Source of the DNA: Boothiomyces macroporosus
Lineage: Eukaryota > Chytridiomycota > Chytridiomycetes > Rhizophydiales > Terramycetaceae
Direction: 5' to 3'
Assembly: GCA_027604185.1 (NCBI GenBank)
Contig: JADGKB010000064.1
Location: 17,602-81,601 of the forward strand
DNA length: 64,000 nt
Positions 1-64,000 of this stretch are shown in pieces. The notes beneath the pieces are model-generated. The model ran no database searches. It saw only the letters and a list, made by a program, of their open reading frames with translations, and was not told where the DNA came from. Both the position numbers and the translations under genes were made by a program. Positions within the stretch are counted from its first letter, which is position 1. Each line of letters opens with the position of its first letter.

Positions 1-2121
1 TTATTCAAGCAAAGGTCTTTAGGTTTGACTTTTAAATGATGTATATGAATGAATTCGTGGCATATCTCTATTAGCTCCACAACATCTCTTGGAGGATTGC
101 AATTCAAAATATCCTTGAAATAACCCTGGTACTTGTTTCCTGAGGTGTCCAGGTTGAACCATTCTTCAGTTATTTGTCTCTTGATTTCAGTTTTCGCCGC
201 AGGTGATAATGGAATGATTTCTAACAAATTGAATTCTAGATTAACAATAATTACTTTTTTCTAGTAATGCTCTCTCGAATAGGACGGTATTCAGGTCAGT
301 TGTGTCAATCTTTATAATTTCATTAGCTTTCAACAGTTCACTAATCACCTGTCTATCCAATGGAACACGTTTGAGAGCCGGCAAAACATACTGAGGTTGC
401 AATCTATAGAAATTCAAATTCAATCCAAATGAATGAAAGAGCTCTAAAATATCAAGCTTTTTTCGCATCTCTTGCACTTTTGGATATTGTATATCTTGTA
501 AATCATCATCAATATCCCATCCACCCCCCTCCCAATCATCATTATTCGTAGATTTGGGATCTTGATTCAATATGTCGTACCATTCGTTCAAATCCACATC
601 CAAATCATTACTGTTAAAGTAATCAATAACATAATCAAACATTTCTGTTCCAACAAAAAGCTGCAAATTTCCTTTTTCAATATTAATTTTAACAAACTCA
701 ATTTTTTCATTAGAGTCCAATATTTTTAACAGTTGAACATTTTCACAATTCTCTATTAATTCTTGATTTGGCATTTGCTGGATCTGTTCAATTGTGAACG
801 AAGACTGAACCATTGAAGATAGTCTAGTATCTTGCAAGTAATAATCAATCATATTGGCTGCATTCATGAATAATCCGGCATTCCTCAATTCTTGAATTCG
901 AGATAAAATTGATGTAGTGTCAACTGTTTCTTCCACAAAATCAGACTCTTGTTGGAATATTTTAAAGTAATACTCTTTTTTTGATTTGGGGGTGAATAAA
1001 ACGTTAATATGCAATGGAAAGTATTCCAAGATTGAATAATCACAGAAGGGAAGCAATTTGAAGATATTGTCATTGCAACTTGAAGCTAGGTTTTGTGTGT
1101 AGGATGCAAAATCCAAATATTTTTGATACTCTGTTTCAATATCTATAAAAGACTTGATGTAAATTTCTTCAAAGACAGATAATCTATCCAACAGGATTTG
1201 TAATTCCAGTTGATCATTCATTTCATTGTACAAGTCATCGTAATTTTCATTTAGTATTTGGTCAATTGTATCATCAAGTGAAAGTTGCTTCAATCCATAA
1301 TTCAGCAATTTCTTTATGCTTGAAATAGATTTTGCACTTGATTTAATTTCGCATTTGATGAATTCTGGTCCGCATTTTTCCAGCAATTGGAAGTCAATCA
1401 AATCTTTATCTTTTTTTACCAAGTATTGGTATTGGAATAACTTAGTAACGGCTTCGTTATCTGGTTGAAAGGAATAGTCCAAGTATTTACCCAAGTCATT
1501 ATCTTTAAGATAGTAAATCAGTTCCCTGGTATCTGTTTCAAACAAGACCTTGTCTTTGGTATAAATGAAATCGTCCTCAACCCTAATTTCCCCACTAACC
1601 TTTTTTTCATCTATTTTTTTCAACTCTACTTTTTTTGCTTTTAAATCCTTCAATTCAATTTCTTTATGCAAACTTTTATCTGTATTTTGAATTTTAATAT
1701 TATCTTGGATTGAATAAAACGATAATCTAGAATTTTCCAATAGCAGCAAGCCATCCTTGTAGAAATAATATTCACCCTGGTCCAAAGAGTAAAGCAGTTG
1801 CAAATCAAGATTGAAAACATATGTTTGATCCAGCGAGACTAGTATCTTGTCCTTTGACAAATTCATATGGTGATAATCACTCTTCTGGAAGCATATCGAA
1901 TTGCTGGTTGGAATATTTTGCTTTTGGTACCTAACAAGCACTGGTGTGCTCTTCAGGAAATTCCTGATTCTATTCCCAACCACAAACACATAATCTGAGG
2001 ATTCTACAAAGTTGGAAACCAGGATATCAAGAGAATATTTAGACCCTTGTAACTGAATTGTATTCTGGTGAAAAATAGCTTGTTTGAATTCATTTGCTTT
2101 TTCAATCTCCAAGATTACCAT
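1..2121 (-). CDS. Large protein, 3' end beyond window; weakly Sec39/NBAS-like
   Basis: The first ATG on the minus strand is at 2121. The frame runs about 620 codons, then a 19-nt GT-AG intron at 236-254 restores an open frame that continues to base 1 without a stop, so the C-terminus lies outside the window. The N-terminal half is beta-rich with repeated hydrophobic strands. The C-terminal half is helical and carries an acidic Trp/Asp patch near residues 540-555. This beta-then-helical layout faintly recalls NBAS/Sec39, the ER tethering factors, but I see no decisive motif. The gene is confident; the family call is not. Confidence 0.6.
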
Positions 2122-2148
2122 TTTAAAAAGCAAGCAATTAAAATCCAA

Positions 2149-2622
2149 CTTTAAAAAAGTTGAAGCTTATTGACAAACTCAATTTAAACTTTATCGTCCT
2201 ATCACATGGAAATAATTTCGAGAATTTAATTTTGAATTCAATTCCTATTGGCGGAGCATTTCCTCTAGATCATCTGTTGAAAATCTCTTGAAGCAATCTA
2301 GCATCTAGCAATCATATGGCCAATGGCAAAATAGCAAATTTTATATCGTGGCCAATCAGCAACTAGTGCGCGCCGTCTCATTGGCTGGATAAAAAATACA
2401 TATGACATTGTAGCAGATGATCAGTGAAACATGTGATTAAAAATTAATATTCCATCCATTCAACAGAAATGCAATTTGATTATTCGAATCTGCTGCTGCT
2501 AATCCAAAGTAGAATTTACAATCTTCTTTTTGTTGCAATTTAGCAGGGAATAATAGAATTAGACTTTTTTCCACGTGACCGAGGCATATATAAACTTGCG
2601 AAAATTCTTTTAGAATCAAAAA
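2149..2622 (+). promoter_or_regulatory. Malate synthase upstream region: TATA box and four CCAAT boxes
   Basis: No gene is seen in this interval. A TATATAAA element lies at 2587-2594, 29-36 nt before the malate synthase ATG. CCAAT pentamers occur at 2320-2324 and 2352-2356 on the plus strand, and at 2247-2251 and 2380-2384 in reverse. CCAAT boxes are bound by the HAP/NF-Y complex, which controls carbon metabolism genes in many fungi; that role here is inferred. Confidence 0.5.
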
Positions 2623-4272
2623 ATGTCATCAGTTGGTATTAAAGTTTTGGCTCCAGTTCCACCTCAACATCAAGACACACTCTCTGCTCCTGCATTGAAA
2701 TTCTTGGCTACTCTCAACCGCACATTCAACCAAAGAAGAAAGGATTTGCTAGCAGTCCGTGTAAAGCGACAAGAACGAATTGAAAAGGGTATTTTTAGTT
2801 AATATAGGCGAAGTGCCAGATTTCTTGCCTTCCACCAAATGGATTAGAGAAGATCCGACATGGAAAGCTGCTCCTCCTGCCCCTGGCTTAATCGATCGCA
2901 GAGTAGAAATCACTGGCCCAGTTGACCGTAAGATGGTTATCAATGCCTTGAACTCTGGTGCATCTACCTTTATGGCAGATTTTGAAGATTCAAACGCTCC
3001 GACTTGGGAAAACTGTCTCTCTGGACAAACTAATATGAAAGATGCTGTTCGCAGAACAATCACCTTTACTGCTCCAAATGGAAAATATTACAAACTAAAA
3101 GACAAGATCGCAACTTTGTTGGTTAGACCAAGAGGCTGGCATATGGAAGAAAAGCATGTATTGGTTGATGGTCAGCCAATGTCTGCTTCGTTGTTTGACT
3201 TTGGTTTGTACTTTTTCCACAATGCAAAGGAAACCGTTGCTAGAGGATTCGGTCCATACTTTTACTTGCCAAAGATGGAAAGCCATTTGGAAGCCAGATT
3301 GTGGAACGATGTATTTAACTTGTCCCAGGACATTCTAGGTGTTCCAAGAGGTACTATCCGCGCTACTGTATTGATTGAAACTATTCTTGCCAGTTTCGAA
3401 ATGGATGAAATCATTTACGAACTTAGAGAGCACTCTTCTGGATTGAACTGTGGAAGATGGGATTACATCTTCTCCTTCATTAAAAAGTTTAAACACAACC
3501 CTAAATTTGTCTTGCCAGATCGTGGTGATGTAGGTATGACCACTCCATTCATGGATGCTTATGTACGCCTTTTGATCCAAACTTGCCACAAGAGAGGTGT
3601 CCACGCTATGGGTGGTATGGCTGCTCAAATTCCGATCAAGGATAACCAAACTGCAAACCAAATTGCTATGGACAAAGTCCGAGCTGATAAATTGCGAGAA
3701 GTTCAAGCTGGACATGATGGTACCTGGGTTGCCCACCCAGACTTGGTTACTCTTGCCAAGGCAGTATTTGACAAGCACATGCCACAACCAAACCAATTGT
3801 TTGTACGCAGAGAAGATGTTAAAGTATCTGGTCAAGATTTGATATCCACTCAAGGCGTCAAAGGTAACATCACCGAAAAAGGTGTCCGTTTGAACATTAA
3901 TGTATCTCTCCAATACATGGAAGCATGGATTAGGGGCTCGGGTTGTGTACCAATCCACAACATGATGGAAGATGCTGCTACTGCAGAAATTTCAAGATCG
4001 CAAGTATGGCAATGGGCTAAACACAACTCTAAAACTGTCGAGGGTGTGACTGTTACTCCAGAATATGTATCTAGAATCTTGCAAGAAGAAACTGATGCAA
4101 TCATCAAGTCTCTCCCACCAAACCAAAAACACAGATTTGTAGAAGCAAAGAAATTGTTGGAAGGAACTTTGCTAGGCAGAGACTATGCTGAATTCTTGAC
4201 AGTAATTGGATTTTTTAACCTTAGACTTTGGCTTATGATTCTATTACCAACATCAAGGGCTCCAAGCTTTAA
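2623..4272 (+). CDS. Malate synthase (glyoxylate cycle, peroxisomal)
   Basis: Condenses acetyl-CoA with glyoxylate to malate. The spliced product is 535 aa, normal for the family. Recognisable blocks include [10 protein letters not shown], the RPRGWH motif, a [13 protein letters not shown] segment and [10 protein letters not shown]. Two tiny introns are required: 2789-2807 (19 nt) and 4202-4224 (23 nt). The second introduces a short last exon ending in Ser-Lys-Leu, a PTS1 peroxisomal signal. If that intron is retained, translation runs on to a different tail ending near 4321 with no PTS1. The start is set by the ATG 30 nt downstream of the TATA box. Confidence 0.96.
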
Positions 4273-4479
4273 ATACATTCAATTCTTATTACTATTTATA
4301 GCTTTATCGACTATTGAATAAATTGCTGACGAATGCACCGAATATCAATAACGGTTCGAGTTACACTACATTGGCGCGACTCGATAGTTGAATCATGAAC
4401 CCTAATAGCTTGCCTAGAATATTTTCAAGTGCAATTCAAATTGAATTTCAAAAAAAAAGTTTTTCCATCATCAGCAAAA

Positions 4480-4710
4480 ATGACCCACTGGAAAAAAGCA
4501 GGATTATCGTACAACTCACTAATATAGATACCTTAAATACGCAAACATTGGCGCAAAGACTCTTAGATCCGTATTGACCAAGGAAGCCAAAATTCAAGCA
4601 TTGAAGAGAGAAGAAATCGCACTTCGTTCAGCAATCTGGAAAGATGGAAAGATGGGAGAAGCAGTAAATCCTTGTTTATTTAGGTACCACTCGGAATCCA
4701 AGAAAACTGA
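4480..4710 (+). CDS. ATP15: Mitochondrial F1 ATP synthase epsilon subunit
   Basis: A 63-aa protein assembled from three exons: 4480-4508, 4528-4663 and 4684-4710, separated by 19- and 20-nt introns. The N-terminus reads MTHWKKAGLSYLKYANIGAK, matching the family pattern of a basic/aromatic start, AG(L/I)SY and a helix containing an Ala-Lys/Ala-Arg pair. The subunit sits in the central stalk of F1. Without splicing only unrelated short frames are seen, so the gene is easily missed. It converges with the TOE1-like gene, whose stop is 24 nt away. Confidence 0.85.
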
Positions 4711-4734
4711 TTTCAATAAAAAATTTAGGAGAGT

Positions 4735-6002
4735 TTATTTGGATTCCTTTTTCTTCAAATGTGCAGGAGAGCATTTGGCATACTTGCTTTTTTCAATTAC
4801 TAGAGGCATTTGTTTTCCAATTAGATACAGTCGGTTTTGAGATTTCAAGAGTAGATGATCTTCGCTTGCCAAGTAGTGGCCAAATATATATCCAGTCATG
4901 TAAGCGTCGAATACAGCCGAGTGGGTCTGTTCAAACAATCCGCGGGCTATAAAAGTAAACTCTGAATTCGCAGGTTCAGCTTTTACTTTTTTTGACTTGT
5001 GCTTACCTTCTTGGTGGTCAAGAATCAAGTCAAGTGAATGGGATAGCTGACAATCTCTGCCTTCTTGGCAGACACCGTGATTCTGAGTTAATTCTAATTT
5101 ACTGCAAATTGCTCGCAGAATGGCTTGCCAGTTGAATGGGATTTTTGAATCTTTGGTGCTAAACCTATATTATTTGGATTTACCCATCTCCCATAGCTTT
5201 AGACTTGTTTTTACTGTCTTGTGTTTGATGGAATCTTTAATTTCTACCTCCATCCACTTTTCGCCCTCCTTCTTTCGATCTTCCTGCTGGCGCTCACTAT
5301 GTTAACACTGCTTACTATTTCCTGAATAAAAGCGACAGAAAGGAAGCTTTCTCTCTGACAATGTAATCAGAGATGTACTTTGTGTCAAATAATTTACCTG
5401 TAAACATTTCACTGACGTCTGCAATGAATGTAGGCAGCGTTGGGGGCAATTCAGCATAGAACGACTGATACAAAAATACCAAGTCTAGCATCCCGTTATG
5501 TAATACAACCGGACATTCCTGGTTTAATATATCCATAAACAAATCTACTTAGGAATAAAATACCTCTAAATATCGTGTTGCCTTGTTTGTCGTTTTGTTC
5601 AAGGACGACATCGTTCCCTGGATAATATGGAATTCCATTCCGGAACTGGTCATTGAAATCAAATCCATGCTCTACTAAAAATGACATGCTGGACGGAGAG
5701 ATTTTGTGTGGAGAGGTACACAACATTACAAAATGGAAATTACTGACTTTGTACTTTGCACACTCCTGATCTTGAACTAATTCAAAAACAGATAGTCCAA
5801 CGGCGTTAACTGCATGTGTTTTAGCCAACTCCACTAATGCGGTATAGCGGTCTTCGATATTTTGGTCTTTGGTTTTCTTGTCGCCTAACCCCGTGAACTC
5901 TGTGTCTATGGAAATATATTCCGCATTCTTTATTGCAAGCTTAATTGTGAGAGATAGTGTCTGAATATTGTGTCTGTTTACAATGGTGTATTCTCCCTTC
6001 AT
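4735..6002 (-). CDS. TOE1-like CAF1-family 3' exonuclease with CCCH zinc finger
   Basis: Spliced length is 396 aa with four introns: 5545-5563, 5297-5315, 5165-5183 (19 nt each) and 5083-5102 (20 nt). Catalytic DEDD residues are visible: SIDTEFTG near residue 33, HNGMLDLVFLY in the middle, and HSAVFDAYMTGYIF near the C-terminus. A C-x8-C-x5-C-x3-H zinc finger is completed only by the fourth intron splice. TOE1 trims snRNA 3' tails and deadenylates RNA in the nucleus and Cajal bodies of animals; the role here is by homology. Zinc finger between catalytic segments is the typical TOE1 order. Confidence 0.9.
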
Positions 6003-6737
6003 TTTTCAAGATCAAAAACAAAAAATATGGCTCTTGAAATTCATCATTTATGAAATTCAGGATTAAATAATAATGAAATAATTCAGTCCATAGAGTCATG
6101 TAAGCGTTTGTTATAGCGAGGGGTGGGTAGCTTGGTCCGAGCCATTAATTATAGAAACAACAACCATTTTGGTTCTACTCACCAAGAGTCATTCTGAGTC
6201 AGGTTGGTGTATGGTATTACCAGTTAGGGCTATTCATGAATTAAATACGCGTCAAACCAGAGAGAATTGCAAATCCTGCAGATCTCAATCTTGTCGAATT
6301 ACTATCAAAGAAGTCGTAAAATTTGAACACATCCCAAGTGTTTTGCTTTGTTAAATCCTCAATATTAGTTGTACAGTAGCCATTTTTAAAAGAAATTACC
6401 AGATACCGTATTTTAGATGGGCAAAGAGCCGAGTCACACTAAATTTGAGCAAGCAGCACATTCTACTGAAACAAAGACAGCAATCCGTTTGGGCTTTATG
6501 GTATTCTATAGTATAATTTAATATTGAACCATCACTTAAATTCCTCCAATATCTGACCATATTTACCGATATGGCACTTGAAGAGAGGTGTCACTGGATC
6601 TTATAGTATGTAAAATACGGTATTTGATTTATACCAAACTGTGCTTCACCAGTCACACCTGACTGACCATTTGCATAAATTATCGTTGGTGACGTTCACG
6701 AAAAATAATTAAAACCTCATACCGCGTCCAATTTTGT
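6003..6737. other. 735-nt interval with no supported gene
   Basis: No frame here matches a family I recognise, and tiny-intron splicing does not yield a convincing gene. One plus-strand frame around 6260-6320 has a faint resemblance to the DLNPxE region of Tc1-type transposases, but stops interrupt it. The interval contains the inverted repeat listed separately at 6403-6623. Confidence 0.5.
6403..6623. repeat. 13-bp perfect inverted repeat bounding ~220 bp (MITE-like?)
   Basis: ATACCGTATTTTA at 6403-6415 is repeated exactly in inverse orientation at 6611-6623, with a few further matching flanking bases. The enclosed 195 bp has no gene. This is the geometry of a small non-autonomous DNA element, but I see no clear target-site duplication and no second copy in the window. 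Confidence 0.35.
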
Positions 6738-7604
6738 ATGGCTGAAAATTGGATTATAGAAACGCTTTCAAAGGTCAGTTGTGGACTTGGAATACTAGGC
6801 ACACTATTGACTCTTCCATTCTTTGTAACTGGGCAAATTAGCTTGAAGACTCCGATTGGAAAAATAACCTTCATCATTTGGCTTAAAGACTTTCAAGACG
6901 CTTTTGTAAGGCTAATTGGCAACACTTGGATATTTCCAATACAAACTAATTACTTGTGCTGTACTATCCAAAGCATTTTAGGGACCTTTGCTGCTAATGT
7001 CGACGTATGGGCAAACGCAGTGGTAGGTTTCTGGGCATTCTACCTGTTTTATGTTGGAGGAAGCAAGGAACTTGTAATGCAATATCAAGAAATATTGATA
7101 GTTGCCATTTATTTGGTTTCCACGCTCATGGCTATCTTTCCTCTTTTTTCAGGAAAATCTGATCTTTTTGGAGGTATATACTGGTGCTGGCTGAATACTC
7201 GGTATACTGGATACCAGTTTTACACACTTTACTTGTGGGTATGGCTTATAACAGCATTCAATACCGTTGCAGCATCGTTTACGTGGTACAACTTGCAAAG
7301 TCACCAAATAGGTTCCAGAATAACAGTTCGATTATTTTCCTATCTCCTTGTTTACATAATCGCATGGACTCCGACATCAGCCTATAGAGTATCACAATAC
7401 ATGTACGGTGAAGCACCCTTCATATTAACTTTACTGCACTTTTCTGTATTTCCTTCACGCGGATTGCTTCATTATCTATGCCTAATTATTGGGTTTCAGA
7501 TAAAGTATGATGTTGTGGAATCATCACATCCAGCAGGATGTATAGAGAGCAATTCTGCGGAAAAATCGTGTGTGTCATTTAATTCAGATGGAGAGTTGAA
7601 GTGA
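6738..7604 (+). CDS. Seven-TM receptor-like protein, array member 1
   Basis: Single exon, 288 aa, with seven hydrophobic segments and a short polar cytoplasmic tail. Family signatures shared across the array are a TPxGKxTFIIW segment after TM1, a YWCW/FWCW motif before TM5, a W(T/I)P motif in TM6 reminiscent of the class A CWxP toggle, and a basic RGxLHY motif in TM7. It resembles fungal and amoebal cAMP-receptor/Git3-like GPCRs in layout, but no ligand can be inferred. Intronless, unlike most neighbours. Confidence 0.78.
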   Translation: MAENWIIETLSKVSCGLGILGTLLTLPFFVTGQISLKTPIGKITFIIWLKDFQDAFVRLIGNTWIFPIQTNYLCCTIQSILGTFAANVDVWANAVVGFWAFYLFYVGGSKELVMQYQEILIVAIYLVSTLMAIFPLFSGKSDLFGGIYWCWLNTRYTGYQFYTLYLWVWLITAFNTVAASFTWYNLQSHQIGSRITVRLFSYLLVYIIAWTPTSAYRVSQYMYGEAPFILTLLHFSVFPSRGLLHYLCLIIGFQIKYDVVESSHPAGCIESNSAEKSCVSFNSDGELK

Positions 7605-7784
7605 GATACCATGAAATTTATATTAGAGTAATAAAAGAAGGCTATTTAACTAGAAAGAGCTTGGAATAGCGGCTGATCACTATTAATGCGAGATTTTGAT
7701 TTGTAAATAGTTGTCATTATTCAATAAAAATAAACGCTGTACCCTCAATCATATACAAATATACCACAGAATGACACAATTTAT

Positions 7785-8798
7785 TTAATGAAAGTAGTTT
7801 GTTGCATGGCCCTTCACACGTAACCAAGCTTGATCCAAAGCATCAACAACTTCTTGTGGAAGTGGGCCCTTCTCCAAATCCTTCATGTTTTCTTGCATCT
7901 GTTTCAAACTACTGGCACCAATTAGAATAGCATCGCCGTACTCTTTTTTTAGCATAGAATGATGGGTCATCCATCTACAAGCAACTTCAATCATAGTTAA
8001 TCCATGCTTGTCCGCTACTGGTTTAACAATGTCTAAAGCGGAAAAGTATGCGTCGTTCCAATAACGTACCCGATACATTTTGCCTTGCCATTTGTTTGGA
8101 TCAAATCTTGACCCTGCCTCTACTTCTCCTTCTCGCTTGAACTTGCCAGAAAAGAATCCACCAGCAAGTGGATTGAAAGCATAGAAAGAAAGTCCGTACT
8201 TGCGAAGACATGGGAATAATTCAGGCTCGACTTGACGGTGAATTGCATTGTAGATTCCCTGGTAAGCAGTTGGCATGATGAACCCTCTTCTTTTACAAAT
8301 TTCGCAGATTTGAGCTACTTCCCAGGCCATGTAGTTGCTTAGTCCGAATCTTTTGAAATAGCCTTCTTTGTGCAGCTTATCCACCTCTTCCATCGTTACT
8401 TCATAATCAGTCGTGCGATCTGGTGCATGCAAGTACCACATGTCAATTTGTTTAGAGTCCAAGGCTTTCAAAGAGATCAACAGGTGTTTTCGCAAATCTT
8501 GAGGTGAATGGGAAATTGGTTCACCCATATTCTTTCCAGCAGTTGGATACAACTTTGTATCCATTACTAGCCCTCTTTCATACCATTTCAATTTTCCAAG
8601 GTACTCTTCCGAAGTGCCTCCTCCGTAAAATCGTGCTGTATCAATTTCGCAATGGCCATGAGCTTGAAAACAGTCTAGAATAGCCCGGCAATCATCAAGG
8701 GAAGTGGTTCGAGCTTGTTCCTGGCCTTCAGCTCCAAATGTCATGGCACCGAATACAATTTTCACATTTGATTTAGCGGTTGGAGGAATCAAAGTCAT
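7785..8798 (-). CDS. AKR7-type aldehyde reductase (aflatoxin aldehyde reductase family)
   Basis: Intact single exon of 337 aa. Typical AKR7 features are VFGAMTFGAEGQ at the N-terminus, catalytic Asp in EIDTARFYGGG, Lys in MDTKLYP, and His in MWYLHAPD. The NADPH-dependent family reduces dialdehydes and succinic semialdehyde in the cytosol. Its ATG is only 32 nt from the ATG of the divergent CCDC34-like gene, so the two share a very short promoter region. No intron. Confidence 0.92.
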   Translation of the reverse strand: MTLIPPTAKSNVKIVFGAMTFGAEGQEQARTTSLDDCRAILDCFQAHGHCEIDTARFYGGGTSEEYLGKLKWYERGLVMDTKLYPTAGKNMGEPISHSPQDLRKHLLISLKALDSKQIDMWYLHAPDRTTDYEVTMEEVDKLHKEGYFKRFGLSNYMAWEVAQICEICKRRGFIMPTAYQGIYNAIHRQVEPELFPCLRKYGLSFYAFNPLAGGFFSGKFKREGEVEAGSRFDPNKWQGKMYRVRYWNDAYFSALDIVKPVADKHGLTMIEVACRWMTHHSMLKKEYGDAILIGASSLKQMQENMKDLEKGPLPQEVVDALDQAWLRVKGHATNYFH

Positions 8799-8830
8799 TT
8801 AGTGGAAAAATTAATTTGCCTTTACGCGAA

Positions 8831-9718
8831 ATGGAGCTCTCGCCTAAAATGAAACATCACTTTAATACCGACTTTTCCCCCAATTTAATCCATAATCGCA
8901 TACATCCAGGAACACCTAGCGTCCAATCTGTGCAATTATATTCACCAGAGATCCTAAAAGACGCGATTGAATCGCTAGGAAGACTAGAGATAGATAAAGA
9001 ACACGAGTCTTTTGTAAACTGGCTTTCAAGCAAACAGCACTTGAAAGAAAAGATCAAGAAAAGACCGAATTTACTGACTGTTGAAAGACTACAAGATTTC
9101 ACAGAGGAAGAATTGGACCTTTTAATTAAACAGCTACAAAAAAATCGAAATACATTTGAAAAATGGTTAAAGACAAAGAACCAAATAAAAAGAAAGCAAG
9201 AGGAAATGGCAAAAAGGGCCAAAGAGCGACAGATTGAAAAAGCTAAATTGGAACAGGAACGGATGGAGAAGAAGAAGGAATTGACCAACGAAAAGGTCAA
9301 GGAGTGGTGTCTGTCAAAGCAATTAGATCAAATGATTGAGAAACAAAAACAGGAAAAGGAAAAACTCAAACAAGAATTTGTAAAGCAAGCTAAAACTAAA
9401 TTGAATCAAGAGGCGTTCAATGGCTGGATTCAATCCAAAAAACATTCTGCACCTTCGCACCAGCCTCCAAAGAACATTAAGCCGTGGGTAAATGAACCGC
9501 TGAAACCGCGAAAATCTAGTGAAAGTGTCCTTTCGCCCCCAAATCTGTACAGCGATTACAGTATGTACATGCAGAACTGTCCAGAATACTTTAAGAAATA
9601 CGGATTATTGGTAGCTAGTGGTGGAAATAGTTCGTCTCCTCCCTCTGAAGAGGCAAAACCGGTAAAGAAAAGAAAAATGAAACCTGCCAAACCGTTATTT
9701 GTGGTTCGAAAGTCTTAG
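8831..9718 (+). CDS. CCDC34-like coiled-coil protein
   Basis: Single exon, about 295 aa from the ATG at 8831. An upstream in-frame ATG at 8780 lies inside the divergent gene and is less likely. Residues about 80-200 form a highly charged coiled coil (Lys/Glu/Gln-rich). It is followed by a QEAFNGWIQSKK element and a PWV segment, matching the CCDC34 pattern of FxxWLxxK then a proline-tryptophan motif. CCDC34 is linked to sperm flagella and cilia in animals. The C-terminus is basic. ACGCGA occupies 8824-8829, immediately before the start codon. Confidence 0.7.
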   Translation: MELSPKMKHHFNTDFSPNLIHNRIHPGTPSVQSVQLYSPEILKDAIESLGRLEIDKEHESFVNWLSSKQHLKEKIKKRPNLLTVERLQDFTEEELDLLIKQLQKNRNTFEKWLKTKNQIKRKQEEMAKRAKERQIEKAKLEQERMEKKKELTNEKVKEWCLSKQLDQMIEKQKQEKEKLKQEFVKQAKTKLNQEAFNGWIQSKKHSAPSHQPPKNIKPWVNEPLKPRKSSESVLSPPNLYSDYSMYMQNCPEYFKKYGLLVASGGNSSSPPSEEAKPVKKRKMKPAKPLFVVRKS

Positions 9719-10250
9719 AGCAAAGTATATCATAGTTATTGTATTAATAGATTAGTTTAAAGTTATTTATTGTATCTTAATGATTGTTCCTCCAAAACCA
9801 CCAGAGATAAACCTAGGTTGTTGAATTGAAGATCCGAAAGATCTTGAATAATTGGACTGTTTTTCTCCTTATAAGGTTAGTTATCGCGTCTTCAATTATT
9901 GTTTCCCATTGTTTAAGAATTGTTGTGGAATATGTAGGATGGAAATATTGCTTTCATCGTGAGCTTTGTCTATTGCAGAATTTACGAAAGGCCCATTGAA
10001 ATTGATCTAATTCTATTTGGGGTCGGATAGCCAATAGCCCGATTCTAAACTTACACAGTTGGTATCATTATTTTTCTTGCAGTATAATGGATCGGATGTT
10101 TGAATGGTAAAAATTCATGAGTATAACGCCAAAAAAAATACTGGTACACTTTGTCTCGTTTTACGAATTAATTGTTTGTGTTTTAGTCATGTTACTTTGC
10201 ATGAATTCCTATTACGTTTACTTCAAGTACCGCGAACGCGTTTGACTTTC
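9719..10250 (+). promoter_or_regulatory. Receptor 2 upstream region with CArG-like palindrome
   Basis: No gene is seen. CCTTATAAGG at 9867-9876 fits the CC(A/T)6GG CArG box bound by SRF/Mcm1-type MADS proteins. Seven bases later comes TCGCGTCTT (9884-9892). The same pair with the same spacing stands upstream of receptor 3. ACGCGT occurs at 10236-10241, ten nt before the ATG. Confidence 0.4.
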
Positions 10251-11153
10251 ATGTCGTTTACTGATTCACAAAACCAAACAATCCAAATAATATCAAAATT
10301 TAGTTGTAGCTTAGGTCTTTTTGGAACTATCGTCACCATCCCTTACTTTGCAAGCACAAAAATTCGATTATCTACTCCCCTTGGAAAAATAACATTTATA
10401 ATTTGGCTTACTGATTTCCACGACACATTTTTTCGATTAATTGGAAATACGTCAGTCTTTTCGACTCAAGACAATCTATTTTGTACAATTCAGGGTGTTC
10501 AAAGTTCATTTTCCAGCATGGTTGATGTTTCCACCAACGCCTCCATTGGGTTTTGGGCATTCTATCTCTTTTATATTGGAGGAAACAGGGAAGTGATTAT
10601 CCAACATCAAACTCTAGTTATATGCGTGATTTATGGACTCGCAACTACAATGGCGATCATTCCATTACTGTCGGGTAAGACTGACCTTTACGGAGGAGTT
10701 TTTTGGTGCTGGATTACTGCAGACTATCCTGGATTTCAGTTATATACGTCCTTTATGTGGATATGGATAGTTTGCGCATTCAACATTGTCGCGTTTGCCC
10801 TAACTTGGTATAACATACAAAAAAGAAAGATAGCATCAGTAATTATAGTCCGGCTGTTTTCCTATCTGCTTGTTTTCCTGGTAGTGTGGACTCCACCCTC
10901 CGTCTATAGGATATCCATGTATTTGTACGATTCGGCGTCATTTGAACTAACAATATTACAATTCACGACACTACCCTTACGAGGAATCCTTCATTTTCTA
11001 GCTCTGTGGATATGCTTCCAAATAAAATATGATGGCCAGAGTGAGCCTTCTATTCCAGAAGGACTATCAGCAGATGCATCTTTAAGCCGTTCTAGCAAGT
11101 CATTCAAAGAAATTAAAGATAATTTTGCACAAATTCACTTACAATCTCAATAG
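10251..11153 (+). CDS. Seven-TM receptor-like protein, array member 2
   Basis: Single exon, 300 aa. The start at 10251 (MSFTDSQNQ...) is chosen because receptor 3 begins with the same residues; the frame is open further upstream to 10104 but that part has no counterpart in paralogues. Seven TM segments and the family motifs FWCW, VVWTPP and LRGILHF are present. The cytoplasmic tail carries a SIPEGLSADASL element shared with receptor 3. Parts are nearly identical in DNA to receptor 3, indicating recent duplication or conversion. Confidence 0.8.
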   Translation: MSFTDSQNQTIQIISKFSCSLGLFGTIVTIPYFASTKIRLSTPLGKITFIIWLTDFHDTFFRLIGNTSVFSTQDNLFCTIQGVQSSFSSMVDVSTNASIGFWAFYLFYIGGNREVIIQHQTLVICVIYGLATTMAIIPLLSGKTDLYGGVFWCWITADYPGFQLYTSFMWIWIVCAFNIVAFALTWYNIQKRKIASVIIVRLFSYLLVFLVVWTPPSVYRISMYLYDSASFELTILQFTTLPLRGILHFLALWICFQIKYDGQSEPSIPEGLSADASLSRSSKSFKEIKDNFAQIHLQSQ

Positions 11154-11667
11154 CCCAAAATAACATATTTCGTAATATACGATTACATCTTAATGTCTGT
11201 TATGCTTCGATAATCAGAAAGAATTGGTCTTGACTTTATTCTTGGTAGAGATAGTGTTCAAGATTCGAACGCTATTTAGCCATCACATCAATAGTGGACT
11301 TTACATCTCCTTATAAGGTGAAATGTCGCGTCTTTTTTTATTTATAGGTTGCTGTGGAATAACGATGTTCCAAATTTTTGTATGTTGGGATTGCTTTGAT
11401 AAGAATCCATAGATGCTCAAATCGCTTTTGATTTAATACTTTTTTAATGTGGTAGCCTGGTACGGAATTAATATTGGCTATATTCTTTTCCATTTCAGAG
11501 TAATATTCAAAGAACTTTGGAATTGTAGAAATTCAAAAAACAGAGTCAAAATGATGTTGGTTCACGTTGACTCATTTTGAGAATTTAATGTTTGCGGTTC
11601 AGTTATGTCATTTTGCATGAATATCCACCACTTTTTGCATAAAAAGTCGCGCTAGTGTCTCACGTTC
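11154..11667 (+). promoter_or_regulatory. Receptor 3 upstream region with conserved CArG-like pair
   Basis: No gene is seen. CCTTATAAGG at 11309-11318 is followed after seven bases by TCGCGTCTT at 11326-11334, repeating the arrangement upstream of receptor 2. The surrounding DNA is only patchily similar between the two regions. Confidence 0.4.
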
Positions 11668-12552
11668 ATGTCATTTACTGATTCACAAAACCAAATAATT
11701 CAAATTATTTCCAAAACGAGCTGCGGTCTAGGGCTGTTTGGAGCAATTGCCACTATTGCATACTTTGTAACTCAAAAGATTCGATTATCTACACCCTTAG
11801 GAAAAATTTCATTCATAATTTGGCTTACTGATTTGCATGACAGTTTTTTTAGATTAATAGGAAATACCCCAACGTTTCCCACACAGAACCAGGTATTTTG
11901 TACGGTCCAAGGCTTTCAAAGTTCTTTTTCCAGCATGGTTGATGTTTCCACCAACGCGTTCATTGGGTTTTGGGCATTCTATCTCTTTTATATTGGAGGA
12001 AACAGGGATGTGATTATCCAACATCAAACTCTAGTTATATGCGTGATTTATGGACTCGCAACTACAATGGCGATCATTCCACTGTCTTCCGGAAAAACTG
12101 ACCTTTATGGAGGAGTTTTTTGGTGCTGGATTACTGCAGATTACCTTGCCTATCAACTTGGTACATTGTTAATTTGGGTATGGATAGTTTGCGCATTCAA
12201 CATTGTGGCTTTTGCCCTAACTTGGTATAACATACAAAAAAGAAAGATAGCATCAGTAATTATAGTCCGACTGTTTTCCTATCTGCTTGTTTTCCTTATG
12301 GTATGGATACCGTCTTCTGCCTACAGAATATCCACGTATCTGTATCACTCTGCCCCATACGAACTCACTATACTACAATACACAATGCTTCCACTTCGAG
12401 GATTCCTTCATTTTCTAGCACTGTGGATAGGCTTCCAAATAAATTATGATCGCCAGGGTGAGTCTTCTATTCCAGAAGGGCTATCAGCAGATGCATCGCT
12501 GGTCCGTTCTTGCAAATCATTTGATGAAATCAACAATGAAAGTGGGGCATAA
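11668..12552 (+). CDS. Seven-TM receptor-like protein, array member 3
   Basis: Single exon, 294 aa, closest paralogue of receptor 2, with the same N-terminus and the same SIPEGLSADASL tail element. Seven TM segments are present. The TM6 motif is VWIPS instead of VWTPP, and TM4-TM5 residues differ where ligand-pocket variation would be expected. The 11928-12081 and 12211-12296 stretches match receptor 2 almost base for base while flanks differ. Confidence 0.8.
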   Translation: MSFTDSQNQIIQIISKTSCGLGLFGAIATIAYFVTQKIRLSTPLGKISFIIWLTDLHDSFFRLIGNTPTFPTQNQVFCTVQGFQSSFSSMVDVSTNAFIGFWAFYLFYIGGNRDVIIQHQTLVICVIYGLATTMAIIPLSSGKTDLYGGVFWCWITADYLAYQLGTLLIWVWIVCAFNIVAFALTWYNIQKRKIASVIIVRLFSYLLVFLMVWIPSSAYRISTYLYHSAPYELTILQYTMLPLRGFLHFLALWIGFQINYDRQGESSIPEGLSADASLVRSCKSFDEINNESGA

Positions 12553-12617
12553 AACTACTCACCCACTTAACTGTCAATAATGTCAATTTCGTAATATATG
12601 AATCTAGATAATATAGA

Positions 12618-13030
12618 TAATCACCATATACGCGTATTCATTTGCAATGGCAATAGTCGCACTCTTCAACTACTCACCAGACATTTATGGTGTGGTATTT
12701 TGGTGCTGGATTAGTACCAAATACGCCGTTTATCAATTCTACACGTTCTTTGTGGGACTGTGGATAGTAACGGCGTTCAATATGATATCATTGATAGTTA
12801 CTGCATATCATATCCACAAAAAAAGAGTAGGATCCATAGTTATTGTTTGCTTGTGTTCTTATCTGATTGTATTCCTGGTAGTATGGACACCTACGACATT
12901 ATATAGACCATCACTGTTTTTGTTTCAATCCGCACCATTCTATCTGGCCGTGCTTGAATATAGTATGATACCACTTCGAGGTATGCTTCACTATATTATC
13001 TTGGTGATTGGATTGCGTTTTAGCTATTAG
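12618..13030 (+). pseudogene. 5'-truncated receptor copy (TM4-TM7 only)
   Basis: From about 12618 the translation aligns with TM4 of the array receptors, then continues through FWCWI, TM5, TM6 (VVWTPT) and TM7 (LRGMLHY) to a stop at 13028-13030. TM1-TM3 are absent: the 65 nt back to receptor 3 cannot encode them. A frame with its own ATG begins at 12647 (127 aa), so a half-receptor could be made, but a relic is more likely. It also lacks the cytoplasmic tail. Confidence 0.65.
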
Positions 13031-13491
13031 TCCTAACGAATCCCGTTGATCATTAACGCGTCGACAAACCTAAGTTGAGTTTTCAAATTCTTTTGCAAGT
13101 AAAGTTTTTAGAATAAACCATGATCATGTCTTAAATTGAGTTCAGAAACCTGGTTGATGTATGACTAGTGTTATTCCAATACTGTTTCCAAGCAACATAC
13201 TATTTCCTCAGTGTAAACCGAAAGTTCTGTATTAGTTTCCGGTCAGGTATGATTTCCGCAGATCAAAGTATGGATATTTGTATAGGGGGTGATTACCACT
13301 TGGAATAATTTCCCGTTATAGCTATTGCATCACAGTTTACTACAAATCGGAATTTGTGGCAAGAAAAACGTGAAATACATTATGGCATATTAACTCAACT
13401 TGAATTTAATATAGATGCGAAATTAAGAAATGACGCAGCTCACGAAAAAGTGTGACCCTCATTAATTTTGTGATTTCCCATACGCGTACTA
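13031..13491 (+). other. 461-nt interval upstream of receptor 5
   Basis: No gene or tiny-intron gene is visible. ACGCGT occurs at 13056-13061 and again at 13482-13487, the latter five nt before the receptor 5 ATG. Otherwise nothing recognisable. Confidence 0.4.
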
Positions 13492-14448
13492 ATGGTGAAT
13501 ACAGAAGATGGATATGCCTTTCTACAAACAATTTCAAAGATTAGCTGCGCACTTGGCTTTTTTGGCGTAATATTGACAATTCAATACTTGGTACAAGGCC
13601 GAATTAAGTTGGAGACTCCCCTTGGAAAGCTTACTCTGATATTATGGATCACGGACTTTCATGACACATTAGTAAAGTTACTAGGAAATACGCCTGCAAT
13701 GCCCACGCAGACCAACCAAGTGCTTTGTTACTTTCAAGGTATCGAAGGCACTTTTGCCAGCAATGTGGATGTTACAACCAACTTTGTCGTAGGAATTTGG
13801 TCATTCTACATATTCTACGTTGGCGGAAAGAGCAGGGCATTTATAAACAACCAGCCTCTAATGGTTATTTGTATCTACGCGTTTTCATTCTTGATGGCAA
13901 TTATACCTCTAATGGTTGATAAGCCAGACCTTTACACAGGGGTAATATGGTGTTGGATAAGTACAGCCTATCCGGGCTACCAATTCTATACTTTGTTTCT
14001 GTGGATGTGGATAGTCATTCCATTCAACATTATCTCGCTCGGTTTTACGTGGTATTATATCCAAAAAAGACGTATGGGCAATAGAATAGTAATCCGGTTG
14101 TTTACATATCTCATTGCCTTTTTGATGGTTTGGCTTCCTGTAATCTGCTATAGGATTTCATTCCGGCTGTTTAACTCTGCCCCATTCGAACTGACTGTTC
14201 TAGAATACATCATGATTCCACTCAGAGGTCTGCTCCATTATTTTTGCCTCGTAATCAGCTTGAATGTAAAAGTGGAAACCAACGTGGATGAACAGCCAAT
14301 ACCACAAGGTCTCTCTTTAGTATCTGGTTCAAGATCTCACAGAAATATATTGTCATCCATGTCACTTGGCTCTAGATTATCTCCCAGTTTTGCATCTCTT
14401 CATCCATCTGTAAAAGATGAAAAAGAATCTCAAATAGGGGCAGTATAA
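13492..14448 (+). CDS. Seven-TM receptor-like protein, array member 5
   Basis: Single exon, 318 aa, the longest member because of a Ser-rich cytoplasmic tail of about 60 residues (repeated Ser/Arg/Leu), a plausible phosphorylation region. It shares TPLGKLTLILW after TM1, IWCWIS before TM5, VWLP in TM6 and LRGLLHYF in TM7. ACGCGT sits five nt before the ATG. Confidence 0.8.
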   Translation: MVNTEDGYAFLQTISKISCALGFFGVILTIQYLVQGRIKLETPLGKLTLILWITDFHDTLVKLLGNTPAMPTQTNQVLCYFQGIEGTFASNVDVTTNFVVGIWSFYIFYVGGKSRAFINNQPLMVICIYAFSFLMAIIPLMVDKPDLYTGVIWCWISTAYPGYQFYTLFLWMWIVIPFNIISLGFTWYYIQKRRMGNRIVIRLFTYLIAFLMVWLPVICYRISFRLFNSAPFELTVLEYIMIPLRGLLHYFCLVISLNVKVETNVDEQPIPQGLSLVSGSRSHRNILSSMSLGSRLSPSFASLHPSVKDEKESQIGAV

Positions 14449-14859
14449 CACCTTTGGGCCAACCAGTATTTTACTAAATGTTTTCAGTGCATTTCCGTTT
14501 CCTATTTGCACGTATTTTCTAATCCCAATAGCAATATTTTAAACACGGTCAAGTTTTCATTTTTTCATTCGTTTCACGGTTAATGAGAACCTGCTTTTGG
14601 TTATATTTAAATTTACGGGATTTAGAGTTTCGCTTCACACTTCCACCATTTATTGTTGAGTCAAGGTAGTGGGATTGCACTGCACGTTACTGAAATCGAT
14701 TTTCAATCCCTCATCTCAGAGTACTCCCAGTCTATTACAAGACGATTCTTGCAGTTCATTATGCATTATAAACAGTGCGCGTAGAGTTACATTGACTCTG
14801 ATTATTCCAATTATTCTTGAATGCAAATCGGTTCCAGGTTGATTTGGCGATGGTGAGTG
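14449..14859. other. ~410-nt interval between receptor 5 and the semialdehyde dehydrogenase
   Basis: No gene, repeat or RNA recognised. A few short frames exist on both strands but none has family similarity or a tiny-intron continuation. Confidence 0.4.
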
Positions 14860-16256
14860 ATGAATATTTTCATGGCTGAAGAATTGGCATCTGCAACAAA
14901 AACGGCCTCGCATGTACTGCAGGCTTGCTCAAATGACGATAAAAATGTCGCATTAAGGTCTATACACAACCAGCTTAAAGAAAATAAGGATTTTATCATT
15001 CAACAAAACAAACTGGACCTGGAGTTTGCAAATCAAAAAGTAAAAAGCGGAGAATTATCGCAATCCTTGTTCAGCCGCTTGGATATCGAAAAGAAATACG
15101 ATTCACTATTGCAAGGCGTGCTGGATATCGAGCAGTTACCTGACCCAACTGGACAAATACAGCTTGCCAAGCAACTGGATAATGGACTAGAGTTGTACAG
15201 GGTCTCATGCCCAGTTGGGGTTCTACTGATTATTTTTGAAGCTAGGCCAGAAGTAATTGTACAAATATCTTGTTTGGCGATTAAATCTGGGAACGCAGTT
15301 ATCCTAAAAGGAGGAAAGGAAGCCAATAATTCAAATATTTGCCTCATGCAGATGATTCAAAAGGCTCTACGTGAGAGTAATGTTATTCCTGCAGATGCGG
15401 TTCAATTAGTCACTTCCAGAGATGATATTGCGACACTGTTAAAATTAGATAGATATGTAGACCTTGTGATTCCTCGCGGTTCAAATGATTTGGTTCGATA
15501 TGTCCAAGAAAACACCAGGTTAGTGCTAATTAATTCAGAATCCCTGTTTTAGGTCATGCAGACGGAATTTGCTCTACATATGTCGATCAAAGTGCTGATT
15601 TGTCAAAAGCAGTGAAATTGGCAGTAGACGGAAAGGTATATTGGAGCTTATATTAGACAAACTATCCTGCAGCATGTAATTCGACGGAAACGCTATTGAT
15701 TCACACTTCTATTTTAAGCACTCATCTTCCAGCGATTGCAAAGGGGCTTTTGGAAAAGAATGTGCTGATCAGAGCTGACCAAAGCGCTTTTGAAGTATTA
15801 AACAAATCACATGCAAACTTAATTGGGAGTAGAATTGTCCACTCAGTCGCGCAAGACTACAAAACAGAGTTTCTTGATTTGGAAATTGCTGTAAAGACCG
15901 TCAACTCTGTAGACGAAGCTATTCAACATATTAACACGCATGGTTCAAAACACACAGATTGCATCGTTACTGAATCTAAAGCAAATGCCCAAAAGTTTAT
16001 GAAGTTGGTAGATGCTGCAGGAACATACTGGAACGCATCAACTAGATTTGCTGATGGTTTCCGATATGGATTTGGCGCAGAAATAGGTGTTTCAACAAAC
16101 AAGACTCACGCAAGAGGTCCTGTTGGATTGGAAGGGCTGATGATTTACAAGTACCAGTTGTTTGGTAATGGCCACTGTGTCGGAGAATACTCTGATGGTA
16201 CTAGACAGTACAATAGGGCTGATTTAAAACCTGAAAATTATTATAAACTTCAATAA
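14860..16256 (+). CDS. Glutamate-5-semialdehyde dehydrogenase (proline biosynthesis)
   Basis: Second step of proline synthesis: reduces gamma-glutamyl phosphate to glutamate semialdehyde with NADPH in the cytosol. The spliced product is 451 aa with introns at 15519-15538 (20 nt) and 15636-15656 (21 nt). Motifs include [49 protein letters not shown] (formed by the first splice) and [13 protein letters not shown] with the catalytic Cys (formed by the second). The first ATG is at 14860, with another in-frame at 14872. Confidence 0.95.
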
Positions 16257-16307
16257 AGATTGCAAGGGCTGATGAAGAGGTGATTTTCCACTTTGACAAA
16301 TTTCTAA

Positions 16308-17455
16308 ATGACAAAGGAAATTCGAGTATGCATAATAGGTGCAGGGGCTTCGGGATTGATTGCCGCGCACAAGTTATTACAATCAAAGATCCAATTCGAT
16401 CTCTATGAACAGAAATCTCACTTGGGTGGGGTATGGCACTACGACAACAAACCGCTTTCAAATGAAGCTCAAATTAAATCATACAATGGCTCCGCAGAAT
16501 ATATTCCTGTTTACCACAACGAAGCGAATATTCCCAGTGCATTATATCCATCGCTACACACAAACTTGCCCGCAGAGTTAATGGGAATTAGGGATTATCC
16601 TTTTGAATCTGTCAAACAATTTCCTACGCATTCCATGGTATACGAGTATTTGGAAAGCTTTGCAAAAAGTAAAGGTGTATACCCGCATATCAAATTCAGC
16701 CATCAAGTGGAGAATATTACGGGTAACAAAGTTACAGTGAACGGACATGTAACGGAATATGATTATATAATGATTTGTAATGGACATTATGCTGTGCCAA
16801 AGATACCAAACATTAGGGGATTGCAAGATTTCAAAGGCAGAATCATACACTCGCAGGAATATAGAAATCCAATTGATAAATCAGTGCTAGTGGTTGGAGG
16901 ATCTTTTTCTGGGAAGGATATTGCAAGGGAGCATCCAGGTTGCTACTGGTCCGTCAAAGAACCCAAAGACGGACAATTGTCAGTGGTAGAATATTTCACT
17001 CCAGATGGATTTGTAACCAAAGAAGGCGAGTTTAAAGTTGAAAAGGTAATTTTCGCAACAGGATACAGATATTCAGTTCCATTTTGCGATTTCCTTGATA
17101 TTCAAGATGGTAGTTTGAATTGACACAAGGCATTAATGATCTGTACTTGCACCTGCTATACAAACCAAACAAAGCGATAATGTTATTAGGGCTTCCGATG
17201 AGCGTTGTGCCCTTTCATTTAGTAGAATACCAAGCAGAGCTCTGTGTGGCAATAATGCAAGGGCTGCAAGTTGATGTGAATGGTTTTGACTTGGATCCGC
17301 TGGAAGGTAAACCTAAACACTGGTTTGGTGCAGATCGAGAATTTATTTATTGCGATTACTTGGCTAGTCTTTATGGAGGCCCAAAAGTCCCTGAATGGAG
17401 AAAAGAATTACGAACTCATGCTGCTGCTTTACGCACAAAGCAGCTGGGCTATTGA
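16308..17455 (+). CDS. Flavin-containing monooxygenase-like protein (short form)
   Basis: Spliced 375 aa with one 20-nt intron at 17110-17129. N-terminal FAD fold: GAGASGLIAAHKLL; NADPH-binding VVGGSFSGKDIA near residue 192; and FATGYRYSVPF near the end of exon 1, matching the ATGY motif of FMOs. The region just after the NADPH motif is 20 or more residues shorter than usual, going straight to a short Lys/Pro linker, so catalytic competence is uncertain. FMOs oxygenate soft nucleophiles such as thiols and amines. Confidence 0.85.
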
Positions 17456-17555
17456 AATAAAACACTATATGTGGACCTATTATAATCTCGTGTCCTCCTA
17501 TAACCATCGCTGCATAAAAATGTAGAATTACGTTATTCGAAATCACGTAAAAAGG

Positions 17556-18419
17556 ATGCAATTAACGGACCCGCAATTTAGTTTAGTATCGCAAGTCTCC
17601 AAGATTTGCTGTGTGGTTGGTCTAGTGGGTACAGTCCTTACTCTCCCATTCTTCATAAAAGGGAAGGTTAACATCTCTACTCCAATAGGAAAGCTTACTC
17701 TCATACTATGGATCACAGACTTTCATGATGCGTTTTTCAAACTGATCACTAATACAAGTCTGCTACCGATACACAACAACCAGACACTGTGTTACCTCCA
17801 AGGAATAGAAATTTCATTTGCAAATAATCTAGATGTAATAGCAAACGGCATACTAGGGTTTTGGTCGTTTTACATGTTTATCATAGGAGGTAGGAGTCAT
17901 TTCCTGCTCGACCATCAGTGCTGTTTGGTGGTTGGAATATATAGCATCGCGACAATACTCGCCTTAATTCCACTTTTATCTGGCAAAGATAACTTGTATT
18001 CAGGGTTAGTCTGGTGCTGGATTGATTCGAAATACCCAAACTTTCAGTTCTACACTTGTATTTTATGGTTGTGGATTATAGTATCTTTCAACACACTTTC
18101 ATTTGCACTTACGTTGTATTGCATAAAGAAATGCCAAGCAGGATCACAGATTGTATTGCGGCTCTTTTTGTATCTAATTGTATTTCTACTGGTTTGGATT
18201 CCATCAATTTTAAATCAAATTCTAGTTTTCATGTACGGCTCATCACCCCTAATATTGACCATACTTATCCACTCAATGACCCCGCTACGAGGAATGTTAC
18301 ACTTTGTCAGTCTAGTAATTGTGGTGAATACTACTTCAACCAACTCACAGCAGGAAAGCAACTACCATTTAAAGTCTGTGCTATCATTTGATGAGTCAGA
18401 CTTGCTGTCTATATCGTAA
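17556..18419 (+). CDS. Seven-TM receptor-like protein, array member 6
   Basis: Single exon, 287 aa. Seven TM segments, TPIGKLTLILW after TM1, VWCWI before TM5, LVWIPS in TM6 and LRGMLHF in TM7. The tail is short and ends in acidic and Ser residues. The array resumes here after the interruption by two metabolic genes, suggesting those genes or the receptors were inserted by local rearrangement. Confidence 0.78.
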   Translation: MQLTDPQFSLVSQVSKICCVVGLVGTVLTLPFFIKGKVNISTPIGKLTLILWITDFHDAFFKLITNTSLLPIHNNQTLCYLQGIEISFANNLDVIANGILGFWSFYMFIIGGRSHFLLDHQCCLVVGIYSIATILALIPLLSGKDNLYSGLVWCWIDSKYPNFQFYTCILWLWIIVSFNTLSFALTLYCIKKCQAGSQIVLRLFLYLIVFLLVWIPSILNQILVFMYGSSPLILTILIHSMTPLRGMLHFVSLVIVVNTTSTNSQQESNYHLKSVLSFDESDLLSIS

Positions 18420-18654
18420 AATAATTAAATTGGCGTGGTCTCTTGATTGTTTGCATGTACACGTTCAAAGAGCACAGGCGGGTGAATATTCCGAACGCGT
18501 CCGAGGTATTATTTCAATACAAATTAGAATTAGAATGATAATATAATTTCTTTGAAAGTTATCCAGAGAGCTTTTATTGTCCGAATCAGGATTTCCAAGT
18601 GTCCCATCGGTTTGCCGGAATGGAAAAATATTTCTACGCGAACAAAATCTTACC

Positions 18655-19551
18655 ATGTCATTGACTGACTATCAAGGCGAGTTTGTGGTAGTTGCTTCTA
18701 GAGTAGCTAGTGGGATAGGGTTTTTTGGGGCAGTGATAACGTTACCAATGTTTATCAATGGACAACTACGTATTTCAACACCACTTGGGAAACTCACGTT
18801 TATCATTTGGCTGGCAGACTTTCAAGACTCGTTTTTCAGGTTGATATCAAACACCCCAGCATTGCCTATTCAAACAAATGAAGCAGTATGCTATTTGCAA
18901 GCGACCATAACTTCCATTGCGACGAATTGCAGCGTTACGGGAAATGCAGTAGTAGCATTCTGGGCTTTTTATCTGTTTTACATTGGCGGTAGAAATGAAA
19001 TTCTAATCAAAAACCAGACCCTAATGATAGTAGCCATATACACCTTTTCAATTGTTATGGCTTTATTTCCCATGTTTGTAGCAGAGCATATATACACAGG
19101 AACAATTTGGTGCGCTTTGAAGGCGAAATATACCGTATACCAGTTCTATACTTCGCTCTTGTGGATATGGATCGTTACAATATTCAATGTGATAAGTCTG
19201 GGATTTACTTGGTATCACATCCAAAAAAGAAGGCTAGGCTCCTTGATCATTGTCAGATTGTTTTCCTACCTGATAGTCCATGTAGTTGTGTGGACTCCAG
19301 TAGTCTGTTTCCGAATAGCTCTATACTTTTCTCCAACAGCTCCATTTTTTTTGACGTTTCTGTACTATACTGGTATCCCTGTTAAGGGAATGTTACACTA
19401 TATCTGCTTAGTGATAGGGCAGCAAATAAAGTACAGCAACTCGACAACAGATATGATGATACCATCTGGATTACCCTTGACTGAAGACGCAGCCCAGGCC
19501 TGCAATTCTTTCCAAGCAGAGACAAAAGACATCGAAGTTGGCGAAATTTAA
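18655..19551 (+). CDS. Seven-TM receptor-like protein, array member 7
   Basis: Single exon, 298 aa from the ATG at 18655. An earlier in-frame ATG at 18577 adds 26 polar residues absent in paralogues. TM motifs: TPLGKLTFIIW, IWCALK (the usual CW is altered to CA), VVWTPV in TM6, VKGMLHYI in TM7, where the arginine of LRG is replaced by lysine. ACGCGA lies at 18636-18641, and ACGCGT at 18495-18500. Confidence 0.78.
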   Translation: MSLTDYQGEFVVVASRVASGIGFFGAVITLPMFINGQLRISTPLGKLTFIIWLADFQDSFFRLISNTPALPIQTNEAVCYLQATITSIATNCSVTGNAVVAFWAFYLFYIGGRNEILIKNQTLMIVAIYTFSIVMALFPMFVAEHIYTGTIWCALKAKYTVYQFYTSLLWIWIVTIFNVISLGFTWYHIQKRRLGSLIIVRLFSYLIVHVVVWTPVVCFRIALYFSPTAPFFLTFLYYTGIPVKGMLHYICLVIGQQIKYSNSTTDMMIPSGLPLTEDAAQACNSFQAETKDIEVGEI

Positions 19552-19885
19552 ATAAAGATAGATTATGCAAAAGTAGCATGTGGTATCCCGAGATAGTTAC
19601 CACATAAGGGACGTCTCCTAGACAGGTAATTGGATGTACAACTGCTTCACTGTAATGCTTATGTATTCAGATTAGACAATATTTCCAAGAGGGTAACTGA
19701 CCGAATGGCCAGTTTGGTATGAGGGGATAGATTCCTATCAACGAACCCAAAGGCGTAACCGCTCCTCACACAATTCCTCATTTATCTTTTCCGTATATTT
19801 TTCCATTCTCTGTGCGCTTGATGGCTGAACACTTTGTGGCCATTATCCACATTTGGGACGCTTCTTTTTCAACCACAAAAAAATT
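19552..19885. other. 334-nt interval with no gene
   Basis: No coding, RNA or repeat signal recognised between receptor 7 and the FAD enzyme gene; presumably contains the promoter of the latter. Confidence 0.4.
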
Positions 19886-21494
19886 ATGAAGCAAGTAGCA
19901 GTTGTTGGGTCAGGACTTGCAGGATTATCCGTTGCGCATTTGCTATCGAAAAGCAAGAACCATCGAGTCACGATTTTTGAGAGCTCCTCAACCTGTGGAT
20001 TGGATGTTGCTTCAGTTTCAGTAGAGGACAAGGAAAACAATGAAGTCAGGATTGATGTCCCAATGCGAAGCATCAACAAAGCGTACTACCCTACTCTATT
20101 TAAATTATTCAAACACATTGGTGTGCAAGAAAGACAAGGTGGATATGAAACTGCTTGGTCTGAATGGAAGGGAAATTCATCAAAAGGTACTCTTGGCTAA
20201 TGGTAGAGAATCCAAATACCACTTACTTTAACGCATTCCGGCCTAGAACTGAGAATTGGAGGTGTTACTATGCTTTGATTGACCCGTTCTGCAAGCCATT
20301 GACGACCCTTTATTTTACATTTGAATTTATCCGATTGTTTTTACACACTGTATACTATTCATACACCAATGGCTTTCATTTGATTCATGGTACATTTGGA
20401 GAGTACTTGGAGAAGCACCACTTTGGAGGGGACTTTGTGACCAAATTCTTGTTGCCGTTCCTTACTGGTATGGGCACCTGCTCTTCTGATGCAATGCTCG
20501 AATATCCAGCCAGAGTCATCATGCATATGACTTCGTTGTTTGGAACTGAATTTTTCCAAACCAAAGGTGGAGTTAGAACGGTTTGCGAGAAATTGCTGTC
20601 CAATGTTTCAAATGTTAATTACAATTGCGCTGTGGTTGGTGTATGGCATTTGAAGGATGAAAACAAGGTAATTCTGCAAGACAGCATGGGGAGATTCCAC
20701 ACATTTGATCATGTCATTTTCTCTACTCAAGCTAAAATTGCAAAGAATATCCTGACTGCAAACCCTCCAACCGAACTGCAAAACAGAGTTTCAACCCCAG
20801 ACGCTACTCTCTTGACGTCATTGGAAACTTTTCCTTATGAACCAGTTAAAGTTATTGTTCACACTGAAGAGTCCATTATGCCTCAAGATAGAAAATTATG
20901 GAGAGGTATCAACATTACCTGTGATGGTAAGGAGGCGATGGCAACACTTTGGATTAACTATACCCAAGATTTGCCAAAAGGTACCAAAGACTTTTTTGAA
21001 TCCTCAAGCATTTTCGTCAAACCAGAACCAATCATTCCTAAAGAAAAGATTCTTGGCCAATACACTTTCCCTCGTTCTTTTGTAACTGAAGAAAGTTGTG
21101 CTGGCTTGGATGAATTGGAAAGATTGCAAGGAAAGAACCAAATCTCATTTGTCGGCAGTTGGGCTTGGCCGGTAATTGTGATTAATCTTAGGGAATGCCG
21201 CTTCTCGAAGGATGTGTAGCCAGTGCTGTTCGATGCTCTGAACGTTTAGGATTGGAACGTCCCTGGGTTCCTGAAGGTTATGAAGCCTTGCCATGGTCTC
21301 CTGCAGACGATACCTTGGAAACTGGTATTGTTGAACGGTTTTTGAGAAATGAATTAGTGGCAAACAAGGATCAAAAATTGTCTCTATTCTCAAAGTTGTA
21401 TAACCAAATCATGATCTATTATATTGGGTTATTCATGTGGTCAACTACCACTCTCATTGGTTTGACGGTATTCAACAAAAAGAAGCTAAATTAA
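19886..21494 (+). CDS. FAD-dependent amine-oxidase-like protein (COG2907-like)
   Basis: Spliced 522 aa with 20-nt introns at 20187-20206 and 21172-21191. The N-terminal dinucleotide fold VAVVGSGLAGLSVAHLL is followed by a glutamate ending the second strand (IFESS). A central GGVRTVCEKL element and an FDHVIFSTQ segment match the NAD(P)/FAD-binding amine-oxidase group, and the final third contains a GSWAWPGMPLLEG motif created by the second splice. A hydrophobic segment near the C-terminus suggests membrane anchoring. The substrate is unknown. The ATG at 19886 is preferred over any upstream start because it directly precedes the Rossmann strand. Confidence 0.75.
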
Positions 21495-21515
21495 TAGATC
21501 AATAAAAGGCGATTT

Positions 21516-23055
21516 TTATTCCTTGTGCTTTACTGCTTCAGACTCCAATTCACCATTCTTGATGACAGTCTTAAATTGTTCAGACACTGGCTTTTCAGTA
21601 AATTCTCCATTTTCAGTTGGAATCAAAATGTTCATTTCAGAAGATTTGGCACTCAAGATTTCAATATCAAGACATTCCTTGGACAAGTACAATTGGAATC
21701 CATCAGTCTTATCTACAACTGCAGTTGGGCACTTGCCAGTAATCTGAATTTGGAGACGTTGGCAGTTAACAGCATCCAGAGTAGCGACAATGTTTTCAGC
21801 CAATAGTCCAACTTTTTTGCAGTTGTCTAAGTATAAAAGGAAAGTTACCAAGTGAAATAGCGTTAACTTTACCCATGACTTTGATTGTACTGTTTTGACA
21901 ATTGTAGATATAAACAGTGTGTTTGATTTCAGTTTGGTCAATCACAATATCATTGTTACCGTTGTAGTTTTCAACAACCCACTTGCTACCTTCAAGAGCC
22001 AACTTTGGTGGTCCTTTTGGAGCGCTATTTCCTTTAGGAGCGGAAGAAACTAAATAAAGCACCATTTACCTGGCTTTTCAACAGCTTTTACGACACTTCC
22101 AGCCCTTAGTTCAGGGTTCTTGTGTGTCATTTCTGACTTGTCCACTTTACGAAGACCAGAAGTGCCCTTGCTCAATTCGCCCAACAAATCTGCAGGGTTA
22201 GGAGCGGCAGGTTTTGAAGGAGTAGAGAAGGATTCCAATTGTGCAGCAGTTGGAGCAGGTGGTGGAGGTGGAGCTCCTCCAGCAGGCGCAGGTGCCGCAG
22301 CTCCGCCAACATCTAGAATTAGGGCTATCATTACTTGCAGACTTTGCGTCCCCTCCTTTTGGATTCCATGCAAGACCAGTGGTGTGCCATTGTTTAACAT
22401 ATGCCTGCAACTCAGCAAGAATTGCCAAATAACTGTTGACCCATTCTACATGAGTAGGTTCCCTTGCTTTAGAGCCATATTACTTGTCCTTGTTATCTTT
22501 GATTACACGGTTGGCATAGAACTGGGCTGCATCTTTCATTTCTCCAATATATGGGGCAGGGGTGGGGGCAACTACTACCCATCCAAGAGCTGGAATACCA
22601 TCTGCGATGGCTGAAAGATGGTAAAATAATGGTGAAGGTCTGTTCTTGTCCTTGATTTCTGTAACTGCCATAATAGCCTTCTGCAAAGGTGAAATAATTT
22701 CTTGAAGTGTTTTATCATCTGGTTTTTTGGATACTGCTGCAATTGCAACTGCACGTTAGTATAATGTACCAATCTTTCTAGCTGCTTCAAATGCGCGTGA
22801 AACTTCATGAACCTGAAATTAATCATCCTATACTTGTTTATCAACTAATTCGCCGATTGATTTTGATTGCGTAATAAAGGATTGTAAAGAGCCAGAGATA
22901 ATTGCATCCAAAGCACTGACGGAAGGAGAGGAGGCAGCAGGGGCAGCAGCATTCCCAGCCGCTGGAGCTCCAGCTTTTTCTCCATTTGCAATAACGTCCA
23001 ATCTTGCGGCTGTGGCTTCGAGTCTTTCAATTAAGCTTGCAAGTCTTGACTCCAT
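21516..23055 (-). CDS. Adenylyl cyclase-associated protein (CAP/Srv2)
   Basis: Spliced 470 aa with six introns: 22813-22833, 22749-22769, 22463-22483 (21 nt), 22313-22334 (22), 22050-22069 (20), 21837-21858 (22). Order of domains: N-terminal helix [14 protein letters not shown] typical of Srv2 cyclase-binding, Ala/Pro linker, helical folded domain, polyproline stretch near the centre, WH2-like segment, then the C-terminal beta-helix CARP domain ([16 protein letters not shown]). CAP recycles cofilin-ADP-actin and, in fungi, couples Ras to adenylyl cyclase. Its presence beside a receptor array is notable but need not be functional. Confidence 0.95.
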
Positions 23056-23402
23056 TTCAGATTTGAAGGAAAATTTCGGCGCCTACTTTCAAAAGCCAAC
23101 TCGATCCTGATTCTCAAATCTACACTAGATTACAGGAACCCAGCTTTGAAAACTACCACCAGTCATTCTAAATAACCTAGGTCCATTGGAAAACGATCAT
23201 TGAAATAGCATGTTAAAGTTTGTAGAGTACCGTGTTGAAACCATGGAAATTAATGTAACTCGCATTCGATTAAATGCAATATAGTTATAGAATCATTCTT
23301 CTGTTTTTGCAATTATTTGGTTAATCACTAACGCGTAAAACAATGCACACAATCCCCATTGTTAATTTAAACAATAACGAGAGGACTTTAATAACAAACG
23401 CT
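23056..23402. other. 347-nt interval upstream of CAP
   Basis: No gene seen. ACGCGT at 23331-23336. Contains the CAP promoter (minus strand) and the 3' flank of the J-protein gene. Confidence 0.4.
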
Positions 23403-24884
23403 TTATTCTGGAGAAACTGCACCTTGGAATTTCTGAAATACATCACTAAGACCAGTAGTTTCGGACTGGGAATACTTTTTGAAAATCTGTGCTACAATTA
23501 ATAGCCCTTCAGCTCGCTTGACTCTATCTTCAATTGGAATAGAAGAATCTTTGAATATTTTGATACATACGGATCTTAATGTTGATTCTACGTCTAGTAC
23601 GGTAAAACTCCAAAGAGTTTCTACCATACTGCCCAAACTTTCTTTGCTGATTTGCTGTTGCTCTCCTTCTTTTTGTTTTAGCTTGCTTTCTTCTTTTTTT
23701 ACATTTTGGTACATTTTCACTGCATTTGATACTACTTTTACTTTGTTGGACATGACGTGTGCTGATTGAGAAAGGTTGTTCAATCCAAGCCCGGCAGTAA
23801 CACTAGACTTGAATCCTAAATAGATTTGTGATTGCTCTTCGTACACGTATCCCTAATTTAAGGCAAATATTACCAGGACACCAATCAAAGTACCACCAAA
23901 TGCGGTCGCTCCCAATTCTTTAGCTTCCGCTTCCACATGAGTCTTGAAAGCAACGTGATCTTCACTTTTATCTTCAATGTACTTGTCCAACAATTTAGCA
24001 AGATTAACTGCACACTGAACTTCTCTTTTCTTTTGCTTTAGTTTCATTTGGTGTTCAATTCTTTGCATTTGATCTAGTTGCGGATTTTCAAAAGATGCCA
24101 GCTTTTCTTGCATTGAAGCCAATTGCAATTCACCAACATAGGATTCAAAGTTTTGGCTTCCAAATATAACTTCGTACAATTGAGCGCTGTCAAACAAGTT
24201 CTTTTCATCAACAGTCCCGTTTTGATCATATGCAGCCCTAAGCTGCGGGTTTGATAGCACTTGGTAAGCATTTCCTAGTTGTTGAAACTTTTCATGGGCA
24301 GTTGGGTCATCCAAGTTTTTGTCAGGGTGTAAAGCAATCGCTTTGGTTCTGTAGGCTTTCTTGATTTCCCCACCAGTTGCGGTTGGAGCGACACCCAAGA
24401 TATCATACAACTCTGTGTTTTTAACTACTCGTTCTTGGGTTTTTCCCATTTTCGCTTCTTCCTGCTTTATTTCTTCAACTTCTTTTGGGAGGTCATACAT
24501 GTACCAAACTCTCTTTTCCTCATCCCAGATTTTCTCTGACATCTTTGAATGTATAGCTATAGGAGTGTTTACAATCCCTCTTCCAATTTGAACAATACCA
24601 GTACCAGCACCAGCCAATGTTAATCCAACCGCAGAAACCACACCCATTCCCAATCCTTTTGCGAACCCTAATGCGCCTTCTTCTTGTGCTCCGAGAACAG
24701 GAAGAGCAACCAAACTAGCAACTCCACCAGCAACACCCTTACCAATGGATTTTAGTCCAGAAGACAATCCAGCTACTGCATCCTTTGGATTCCTGGTTGA
24801 AAATATTTGTCCTAGCTGTACATTCTCATCTTCTTTGGCCGCACTGGCTAATAATTTTGCAGGTTGTTGATTGTGATTCTCCAT
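23403..24884 (-). CDS. J-domain protein with glycine-rich N-terminal membrane-like region and DnaJ-X-type C-terminus
   Basis: Spliced 486 aa, one 21-nt intron at 23853-23873. The first ATG is at 24884. Residues ~25-110 are glycine/alanine-rich and amphipathic, repeating GLKSIGKGVAGG-like motifs. The J domain follows (DILGVAPTATGGEIKKAYR, with the catalytic HPD in LHPDKN), then an X-domain-like helical region resembling Caj1/Djp1 proteins. J-proteins stimulate Hsp70 ATPase activity. The C-terminal third includes a charged Lys/Gln segment. Confidence 0.88.
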
Positions 24885-25106
24885 TGGCGGAACAATTTGC
24901 AAACTCCGAAATCACCACCAGTCACAGATCAACAAGTATTCGTGCCGGAAATCTAAGGAAGACGATCCAAGTCATTGCGAATCAGTGAAACGAATAGGCG
25001 GATAAATTATTTGATACAAGTTTCTCAGTAAATTATTTTAATATATTGCCGTATTGAGCTCTTTACTGTAATCTACAACTATCTAATTTCACTTTGGAGT
25101 GTGGGG

Positions 25107-25755
25107 ATGAAAACGAAGCCTCAAGCGAAAGTTGGCGAAAAAAAGAAAATGAAGGAAATAAAGTCGCTACAAGAGCTGTGTGTGCAGGTACTAAGGAGAA
25201 ATGTTTCAGGTTTGGTTCTATTTAATAATTAGCATTGGCAAACTTGGAGGAAATACCAGAGCGATATTTGGTCCCAATACTACAGAGCTGTACTCCCAAA
25301 CAAGTACAATTTCCTAATATTAGTTGTACAACTTGGAAACAATGAATCCTTGGGTAATGGATACGACCGACATTATTTGGAAATCACTGCTGAAAAGGGA
25401 ATACCCAATGGCGCAAATACAAGAGTCAATTTCCTGGAGAGAGACGTTTGCAAACCACAGACAGGCACAAAAAGAAAAGCAAGAGCGGATAGCCAAACGA
25501 TTGCAAGAGCTGAAAAAAGAATCGCAAGAATCCAAAGATTCTCGGAAATGTAAAGTGCTGGAGAAACCTCCAAAAGGGGTTCGAGGGTTATTTAAATCTG
25601 GGTATGGAACCAGCAAAACGACGGGTAAAGAGCGTACTGGGGTGCTGGCAAAGATACGTAAACAAATGCAAAAGGAAATTGTCTATCATAGAGTCAGTGA
25701 TCTGCCCGACAGGAAGAAAGTTACGAATTTTACTGTAAGCAAAAAGATTCATTGA
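25107..25755 (+). CDS. Elongin A (Ela1-like)
   Basis: Spliced 201 aa, introns at 25210-25232 (23 nt) and 25304-25323 (20 nt). The Elongin A block SLQELCVQVLRRNVS, LEEIPERYLVPILQSCTPKQL and NPWVMDTTDIIWK covers the BC-box/F-box-like region; the last pieces meet only after splicing. A basic coiled segment and a Lys-rich tail follow. Elongin A promotes Pol II elongation and is the substrate adaptor of a Cul3-type ligase for stalled Pol II in yeast. Short, as in fungi. Confidence 0.88.
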
Positions 25756-26048
25756 TATATACGCTAATTAAAGACTGGTAGGCTCCCATCGAATAAAGAA
25801 ATCCGATATACTCGCTTGTAAATTTGTATCAGAATGAGGTTTACGAGACCAGTGACGGGAATCTATTGCGATTGTGTTGGTAATTTGCTATTGCGCGTGT
25901 TTGATGGGAACCATTCGCCTTTACAATCCAGATAATCAAAGGCCAGTCTTGCGTATAACTACTCTTTAACCCGCGCTCAGCAAGCATTCAACATAGCATA
26001 GATGATCCCATAATTAGACATGTGACCTTTAATTTTTCCAATCTCAAA

Positions 26049-26461
26049 ATGACCCTTCAACATGTAGCAACCGATCAAGCTCCAAAAGCCATTGGCCCGT
26101 ATTCCCAAGCAATAATCGCCAACGGCTTTGTATTCACTGCAGGACAAGTCGCATTCATCCCAGAAACCATGGAGCTAGTCAAAGGAGACGTGCAAGTCCA
26201 AACAAAGCAAGCCCTAACCAACCTTAAGGCAGTGCTAGCTAAAGCCGGAACTTCATTCGACCATATTGTAAAAACTACAGTGTTTTTAAAGGCAAGTTTT
26301 TGTTAATGCAGGATATGAATGATTTTGCTAAAATGAATGAAACTTACTCTGAGATGATGGGTGCTGCTAGACCAGCTAGGTCTGCTGTTGAAGTAGCTAG
26401 GTTACCTAGAGATGCACTTGTTGAAATTGAATGCGTTGCTCTCATTCCATCCAAATTGTAA
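26049..26461 (+). CDS. RidA/YjgF/Mmf1 family enamine deaminase
   Basis: Spliced 130 aa, the usual size. Motifs: [22 protein letters not shown], and [18 protein letters not shown] at the C-terminus. The family hydrolyses reactive 2-aminoacrylate-type enamines in cytosol or mitochondria. The one intron (26292-26311, 20 nt) starts with GC rather than GT. Its stop is 20 nt from the stop of the convergent coiled-coil gene. Confidence 0.95.
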
Positions 26462-26481
26462 GGATAATAAAAAAGAGTTTA

Positions 26482-28992
26482 TTAGTCGGAATCGTCGACA
26501 AAGCTTTGAATTTCATTGATGGACTTGTACTTTCTTTGTTTCTGTCTTTGCTTGATTCGTTCGATATCTGCCTCCAGTTTCATTGTCTTTTATTAAAAAG
26601 ATTTACCTCTGTCATTTGAACTGGTGGTGAGAGGTCATTGGTATTGACTGGTTGGTGCTTGAGAGTGTATTTCTTACGGTGGGATTTGTCCAAGAGAGCC
26701 TTGTCCAGCTCTCTGCACAGTTTCTTTCTTTCTTCAATCATTTCAGCTTCTTTTGCTACCAGCACTCCCAGCTGTCTTTCAGTTTCTTCATTTTGTTTTT
26801 CAAGGTAGAGGTATTTATCATGCAACTGGCCAAATTGTCTTTTTTCAATGGTAACTTGATCAATCAAGTCTCTTCTTTGAGCGTTATTCTTTTGAATGAT
26901 TGATTCAAGCTCATTGATTCTTGCTCCGCTTTGTGCTAGCTGGTGGTTTATCTTTGAAATCGTTTGTTCATAGTGTTCCCTGATGTTATTGGCTTCTTCT
27001 TTCCTACAATTAAATGCAATTACCACTTGTCGCTCATACATCTTTGAGTGCTGATTAGCCTTTGCATATCTCGACACGTTTTAGCGTGTTCATTGGAAAC
27101 GTTATCTAGCCTACTACTTTGCTCTGACAGCTGCAGTTCGTATTTACTCTTTATATTCTTGATTTGAGTTTCATAGTTTGCTGTGGAAGAAGACAGATTA
27201 TCTACCAACTGTTTCTTTTCATGTTCTAAAGCAGACACTTTTTGCAGCAAAGTGATTCTTTCATTCTTGTTTTCTTCAACTTCGCGTTCTACCCTTTTCA
27301 GTCTTCTATAAGTATCTTCTTGTCGCTCAGCATTTTGGTGCCGCTCTTGTTCGTATTGCTGCTGATCACGAAGCATTTTTTGATGAACACTATATAAGTC
27401 GAATGTAACCTTTCCAATCTTTGAACTGCTTCATTTCTGTCTCGCTCTGAAGCTCTGAGTTTTGAGTGCATCTCATCAATTGCCATCGTTAATCGGTCTG
27501 ATTCGGCTGGAATATGACGAGTAAGTTTTTCCAGCTCACTTTCAGCAGCACTAACATTAATTTATTTCTTACCGTTTTTCTCTAATTGCTCGTTCAACTT
27601 GAGATTGGAGATTAGTACATAGCTCTTCCAATTTATTAGCTTCCAAAGCAGCCCGTTTTCTTTCTGCTTGAAACTGAGATTTGAGCCTTTGAATCTCTAA
27701 ATCATTCTTTTCTTCAAAGGTTTTTGGCAACTCCAAACACTTTTGAGTTAGCGATTGAACTTCAAGTGCGAGACTCTGTTCGCGCTTTATTGCACTATCT
27801 CTCTCAAATAATGCTTCCTCTAGTTCATGTATTTCTCTTTGTCTATTGTCTATATTTTCTATTTCTTTACTTTCCGCCAAAGTAATCTTTCTCTCCAAGT
27901 TTTTAATAATGGATGTCTGCGTTTCAGCTTGCTCTTCCAGATCCTTATTTTTTTGTACAAGGGATTTATTCATTCTTTCAATTTCTATGTTGGCAATAAT
28001 TACCTTCAAATGCTTCGTTCTTTCTTTGAATCTCTTCTAGCAATTCTTTTTCTCGAGTGTTTGCTATAGCAGTTTCTTTGAGTAATTCCTGATATCTATC
28101 AGTCAAGTCTGCCACTAAAGCTTGGAGCTCTTGATTTTTTAGAATTTGGTTTTCCAATTCACGCTGTTTCTTTTTGTTTATAGAGTGTAGCTGGTCTAGA
28201 TCAGCTTCTTTAGTAGCAAGTTCAAGAGTGCCAGCTTTGATTTTCCTTTCAAGCTGCTTCTTTTCATCATGGGCAGTTTCAATGTCGTGTTTAAACTGCA
28301 CAATTTGATCTTTGGTTTCTTCCAAGTTTTCAGTTGCGGATTTGTCTGTAATTAGAAAGATGTACATTGACGCCCAAGGTTGGTCAAGTTGTGTTTCAAG
28401 TGGGTGATTTCATCGTGTTGATTGTCGTTTTCTTCAAGCAACTTGTCATTTTCTTTAATCAAGACTGCAATTTGCTCGTTCGCTTCATCCACTTCAGGCT
28501 CATACGCCTTACTTGTATAGTTCCTATTGAGTAATCCAGCTTCCCCTGAAATATAAGGTTTGGTAGGCACGGTAGTTCCAAGCTGAACTGGAGTCTTGAT
28601 GAAATCATACTGACGCTGTTCCAAATTTGAATTCGCAGGGATGCTATCCAATGAACCAAATTCAGCCATCGCCATTTTGTTTAACATCTCGCTTTCGTTG
28701 ATTTGAGCATCGACTTTTTTAAACAACTCATCTTCGCTATCCATTTTCGGTGGCTTGATGGAATCCTTTTCGAAATCCTGCACTCTAAATTTATCTGCTA
28801 TCGACTGCTCTCCTTTTCGATTTTTACGCTTGAACGTGTCTATGTAAACCAACGCTAACCTTTTATCGAAATGTTCCTCATTAATGGAACGCTGTTTCTG
28901 CCAGTCGGTTCCAAGTCTGTTGATTTGTTTAAATCTCCCATTGGGTTTAGAGTAGGAATATCGAAACTGTCTATCCGCTGCAAGTGCTCCAT
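26482..28992 (-). CDS. Long coiled-coil protein, 789 aa, function unknown
   Basis: Seven introns (28840-28859, 28346-28365, 27985-28003, 27551-27572, 27390-27409, 27004-27023, 26587-26606; 19-22 nt). Start at 28992 (MEHLQRIDSFDIPTL) is chosen because the first splice joins this frame to the downstream one; the competing frame that runs upstream has no ATG. Residues ~190-760 are nearly continuous Glu/Lys/Gln-rich coiled coil. The first ~180 residues are non-coiled and contain an LLNRNYTSKAYEPE segment. TCGCGT at 28994-28999 (ACGCGA read on the coding strand) sits directly before the ATG, as in the CCDC34-like gene. A centrosome or flagellar-base role is possible but unproven. Confidence 0.85.
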
Positions 28993-29238
28993 GTCGCGTA
29001 AAACTTTTCAAACATCGCCAGCATTCAAAACCTCATATAAATGTGCCATTATAAAGCCTTAGATGACTAGTAGCACGCATGCGGTTACTTTGGAGCACCA
29101 ACAAAAGTCCTATGATAATACATGATATTCCATTTGAATGGAAGATAGAACAATATTCCTATATATTTATGTTGTTAGTTTCTATCAGTTGAATGGCGAG
29201 CTCTGATTCTCAAGATCACACTTTCACAATCTGCAAAA

Positions 29239-30562
29239 ATGGAAGTTGACTGGCCAGACCGATGGCAAAATGTACACCACTATTTAAAGAGAGCTGCGCC
29301 ATTTTCAGTAGAAGGATTTCAACCAGGTTCAGAAGTAATCGAATACCTCCACGAATGTTCAATTTGCATCATCGGTGCTGGAGGACTTGGATGCGAATTA
29401 ATAAAGAATCTGGCAATGACGGGATTCAAAGATATTCATATTATCGATATGGACACAATTGATGTATCGAATCTCAATAGACAGTTCTTGTTTCGCCAAA
29501 AAGACGTTGGCAGGAGTAAAGCCGAAGTTGCTGCTGAATTCATCATGAGCAGAGTCCCTGGATGTAAAGTAACACCGTATTTTGGAAAGATTCAAGATAA
29601 AGATGAAGAATACTATTCGCAATTCACTTTGATTATATGCGGGTTGGATTCTGTAGAAGCTAGAAGATGGATGAATGCAATGATTATCGGAATGTATGAT
29701 GAAGAAGACCCTTCTACTCTAAAGCCGCTGATTGATGGCGGCACTGAAGGATTCAAAGGGCAATCAAGAGTTATATTACCAAGAATGACTGCATGCTATG
29801 AATGCTCATTAGAAATGCAGACTAAACCAAAGACATTCCCCATGTGTAATTTTACTTGAACGTTAGGTACCATTGCGAATACTCCTAGATTGCCTGAGCA
29901 TTGTATTCAATTTGCATCTCAAGTTCAATGGCCAGAGGAATTTAAAGATAAAAAGTTGGATGGTAGCTTATGTTAATTGCAGGTGATGACCCAGAGCATA
30001 TTCAGTGGTGTTTACGTAAAGCAAAGGAAAGGGCAGATCAATACGGGATTCGTGGGATTACATACTCTTTGACCCAAGGGGTAGTAAAGAATATCATTCC
30101 TGCAATCGCATCCACTAATGCAATAATCGCTGCTTCTTGTGCCAATGAAGCTTACAAATTGGTTACGGGATGCGCAGGATCAATGCAAAACTATATGATG
30201 TATGTCGGCGATGCTGGGATTTACACTTATACTTTTGCCTTGGAACGCAAAGAAGAATGTCCAGTTTGCGGCTCTGCATTGTTGCAATTTGAAATGGATA
30301 AAAACAGTTTGCTTCAAGACTTGATAGACTTGCTATTAGAAAAGAATGAAGTGTAAGTAATATTAATTATAGACAGTTAAAGCGGCCGTCATTGCGTACA
30401 TCTAGCAAGTCACTTTACATGCAAGCACCACCGCAGCTGGAACAAATGACTCGCAAGAATTTGGAAATGAAGCTTCAAGACTTGTTTACATCCAATGAAG
30501 AGATTAATGTAACCGACATGAATCTGCCAATTTCTCTCCGCTTACATGTCAAATTAAAATAA
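29239..30562 (+). CDS. UBA3: NEDD8-activating enzyme E1 catalytic subunit
   Basis: Spliced 420 aa with introns at 29846-29866 (21 nt), 29963-29982 and 30353-30372 (20 nt). ATP-binding [14 protein letters not shown], the DxDxID motif [16 protein letters not shown], and the catalytic-Cys block [16 protein letters not shown] (formed by splicing, PMCT cysteine). The C-terminal ubiquitin-fold domain that recruits Ubc12 ends in HVKLK. Forms a heterodimer with Ula1/APPBP1 to activate NEDD8/Rub1 for cullin modification. Confidence 0.96.
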
Positions 30563-30589
30563 ATTGAATTTCTCGAATTTTCTTTCCAA

Positions 30590-30913
30590 ATGCAACTTGA
30601 AACACAAAGGCAAGGAAGCCAGACAATAACAGCAACAACAACACAAACAGGAACAATCACTGTACAAGCACAGGAACCAGAGACTCAACGCAGGACAGTG
30701 ACGTTTGATTCCACAGCAATTGATAACGAGAACTTAAACAAGAAATCCTCCAAGAGTAAGTTTTTATCTAATTCAGTTTGTTGTATTTACAGGAAACCTT
30801 ATAATCCAGATGATCCAAGCAGTGATGAAGAAAGTGGGGATGAGAAGGGAAATAGTTATGATATCCAGCCAAAGTACAAAAAGAAGCACTCGCACGCACA
30901 CTGTAGTCACTAA
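30590..30913 (+). CDS. Protein phosphatase 1 inhibitor Ypi1/PPP1R11 family
   Basis: Spliced 100 aa with a 21-nt intron at 30756-30776. It has an RRTVTFD sequence matching the PP1-docking RVxF motif, IDNENLNKKSSK, and the ICCIYRKP block formed by the splice, then an acidic Ser stretch and a His-rich tail. Ypi1/inhibitor-3 binds and regulates Glc7/PP1 in the nucleus. It starts 27 nt after the UBA3 stop, on the same strand. Confidence 0.9.
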   Translation: MQLETQRQGSQTITATTTQTGTITVQAQEPETQRRTVTFDSTAIDNENLNKKSSKSKFLSNSVCCIYRKPYNPDDPSSDEESGDEKGNSYDIQPKYKKKHSHAHCSH

Positions 30914-30994
30914 TATAATTATTTTTTGTATTTTGATCTACTGTAATAACTTACAAAGTGACTTTGCTGATTTGAATTTGAAAATCTCTTCTCG

Positions 30995-31834
30995 ATGGAA
31001 GCTGAAATTATAGAAATCCATCCCAGTCTGTTCAAGAAAAGAAAAAGAAATGAATTAGTAGTGGAAAAACCAGAGAGTGAATTAGAAGTGGAAATGCCAG
31101 AGAATAAATTGGCAGTAGAAATACCTTCTTCACCAGAGTATTGGAACACTATGGATAATGAAATAATAGTAATTCAGAGCTCTGACGATGAAAATGAATC
31201 CAATTGCTTGATCTGTTTTGAAGACTTGCCAGGCTACAGTTGCCCCAAACACAGTTTATGCAAAGGGTGCTTTTCCCAGTACATTTCCACAGAACTGGAT
31301 AAACCACTGGCTGTATTAGCCAATTCAAAAGGGAAAATCAAGTGCCCCAAACCCGATTGCAACAGCTACTACTCATCAAAACAAATTACTGGTGGTGGAA
31401 TGATTGACAAGTATATTCAAATTGTTTATAAATTGGGGGAGATGGAAGGCGTAAACTCTGCTCCTGCTTTACAAATTGACAGTTTACGGACAAGGTTGGA
31501 GGAGGCCCTTAATTTGACGTGTCCGTGGTGCAGAGCAGTGTTTGTCGACTACGACGGCTGTGATGCTGTTATATGCTCAAAGTGTAACAAGTTCTTTTGT
31601 GGGTTATGCCTCGTTGGTTGTGCAAATAATTCCCAAGCTCACCAACACGCGGCGGCTTGCTCTGGGAACGGTAGTTATCATTCACACCAAAATACTAAAA
31701 AGCAAAAGCATCTGTTGCACAAGCAAACAAAGATAAACCGGCTATTGGAATGCTTGACTGGGGAGGAAAAGAATTGGGTAAAAAGGAATTTCATGAAAAC
31801 TTTTAAAAAAGAAAAAATTAAAGTCTTACTGTAA
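30995..31834 (+). CDS. RING/IBR-like zinc-binding protein with a possible SUMO-interacting motif
   Basis: Single exon, 279 aa. Residues ~55-66 read EIIVIQSSDDEN, a hydrophobic cluster followed by Ser and acidic residues, as in SUMO-interacting motifs. A RING-like cluster (CLICFEDLP...CPKHSLCKGC...CPKPDC) follows, then a second Cys cluster (CPWCRAVF...CDAVICSKCNKFFCGLC) resembling IBR/RING2 and carrying potential catalytic cysteines. The N-terminus has three imperfect VE-x-PE repeats. Likely an E3 ligase; the exact family is not certain. Confidence 0.75.
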   Translation: MEAEIIEIHPSLFKKRKRNELVVEKPESELEVEMPENKLAVEIPSSPEYWNTMDNEIIVIQSSDDENESNCLICFEDLPGYSCPKHSLCKGCFSQYISTELDKPLAVLANSKGKIKCPKPDCNSYYSSKQITGGGMIDKYIQIVYKLGEMEGVNSAPALQIDSLRTRLEEALNLTCPWCRAVFVDYDGCDAVICSKCNKFFCGLCLVGCANNSQAHQHAAACSGNGSYHSHQNTKKQKHLLHKQTKINRLLECLTGEEKNWVKRNFMKTFKKEKIKVLL

Positions 31835-31931
31835 ATAAAACCATAATCGATTACGTAATCCATTAACTAGATCATGAATTACAAGATCAAGATTTTTCCT
31901 TGTTTTTTTCTCGCTTCTGATCTAAATCACA

Positions 31932-33694
31932 ATGGCACTCAAAATTCCAAAGTCTGGTTTAACAACCATGTTGAAAGATGGCTACAAAGTAATCGTGACT
32001 AACATCAGCATAGCCAAGGGTTAGAAGAAGCAGTTTATAGAAATATCGCTGCTACTAAAGAATTGACTGAAATTACTAGAACTTCTTTGGGACCTAATGG
32101 TACTCGATCTGTAATCTAGGACGCAACAAGATGGTGATCAATCATTTGGAAAAACTTTTCGTCACTTCAGATGCTGCAACTATCATGAGAGAATTGGAAG
32201 TTGTCCATCCTGCTGCTAAATTATTAGTAATGGCTTCCCAACAGCAAGAAGCAGAAGTAACTGTTTTTAATGTAGATGGGTGATTCTACCAATTTTGTAG
32301 TTGTATTTGCTGGACAGTTATTGCAAGAGGCGGAATATTTACTTCGCATGGGTCTTCATGCCGCTGAAGTTATTGAAGGATATCGATTTGCTTTGAAAAA
32401 AGCATTAGCTTTAGCCGCAGGTAATAGATCTATTAAAATATAGATTTAACCATTGATACAATTACTGATCTACACGATCCTGCCCAATTGAGAAAGGTTG
32501 TCGTTTCTTCTATTGCAGCCAAACAAGTATTTTGATTTAATATTAGTATGGGTATGAAGATTTATTGTCTGATTTGGTTATCAAGGCTGCTACTGAAGTT
32601 ATGCCAAAGAACACAAAGAATTTCAATGTTGATGCTATCCGTGTTGTTAAGATTCTAGGTGCTTCTATTTATGATTCTCAAGTAGTAAAGGGAATGGTGT
32701 TTGCTCGTAGCCCAGATAGCACCCTTCAAAAAGCCACTAAAGCCAAGGTTGCTATTTTCATGTCCGGAATCGATGTTGCATTGACTGAAACTAAAGGAAC
32801 TGTATTGATTAAAAACGCAAATGAAATGTTGGACTTTTCAAAGGGTGAAGAAAAGAACTTGGAAGCAGCAATTAAACAATTAGCAGATGCTGGAGTTAAA
32901 GTTGTCGTTTCTGGATCTGGTATTGGTGAACTAGCACTTCACTTTTTGAACAGATACAATATGGTTGTTGTTAAAGTTTTATCGAAATTCGATATCCGCC
33001 GTTTGTGTCGTGTTACTGGGGCAACTGCATTGACCAGATTTGGTGTTCCAATGCCTGAAGAAATGGGTTACTGTGATGTAGTAGAAGCGGTTGAAATTGG
33101 CAGTGACAGATGTACTGTTTTTAGACAAGATTCTGAAACTACAAAAACTGCTACCATCGTTCTGCGTGGAGGTACTCAAAACAGCATTGATGATTTGGAA
33201 CGTGCTGTTGATGATGGTGTCAATGTAATCAAAGCTGTTTCAAAAGACAACCGTCTTTTAGCTGGTGCTGGTGCTTTTGAAATCGAACTTGCTCGTTTAC
33301 TCCACAATGTGGCTGAATCTACTCCTGGTTTGAACCAATATGCAATTCAGAAATTTGCAGATGCCCTTGAAGTAATTCCAAGAACTTTGGCAGAAAACGC
33401 TGGCTTGGATGTATTTTTTATTAATTTTAGAGCACTGAAGTGATTTCCAAGCTTTATGCTTCTCACCAATCTGGAGACAAGGAAACCGGAATAAATATCG
33501 AGAGCGAAAACAATGGAATTTTGAACACCAAGGAAAAACAAATCTTTGATATATTTTCCGTAAAGGAATTTGCAATCAAGCAAGCAACTAATACTGCCCT
33601 TACTATCCTATCAGTTGATCAAATTATAATGAGCAAAGCTGCCGGTGGCCCTAAAGTGCCAAAACAACAAGGTAACTGGGATGAAGATGATTAA
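31932..33694 (+). CDS. CCT8: CCT/TRiC chaperonin theta subunit
   Basis: Spliced 546 aa with six introns: 31989-32008, 32100-32119 (20 nt), 32257-32275 (19), 32421-32443 (23), 32527-32546 and 33411-33430 (20). N-terminal IPKSGLTTMLKDG, the TSLGPNGRNK-type ATP site, the MGDSTNF catalytic Asp block and the C-terminal QIIMSKAAGG are all theta-specific and require correct splicing. Theta is one of eight subunits of the cytosolic ring that folds actin and tubulin. Confidence 0.97.
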
Positions 33695-33761
33695 TAATAA
33701 AATTGTTATTCTTTTTAAACTTTAAGGTTTAAAAGTGTAAAAACCAGAAAAAATTGTTTGC

Positions 33762-34544
33762 ATGAAAATGGAAAAACGCTTGCAACTAGAATTCCAAACT
33801 AACCAATTAATTTCCTTTCACGTTTCAGCAGACTTGAAAGTAACCCTAGTATTCCCCCACATTGTCTATGATAATATCGACTTTTACCTGTTCAAATCCA
33901 GCTGTCAAACCGAAATCATCTTGCCGTACAATTTGGATATCGCAATTCAGCTAGGCTACAAAATCAAAGAAATCTTAAAGTAATTCTTACTAACTAGATT
34001 TGTAGTTACTGTCTATTCAGATACTGAAATCCCGCATACAATCGATTACGAAATCAAGCGTGATTATTTGGATTTACGGTACTTGATTAAATCAGGTAAC
34101 TTATTCTTACAAGGTTTTAAAATACTGTTTTATGTAAAGAATGATGATTACAATTATATTGTTTATTTGCAATTAGAAACAGAAGTTAAATTATTGGTTG
34201 TTGGTGAACGGGAGCTGGGGCTTGTGCTTGGAATGTATGATCATTCGCTAGAGGAATTTCAGATTATGGATAGAGAATGCACTCCTAGTGACTGTCCAAG
34301 TTTAACTAGCGAAGATTGTACACCATCAAAGCCTGGAAAAAACCAAGAATTCACTCTTGTGAAAAGTTTTAATACTTTGTTTGACGAGTATATGATGCAA
34401 GGAGCTGAGATAGTTTGCAAGACCAAGGTAAGTTGAAAATGATAGACTAAACGAGATAACGTGTACTCTGTTAGGGTTTTGCTGGATACAAAAATGAAAT
34501 TCTTTCCTCAGGTTAAAGCAGAAACTATAAAGAAATATGAATAA
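33762..34544 (+). CDS. Unrecognised 248-aa protein with two 18-nt introns
   Basis: Exons 33762-33979, 33998-34427 and 34446-34544, separated by two 18-nt introns, the shortest in the window. The product alternates beta strands and charged loops, with a Cys/Ser/Pro-rich insert around residues 160-185 (RECTPSDCPS, SEDCTPSKPG). The beta-rich pattern could suit a sliding-clamp or C2-like fold, but no family motif is evident. Its TAA ends two nt before the stop codon of the convergent NOC3 gene. Confidence 0.75.
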
Positions 34545-34546
34545 AA

Positions 34547-36634
34547 TTAAATATCGCTGATTTTATCTTGACATTGCATAAAGAAATCGGTTTCGTACTG
34601 GCTTGGACCGTCAATCCTCAGAAACTTTCTTTTTGGCAAGAGTACTTTTGGGACCACTCTAAATCCTTCACTTGGGAAGCAGCTATATTCTCTTAATGCT
34701 TTGTTGCCCTTGATTGGATCTCCTTTCAGGATCTTTTTTGTGAATTCTCTGACTGTTGGATGGTAATGTCTTGATAGTTCAGTCATCTCCCATAAACTAG
34801 TGGCAAATGGATTGCACATATTTGGGTCATCCAAGAATGGTTGGTATATACCTGTGGATACCTTTCCTTCTTCATCAATAAGACACTCCAATCTAGGAAA
34901 TCGCTATTGTTAATTTTAATTACAGTCAGGGCGTTCTTGATGGTATTTAAGCAAGCAAGAGCAGAATTTACTGGAGATGTAGCTGCCAATGTGCCTAATC
35001 GTTTGATAAAACTGCACACTCTTTCGATTGGCACCTATATTAAATATTCTTACTTCTCTATTCTTTTTCAGCATGGATTCAATACCACGTAAAAGCAACT
35101 CTACTTCATTACGGTCTAGTACTTCAATTTGGCCAGGTAGATTGAACAATCTGCTAATTTGTGTATAAAGCGAAGTATAGAAATCTCTTAAATCCACTTT
35201 AAGTGCACCGCCAAGAGTATCTAGCAAATCAAACGCAGCGATAATGCAGTGCAGTGCCGTCTTTGAGGAATGTACTTCTTTGCCCTCCAAATAATCCTTG
35301 TACTGAGAATTACTAATTCCCTTCAGCAAATTTAGCAAATCTTGAAAGAAATCAACATTGATCAGATGTGTGTATTTGGATAAACCTTCCAAAACTGCAG
35401 GAACAAGCACTGAAGTTGGTTTGTTCTTTAAAATTCGGAAATAAGTCAAGAATACATATTTCAAGGTTTCAGATTGGCGAGATTGCAACTCTTGTCTGTC
35501 ATACACAGCCTCTGCTTCTTTCACTTGTTCTTGCACTTCTTTAAAATGCTTTTCGATCTTCTTCATCTTTTTGCTAAGATGGACAGTTTCCTTTTTTCTT
35601 TTTTTAGTATCTGTATCTGTGCCAGTTACCAAGTTGAAGTTTAGAGAAAGAAAGGTTTCTAGCACGATTGGTTTGACAGAATTCGAATTGATGTAATCTG
35701 ATAGTAATTTGACTAGCTCCAACGAAGCTTCACCACTGGCATCGTTCTTGAACACATCGATAAAAGCATTTGTAATCAACTCGGTTTCATTCTTTAATTG
35801 TTTCACCAACGCAGTCATGATGTTCAATCTAAAATTGAAATGAGTTTGAGTGGTCAATAGTTGGCACAAGGAAAGTATACAAGAATGCTGTAGTTCAGGA
35901 GTCTTTAAAGATTTTTCCAACAATTTCAAATATTCCTGGTAATTTGACAGCAATCCTTCTTCAAACTGACGCAATTCTTTCACCTGCTTTGACACTTTGA
36001 CATTTTCTTCTTCCGTGGTTTTTCGAATTCTATAGCCAGGAATAATATCTTTGAATACCATGAGCATGGTTAATATAGCCAAATTGGTTGATTTGTGATC
36101 TGTCGTGTACTTGAAGAGATTCTTCAACAATCCATGATTCTTTTCAGGGTTTTCTAGAATGGCAGTTGCAATGTCAGCCAATTCTTCCTTTACCGTTGCC
36201 AACGACTTTTGACTGGATTTTGACGGCTTCTTTTTCTGCTCACTTGGAGCTGGTTTCTTTTCCACTTTTTCCTTTTGTTTTTCCTTTTTAGCTGCCTTTT
36301 CTACGGTAGCGTATTGAGATACTTGTTCAGGCACAGGAGTTTCCTCTTCAGATTCCTCAGCTTCAGATTCAGACTCTGGCTCTTCTTGGACTTTAACAAT
36401 TCGCCCATTTACTTTAATAGGAAGCTTCGTGTCTTCTTTTAATTCCTTTCTTGGCCTTCGTTCGTATTCTTCAAACTCTGCATCTTCCAAGAACGAAGCT
36501 CCCTTTCCAAATTCCGAAAACAATTCCAAATCTTGATCTTCCAGGTTAATATCCTCCTCCTCTTCTTCAACCACAGGCTTTACGGGTTGCTTGCCTGGCT
36601 TTAATCCTCGCTTCCAGCTATTCTTTTTTCCCAT
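34547..36634 (-). CDS. NOC3: Nucleolar complex protein 3 (Noc3)
   Basis: Spliced 682 aa; introns 35035-35053 (19 nt) and 34904-34923 (20 nt). N-terminal basic MGKKNSWKRG, acidic patch, the LPIKVNGRIV motif, then the helical Noc3p domain and CBF-type C-terminal domain (RHYHPTVREF, GNKALREYSC). Noc3 acts in 60S ribosome biogenesis and replication initiation. The ATG at 36634 is 17 nt from the divergent ELP5 ATG. Confidence 0.94.
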
Positions 36635-36651
36635 AAAAAACAAAAAAAAAT

Positions 36652-37360
36652 ATGCTGCAAAAACCACTCTTGACTCAAATACTAACGAAAAGGGAAAAAT
36701 TCTCCTCTTTGATTATTTATGACACTGTAGAGTATCCCGCTCATATGGTACTAGGATCACTTGTCGATTCGTCCACATTATTGATCAAGACTGAGGGATT
36801 CCCATTTCAGTTACAAACGATTGAGATGGATATCGCCGTAATTCGGGAAAGGAAACCAAAAACAATCTTGGTTGACTCAATCAATAATATCCTGTATTTC
36901 CATGGAATAGATTTCCTCGCTGACCTGTTTTCCCTTGGTAAGCACAACTAATGTAGACATTCAAGTAATAGCTGTGTATCATTCGGACTTGGATTTGCCT
37001 TACAACTCCAGGATCAATTACCTGGCTGTTTTAGATTCAATGGTACAGCTCAAGATAAGCCTATCCAAGCAAATAACAGTGTCGCTGAGGAAAAAGACTA
37101 GAACTATTGTGGAGACTGATGATTATACTTTTGATGGCGAGATTAAACTGGTCCCAAAAGAAACTGAAAAGAAAAAGGAAAAGAAAGTCGATGTGGAAGG
37201 AATCGCCAGTTTCAATCTTTCATTGACCGACAAGGAAAGAGAAAAGAAGGACGGGTTGGTGATGCCTTACATTGAAGCCCAGCAGGGTGTCATTAACTAT
37301 TACCACGAGCAAGAGGATGACTTTGACAGCGAAGACCCGGATGAAGATTTGGATATTTAA
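36652..37360 (+). CDS. ELP5: Elongator complex subunit 5
   Basis: Spliced 229 aa with a 19-nt intron at 36938-36956. The RecA-like fold has lost obvious Walker residues, and the C-terminus has the diagnostic Elp5 signature: FNLSLTDKERE, VMPYIEAQ and an acidic end (DPDEDLDI). Elp4-Elp5-Elp6 form the hexameric subcomplex of Elongator, needed for wobble uridine tRNA modification. Confidence 0.93.
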
Positions 37361-37390
37361 TATAATCCGTGCTATATCTTTATTGTACAT

Positions 37391-38541
37391 TCATTCAGCT
37401 TGGTCTATTACATCCTGCAAATACATTTCAAAATCCTCTTCGTCTAATTCTTCATATGAATCTATCCTGCTTTGTGTAGATAGTATTTTGATATAATTGA
37501 ATGCTGGGGTTAATTCATGGTACCTCCTATTCCAATTAAACTCAATATCAGCCCGAAAATCATATTGGGCGTGAATTTATCTTTGAATATCAAAGCGGAA
37601 ACAACCAGAGTCAATATTTCCTAAATTCAGAACAAGCATACTTTGAATATTCCAGCAATTGATAATGTAACTACTGATGTTGTTGAAATTAACGCGAATT
37701 CGAAATTGACCATTGTAAATGCTATACATCCTCCAAATGATACCACCAGCAATAACCAAATCGAACCAGAGAAGTTAGCGAAATGCGGGTTAGCCAAGAG
37801 GGCAGAAAATCCTTCCAGAGTAACAAAACTGAAAAATAATGATACTGCAATAATTGGAGCAATGAATAAATTAGTTGCGAGTGGATTGTTCATTCCCATC
37901 TTTTCATTTTCCAGCAATACCTGGGTAATTGCCCATCTGAATCCTGACAAAACTGTGGCAATTTGGATTTGCGCATATCCAAAAGCATCAAATTTTGTTT
38001 CATTCGCAACCATAATTCCAACACCCGCACAAATGATTATTACTGCTATTGTGATTCTCCATGACGGTTTCTCTAATCCAAACAGGAATGCAAATAATAA
38101 TACAAAGACAGGAGCTGATATTAGCTAAACATACCTGCTGACTTCACCATCGTATAAAATGATAGTGAGATAAACTAGGTAAATAGTAAAGTACTTTGAG
38201 TGAAGAGTTGCTCAGTCCAATGTCCAATCCTGTCGATATCCCACACGGAACCACTTTGAGCAAATAATCCCTAGGAGCCGGATACCGCTTGGGTTTGTAT
38301 GCCGGCAGAATCTGAAGCACTAAATAAGAGAGACTTCCTTGCATGATCATATGAACCATAGAGGTAAATAAGGGAAACTGAAAGTTGTCATAAGTCTTTG
38401 AAAATAGCCATTTGTTGTAGACATTAAGAGAAATGGAAGTAGAATACCACCCTGCAATACTCTAATTAATAATAATTACAGGAATAGAACTTTGAACAAG
38501 TGGCTCCGTTTGTGTGGAGTAGAAACCAACGAGGATATCAT
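37391..38541 (-). CDS. SLC35C2/Ymd8-type triose-phosphate/nucleotide-sugar transporter family
   Basis: Spliced 349 aa with five introns: 38460-38479, 38175-38194, 38115-38134 (20 nt), 37621-37641 (21), 37504-37523 (20). About ten TM segments. Motifs: NVYNKWLF in TM1, GLDIGLSNSSL in TM3-4, FYTMVKSAAP-like block assembled by two splices, and FRWAITQ. The first intron shifts frame and fixes the start at 38541 (MISSLVSTP). The C-terminal tail is acidic (EELDEEDFE). Golgi/ER localisation is expected from family. Confidence 0.9.
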
Positions 38542-38624
38542 GAAAAAAGAAGAAAAAAGTACAATGGGATAGTGCCAGTGAAAACCAGGTTGCATGACAG
38601 TATGTTTTAATTTTCCTTTTCCAA

Positions 38625-39701
38625 ATGTCACGGATGGTGAAGCAGATGCGATCGTTGTCTACCAAGCGACAACTAGGCTTAAACGGCCCATATGTTAGCG
38701 CATTAGGCTTGGGAGTAATGGGAATGTCTGATTTCTATAATCCGAGTGCCCAGAATAGAGATGCGGAGCATATAAAGTTGCTGCATGAAGCAATAGATAT
38801 GGGGTGCACGTTTTGGGATACTGGTAATAGATACTTATTATAGCGGATGTTTATGGACCATATACAAACGAAATACTTATTAGTAAAGTCTTGAAGGAGC
38901 GCAGAAATGAGGTGTTTGTTGGGACAAAGTTTGGATTTGTAAGAAATCCCGATGGATCGTTTGATGGCATTTGTGGTAAGCCTGAATATGTTTTCAAAGC
39001 GTGCGATGCTAGTTTAAAGAGACTGGGAGTTGAAACCATTGATTTGTGTACCTGATTAGTAATCTAGATTATCAGCACAGACCTGATCCTAATGTTCCTA
39101 TTACTGAAACTGTTCAAGCAATGTCAGAGTTGGTTAAGCAAGGAAAGGTTCGGTATTTGGGGCTTTCAGAGTGTTCTGCAGAGCAAATTCGCCTTGCTCA
39201 CAAAGTGCATCCAATATCTGCTTACCAAGCTGAATTCAGTCCTTGGCACACAAAACTAGAATCTGATGGAAGATTAGAAGCTTGTAGGGAACTGGGAATT
39301 GCAATTGTTCCGTATTCTCCTCTTGGACGCGGATTTCTAACTGGAACCATCAAATCATTCGACGATCTTGACCCAAATGACTGGTAAACGATTCTGATTA
39401 TAGGAGAAGAAAGAATCCTCGATTTCAAAAGGGTGCGTTTGAAAAGAACTTTGAGTTGGTAAAAGCTTTCACACGAATGGCCCAAGCTAAAGGAATCCCA
39501 ACTTCGCAATTATGCTTGGCGTGGGTGCTATCCCAAGGCAGTGATTTTATCCCTATTCCAGGGACAAAACGTTCCAAATACTTGAAAGAAAATTGGGGGA
39601 GTTTGCAAGTAGAATTGTCAGATAAGGAAAAGAAGGAATTGCGAAAGATCATCAATGAAATTCCGATTGAAGGAGGGCAATTAAATATCTTGAAGAAATA
39701 A
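38625..39701 (+). CDS. Aldo/keto reductase (YakC/pyridoxal reductase-like)
   Basis: Spliced 338 aa with three 20-nt introns (38824-38843, 39048-39067, 39384-39403). Catalytic Asp and Tyr in WDTADVYGPY (made by the first splice), Lys in GTKFGF, and His in DLYYQHRPD (made by the second). C-terminal NADP-binding [13 protein letters not shown]. Reduces small aldehydes or ketones in the cytosol. Distinct from the AKR7-type gene at 7785. It is divergent from the transporter gene, 83 nt apart. Confidence 0.95.
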
Positions 39702-39741
39702 AAGGTTTAAGTGAAATCGGGTCTTTAAAATTTCCACCGAA

Positions 39742-40511
39742 ATGGAAGAACTGAAAATAGCAGTTGGAGGAATACCAGTCTCGCTGTATTCAATTCCGCA
39801 AAAACCTGAAGGAAAGAAACCGCTTGGAATATTCTTCTTGCATGGGAGAACTTGGACCAGTGACTCAACCATAAAGAGATGGTACGATTACCTTACTTCT
39901 GTTCTGGAAGCATTCCCGGAAAAGGTGTATTTGATTGCATTTGATCAGCGCAACCATGGGGAAAGGATGGTTAATGAAATACATAACAAGGGAAAGGATG
40001 AAAACCCAAATCATGCACTTGATATGTTTGCAATTCAGTATGGAACTGCAAAAGACGTTTCATACTTGATTGACTGCCTCCCACTGTTTGTGGATATCCA
40101 AAGATGGTGGGTATTTGGATTTAGCTTGGGAGGTTTGTCAAGTTAACTTTAGGACATGCAACCCTCCTCTCTTTGGTCGTTGAAGATAGATTGGAGTTGG
40201 GAATCAGTATCGTTGGATGCGGAGACTATGCCACATTGATGAAAATGAGAGATTTGCCAGTCTCTCCAGCTTTGGAACGGCTGTTGAATGAACGAGACCC
40301 AATTAACAATATTGGTAAGCTTAAAGGGAGAAATCTGTTGTGCTTGAATGGTGGTGCAGATGACTTGGTCCAAGCAGCTGCCAATAATGAATTTGCGAAA
40401 CATTTGCAAAGCGGCTCATTTAGATATGTTGTTGATCCAGATGCAAAGCATGAACTCAGTGAGTTGATGAAGACTCTTATCAAAGACTATTTCCAATCCC
40501 ACTACCAATAA
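39742..40511 (+). CDS. Alpha/beta-hydrolase, serine esterase type
   Basis: Spliced 249 aa with a 20-nt intron at 40133-40152 that falls inside the nucleophile elbow, giving GFSLGGHA. Oxyanion strand FFLHGRTW, QRNHGER loop, acidic residue in LNGGADDLV and the catalytic His in DAKHELSE near the C-terminus complete the triad. The substrate is unknown. It begins 40 nt after the aldo/keto reductase stop. Confidence 0.88.
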
Positions 40512-40732
40512 ACCTCTGTTAATCTTAACCTAGGATTGTACCAATTGCTCTTTTTGGATATAGGTACCGAGTAAGAATTGATTGTTATCCTATCCTACTA
40601 TCCGTGCAGTTTGGAAAGTGAGACTGACTTGGCCAAAAGAGAAACTATAAATGAAATTAGAATCGTTTAGTTTGAATGATGCAACATTATTCAGCATTTC
40701 TATTTCTTTCTTTTTTACCAGAACGCGTAATC

Positions 40733-41890
40733 ATGTCTTACGAAGGAAATTCGCGATTGAGTTCAGCAAATACAGCAAAAAAACATCCAGCACTTCCAGG
40801 AAAGTTTCCTCAATTAGAAGTAGTGTCTGTTGAAGCGAGATCAATCCATTTAAGATGGTTTATATCCCCATTGTACGAAGAGTTTCTATTCCAAATTACT
40901 AAAGAGGAACTGGATATTCTAGATTTTGAAACAGTCTATGAAGGCGAAGGTCCAGAATGCGAAATAGGAGGACTAAAACCTCAAACAAAATATCAGTTCA
41001 AGCTACGCTATCAAAGTCCTGCTGATAGGAATATAGGTATATGGGGTTCAGATTACTCTGAAATAAATGTCACTACTCCAGGTTACTTGTTTTTGATGTA
41101 GACGAGAGTGCAGTTGTAAAAGCATCAAACAACTTCATGAGAGCAGTGACTGACAATGAACCAGGAAAAGTAAAGAAAATCCTGGAGGAATTCGGTAAAC
41201 AGATTTCGCTGGAGGCAAGGGACAAAAACGGACGCACATTGCTGATGGTACAGATTGATTGACCAAGATTGCTGCTCAAAATGATTCAGTTGATATTATA
41301 AAACAACTGTTAAGTGGTGGAGCGGATCCTCACGCATCAACACTTGTTGGAAAGACTGCATTATCATTTGCTATTGCGTACGGAAACAAGGCTGCTTTTG
41401 AAACACTTTTATCATTTGATAAAACCCTATTAGATTGTACAGATTCAACTGGATCCACCCTGTTGATGTGGGCAGCTGAATCTGCACCACAAGCAGCAAG
41501 AAAAGGATCCGCTTCAGATATCATAAAGATTTTACTGTCATACAATGTGGATGTAAATAAGGAAGATTCACGAGGATACACTGCTTTGGATCGTTTGTGT
41601 ATGACTTCTGGATCGGCTGAAGCAGCTGTTACACTAATTAAAGCTGGCGCTAGGATTATTCAACACTGCGATAAAAAGCACCCTCTAACATCACTAATGA
41701 CAGCCGCAATGAATGGACATACTGAACTGTGTAAAGAGCTGATTGAAACATTTGGTGTTGATAGATCTGTCAAGTCTGAGGTAACAATTCCCTAACTTTG
41801 AACAGCATCACCGCTCTAGGATATGCTGAAACGGCAGACCATCGAAAAACAATTGCATATTTGAGTGCGCTTGACAAAAAGACTTTTTAA
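40733..41890 (+). CDS. FANK1-like: fibronectin III domain plus ankyrin repeats
   Basis: Spliced 365 aa. Residues ~25-112 form an FN3 domain (SIHLRW, GLKPQTKYQFKLR); residues ~130-360 are ankyrin repeats (NGRTLLMIAAQ, LVGKTALSFAIAYGN, TGSTLLMWAA, RGYTALDRLC). Introns at 41082-41101 and 41248-41267 are GT-AG. A third, 41781-41800, is needed to keep frame and continue ENSITALGYAE, but ends in TG. FANK1 is expressed in animal sperm and ciliated cells; this is an orthologue-like domain order. ACGCGT lies at 40723-40728, five nt upstream of the ATG. Confidence 0.85.
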
Positions 41891-41946
41891 TATATTATCT
41901 CTATGAAACACTTTGAGGCAACCGAGTGTTTTGTTTCACTTTTTGA

Positions 41947-43349
41947 ATGAACCAAGAGGATTCAAATACTACTATCAATACTGGGATTCCCTATAATATG
42001 ATTTATGATCATGGGTTTCTCAATGGGCAGTTTTCCGATTTGACAGTTCGGGCATTCGACGAAACGTTCTGTTTGCACAGGATTATTCTAATTACAAACC
42101 AGTATTTCAAGGATATGCTGCTTGGAGACTGGAAAGAGTTTAGCGATAACCAGCTAGAGTTGTACTTTGATGATCAGTTTATCAATTTGGATACGTTCTC
42201 TGTTATATTGGAAAGGTTGGGTTAACTAACAAATTAGAATATATGGAAACTTACATACATTGATTTCAGAGTCAAACGTACTTTCTCTGCTATCTACGGC
42301 TTTCTTTTTCCAAGATGATTTGCTGGTTCAGGAATGCTGTCAATTCATACTAAAGAATATCAACAAAGACAATTTTATCAAATACTTGGAGTTTGCAGAC
42401 AGTCGATGTTTTGGTACTTGCTCTGATGATATTGTAAATGCTTGTCTGGTCTTTCTTTGCCGAACTGGAACAACTCACTTTTATGAGTCAATTTGGCAAG
42501 AAATGGATTTTGGCTATGTTAAACTAGTACTGTCATTAGATTGCTTTTACTCTATGGGTGAATATGATCGATTCACTTTTATTCAAAGGATTCTCGAATG
42601 TCGGGTGGATCTAGACTCGCTCACTTGCTCAGATACAAATAGCGAGGAAAGCGACGAAGCTACATTGAATTATATGAATGGCTCTTTGGAATCTTGTATT
42701 TTATTTATGAATATGGACTTTGAAGAACTGCTTTTGGTTGAGGAATCAGGAAAAGTCCCATTGACAACAGTGGAAAGACAAGCATACAGAAACCGCAAAT
42801 TCAAAAACCTGATTTCAAAGCTATCTCTGGATGATGTTAATCTTGCCATTCAAGCCAGTATTTATACTTGACATAGGGACCGAAATACCTGTCAAAGATA
42901 CGTTGCATATCGATACTCAGAAACCAGTCAAAATAATCGAAATACAGTATTCAAACGATTACCTCTCTTGTCCTCACTTTAGATTCTCTTTTGAGTTTGA
43001 CGTAAAACTAATCCAGAATGGCGGGAAATATGTGTCTACACCGACATACTACTTTGGTTCGTCGTGGCAAAACACTGTTCAACTAAAGAGCTCTAAGCTG
43101 TGCATTTATCTGCAAAGAGTTGCTTCTTCACCGTGGTGCGGAGACGATGATAGCTCGCTCATTGACTGTAGAAAAGCAATTCGAGCGTGGTTCCAACTAT
43201 TTTGCTTTGTTGGAACAAAGTGTTTCCAGTTGGAGAGCAAGCCTGACGAATTCCAAGTCAACCAGTCTTGGGGCTGGACTAGCCTGCAGCTTGGCAACGA
43301 GCTAACAGGCGAAAAGCTGCGATTGGTAACAGTAGTTGGGTTTACATAA
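41947..43349 (+). CDS. BTB/POZ domain protein with BACK-like region
   Basis: Spliced 453 aa; introns 42216-42237 (22 nt) and 42858-42876 (19 nt). The BTB domain spans ~20-130 (FSDLTVRAF, FCLHRIIL, YFKDMLLGDW), followed by a helical BACK-like region, an acidic Asp/Glu patch, and a beta-rich C-terminal domain of about 165 residues with a GW(T)SLQLG segment. This resembles germ-cell-less/BTBD type proteins that act as Cul3 adaptors. The C-terminal domain is not identified. Confidence 0.8.
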
Positions 43350-43403
43350 TAAAAATCACAAGGTTAGGTTTCAAGTTGGAAATATTTTTCCACTTTTCAT
43401 TTG

Positions 43404-43838
43404 ATGGCCAACCGATACAAAGGCTACTGGTCACTCATTCACAGTGTCAAACCATCGACAGTGTTTGAAACACCTTTACATACAATGAAGGAAGCCAAAG
43501 CATCAGTGAGGCCAATGGAATCGTTTTTTCTCAAAGAGACACCTTCCAAACCGTTCGATTTAAAGGATATCACTTCGCTTGCCCAACTTTCTTTGAAGGA
43601 GGCACTGTTAAAGAAACCCAGCCCTCCGACAGAGATGGACTGTTGTATGTCTGGCTGCGCTACTTGTGTGTGGGATGTGTACCAGGATGAATTTGATGAA
43701 TACACAAATATGAAAAGGAGTATCACTGAAAAAAAGAAGGAGTTTGGAGTGGTATTAGATTTTATTCCGGACGAGAGTGTTGAAATGGATCCATCTATAA
43801 AAGCGTTTAGGGATTTGGAGCGGTCAAAGAAAAGCTAG
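43404..43838 (+). CDS. Oxidoreductase-like domain protein (OXLD1 type)
   Basis: Single exon, 144 aa. The diagnostic motif is DCCMSGCATCVWDVYQDEF at residues ~77-95, preceded by a proline/threonine stretch. The family is mitochondrial; animal and yeast members are linked to respiratory complex or mRNA processing, with unclear chemistry. The N-terminus is basic and aromatic, consistent with import. Its TAG overlaps the stop codon of the convergent SH3 gene within a shared CTAG. Confidence 0.88.
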   Translation: MANRYKGYWSLIHSVKPSTVFETPLHTMKEAKASVRPMESFFLKETPSKPFDLKDITSLAQLSLKEALLKKPSPPTEMDCCMSGCATCVWDVYQDEFDEYTNMKRSITEKKKEFGVVLDFIPDESVEMDPSIKAFRDLERSKKS

Positions 43839-44534
43839 TTCAATTCCTCAATACAGGTGACCGGCAATATTCCAATCTGACCCGCCGTCTCATTTTTACC
43901 CTAATATTAATATAATAAATTGCCTTTGCCCATCCATCGCTAAATAACAAATCCAGAGTGACAATGTCACCCACATTCATTTCAATTTCATCTGGAGCAG
44001 TGGGAGCATAGTCCATCACCACAATATATCTCCTCTCTAGTACTTCGCTAGGCCGATTCTTTCTATGTACAACAAAGCTCTTCTTTTTTCTTTTTACTAT
44101 TAAATAAATAATGATAATCAACAGAATAATGAAAATCAGAACTGAAAATACTATTGCCAGTATGATTCCAGTGCTCATTGCCGAACTGTTTGAATAATCC
44201 GATATTGGCGTAGGCACGCCAGTTTCTGTACTATTTCTCCCAATAACCGTTGAACTTGCACCGGGTGAACTAGTTGTCGTCGTAGATACAGGCGCCGTTT
44301 TAAAACAATTTGAAGCGTATGAAGGGTCGTCAAAGCAAGAGGATAAACATGTATTCTGAATTGTCCAAGAGCCTTTGTAAAGATCAATTTACCATACTGA
44401 CATACCAGAAAATATTTGGAACTGCAAGCAGATTGGTCCCCGGCATCCGCATTGCAACTCGCTCCGAGCTGAGCAGTTTGGTTGACTGCCATTGCTGACA
44501 GATATTTTAGACTAATGAGAATCAAGGATCTCAT
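43835..44534 (-). CDS. Single-pass membrane protein: Cys-rich chitin-binding-like ectodomain, TM, cytoplasmic SH3 (copy 1)
   Basis: Spliced 218 aa with introns at 44373-44392 (20 nt) and 43901-43923 (23 nt, GC-AG). A signal peptide (MRSLILISLKYLSAMA) is followed by a six-Cys ectodomain with the spacing GxSCN...AGDxxAC...FLxCxxGxW...C..SC, similar to CBM19 chitin-binding modules. A Ser/Thr-rich linker, a strong TM helix (~120-142), a KRKKK stop-transfer signal and an SH3 domain (RYIVVMDYAP...GWAKGKN...GILPVTCIEEL) follow. The second splice completes the SH3. Likely a wall or chitin sensor coupled to SH3 signalling; role inferred. Confidence 0.8.
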
Positions 44535-44678
44535 TTGAAAAAGGTTAAAAACGGTACCAGCCCCGCAAACAGCCCTCAGATTCCCAGCCTCAAGATTTGC
44601 AAAGTGAAACAGTACCACTATACACAAACTGCAACTCAGGCTCTATTTGGTGATCACTAATACTATTCTATTTATTTC

Positions 44679-45341
44679 CTAAACTACAGATTCCACACAT
44701 GCTACTGGCAGCACTCCTCTCTGCTTCCTTGTCAGATTATGTCCCTAAATTAAATGGAATTACTTTTGCGTATCCATCCGAAAATAATTGCTCAAGGACA
44801 ATCTCATCCCCAATATTCAGCTGGATCTCGTCATCTTGCACCGGTATATAATTTGCTATAACGACATATTTCTTTTGCAGGACATCGCTTATTTGGCTGT
44901 TGCGGACTACATTGAATGTCTTTTGCTTTCTCAAGCAAAGTTTGTAAACTATCAAGACTAGACTGCACACCACAAATATCCCGCCAATTAATATCCATAA
45001 CCACCAATGCTGAAAAAAGTTGGAATTATCTCCAGAAGACGCATCTGATGAACTTGCTGGTGTATCAGAGTTACCAGTTGGGATAGTTGTTGATGTAGTA
45101 GAAGTAGTTGTTAAAGTTTGGTTCACACAGTACATGGAAAATGTAGGGTCTTTAATACATGGCCCAGAACATTGGTTTTGCTTCATCCAGTGTCCTACAA
45201 TTAGTTGAATGTACCAGTTGCGGGGTTGCACTGTAAAAAAGCTGTGTCTAAACAAGCATACTTGTCGCCCGCAGTGCTGTTGCAAGAGCCGCCTATTTGA
45301 ATTGATTGAGCTGCTATAAAATTTAGTAGCACCAAAAGCAT
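44679..45341 (-). CDS. Single-pass membrane protein: Cys-rich chitin-binding-like ectodomain, TM, cytoplasmic SH3 (copy 2)
   Basis: Spliced 207 aa, introns 45195-45214 (20 nt) and 44745-44763 (19 nt). The architecture matches the gene at 43835: signal peptide MLLVLLNFIAAQS, GGSCNSTAGDKYAC ectodomain, Thr/Ser-rich linker, TM (WWLWILIGGIF...), and an SH3 domain (KYVVIANYIP...GYAKGHN...GVLPVACVESVV). Both introns sit at the same positions in both genes, showing tandem duplication. Ectodomain and linker have diverged more than the SH3, as expected for ligand or surface differences. Confidence 0.8.
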
Positions 45342-45533
45342 GTTTGTCAAATGATAACTTTTTTGAACGGTATAGTGTGGCTGCTGTTCGCATCTTTGGT
45401 GTATCCAATGAAAGAAATCCGATGCATGGATAGCTGAAGATGAAAAGTATAAGCTCCTTTTGAGAAGGTGCATTTATTACATGTTAATTTAATGAGAGAT
45501 CGTGATGTTAGTGAATCCTTGGACGGCGTTTGC

Positions 45534-46847
45534 TTACTCTTTTCGAGCGGTATAAGTGGATGGAGATTTGAAATATCTTGATATTAATAATCCAATCGAT
45601 GAAGCAAACATTACAGGTGTAACAGAAGAGAAATCTTGAACCAATTCTAACGTTAAACCCAATGCAGCCAGTGGGGCTTGCAAGGACACAGCTATAGCTG
45701 ATGCTGCTCCCAAGAAAGCACAGGTTTGTACACTGATAGCAGGAAGGAAATAAGCACAAGCTTTTCCCAAGATCCCTCCAACGATTGCACCACATGTAAA
45801 AGTTGGGGTGAATAAACCACCAGGAGTTCCACTCGTTAAACAGAGGAATATTACAAACGGTTTGAGGAAAAACATAGCTGCCAAGAAATCCCAAGAGACA
45901 GTTTCGGAAAATAGCATTTGGGACAAATTAGATCCGTTTCCAGCTAATTCAGGATATGGTATACACAAACCTCCTAAAATTGTTAGTGCAACCATAGGAT
46001 ATAAAGCAATTTGCCAGCTGGCTTTCGGTTTTAATGGGTCCAAGAGCTGAACAGCACGAACATAACCAGTAAATAAAAAGCCATTAGTAATCCCAATTAA
46101 AATTGCAGGTATAATAATATATGGCATTTGAGTTGTCAGAGAAACAGAGTAAGGAACCACCAGATCAAGAAACGTACCAGTAAAGGCAGCTAAACAGCAC
46201 CCAATGATTACAACAATAGAATTCTGTCTGGATAGACTTCCCAACCATATTTCCAATGTCAGCAATGCCCCTCCCAAAGGAACTTGGTAGACAGCCGCAA
46301 AACTACAGCCTGCTCCAATTGCGACAAGTAGGGGTCGGTGATTATCAGATAGAAATTGAAACTTTTGGGAAAAGAATTTGTGCATTTCACTAGCAACTGC
46401 AGCACCAACTAATTGTGGTGCGACTTCTCTGCCCAAAGAACAACCCAGAGCAATAGCGATAATAGAAATGATTGATTTGAAAAAACTAGGCAAGAAATCT
46501 AAATTTTTGCCTTTCCATATCGCCCCGGCGATACTAGTTTCTCCTGGAATAAGTCTGGACGTCAGCAGCTTACATACACCAACAAAAAGCCCGTTAACGA
46601 CAAAAATCATCATTCTATACCGTATTTTCTCGTTCCCTATTGCTACGATGAGGGTTCCATCAGAATATTTCCATGCAGAATGCGCAACAAAGTGAAGTAG
46701 CATCATCAACAGACCAGAGGAAATCCCACACAGCAAAGCCGTAAGTACCACAACGCAGATTACTCTGGATATATTCTTCAGCTTCTTTTCCGAGTCTTCC
46801 GCTGTGTTGGGTTGAACCGTATCAATGGGTTTTAGCACCATTAGCAT
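45534..46847 (-). CDS. CLC family chloride/anion transporter, copy 1
   Basis: Intronless, 437 aa, with about ten or more TM helices and no C-terminal CBS domains. Selectivity elements: GCSLGREVAPQ (gating glutamate retained, but the usual GREGP is altered) and GTPGGLFTP (GxFxP). The short form without CBS and the SLGRExAPQ spelling recall a bacterial CLC subgroup more than typical fungal CLCs with the GSGIPE signature. The ATG at 46847 is the first in frame. Confidence 0.9.
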   Translation of the reverse strand: MLMVLKPIDTVQPNTAEDSEKKLKNISRVICVVVLTALLCGISSGLLMMLLHFVAHSAWKYSDGTLIVAIGNEKIRYRMMIFVVNGLFVGVCKLLTSRLIPGETSIAGAIWKGKNLDFLPSFFKSIISIIAIALGCSLGREVAPQLVGAAVASEMHKFFSQKFQFLSDNHRPLLVAIGAGCSFAAVYQVPLGGALLTLEIWLGSLSRQNSIVVIIGCCLAAFTGTFLDLVVPYSVSLTTQMPYIIIPAILIGITNGFLFTGYVRAVQLLDPLKPKASWQIALYPMVALTILGGLCIPYPELAGNGSNLSQMLFSETVSWDFLAAMFFLKPFVIFLCLTSGTPGGLFTPTFTCGAIVGGILGKACAYFLPAISVQTCAFLGAASAIAVSLQAPLAALGLTLELVQDFSSVTPVMFASSIGLLISRYFKSPSTYTARKE

Positions 46848-46981
46848 TTTTGAGAAAATGAAAATATTTTCCCCACAATATTTAACCAATGAATTTTCTG
46901 TGGCTGTGCCCCAAAACGGTGATTCTCAGTTAGTTGAACTTGAAGAGCGGAAATTACTGTTTGAATCGATAGCATTTAAAG

Positions 46982-48238
46982 CTAATGATTTCTTGCCTTG
47001 TACGTCGAGGGACAGTTCAGCATGCGAGAAACCGTTAGTGACAGCAACATTGAAATTATTGCTGGTGTTGCAATTGAAAAATTTTGAAGTAATTCAAAGG
47101 TTAGTCCCACAGCAGAGAGCGGTCCGTGAATCGATGCTGATGTTGTAGCGATTGCACCAATGAACGCGCAAGACGGTACGTTTACGTTTGGAAAGACATT
47201 TGACCACAAATAACCTAGAAATGCTCCAAGAAGTGCTCCACAAGAAAATACTGGAGTAAATAACCCACCAGGTATTCCACTACCAAGGCAAAGCAATGTG
47301 ACCAACGGTTTTAGTACCATAATTGGTACCAGTAAAGACAGAGAAACCCCGTCAGTAAAGAGAATCTCGGAAATATTTGCACCATTGCCAGCAAGTTGCG
47401 GGTATGGTATGCATACTGCCCCCAGAATAGTCAAAGCGAATATAGGATAAAATACAATTTGCCAGTTAGATTTTGGTCTGTAATCTTCCAACAGTTGTAT
47501 GCATTTGGTGATTCCTGACATCCAAATCCCACAAATAAGACCAATAAAGATGGATGGAAGTAATAGATCTGGTACATTAGCAGTAAGAGTAGCGGAATAT
47601 GGTAATGAGAGATCCATGTACATGCCAACAATTGTTGCTATCGCACAGCCAGAAAATGTAAACATTGACTCCTGAAATCCTAATTTGGCTTGCCATATCT
47701 CCAGCGTAAACAATGTCCCACCAAACGGTAATTGATACACTGCAGCAAAACTACTTCCAGCCCCAATAGATACTAGTAACAGCTTATATTCTTGATCTAC
47801 AATTTTATATTGCACTGCTTTTTTGAATATTTCATTTGCAATTGCAGCCCCAACTAATTGTGGTGCAGACTCTCTTCCTAATGAGCACCCTAGAGCAATA
47901 GAGACTATGGATATTATCGCTTGGAATATACTTGAGAATAGATTAATGTCCGAGTCTTTCCAGATTAGTTGGGTTAAGCTCGTTGGTCCAGGTAAAAACA
48001 CCGTCAATACAAGTTTAAGCACTCCGACAATGATTCCGTTTATCATAAATACTGCCAATCTGTAATATACTCCGTCATCTCCGATTGCGTCAATCAAATA
48101 GCCGTGTGAATATCTCCAAACACTTTGAGCGACAACCTTTAGAATGAGCATGAGAATCCCAGCGGATATACCGGAAAATATTGATATTATTCCTATCATA
48201 ATCCATAAACGCAAGTAAAAAGAATACGATGGTTCCAT
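46982..48238 (-). CDS. CLC family chloride/anion transporter, copy 2
   Basis: Intronless, 418 aa, tandem paralogue of the gene at 45534. GCSLGRESAPQLVGAA and GSGIPGGLFTP are present, as is the conserved IPYPQLAGNG segment. Ends SMxxCPSTYKARN, like copy 1 (KSPSTYTAR). Absence of introns in both copies contrasts with neighbours that average several each. Confidence 0.9.
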   Translation of the reverse strand: MEPSYSFYLRLWIMIGIISIFSGISAGILMLILKVVAQSVWRYSHGYLIDAIGDDGVYYRLAVFMINGIIVGVLKLVLTVFLPGPTSLTQLIWKDSDINLFSSIFQAIISIVSIALGCSLGRESAPQLVGAAIANEIFKKAVQYKIVDQEYKLLLVSIGAGSSFAAVYQLPFGGTLFTLEIWQAKLGFQESMFTFSGCAIATIVGMYMDLSLPYSATLTANVPDLLLPSIFIGLICGIWMSGITKCIQLLEDYRPKSNWQIVFYPIFALTILGAVCIPYPQLAGNGANISEILFTDGVSLSLLVPIMVLKPLVTLLCLGSGIPGGLFTPVFSCGALLGAFLGYLWSNVFPNVNVPSCAFIGAIATTSASIHGPLSAVGLTFELLQNFSIATPAIISMLLSLTVSRMLNCPSTYKARNH

Positions 48239-49090
48239 TTTCACCTTTTGTAATTTTAGAGAAAGCGCTCCAAAATTTTACCAGCTTTGAAAGGACCAAC
48301 GACTGTTGCTGTAATACTCGTCCATTATATGATGCTGACCAACTAGATAAAAAAGACGAAGGTTGGAAAGAAAATTCTAAAAGTGAAAAATAGTTGGAAA
48401 TATAAGGGGTTTATTCAGATGAATATCAACAATATTGGAATAGGAACATTGATTGGTAATCCTTGCGAAGGACGGCAGTACATGAACTGCTTGGCCTTCA
48501 CAAGGATTACCAAGGAATATACCATAAAACCAATCCTCCAAGATGGAAGGTCAGTAAGTCAATAGCAGTCAAGACTAATGATCAGCAATGCACATTCTGA
48601 TTAATTATTCTGTAATGCTGAACCGGGTGAAATTTTTTAAAAATTGTAAAAAGTTTTTGTGACTGTTTGGGTGAAAAGCTCCAGTATTAGGTAAGCAATG
48701 TAGGAATGCTCCATGTTTTGGCCAGAAAATATCTGCAGGCGATAACGATAGAGTAACGGAAATTTGCCGCCTGACAAACATATAGATTAAAATCGATAGT
48801 TTGCTACCTTTCATATCCCAGACTAAGAGTGGTTGATGGAAATATGTTTTTCAGAATATCAGTTACAGCAAATTCCAGAAGGAGAATTGGCTGGCCAACT
48901 ATATCGATGAGATTACCGGTTAGTGCGAGATTTCAAATATGTGATTATGGCTGTGTTGGGAAGAACTGTTTGGAAATCGGAATAGCTTTTCAAGCAATAT
49001 TATAGATTGTCCCATACTCTAGTCGTAAGCGCATTGAATCGATGTGCGGAATGCCCCTAATTATTTTTAACTTTTTGAAAATCTAGTACT
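48239..49090. other. 852-nt interval without a recognised gene; contains a strong hairpin
   Basis: Upstream of CLC copy 2 and the orphan membrane gene. Apart from the inverted repeat at 48453-48513, I see no family similarity on either strand. One plus-strand frame (48383-48565) is largely formed by the hairpin and is not credible as a protein. Confidence 0.45.
48453..48513. repeat. 61-nt near-perfect hairpin
   Basis: The arms 48453-48471 and 48495-48513 pair over 19 bp with one mismatch (C against A, a G:U pair possible in RNA of the opposite strand). Within the 23-nt loop, GCAGT and ACTGC pair again. The structure could be a palindromic repeat element, an RNA hairpin or a transcription end signal; which one cannot be told. 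Confidence 0.6.
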
Positions 49091-50219
49091 ATGGATTTCT
49101 CTTTGATTTGGAAGTATTTCATTTCCCCATGTAAACAGTCATAATATAGATTTCATTGCGGTTGTATTCACTTGGTTTATTCTCATTCTGATCGATTTCA
49201 ATACCAAAGCTTACTCGCCAACGCCATGGCGGATTTACATTCTCCGCTACTTATCGATTTCAACCTATGTTTACGCTACATTCTATTCTCCCAATCCCAA
49301 CACACTGTACATGTTCCTGCAACACTGTTTCGACTTTTGTATTCAAACTGTTTTTTATGTATTTCCAACTAACAAAAGAAAACCAACTCAGTACATCCAA
49401 ATGCTGAGCCGTCGAATTTACTTGAGTGGTCAATACTCTTATACTTGGCACCGCAAATGGGAATGGAATGGAATTACCAATTGAACAGCTTGGTTGGATT
49501 TGTAATTTCCAAAGGTTTTCTCATGAATGTGTTTGGCATGTTTGGAAAGGGTAATGATTGGAGGTAATTATTAACTAAACTAGATTTGTGCCAACAGCCG
49601 TAGTTGAAATTATTCAATTTACTTATCTAATTGCAGCAATAACTGGTATAGACACCAGATATCCAATAATATTAATCCTCCAGGGTCTTCCTAGTATCCT
49701 TATTATGGCTATGACAACAATTCTAGTCCTGTATCACCTTGTCAAGCAGCTGTGCTTACTGTGTTGCCAATTTGAAGATAGCCAACCAAATACATTAATG
49801 AGTAGAAAATTGAATCCTGGCGATGATTTTACGTATGTCATCAAGATATGCGCATTTACCATCCTTAATGGATTGGTGGAACAACGGAAACAAAAAACTG
49901 GAATCCGTGACAAACTATTTTTCAAAAAAGATGCTTTGATTCATGGACTATACCATACCTACAATATGTGGCTCTTTGTGTTTCGCATCCTGTACTATGC
50001 GATCACTAATCCATTTATTAAAGATCAACAAGCAATTCTGAATCAAAGTAAACCGGATTAACTATAGATGCTTTAGCAGAATTGTACAGGGACATTGAAA
50101 TTGTAGAAAATAGAACTGAGGAAGGAGATCTGGCAATCTCTGACAGACAAGTAGATCTTACTACTATTGAAGTAAGCCAAACGGTTATGCCTCAACCATA
50201 TTTCAATGACATCTATTGA
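49091..50219 (+). CDS. Unrecognised multi-pass membrane protein
   Basis: Spliced 349 aa with four introns (49131-49149, 49359-49378, 49564-49583, 50048-50067; 19-20 nt). At least five hydrophobic segments: residues ~14-32, ~45-60, ~75-95, ~150-170 and ~185-210, plus a WLFVFRILYY segment near 280. A CLLCC motif after the fifth segment could be palmitoylated. The C-terminus is acidic. All four introns are needed to link the frames; I do not recognise the family. Confidence 0.75.
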
Positions 50220-50250
50220 TACAGATAATGAAAAACTATTTATTCTAATA

Positions 50251-53200
50251 TTAACCGTGAGGTTTTCTTTTGGTAGTATCATACAACGCAACAACTTTGT
50301 TTTCTAGTTGTTGATCATTTTGAGAAAAGGCGTATCCATATCCAAGGTTCATTTCCTTCATTTTCTGAATTTTGCTTACGGTAGTGTGGAACCATTGAGC
50401 TTGAACGCTATAGTCTGGAATATTGTGCTTTTGAATTTCTTGTATTATGTGATATGATTGAGGGGCAAAGAAGCGTTTATAGCTAATATTAGTAATGTCT
50501 TACAATTTCCATGCAAAATCTCGGAGATTGATTGCAAATGGAAGGAAAATGAGTGATAGGAAGAATGTCACTGAACCAAATACTGCTGTATTAACATTGA
50601 ACAGCTCCTTGGAAATATACTTTGGACCCAAATCATTTAAACAATACTACCATTAGACAATATTTACTATCGGTAGAAGAATATAGTAAGCAAAGAGAGA
50701 ACCAAAGATAGAGAAAAGCGTCCATCCATTGAACAAATCGATAATTAAGCAATGCTTTATCATCACAGTGGTTAAAGCTGTAACGTAAACAAAAATACCA
50801 AATACCCAGTTGTCTGAAACAAGCCCATTTGCCAGAATATCGCTATCGCCCAAAATATAAACCCACCCATAGAATAATAGCAGAGAGTGGAAAATGGCAT
50901 TTAATATCCAGAGAATAAAAATGTAGTGGTTGTAAAAGCGGTCGTCTTGTCCATTTCTATACATTCTTGGATACTTGAATAGAACTTGGGCACTTATATA
51001 TTGATCAAATATACCAATAGCGATTGGAGGAAGCAGAGTCCACGCAACATTGTAAGAAGAAACCCCTGACCATGTCTCAAATAGTGTCTGGGTTAGAAAG
51101 TAATTACCATTCCAGAAAAGAAATTACTAAACGTAAACCAGCACTGTATCAGATAGAGCGCCAAGTTCTTGTAGAATGAGATTAGGATAACTTTGGATAT
51201 ACGAGAATATGCCCATCCGCCATGAACGAGCAGGAGCTTTCGGAGGTATCTGAACTGCCCGATTGCAAAATCTGCTGAGCGAGCAGCCTGAAGCCCTTCT
51301 TGTCCTGAAATACCCACTCCCACATTTGCCGACTGAATCATACTGACATCGTTGGCACCGTCACCAATAGCAAGGGTAACTGCACCCGCGACATTATTCT
51401 TTACCAGTTTAACCACCAAAGCCTTTTGCAGGGGAGAGACTCTGCAACAGATCACTGATTTGCAGAGGAGCGCAACTTCCAAGAAAATGTCTGAAATCTC
51501 TGGGTCAAGGGCGTGGGTTAGCGTATTTCCATCGATTACCAATGCCATCGGCTAATATTAAGCAGTTGTTACCTCAACTCCAACTCCGTAATCTTTATCA
51601 AACTTGGCATCCTTGACATGGATACCTCTCCAAAACTGTTTCCACTTTGACGGCCGGGTGTACTTTGTGGAAAGTCTCTTTTTTACGTCATTGAGCGCAT
51701 CTACCAAAAATGTTTTTGTTTCTTCTTTTGTTTCCTTGTTACACACAATCATCTCCATCTGGGGATTTAATAGCTTGCAAGATATACCAATATTGATTGC
51801 AGTATCTTGACGATCACCAGTCAGAACCCACATTCTTATTCCGGCTTCCAACAGATTGTAGATTGTTTCTGGGACACCTTCTTGAAGTTTATCTTCAATT
51901 GCAGTCGCACCTACCAAATGCAATCCTTTTTCAATCATTTCGGCTGCTTGGTCGAGCATCTCTTCTCTATTTGTGATCGAAGTTGCCGCCTTTTCATATA
52001 TATGGCGCCATTCTTGATACTCAGCTTCATCAATATCTCTGTAGGCATATACTAGGGTACGCAATCCTTCGTTAGCATATTCTTCCATATGTTGCATAGT
52101 TGCTTCTTTGAATGGACATCCAGAACCGAGCCTTTCTAATATAACAGTTTCTGCTCCTTTAACCATCAGCTTCACTTTTCCATCAGGTCCACGAACAACT
52201 AACGACATTCTCTTTCGTGTAGAGTTGAATTCGTTGACTTGGTAGATTTGATATTCTCTATCAACCCCATTGACATTAACTGTTACAGACTTTGGTCGAC
52301 GGGTCTACTATTAGTTCAAAATTACATGGAAAGTATAGCCCAGCTGTTTTGCCCCATCAACTAGAGCAACTTCATCAGGCGAAGAAGCTTGATAAATGAT
52401 TTTTGAAGGGTTTACTTCGTCTCGTTCAGGAATAACTGTGTGGCAAACTGAAAGTAGTGACAAGAATTCATCCAAGATTCTGCCTCTTTCCTTAGTTCTT
52501 AAATGTTGCTCTAGATGCGAAAAGTGGTAGTAACCTTTGCTGGAATCGATTTCACGACTGTCGGAATACGCATACCCTCCAGCAGATATTTTTCTAAATT
52601 CCATGATATTTCTAGTCAGAGTCCCAGTTTTGTCACTGAATATAAAGTCAATCTGTCCCAGTTCTTCTACCAAAGTTGTAGTTTTTGCTGTTGCTGGCAT
52701 GTCTTTCTCATCATAGTACATGTCCAAATCCTGATTGATATACATCCCAAGAACCAATTTGACAAATTCTAAACTAATCATCAAACTGAGAGGAATCAAG
52801 TTGTTGAAAAGAATCATAAATGTGAGAACATGCTCAAAGAATTGAAACGGTGTCGTAGGAGCAAATCCACCTACTGGTGATAGAATATCCTGAACAAAAT
52901 TGGTGGATTTTTCCATATACAGCTCCCCGACAGCACATCCAACAGCAAGCAGGACTAAAAACACAAACAACAAAATAACTTGTGAATTGACCATAGAATC
53001 TACTTTTGTTGATTTGATTGGTGTGGTGGTCGAGTTTTTCATTAATTTAGTTTCGTGGCCTGTAAATACAACCAATCCATAGATCCATTTCGTATTACGC
53101 AACTGTGCACCCTGAATTACTATAAAGTTACCCTTAATAACAATTGATTCGGCCCAACAGCTAGTTCTTGTCCAGCAAACCTCAATGTAGCCTTAAATGT

Positions 53201-53869
53201 ATACAAGGAATTATTTGGTAATTCTGTTTCAATAGTTCCTAGTTATTAAAAACAAGAACCTTGCAATTTTGCTACAGCTTCTGGAGAGAGTAGATTTCCA
53301 GTTTCTGGAAGACCTTGCCTAATCTTCAAATTGGTTTCCCCATCCAAGTTTGACGTTTCAATATAGCACAAAGAGTCTGGTTCCGATGTGGATATAATAA
53401 CTAAATCTGAAGGGAAATTCTGTCCATTTTCGACCCTTACGATTTCTCCAACTTTGACATCCTTCCAGAGCGTTTCCACAAATTTATTTCCACGCAACAC
53501 TTTACACTCGCTATTATTGACCGAACTATCTTGAGAATGTCTCTTTTTATCTTCCCACATCTCTTTGAATGCTGTAATGATGAAAATTGCAGCCAATGGT
53601 CCTGCAGTTGCAATTTTCGATGTTGGCGACCAGTCTCGGACTGGTTGAATGCACGATATGAATAAAAAGAACATGTTGGCGTATTTAGAAAAGAATTCAA
53701 GGGTAAATTTTGGAATAAAGGAGATAATTGAATACTTTCCTGTTGATATCTTGTTGCTGAGAAAGTCTCCTTTGCTGTTAATATCCACCGTTCTACTTCC
53801 ATCCGGGACATAGGTTTGAACTATCTGCTCCTGAGCCAAACCTAGCGTAACCAGAAGCGATTTTCCCAT
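50251..53869 (-). CDS. P4-ATPase (phospholipid flippase), copy A
   Basis: Spliced 1157 aa; seven introns: 53239-53259, 53112-53131, 52305-52325, 51552-51572, 51088-51107, 50647-50667, 50483-50503 (20-21 nt). Motifs: [20 protein letters not shown] in TM1, DGETNLK, PLSL in TM4, the phosphorylated [11 protein letters not shown] near residue 400, [16 protein letters not shown] and [11 protein letters not shown]. Drs2/ATP8A-like; it flips aminophospholipids at Golgi/plasma membranes with a Cdc50 partner (not in the window). The start at 53869 matches copy B. Confidence 0.95.
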
Positions 53870-53993
53870 AGAGTTTGAAAGACCTCTTTCTGCTTTTTCA
53901 ACAATTTGCGCCACTTTAACCTGTTTGGAAACAAGATTGACCAAACATCAAAAGAAACTTAATCTATAAAGCAAATATATTATACACGTAGTA

Positions 53994-56900
53994 TTAACCT
54001 CTTGGCTTTCTCTTGGTGGTGTCGTACAGCCTTACAATTGGTGATTGAGGCTGCTCATTCTGGGAAAACGCATATCCATAGGTATTGCGCATGTTTTTCA
54101 TTTTCTTTATCTTGCTAACAGTATTATAGAACCAAGGTGATTTTGGACGATAGTCTGGGATGTTCTGATGCTGAATTTCTTGGACAATATGATAACGCTG
54201 AGGAATATAGAATCTCTTGTAACTTTTGTTAAATAATACTTACAATTTCCAAGCAAAATCGCGAAGGTTGATTCCGATTGGAAGCAACAACAGGGACAAC
54301 CAAAATGTAATAGAATAGAACAGTGGCCAGTCAACATTAAAAAGTTCCTTGGAAATTAACTTTGGTCCAATAAAGCTGAGCGCATACTAATATTAATATA
54401 TCATTACAATTGGGAACAAGATGAAGAATGCAGCTAGCGATCCAAAAATGGCGAAAAGAATCCAGAAATTCAACAAATCAACAATTAGACAGTGTTTGAA
54501 CATCACAGTTACTAAAGTGGTAGTATAGACCATGATACCAAATACCCAGTTGTCAGAAACAAGCCCATTTGCCAGAATATCGCTTTCACCCAAAATCAGT
54601 GTCCACATGTAGAACAGAAGGAGGGAATGAATGATTGCATTCACAATCCACTTTAAGAAGCTCTTGTGGTTGTAAAACTTGTCATCTTGTCCATTTCTGT
54701 ACATGGATGGGTACTTGAATAGAACTTGGGCACTTATATATTGATCGAAAATTCCGATTGCTATAGGTGGCAACAATGTCCATACCACGTTGTAGGATGA
54801 AACTGCTGACCATGTCTCAAATAGTGTCTGGGTTAGAAAGTAATTACCATTCCAGAAAAGAAATTACTAAACGTAAACCAGCACTGTATCAGATAGAGCG
54901 CCAAGTTCTTGTAGAATGAGATTAGGATAACTTTGGATATACGAGAATATGCCCATCCGCCATGAACGAGCAGGAGCTTTCGGAGGTATCTGAACTGCCC
55001 GATTGCAAAATCTGCTGAGCGAGCAGCCTGAAGCCCTTCTTGTCCTGAAATACCCACTCCCACATTTGCCGACTGAATCATACTGACATCGTTGGCACCG
55101 TCACCAATAGCAAGGGTAACTGCACCCGCGACATTATTCTTTACCAGTTTAACCACCAAAGCCTTTTGCAGGGGAGAGACTCTGCAACAGATCACTGATT
55201 TGCAGAGGAGCGCAACTTCCAAGAAAATGTCTGAAATCTCTGGGTCAAGGGCGTGGGTTAGCGTATTTCCATCGATTACCAATGCCATCGGCTAATATTA
55301 AGCAGTTGTTACCTCAACTCCAACTCCGTAATCTTTATCAAACTTGGCATCCTTGACATGGATACCTCTCCAAAACTGTTTCCACTTTGACGGCCGGGTG
55401 TACTTTGTGGAAAGTCTCTTTTTTACGTCATTGAGCGCATCTACCAAAAATGTTTTTGTTTCTTCTTTTGTTTCCTTGTTACACACAATCATCTCCATCT
55501 GGGGATTTAATAGCTTGCAAGATATACCAATATTGATTGCAGTATCTTGACGATCACCAGTCAGAACCCACATTCTTATTCCGGCTTCCAACAGATTGTA
55601 GATTGTTTCTGGGACACCTTCTTGAAGTTTATCTTCAATTGCAGTCGCACCTACCAAATGCAATCCTTTTTCAATCATTTCGGCTGCTTGGTCGAGCATC
55701 TCTTCTCTATTTGTGATCGAAGTTGCCGCCTTTTCATATATATGGCGCCATTCTTGATACTCAGCTTCATCAATATCTCTGTAGGCATATACTAGGGTAC
55801 GCAATCCTTCGTTAGCATATTCTTCCATATGTTGCATAGTTGCTTCTTTGAATGGACATCCAGAACCGAGCCTTTCTAATATAACAGTTTCTGCTCCTTT
55901 AACCATCAGCTTCACTTTTCCATCAGGTCCACGAACAACTAACGACATTCTCTTTCGTGTAGAGTTGAATTCGTTGACTTGGTAGATTTGATATTCTCTA
56001 TCAACCCCATTGACATTAACTGTTACAGACTTTGGTCGACGGGTCTACTATTAGTTCAAAATTACATGGAAAGTATAGCCCAGCTGTTTTGCCCCATCAA
56101 CTAGAGCAACTTCATCAGGCGAAGAAGCTTGATAAATGATTTTTGAAGGGTTTACTTCGTCTCGTTCAGGAATAACTGTGTGGCAAACTGAAAGTAGTGA
56201 CAAGAATTCATCCAAGATTCTGCCTCTTTCCTTAGTTCTTAAATGTTGCTCTAGATGCGAAAAGTGGTAGTAACCTTTGCTGGAATCGATTTCACGACTG
56301 TCGGAATACGCATACCCTCCAGCAGATATTTTTCTAAATTCCATGATATTTCTAGTCAGAGTCCCAGTTTTGTCACTGAATATAAAGTCAATCTGTCCCA
56401 GTTCTTCTACCAAAGTTGTAGTTTTTGCTGTTGCTGGCATGTCTTTCTCATCATAGTACATGTCCAAATCCTGATTAATATACATCCCAAGAACTAATTT
56501 GACAAATTCTAAACTAATCATCAAACTGAGAGGAATCAAGTTGTTGAAAAGAATCATAAATGTGAGAACATGCTCAAAGAATTGAAACGGTGTCGTAGGA
56601 GCAAATCCACCTACTGGTGATAGAATATCCTGAACAAAGTTTGTTGATTTCTAAGTTAATCAGCCAGTACCTCCATGTAAAGTTCGCCAACGGCACAACC
56701 AACAGCCAACAAAATAAGAAATACGAACAACAAGACTACCTGTGAGTTTACCATTGAATCCACTTTGGTGGATTTGATTGGAGTTGCGGTAGAGTTTTTC
56801 ATAAGCTTCGTTTCATGACCAGTAAAAACCACCAGGCCATATGCCCATTTAGTATTTCTCAACTGAGCACCCTATATTTAACAAGACTTACTCTCAAGAG

Positions 56901-57629
56901 CAGTTGGTTGGGTCCAATCGCCAATTCTTTTCCGTTAGCGCGCAGAGTGGCTTTGAATGTATACAAGGAATTATTTGGTAATTCTGTTTCAATAGTTCCT
57001 AGTTATTAAAAACAAGAACCTTGCAATTTTGCTACAGCTTCTGGAGAGAGTAGATTTCCAGTTTCTGGAAGACCTTGCCTAATCTTCAAATTGGTTTCCC
57101 CATCCAAGTTTGACGTTTCAATATAGCACAAAGAGTCTGGTTCCGATGTGGATATAATAACTAAATCTGAAGGGAAATTCTGTCCATTTTCGACCCTTAC
57201 GATTTCTCCAACTTTGACATCCTTCCAGAGCGTTTCCACAAATTTATTTCCACGCAACACTTTGCACACACTGTTATTGACTGCATTGTCCTGAGCATGC
57301 CTCTTGCGATCCTCCCACATTTCCTTTAGTGCTGTAATTATAAAAATTCCAGCTAATGGACCTGCAGTTGCTACTTTAGAGGTGGGAGACAAATCCCCAA
57401 TAGGCTGAATGCATGAAATAAACAGAAAGAACATGTTTGCATACTTTGAAAAGAATTCAAGTGTGAATTTAGGAACGAATGAAACGAATGAATACTTTCC
57501 TGTTGAAATTGCATTGTGTAAATAATTTCCTCCGCCATTGATTTCTACAGTTCTACTACCATCGGGAACGTACGTCTGAACAATTTGTTCTTGGGCAATC
57601 CCCAAGGTTACCAGTAGCGATTTGCCCAT
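53994..57629 (-). CDS. P4-ATPase (phospholipid flippase), copy B
   Basis: Spliced 1156 aa with eight introns: the seven of copy A at equivalent positions plus a 20-nt intron at 56651-56670, inside the [11 protein letters not shown] segment, which copy A lacks. All catalytic motifs are intact. Much of the sequence from 54806 to 56638 is nearly identical to copy A, whereas the first and last parts differ clearly, so the copies have been partly homogenised. Both likely functional. Confidence 0.95.
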
Positions 57630-57860
57630 GATTTGTAAAGCACTCCTCGTCCCTCAGCCAAATATTTACATTGGTGCAAAGCCACTTTGGCATTCAAAGA
57701 GCCACTCAAAGAAAAGCAGGAAGGAACTTGCACAAAACATTAAAGAGAAATTGGAGATGCACTACTGAGTTTGTGGGATATAGAGTAGATAATAATGCTT
57801 GGTTATACTGATGTTTTATTAGACTGGCCACTGGGGCTCAGTTGCCGTGTTTCACCACGA

Positions 57861-59462
57861 TCAGAGCTGTTTCGCAATTTTAATTTCAAAGTAGACTGCA
57901 AATAGGCCAGACACGTCCTTTGCATTAGCCAGCATATCAAAAATATCGCTTGCAAAACCATCCTGTTCATTGGTACAGGAGCTTAATATTTGGCGGATAG
58001 AACTATATGGAGCACCGCTGCCTGTAATTTTTCCTTCCATAATTAATGGTATACTAGATAGTAAAATAATGTTGCAAAAGAAGGGTGGATACAGAGCAAC
58101 ATCATTAGGACTCTTTATATGCAACTCTAACCAAACCTGAGAGTTTCTGGCAAATTCTAATGCCTCTTTATACTCTGTGAAATTGGAAACATGCTGCATT
58201 TTGTATACTTGAGCGATTCGTAATAATCTGATGTAGATATTCAAGTAATTGTAGTACAGCTGGAGATACAGCAGCTTTGGGTCGAGGAGAGCATTTTGAT
58301 TTAGAGGTTGGTAATCAGCAGAATCACTATTTAGTGTGCTTATAGATTGGTATTGGAACTGGAGCAAACTAACTGCATTTTTAATAGAATCTGGCAAGCT
58401 TTGGTACCAAGCGTCGAGAGAGGATTCTAACGCTTTCATAATAAACTTTTCTGATGAAACCTTTTGTTTATATTCTCCTGCTTCGTATTTTGAAATTTTG
58501 TGGTGAATCCTGCACAACAATAGCTTGTATGCCACAGTGCTTTGATTTTGAAATCCTGGAGTAAACCAATCCGTAGAATTCATTATTTGCAAACCAAAGT
58601 CTGAATCTTCTGATTCTAGTTCAGAGACACCGTCTGGAAAAGGTAAGTACAGCAAATTGGACATGTCGACTATCTTGTTTGCTCCTAAATAGACATCATA
58701 CTCGTAAATAGCCCACCATAGCTTTCTGTAGACACCTCTTTCATAATCAAATAAGGTCATGTTGGCGATGGTTGCTTCGTTGTTGATTCCGAATTCCAGC
58801 GCTTGATGTACTGCGAGCTTTAGATAATACACTGCTTTTGACTCTTCTCTAATTCCTACATTAAGCAGTATTACTGTAGTACGAAACACTCAGTAGTAGG
58901 AATATCACAACTGCATTTAATGAGTAATCTGAAATGGCATTATTTGCAAACGTTTCGGCTTTTCCAAAGTATGCCCGAGCAGTTTCGTTGTTGTTTAATC
59001 CAAATGCAAGGTAATTGGGTGGAGCTACCAGTGAAGCCAATCCGTACAGCAAGTAATTTACAGCTAACGAATTCTGAGCGCATATTGTCAAAAAAGCTAT
59101 GTCAATATCTAACCATCGTAAATCCAGGACTTGCAGTAACTCTGGTCGATCTTTAAACAGGAATTCCTGAACATCGCTGCTGAGATCCATCAGAGGAGAA
59201 CTCTGCTCCACAGGCTTTGCATAATTTTCAGAGTTCTCTGCTTCACTCAAGTGATGATTGAAGAGCATAGATTCAAGATACATTATCCGGTCTTCAAACT
59301 CTGTTTTCGACTCTTGGATTCGGAATTTCGCCCCTGAATATCTGCACTCTTCCTTGATTTTGATACAATTGGAACAGGGATTCTGGCGATCGCATTTACG
59401 TTTCTAGATTAATATCCGGTTACTCTCTTGATGCAGTTATCGCATGTGTTGTTCACCTTCAT
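57861..59462 (-). CDS. Zn2Cys6 fungal-type transcription factor 1
   Basis: Spliced 520 aa; introns 59404-59423 (20 nt) and 58866-58884 (19 nt). The N-terminal binuclear zinc cluster CDNCIKR|KRKCDRQNPCSNC...C is interrupted by the first intron after CIKR. A short coiled linker and a large helical middle-homology-like region follow (LWWAIYEYDVYL, like the fungal_trans domain). Regulates unknown targets, presumably in the nucleus. First of three tandem homologues. Confidence 0.9.
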
Positions 59463-59650
59463 GTAGAGGTTGTGGAAATTTTTCAGACTATCATAAGCTC
59501 CAACAACGCTCAATTATCTGCGGAGTAACTATCCAGGAGACAAAGGAACAATTCAAGCGGATAATTTCCCTCCATTGCGGTCTGATATATCGTCATACGC
59601 AGATAGTAGCCAGAGATGCCTAAAACCAACATAGGGAATGAAGCGATAGT

Positions 59651-60469
59651 TTATTTTTTTAAAAAGATTCTTTTGATTACCCAGTTTCGAAGCCAGTAAG
59701 GGACCATGAGAATGAAGCTAAAGATACTCGAGTAAGTTCCATACCTGAATCTGACGGGCAACTTTTTTCGTAATGCAACTTTAACTGTCGCATCAGCAAA
59801 TTCTTTGGTAGGAGTAGAATTGAAGCCTTGCGATGCTACGGCTCTAGCTTCAATTTGCTTCCTGTATGGCCAAAACAAGGAATTTTCGTTAGGCAATGAC
59901 ATTGTAGCAGCAGCAGTCTTTCCAAAATTTGACTTGATTGCACCAGGCTGTACGAGGCACACTTCAATGTTGAATGGTTCGAGTTCCATTTTCAGTCCAT
60001 CGGTGATCATTCCAATCGCGGCCTTTGTGCTAGAATAGACTGATCCAAAAGGAGTGCTAATATCACCGACAATTGAGCCAACATTCAAGATCTTTCCGCC
60101 TCCCTGCTTGGCCATAATTGGGGCAATTGTTTTTGTAATAGATACAATGCTAAACACGTTTGTTTCATAAACCGACCGAATTGTGTCCAACGGAACATCA
60201 ATAAGTGCTCCAACACATCCCACTCCAGCATTATTGACAAGTATATCAATTCGGCCCTGTACGCGAATAATTTCGTCAATCACTTGTTTAACATTTTCGG
60301 GATTATTGACATCAAGTTTTGTTGGGAAGCTATTCTTTTGATTCAATGGCTCCATTGACTCCAACCTACGAGCGGTGGGATAAACGATACATCCAGCGTC
60401 AAGGAAAGATTGTGCGAGGTAATGCCCGATTCCACCCTCTGAACACCCAGTGATTACAACAATTTGCAT
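59651..60469 (-). CDS. Short-chain dehydrogenase, Ayr1-like
   Basis: Single exon, 272 aa from the ATG at 60469. NAD(P)-binding TGCSEGGIGHYLA, NNAGVG, catalytic Ser (NVGSIVGD) and YSSTK. The TGCSxGGIG spelling and the C-terminal hydrophobic/basic tail are typical of yeast Ayr1 (1-acyl-dihydroxyacetone-phosphate reductase of lipid droplets and ER). It lies between zinc-cluster genes, so a regulatory link is possible but unproven. Confidence 0.88.
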   Translation of the reverse strand: MQIVVITGCSEGGIGHYLAQSFLDAGCIVYPTARRLESMEPLNQKNSFPTKLDVNNPENVKQVIDEIIRVQGRIDILVNNAGVGCVGALIDVPLDTIRSVYETNVFSIVSITKTIAPIMAKQGGGKILNVGSIVGDISTPFGSVYSSTKAAIGMITDGLKMELEPFNIEVCLVQPGAIKSNFGKTAAATMSLPNENSLFWPYRKQIEARAVASQGFNSTPTKEFADATVKVALRKKLPVRFRYGTYSSIFSFILMVPYWLRNWVIKRIFLKK

Positions 60470-60524
60470 TTCGGGAAAACTTTTTATCACTGCAACATTG
60501 ATCAAAACTCATTTATATTCGATT

Positions 60525-62165
60525 TTATTGTCTGAAATTCTTGGACTTGAACAGTGCATACTCTAGCGAAATTAACCCAGGGTCATTCATGTGAATAAAG
60601 CTATCCATTTTTCTCCAAAGTATTTCCGAGTCTGGAGCATGGTTGACATGCTCGCGAAGCACTTGGATGTGAATGTCAAGGGATTGCGCGATTTGTTCTA
60701 ATTGCTTTTGGGTTAATACTAGTTTGTAAGCGCAGACCAAGGGCAAAGCAGACTGGAATATACTCAAGATATCCAAATGAGTAATGAACTTAAACGAAGC
60801 CTTGTGTGATAAAAAGTGATTCAGCACCCTAGCATTTTCGTGTGCCGATTCAATAGAGATAATGAATTCCTCGGTTGTAGTAAGATCGCTAGCATTTTCC
60901 ACAAAGGCTTTCAAAAGTTGAGGAGAAAAAAGCATAATGTGCAGAGTGTGGAACTTTAGGAATGTTTGCAGTGTCAACCAGGTATCAGGTGTGTCTGCAT
61001 TTTTAAAATCCAATTGTCCAACAAGAACAATGTTTTCAGGCAAAGACCTTTTCCATTCCCGTAATGATCCGAGGATTGAGCCACGCACTATTTGCGGATT
61101 CAACAATCCATCTTCACACTCGAATAGATGGAGATATTTCCCAACTTTGAAGAAGATGCGATCAAGCAGTATGCGATATGCGGCTAAACACTGGTTAGGA
61201 ATACCAGGAGAAAACCATTCGTTTGACTTCATTACAACCATTCCGAAATTGGCAATTTCGTCTTCAAAATCTTCAAACAGTGAAGTATCCGTCATTGGAA
61301 GAAATAGTTGGTGGTCGTCCTCTGCTATCATGTTCATTTTCCTTTCAACAAAGTATGAATCATAATGGGCAAGTAACCACCAGATGGACTTTAAATCTTC
61401 CCGTTCCTGATCAACATTAGAAAAGTAGGATATCTGATATTCCACATTCAATCCCAGTTGCTTTGCCATTTGAATTGCGAGTGTAAAATATTTAAACCCT
61501 TCATTTGATCTATTAACTCCTAATATTAGTAAAAAATACTCATAGTTGCACGGAATACAGCGATTAATGTCAGAACATAGCTATATGAAGGCGCAGCCAG
61601 CATTTTAGGAACATATGAGAGAGATTTTTCCAAATACAGCAGTGCAAGCTGAGTATTGTCTTTGATTTCTGGGTGAACAACACTTGGTGGTGCAAGAGTT
61701 GCTCCTATTGAGCAGAAAGCATACTTTAAAGGAGGGGTGTAGGAAATACAGTTGAGTAAGAATTGCTCTGAAAGATAGATCCTTGGGAATGAACAGCACT
61801 GTATCGCATATTCAATCAAATCCTTTCGATCAGTTTCAAACAGCTCCTGGTTGGCTTGCGATGATAAATCGAAAACTGGACTGAAATAAATGAAGGAATC
61901 TTGCTGCTTTGGCTCAAAGTTTGTTGGAGGAACAACTGGTCCATCATGAGTAATCAACGGAACGGTACACTGAATCAAATATTTTTCAAGCGTGAGTAAT
62001 CGCTCTTCTATTTCTGGTGGTAAATCACTCTTTTCGGGATATTCACAGGTAATGTTTGAATTGATACAATTGGAGCAGCTTGGTCGAGATCTGTTACACT
62101 TGCGTTTCTGGTGTTAGAATAGCTGTTACTCGTTTGGTGCAAGCGGTGCAAATAATGTAAGTCAT
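60525..62165 (-). CDS. Zn2Cys6 fungal-type transcription factor 2
   Basis: Spliced 532 aa; introns 62108-62129 (22 nt) and 61520-61539 (20 nt), at the same positions as in the neighbouring homologues. Zinc cluster CTACTKR|KRKCNRSRPSCSNC...C, then a leucine-containing linker and the fungal_trans-like helical domain (IWWLLAHYDSYFVERK). The LWW/IWW-Y-x-FxE pattern is shared by all three. Targets unknown. Confidence 0.9.
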
Positions 62166-62226
62166 TTTTCAGTTGTGGGAGTTTGGGCAGCAAAAAAATG
62201 TGAGGGAAAAATCAAAGCAAAAATGG

Positions 62227-63863
62227 TTAATTTATTGTCAATCGTGGTCCTACTTGAGGGTTTACATTCGGTAATACTCCGCTGCAAGCCTTGAAATTAG
62301 CATATTCAAGGGCAACTAGTGATGGCTCCGCGATTTGAAGAAGGTACTCAAATGTGGTCACCAACGCTGCCGAGCAGACTTTAAGATCATACAGCTTTCG
62401 CAGAATCAAATAGTGCACATTAAGAGCGCTGACAATCCTGGTATTTTGTTCAGGTAACTGCGGGATTTTAGACGCCAGGATGAGTGGGAGAGCAATGTGA
62501 AAGATCAAAAATGTTTGGACAGAGAGGAACGTAAACGTGTCTTCCTTTGTAATAAAGTGCTGTAGCATATCTGCTGTATATAGGGATGCCGCAATGGATT
62601 CTTTGTATTCTGTTGTTTTTCCAACATTGATGAAATCTTGGATAAGCAGCTGCAGCAGGCTGTTGCTTAGTAAATTAATTTTAATGAAATTGAATTTGAT
62701 TACAACATTCATCACTTTGTAGGTGAATGCAGGATTTTCTGACTGGGAGTTTGTACGTGCCAGATTGATGTGATGAGTGATGCTCTCTGGGAGAGAATTA
62801 AACCACATGTTCAACGAGTTTAATAGAGTTCCTTGAATGTACTTGTTACTCATCACCTGGTCCTGATCGTAGTACCGTTTCTTGTATTCTAGGGTCTTTG
62901 TGAATATTCTGTGTAGCAAAACTCTGTAAAAATCGATACTCTGATTCTTGAAGGGAGGTGTGAACCAGTCGGAAGACTGCATGACAGAAACAGCAGCCAA
63001 AGCAGTTTCGTGTTCAGAAGCTGTGGTAAGTTTGTGGTCCATTGGCAAGAACACTGCATGATCTTGATCTTTCATCACTGATAATCCTCTTTCTGTAAAG
63101 TAGTTATCAGATAAATGGATCATCCACCAGGTTGCTCTATAGTTGAAAAGCTCCGTTGGATCTTTTGCCAGCACTTTGAGTTGAGCTTCGTTATTCATTC
63201 CCAATTCCTTTGCCATTTCATATGCAATCGCCAGATATTTGTATCCTTCATTATCTATGTTAGCCTTTGCAAACCTTTTTTGAAACGAATGCAGCATATG
63301 CACAGCATAATCCACGCTACGACATTTCGAGGATGCGGTGGCAATATTGCTGAGACATATGACTTTGCCCTTTCCAGATAAAACACTGACATATCCTGAG
63401 AGTCTCTAAATCCAGAAAGCACTTCTGGCGGTGCAATTACACCTGCAAGTGCGTAAATCAAATATCGAATTGGCATTGAAACCTCTGCTAAATGAACCAA
63501 GTAATCTTCCGTAACAAAAAATAGAGAGACATCCAAACTCTTTAGTCCAAGTGCCAGTAAATCGTTATCAATTTGGTCAACCAGTGTTTCATTAGATTGG
63601 CTAGACGGTACATCCTGGCCGGTGTAGCTATTCATAGAGAATGACTTTGTCTCCTTCTTTTTCAAAAACTGCTCCAATTTTGCTAATCGTTCCTCAATCT
63701 CTCTTTCAGATTGATCTAAATTTGAGCTTTCTGGATATGAACATGAAATTCCAGATTGCGTACATGTGTAGCATGATGGCCTGGCTCTGTCGCATTTGCG
63801 CTTCTGTATTTAGGTATGGGTTACCTTTGTCATGCAGTAATTGCACGAATATGATTTTCTCAT
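62227..63863 (-). CDS. Zn2Cys6 fungal-type transcription factor 3
   Basis: Spliced 531 aa; introns 63804-63824 (21 nt) and 63255-63274 (20 nt). Zinc cluster CNYCMTK|KRKCDRARPSCYTC...C, Lys/Glu coiled linker (EERLAKLEQFLKKKE), then the helical regulatory domain (TWWMIHLSDNYFTERG). Closest in order and structure to factor 2. The promoter occupies the last 137 nt of the window, where nothing else is recognised. Confidence 0.9.
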
Positions 63864-64000
63864 TTTAGTTGAAAAATTGGGGGGTTTCAAAGTTGAACAA
63901 ATTTAAAAATGCACAACAAAAATTTGCTGACATGTATAATTTCTCTCCTTTAAATCCCACCCATAAGGGCAGTAGAAGGGAGACCGATTGGGGGCAGTAA

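What the first reader, a model, noticed from the sequence alone, without database searches (positions are those of the whole stretch)
1..64000. Genome-wide-looking regime of 18-23 nt introns
I placed 89 introns in 31 genes by restoring known protein motifs; lengths are 18 to 23 nt with a mode of 20, and none longer was needed. Nearly all are GT...AG with a TAAT/TAAC-like sequence ending a few bases before the acceptor. Every complete gene then has a length divisible by three. Spliceosomal introns this short are known in nucleomorphs (18-21 nt) and some ciliates, but I know of no fungus described with such a uniform 20-nt set. Donor, branch and acceptor sites must overlap almost completely, implying an altered spliceosome.
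Basis: partly seen in the sequence, partly recalled or inferred. Interest (0 to 1): 0.94.

Follow-up and report, generated by a model that had tools for sequence, protein, structure and literature searches.

The report
Twenty-base introns throughout a chytrid fungus
The genes of a chytrid fungus (Boothiomyces) are interrupted by introns only about 20 bases long, a size known so far from a few unusual protists and relic nuclei, and some of these tiny introns sit directly end to end, which makes this fungus a good place to ask how small an intron the splicing machine can handle.

Summary
The window belongs to the public assembly of Boothiomyces macroporosus, a chytrid fungus. A gene finder with a flat length prior and only GT..AG ends found 64 introns of 18-23 nt in 264 kb; eight other dinucleotide pairs gave 3-13. 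With learned splice signals: 371 introns, 361 of them 18-25 nt, mode 20. A motif scan without coding model shows the same peak. Homologues, and a paralogue pair in which one copy lacks exactly one 20-nt intron, support excision at protein level. Branch A mostly lies at position 14-15, with 5-6 nt after it. An 'altered spliceosome' is not supported by the parts tested: U1, U2 and U6 recognition sequences are canonical; U2AF65, U2AF35, SF1, Prp8, Slu7 and Prp18 are encoded. New here: back-to-back arrays of 2-4 complete tiny introns without exon between them (12 of 14 fetched loci, plus two in the sample), one holding two identical units. No RNA data were available; arrays might also leave as one piece. 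Such size regimes are known in nucleomorphs, heterotrich ciliates and mikrocytids; my searches, of open-licence papers only, found none described in a fungus.

The parts
2789..2807 (+). 19-nt intron in malate synthase; spliced in the public protein (KG|EV)
4202..4224 (+). 23-nt intron in malate synthase; the public B. macroporosus protein P0001 reads through it, the sister's P0002 has the tail [16 protein letters not shown] that splicing gives here with one residue changed
31932..33694 (+). CCT-theta gene with six tiny introns (20, 20, 19, 23, 20, 20 nt); the spliced product aligns to six chytrid orthologues with no gap at any of the six junctions
29239..30562 (+). ThiF / E2-binding (E1-like) gene, three introns (21, 20, 20 nt)
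21516..23055 (-). CAP (adenylate cyclase-associated) gene, six introns (20-22 nt), nearly full CAP_N and CAP_C domains after splicing
4735..6002 (-). CAF1-family ribonuclease gene, four introns (20, 19, 19, 19 nt)
37391..38541 (-). TPT-family transporter gene, five introns (20-21 nt)
14872..16256 (+). glutamate-5-semialdehyde dehydrogenase (proA) gene, two introns (20, 21 nt)
38646..39701 (+). aldo/keto reductase gene, three 20-nt introns
50251..53869 (-). phospholipid-translocating P-type ATPase copy A, seven introns
53994..57629 (-). P-type ATPase copy B, eight introns
56651..56670 (-). 20-nt intron present in copy B and exactly absent from copy A, same reading frame on both sides
53112..53131 (-). 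20-nt intron of copy A; its counterpart in copy B (56872-56891) has the same length and position but a diverged sequence
26482..28992 (-). coiled-coil-looking protein gene (by eye) with seven introns (19-22 nt)
34428..34445 (+). one of two 18-nt introns called in the window (the other is 33980-33997)

Best explanation
These are genuine U2-type spliceosomal introns that in Boothiomyces macroporosus are nearly all 18-23 nt long (median 20); plain extrapolation from 264 kb gives roughly 20,000 in the genome. Anatomy of one intron: donor GTAATT-like (6 nt), mostly 4-5 T-rich bases, branch motif YTRAY, mostly 1-2 bases, then TAG or CAG. The lariat loop would be 14-15 nt and the tail 5-6 nt. Recognition runs through ordinary U1, U2 and U6 pairing with the early and second-step factors that I tested present, but there is no room for a polypyrimidine tract and hardly any for U1 and U2 to sit side by side. 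I therefore infer that U1, then U6, and U2 act one after the other on the same few bases, and that the narrow length range is set below by spliceosome geometry and above by loss of the ability, or the need, to span longer distances. Each unit is self-sufficient: where two to four units abut, the most likely path is stepwise removal, each step leaving a usable donor. Shown: sequence anatomy, length distribution, protein-level excision, the parts tested. Inferred: splicing order, geometric limit, sequential binding.
For: Unbiased length spike with controls; motif-only peak, threshold 8: 78, 142, 76 and 24 hits at 19, 20, 21 and 22 nt against 15.8 per length at 30-60 nt; decoy-motif controls. Excision restores conserved proteins: CCT-theta with no gap at six junctions; five spliced window genes hit Pfam families over their cut-offs; U2AF65 rises from 230.7 bits read through, under the 310.3 cut-off, to 342.8 with five tiny introns removed; Slu7 from two pieces of 154.6 and 94.7 bits to one of 294; METTL2-like gene 95% identical to the sister's protein. 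Paralogue with and without one exact 20-nt intron, and three shared introns that keep their length (20/20, 21/21, 21/21) while their sequences diverge. U1 ATACTTACCTG, U2 GTAGTA, U6 ACAGAGA. The public annotation already splices some.
Against: No RNA evidence was available. The donor consensus prefers T at +5 (0.46) to G (0.17) although U1 is canonical; unexplained. Ten of 371 calls are 40-158 nt; I did not disprove each. A test for avoidance of chance introns in exons was inconclusive. Removing SF1's tiny introns did not raise its SF1-HH score (114.6 read through, 113.8 spliced).
Confidence: 0.94

Rival explanations
1. Assembly or sequencing insertions, or DNA-level elements that do not behave as introns.
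For: None found beyond the fact that short frame-breaking segments are also what indel errors look like.
Against: They share donor, branch and acceptor signals that fit the genome's own U1 and U2; they occur in each of the 21 stretches sampled; paralogues keep position and length with diverged sequence; public proteins splice some of them.
Confidence: 0.01
2. Mixed regime: the 20-nt class is real, but a sizeable class of ordinary 40-200 nt introns also exists and the model misses it.
For: Ten calls of 40-158 nt; 62 calls of 40 nt or more when the length prior was flat.
Against: With flat length and no motif, GT..AG calls outside 18-23 nt (104) do not exceed those of any of the eight control pairs (135-147); motif-only counts at 24-60 nt show no peak; one of the ten is a 21+22 pair and another joins two genes.
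Confidence: 0.06
3. The back-to-back arrays are single introns of 38-80 nt that leave in one step; the inner sites are unused.
For: A reading frame cannot tell the two apart, and the public METTL2-like model takes out the 57 nt whole.
Against: Each unit carries donor, branch and acceptor signals (the third unit of L043 weakly); no simple intron of 26-39 nt was called (0 of 371); abutting pairs number 4 in the sample against a mean of 0.25-0.78 for other gaps, though at the loosest threshold one other gap also reached 4; one array has two identical units.
Confidence: 0.3

Closest known systems
Chlorarachniophyte nucleomorph introns (18-21 nt)
   Same: Narrow range at nearly the same size, many introns
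   Different: Nucleomorphs are relic nuclei with tiny genomes; this is a 15.2-Mb fungal genome in which every early and second-step factor I could test properly is present (PMC10245619, section 7 read)
Heterotrich ciliate introns (Stentor, 15-16 nt)
   Same: Branch A close to the end with a 5-nt tail; canonical U1 and U2
   Different: Stentor branch A is at position 10-11 with no strong branch consensus (PMC9505925, part 1 of 3 of section 4 read); here mostly position 14-15 with a strong YTRAY motif
Mikrocytid introns (16-17 nt)
   Same: Uniform tiny size, strong motif
   Different: A parasite with 224 introns predicted and a reduced spliceosome (PMC10245619); [quoted passage not shown]
Short introns of Cryptococcus neoformans (average 56-63 nt)
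   Same: Fungal; one paper gives it the highest share of short introns among the fungi it compared
   Different: Nearly three times longer (PMC11913375 and PMC8476143, passages only)
Fungal stwintrons and animal recursive splicing (ratchet points)
   Same: Two introns at one site removed in succession; ratchet points juxtapose acceptor and donor with no exon between
   Different: Stwintrons are nested, the inner intron splitting a signal of the outer one (abstract starts in the listing, passages); ratchet points lie in long introns; here complete 19-22 nt units abut

Membership tests
U2-type spliceosomal introns | GT-AG ends, chosen over other dinucleotides | tested here: met
   64 against 3-13 for eight other pairs
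U2-type spliceosomal introns | Branch motif able to pair with U2 GUAGUA | tested here: met
   TTAAT, CTAAT, TTAAC, CTAAC in 224 of 361; GTAGTA in both U2 copies
U2-type spliceosomal introns | Donor able to pair with U1 | tested here: met
   GTAA agrees with U1 ATACTTACC; +5 is mostly T, a mismatch
U2-type spliceosomal introns | Removal restores a conserved protein | tested here: met
   one neutral case, SF1-HH
U2-type spliceosomal introns | Removed from RNA as lariats | not testable with these tools
   no RNA data
Tiny-intron regime (nucleomorph, heterotrich, mikrocytid type) | Nearly all introns within a few nt of each other and at or below about 25 nt | tested here: met
   361 of 371 at 18-25 nt in a 264-kb sample; by size class, not by descent
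Nucleomorph or reduced-parasite genome | Strongly reduced genome or spliceosome | tested here: not met
   15.2 Mb; U2AF65, SF1, Prp8, Slu7, Prp18 present; U5 and RED unresolved
[D1,2] stwintron | Inner intron splits the outer donor between bases 1 and 2 | tested here: not met
   in the 12 arrays parsed the units abut complete
Recursive splicing | Juxtaposed acceptor and donor, zero-length exon | tested here: met
   12 of 14 fetched loci, plus L009 and L011
Recursive splicing | Observed stepwise intermediates | not testable with these tools
   no RNA data
Minor (U12-type) introns | U12-type donor and branch motifs (recalled) | tested here: not met
   donor and branch frequencies; U12 RNA itself was not searched

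The most novel reading that the evidence does not exclude
In this fungus about 20 nt is a fixed quantum of splicing: the spliceosome takes out only units of 18-23 nt, and any longer interruption exists only as a back-to-back array of complete units removed one after another. Exact tandem duplication of a tiny intron is then harmless, so arrays and new introns can arise by copying units (L036 has two identical 19-nt units, a near-copy, and a next exon that starts with the same seven bases).
Probability: 0.45. Interest if true: 0.88.

Novelty: new variant of a known kind. Interest (0 to 1): 0.77.

Why it matters
As far as my searches go this is the first such regime in a fungus, and in an intron-rich one whose tested splicing parts look conventional, so the minimum working distance between donor, branch and acceptor could be studied without a reduced or very remote system. 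The arrays are natural test pieces for stepwise splicing and for intron birth by duplication. It has a practical side too: at least two public proteins of this species are wrong where annotation missed tiny introns (malate synthase tail; METTL2-like protein of 208 instead of 293 aa), so gene-content comparisons of these chytrids may be biased.

Tried and rejected
(1) Avoidance of chance introns in exons as a functional test. Sense-exon hits at 18-23 nt were fewer per length than at 28-60 nt and fewer than after synonymous shuffling (33 against 63.0, 0 of 40 shuffles as low), but other length classes were also below their shuffles (ratios 0.70-0.97, and 0.45 at 24-27 nt), and gene calling itself removes such hits from exons. 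On 120 long ORFs without intron calling the 18-23 nt ratio was 0.88 (threshold 6, 23 of 100 shuffles as low) or 0.89 (threshold 4, 14 of 100); 24-27 nt was 0.57 (0 of 100) or 0.79 (1 of 100), but at threshold 4 the classes 13-17 and 35-41 nt were also low (0 and 1 of 100). Inconclusive.

(2) Loss of second-step factors, expected if a 5-6 nt tail makes them needless (recalled from yeast work): rejected, Slu7 and Prp18 are present.

(3) Depletion of introns divisible by three: motif-only excess is 62 at 19 nt and 60 at 21 nt (threshold 8), no clear depletion. In-frame stops on retention (42 of 79 at 19 nt, 104 of 158 at 20, 63 of 82 at 21) cannot be judged because my caller favours introns with stops.

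(4) The idea that 20-nt introns carry a stop in all three frames from their own signals: only 28 of 158 do.

(5) The first gene-finder settings merged genes by long introns and were replaced. The first genome pattern was too strict: no hit.

(6) Two of 14 pattern loci are not arrays: in L034 the second unit is not intron-like as a whole and reads on as exon; in L035 (U2AF35-like) the first unit codes VTDFNEA.

(7) Paper searches found no paper; the listings showed me no report on chytrid intron length.

(8) In one search the script's U6 line picked a wrong place; the U6 statement rests.
Full report
What the window is. A piece of the window's malate synthase is 100% identical to a public protein of Boothiomyces macroporosus whose contig is 81,601 bases long; the window is C64:17602-81601 of a 15,203,306-base assembly in 216 contigs, so the two fit. 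The organism is a chytrid fungus (Rhizophydiales, a soil saprotroph, recalled); the closest hits are other chytrids. It is not a nucleomorph or ciliate.

Is the observation more than chance? I wrote a two-strand gene finder (three-periodic fourth-order coding model, exons, introns, intergenic) and ran it on the window plus 20 stretches of 10 kb from 20 other contigs (264 kb). In the first run introns needed only GT..AG, every length from 6 to 200 nt cost the same and no motif was used. It called 168 introns, 64 of them 18-23 nt (34 at exactly 20). The same machinery with eight other dinucleotide pairs called 138-157, of which 3-13 were 18-23 nt. Outside the peak GT..AG (104) does not exceed the controls (135-147), so that run holds no sign of longer introns. 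The introns in the peak showed an obvious shared anatomy (a list of 167 from the run before the last retraining).

With donor, branch and acceptor signals learned from them and length still flat (12-200 nt), 331 introns were called, 261 at 18-23 nt and 62 at 40 nt or more. With the learned lengths plus a 5% flat tail: 371 introns in 129 of 176 gene models, 361 at 18-25 nt and 10 at 40-158 nt. Permuting the letters of the motif while keeping its information and the length prior gave 29-39 calls at 18-23 nt against 359 real. Without any coding model, segments scoring 8 or more number 78, 142, 76 and 24 at 19-22 nt, against 15.8 per length at 30-60 nt; in reversed sequence there is no such peak. 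Mean length is 20.2, s.d. 1.04; density 1.67 per kb of coding sequence; plain extrapolation gives about 20,800 in the genome. The signals were learned from the same sample, so only one search is free of that loop.

Anatomy. Donor GTAATT (56 of 361) leads over GTATTT (26), GTAAAT (24) and GTAAGT (23). The commonest branch motifs are TTAAT 84, CTAAT 58, TTAAC 53, CTAAC 29. Acceptors are TAG 244, CAG 68, AAG 44, GAG 5. The branch A is at position 14 or 15 in 316 of 361, with 5 or 6 bases after it in 323 of 361. Between donor and branch motif lie mostly 4-5 bases, T-rich (0.41 against 0.31 in the sample); between branch motif and NAG mostly 1-2 bases, so there is no polypyrimidine tract. The last two exon bases favour A (0.52) and G (0.48).

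Protein-level evidence. CCT-theta, with six excised segments of 19-23 nt, aligns to six chytrid orthologues (74-96% identity) with no gap at any junction; the only inner gap is one column near the C terminus in two of the six. It scores 776 bits against the CCT-theta model. Five other spliced window genes hit Pfam families over their cut-offs. U2AF65, outside the window, scores 230.7 bits read through, under its cut-off of 310.3, and 342.8 with five tiny introns removed; Slu7 goes from two pieces to one of 294 bits; SF1-HH stays the same (114.6 and 113.8). In the P-type ATPase pair (exons 3058 of 3469 identical, with fully identical tracts) copy B carries a 20-nt segment that copy A lacks exactly, with the frame kept, and three introns in the diverged parts keep position and length (20/20, 21/21, 21/21) while their sequences differ. 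Public annotation agrees in part: malate synthase P0001 splices the 19-nt intron but reads through the 23-nt one, where the sister's protein has the expected tail. The public METTL2-like protein P0247 keeps an 18-nt intron as VLFYNQ (in frame) and ends early at a 19-nt intron, while the sister's P0241 runs to the end.

The splicing machine. U1 (68.8 bits, just under Rfam's 69.5 cut-off) begins ATACTTACCTG; two U2 copies carry GTAGTA; U6 carries ACAGAGA. U2AF65 (444 aa, three RRM stretches), SF1 (467 aa, SF1-HH, KH, zinc knuckles), Slu7 (477 aa) and Prp18 (330 aa) gave whole gene models, each with tiny introns of its own. Prp8 (PROCN domain, 775 bits) and a U2AF35-like gene (RRM and CCCH finger; the name is recalled) were read in part. 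U5 and RED_N gave no hit, and the tool warns that this is no proof of absence. The preference for T at +5 against a canonical U1 is unexplained.

Back-to-back arrays. In L009 (contig C6) three complete 19-nt introns abut in a METTL2-like gene (GTAATAATTACTAATCAAG, GTAATTTGACTTAACTCAG, GTAATTCATGTTAATTCAG), joining HNAW to DNVEF, a stretch identical but for one residue position in the orthologues aligned. L011 holds a 21+22 pair. A genome-wide pattern for two abutting units found 20 matches and none for the backward control. The 14 stretches I fetched hold 15 of them; two more are the L009 triple; three unfetched ones repeat fetched letters. Of the 14 loci, 12 are arrays: nine pairs (L038-L042, L044-L047), two triples (L036, L037) and one quadruple (L043; its third unit scores low). 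In 10 of the 12 the joined frame is open from 20 codons before to 25 after the junction; L044 and L045 would need further tiny introns next to it. I sent six joined products to Pfam: four cross the junction inside a domain over cut-off (Proteasome_A_N, V-ATPase_G, Vac_ImportDeg, SPX), while L036 and L037 gave only sub-threshold hits. In the 264-kb sample abutting pairs number 4 (the L009 triple counts as two, and in one, L018, my gene model uses only the first unit) against a mean of 0.25-0.78 at other gaps; the largest count at another gap was 4, 3 and 2 at the three thresholds. In L036 two units are identical and the third 84% alike; in the five other arrays with equal-length neighbours that I compared identity was 0.45-0.79, within the range of random introns (means 0.53 and 0.60), so duplication is shown only in L036.

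How it most likely works. I infer that U1, then U6, and U2 use nearly the same dozen bases in turn, because 4-5 bases between donor and branch motif leave no room for both. The upper limit near 23 nt suggests that the machine no longer spans, or no longer meets, longer distances; arrays would then be cleared unit by unit. RNA data must decide this.

Known and new. Narrow tiny-intron regimes are reported for nucleomorphs (18-21), heterotrich ciliates (15-16) and mikrocytids (16-17) (PMC10245619, section 7), and two Paramecium species have medians of 24 and 25 nt (PMC12862383, passage). Nucleomorph introns of 21-27 nt are said to splice less well than those of 18-20 (PMC5014332, passage). For fungi, one paper names C. 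neoformans as the species with the highest share of short introns among those it compared, average 56 nt (PMC11913375, passages); a study of 644 fungal genomes gives it a mean of 63 nt and names no ultra-short regime in the passages I saw (PMC8476143). Searches on Boothiomyces, Rhizophydiales, chytrid or fungal short introns showed me no report; the library holds open-licence papers only, so absence from print is not proven. Fungal stwintrons are nested, not abutting (listing, passages). I rate this a new variant of a known kind: a known kind of size regime in a new kingdom, with abutting arrays that I have not seen described.

Noticed in passing
window 6738-19551: Six similar, mostly intronless genes for seven-helix, receptor-like proteins (by eye; the one sent to Pfam, 10251-11150, had no hit) in tandem, in a genome where most gene models have introns.
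   Followed up: partly
window 50251-57629: Two phospholipid-translocating ATPase copies are fully or almost fully identical over alignment columns of about 400-600 and 1000-2800 but only about 64-79% alike elsewhere, as after gene conversion.
   Followed up: partly
window 57861-63833: Neighbouring genes with zinc-cluster transcription factor starts; one of three was checked and hits Pfam Zn_clus.
   Followed up: partly
P0001, P0247: Public B. macroporosus proteins carry read-through or truncation at tiny introns; Terramyces sp. protein P0347 lacks segments in the same gene, hinting at the same problem there.
   Followed up: partly
sample-wide donors: Position +5 prefers T over G although U1 and U6 are canonical.
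   Followed up: no
L035 (U2AF35-like gene): An exon stretch coding VTDFNEA has a strong intron-like score and abuts a real intron.
   Followed up: partly
C18:75906 and 123516; C20:38206 and 83273; C49:6403 and C100:7998: Identical intron pairs at two places each, pointing to recent segmental duplications or assembly duplicates.
   Followed up: no
L044: A 9-nt micro-exon seems to lie between a 20-nt intron and a 21+20 array.
   Followed up: no
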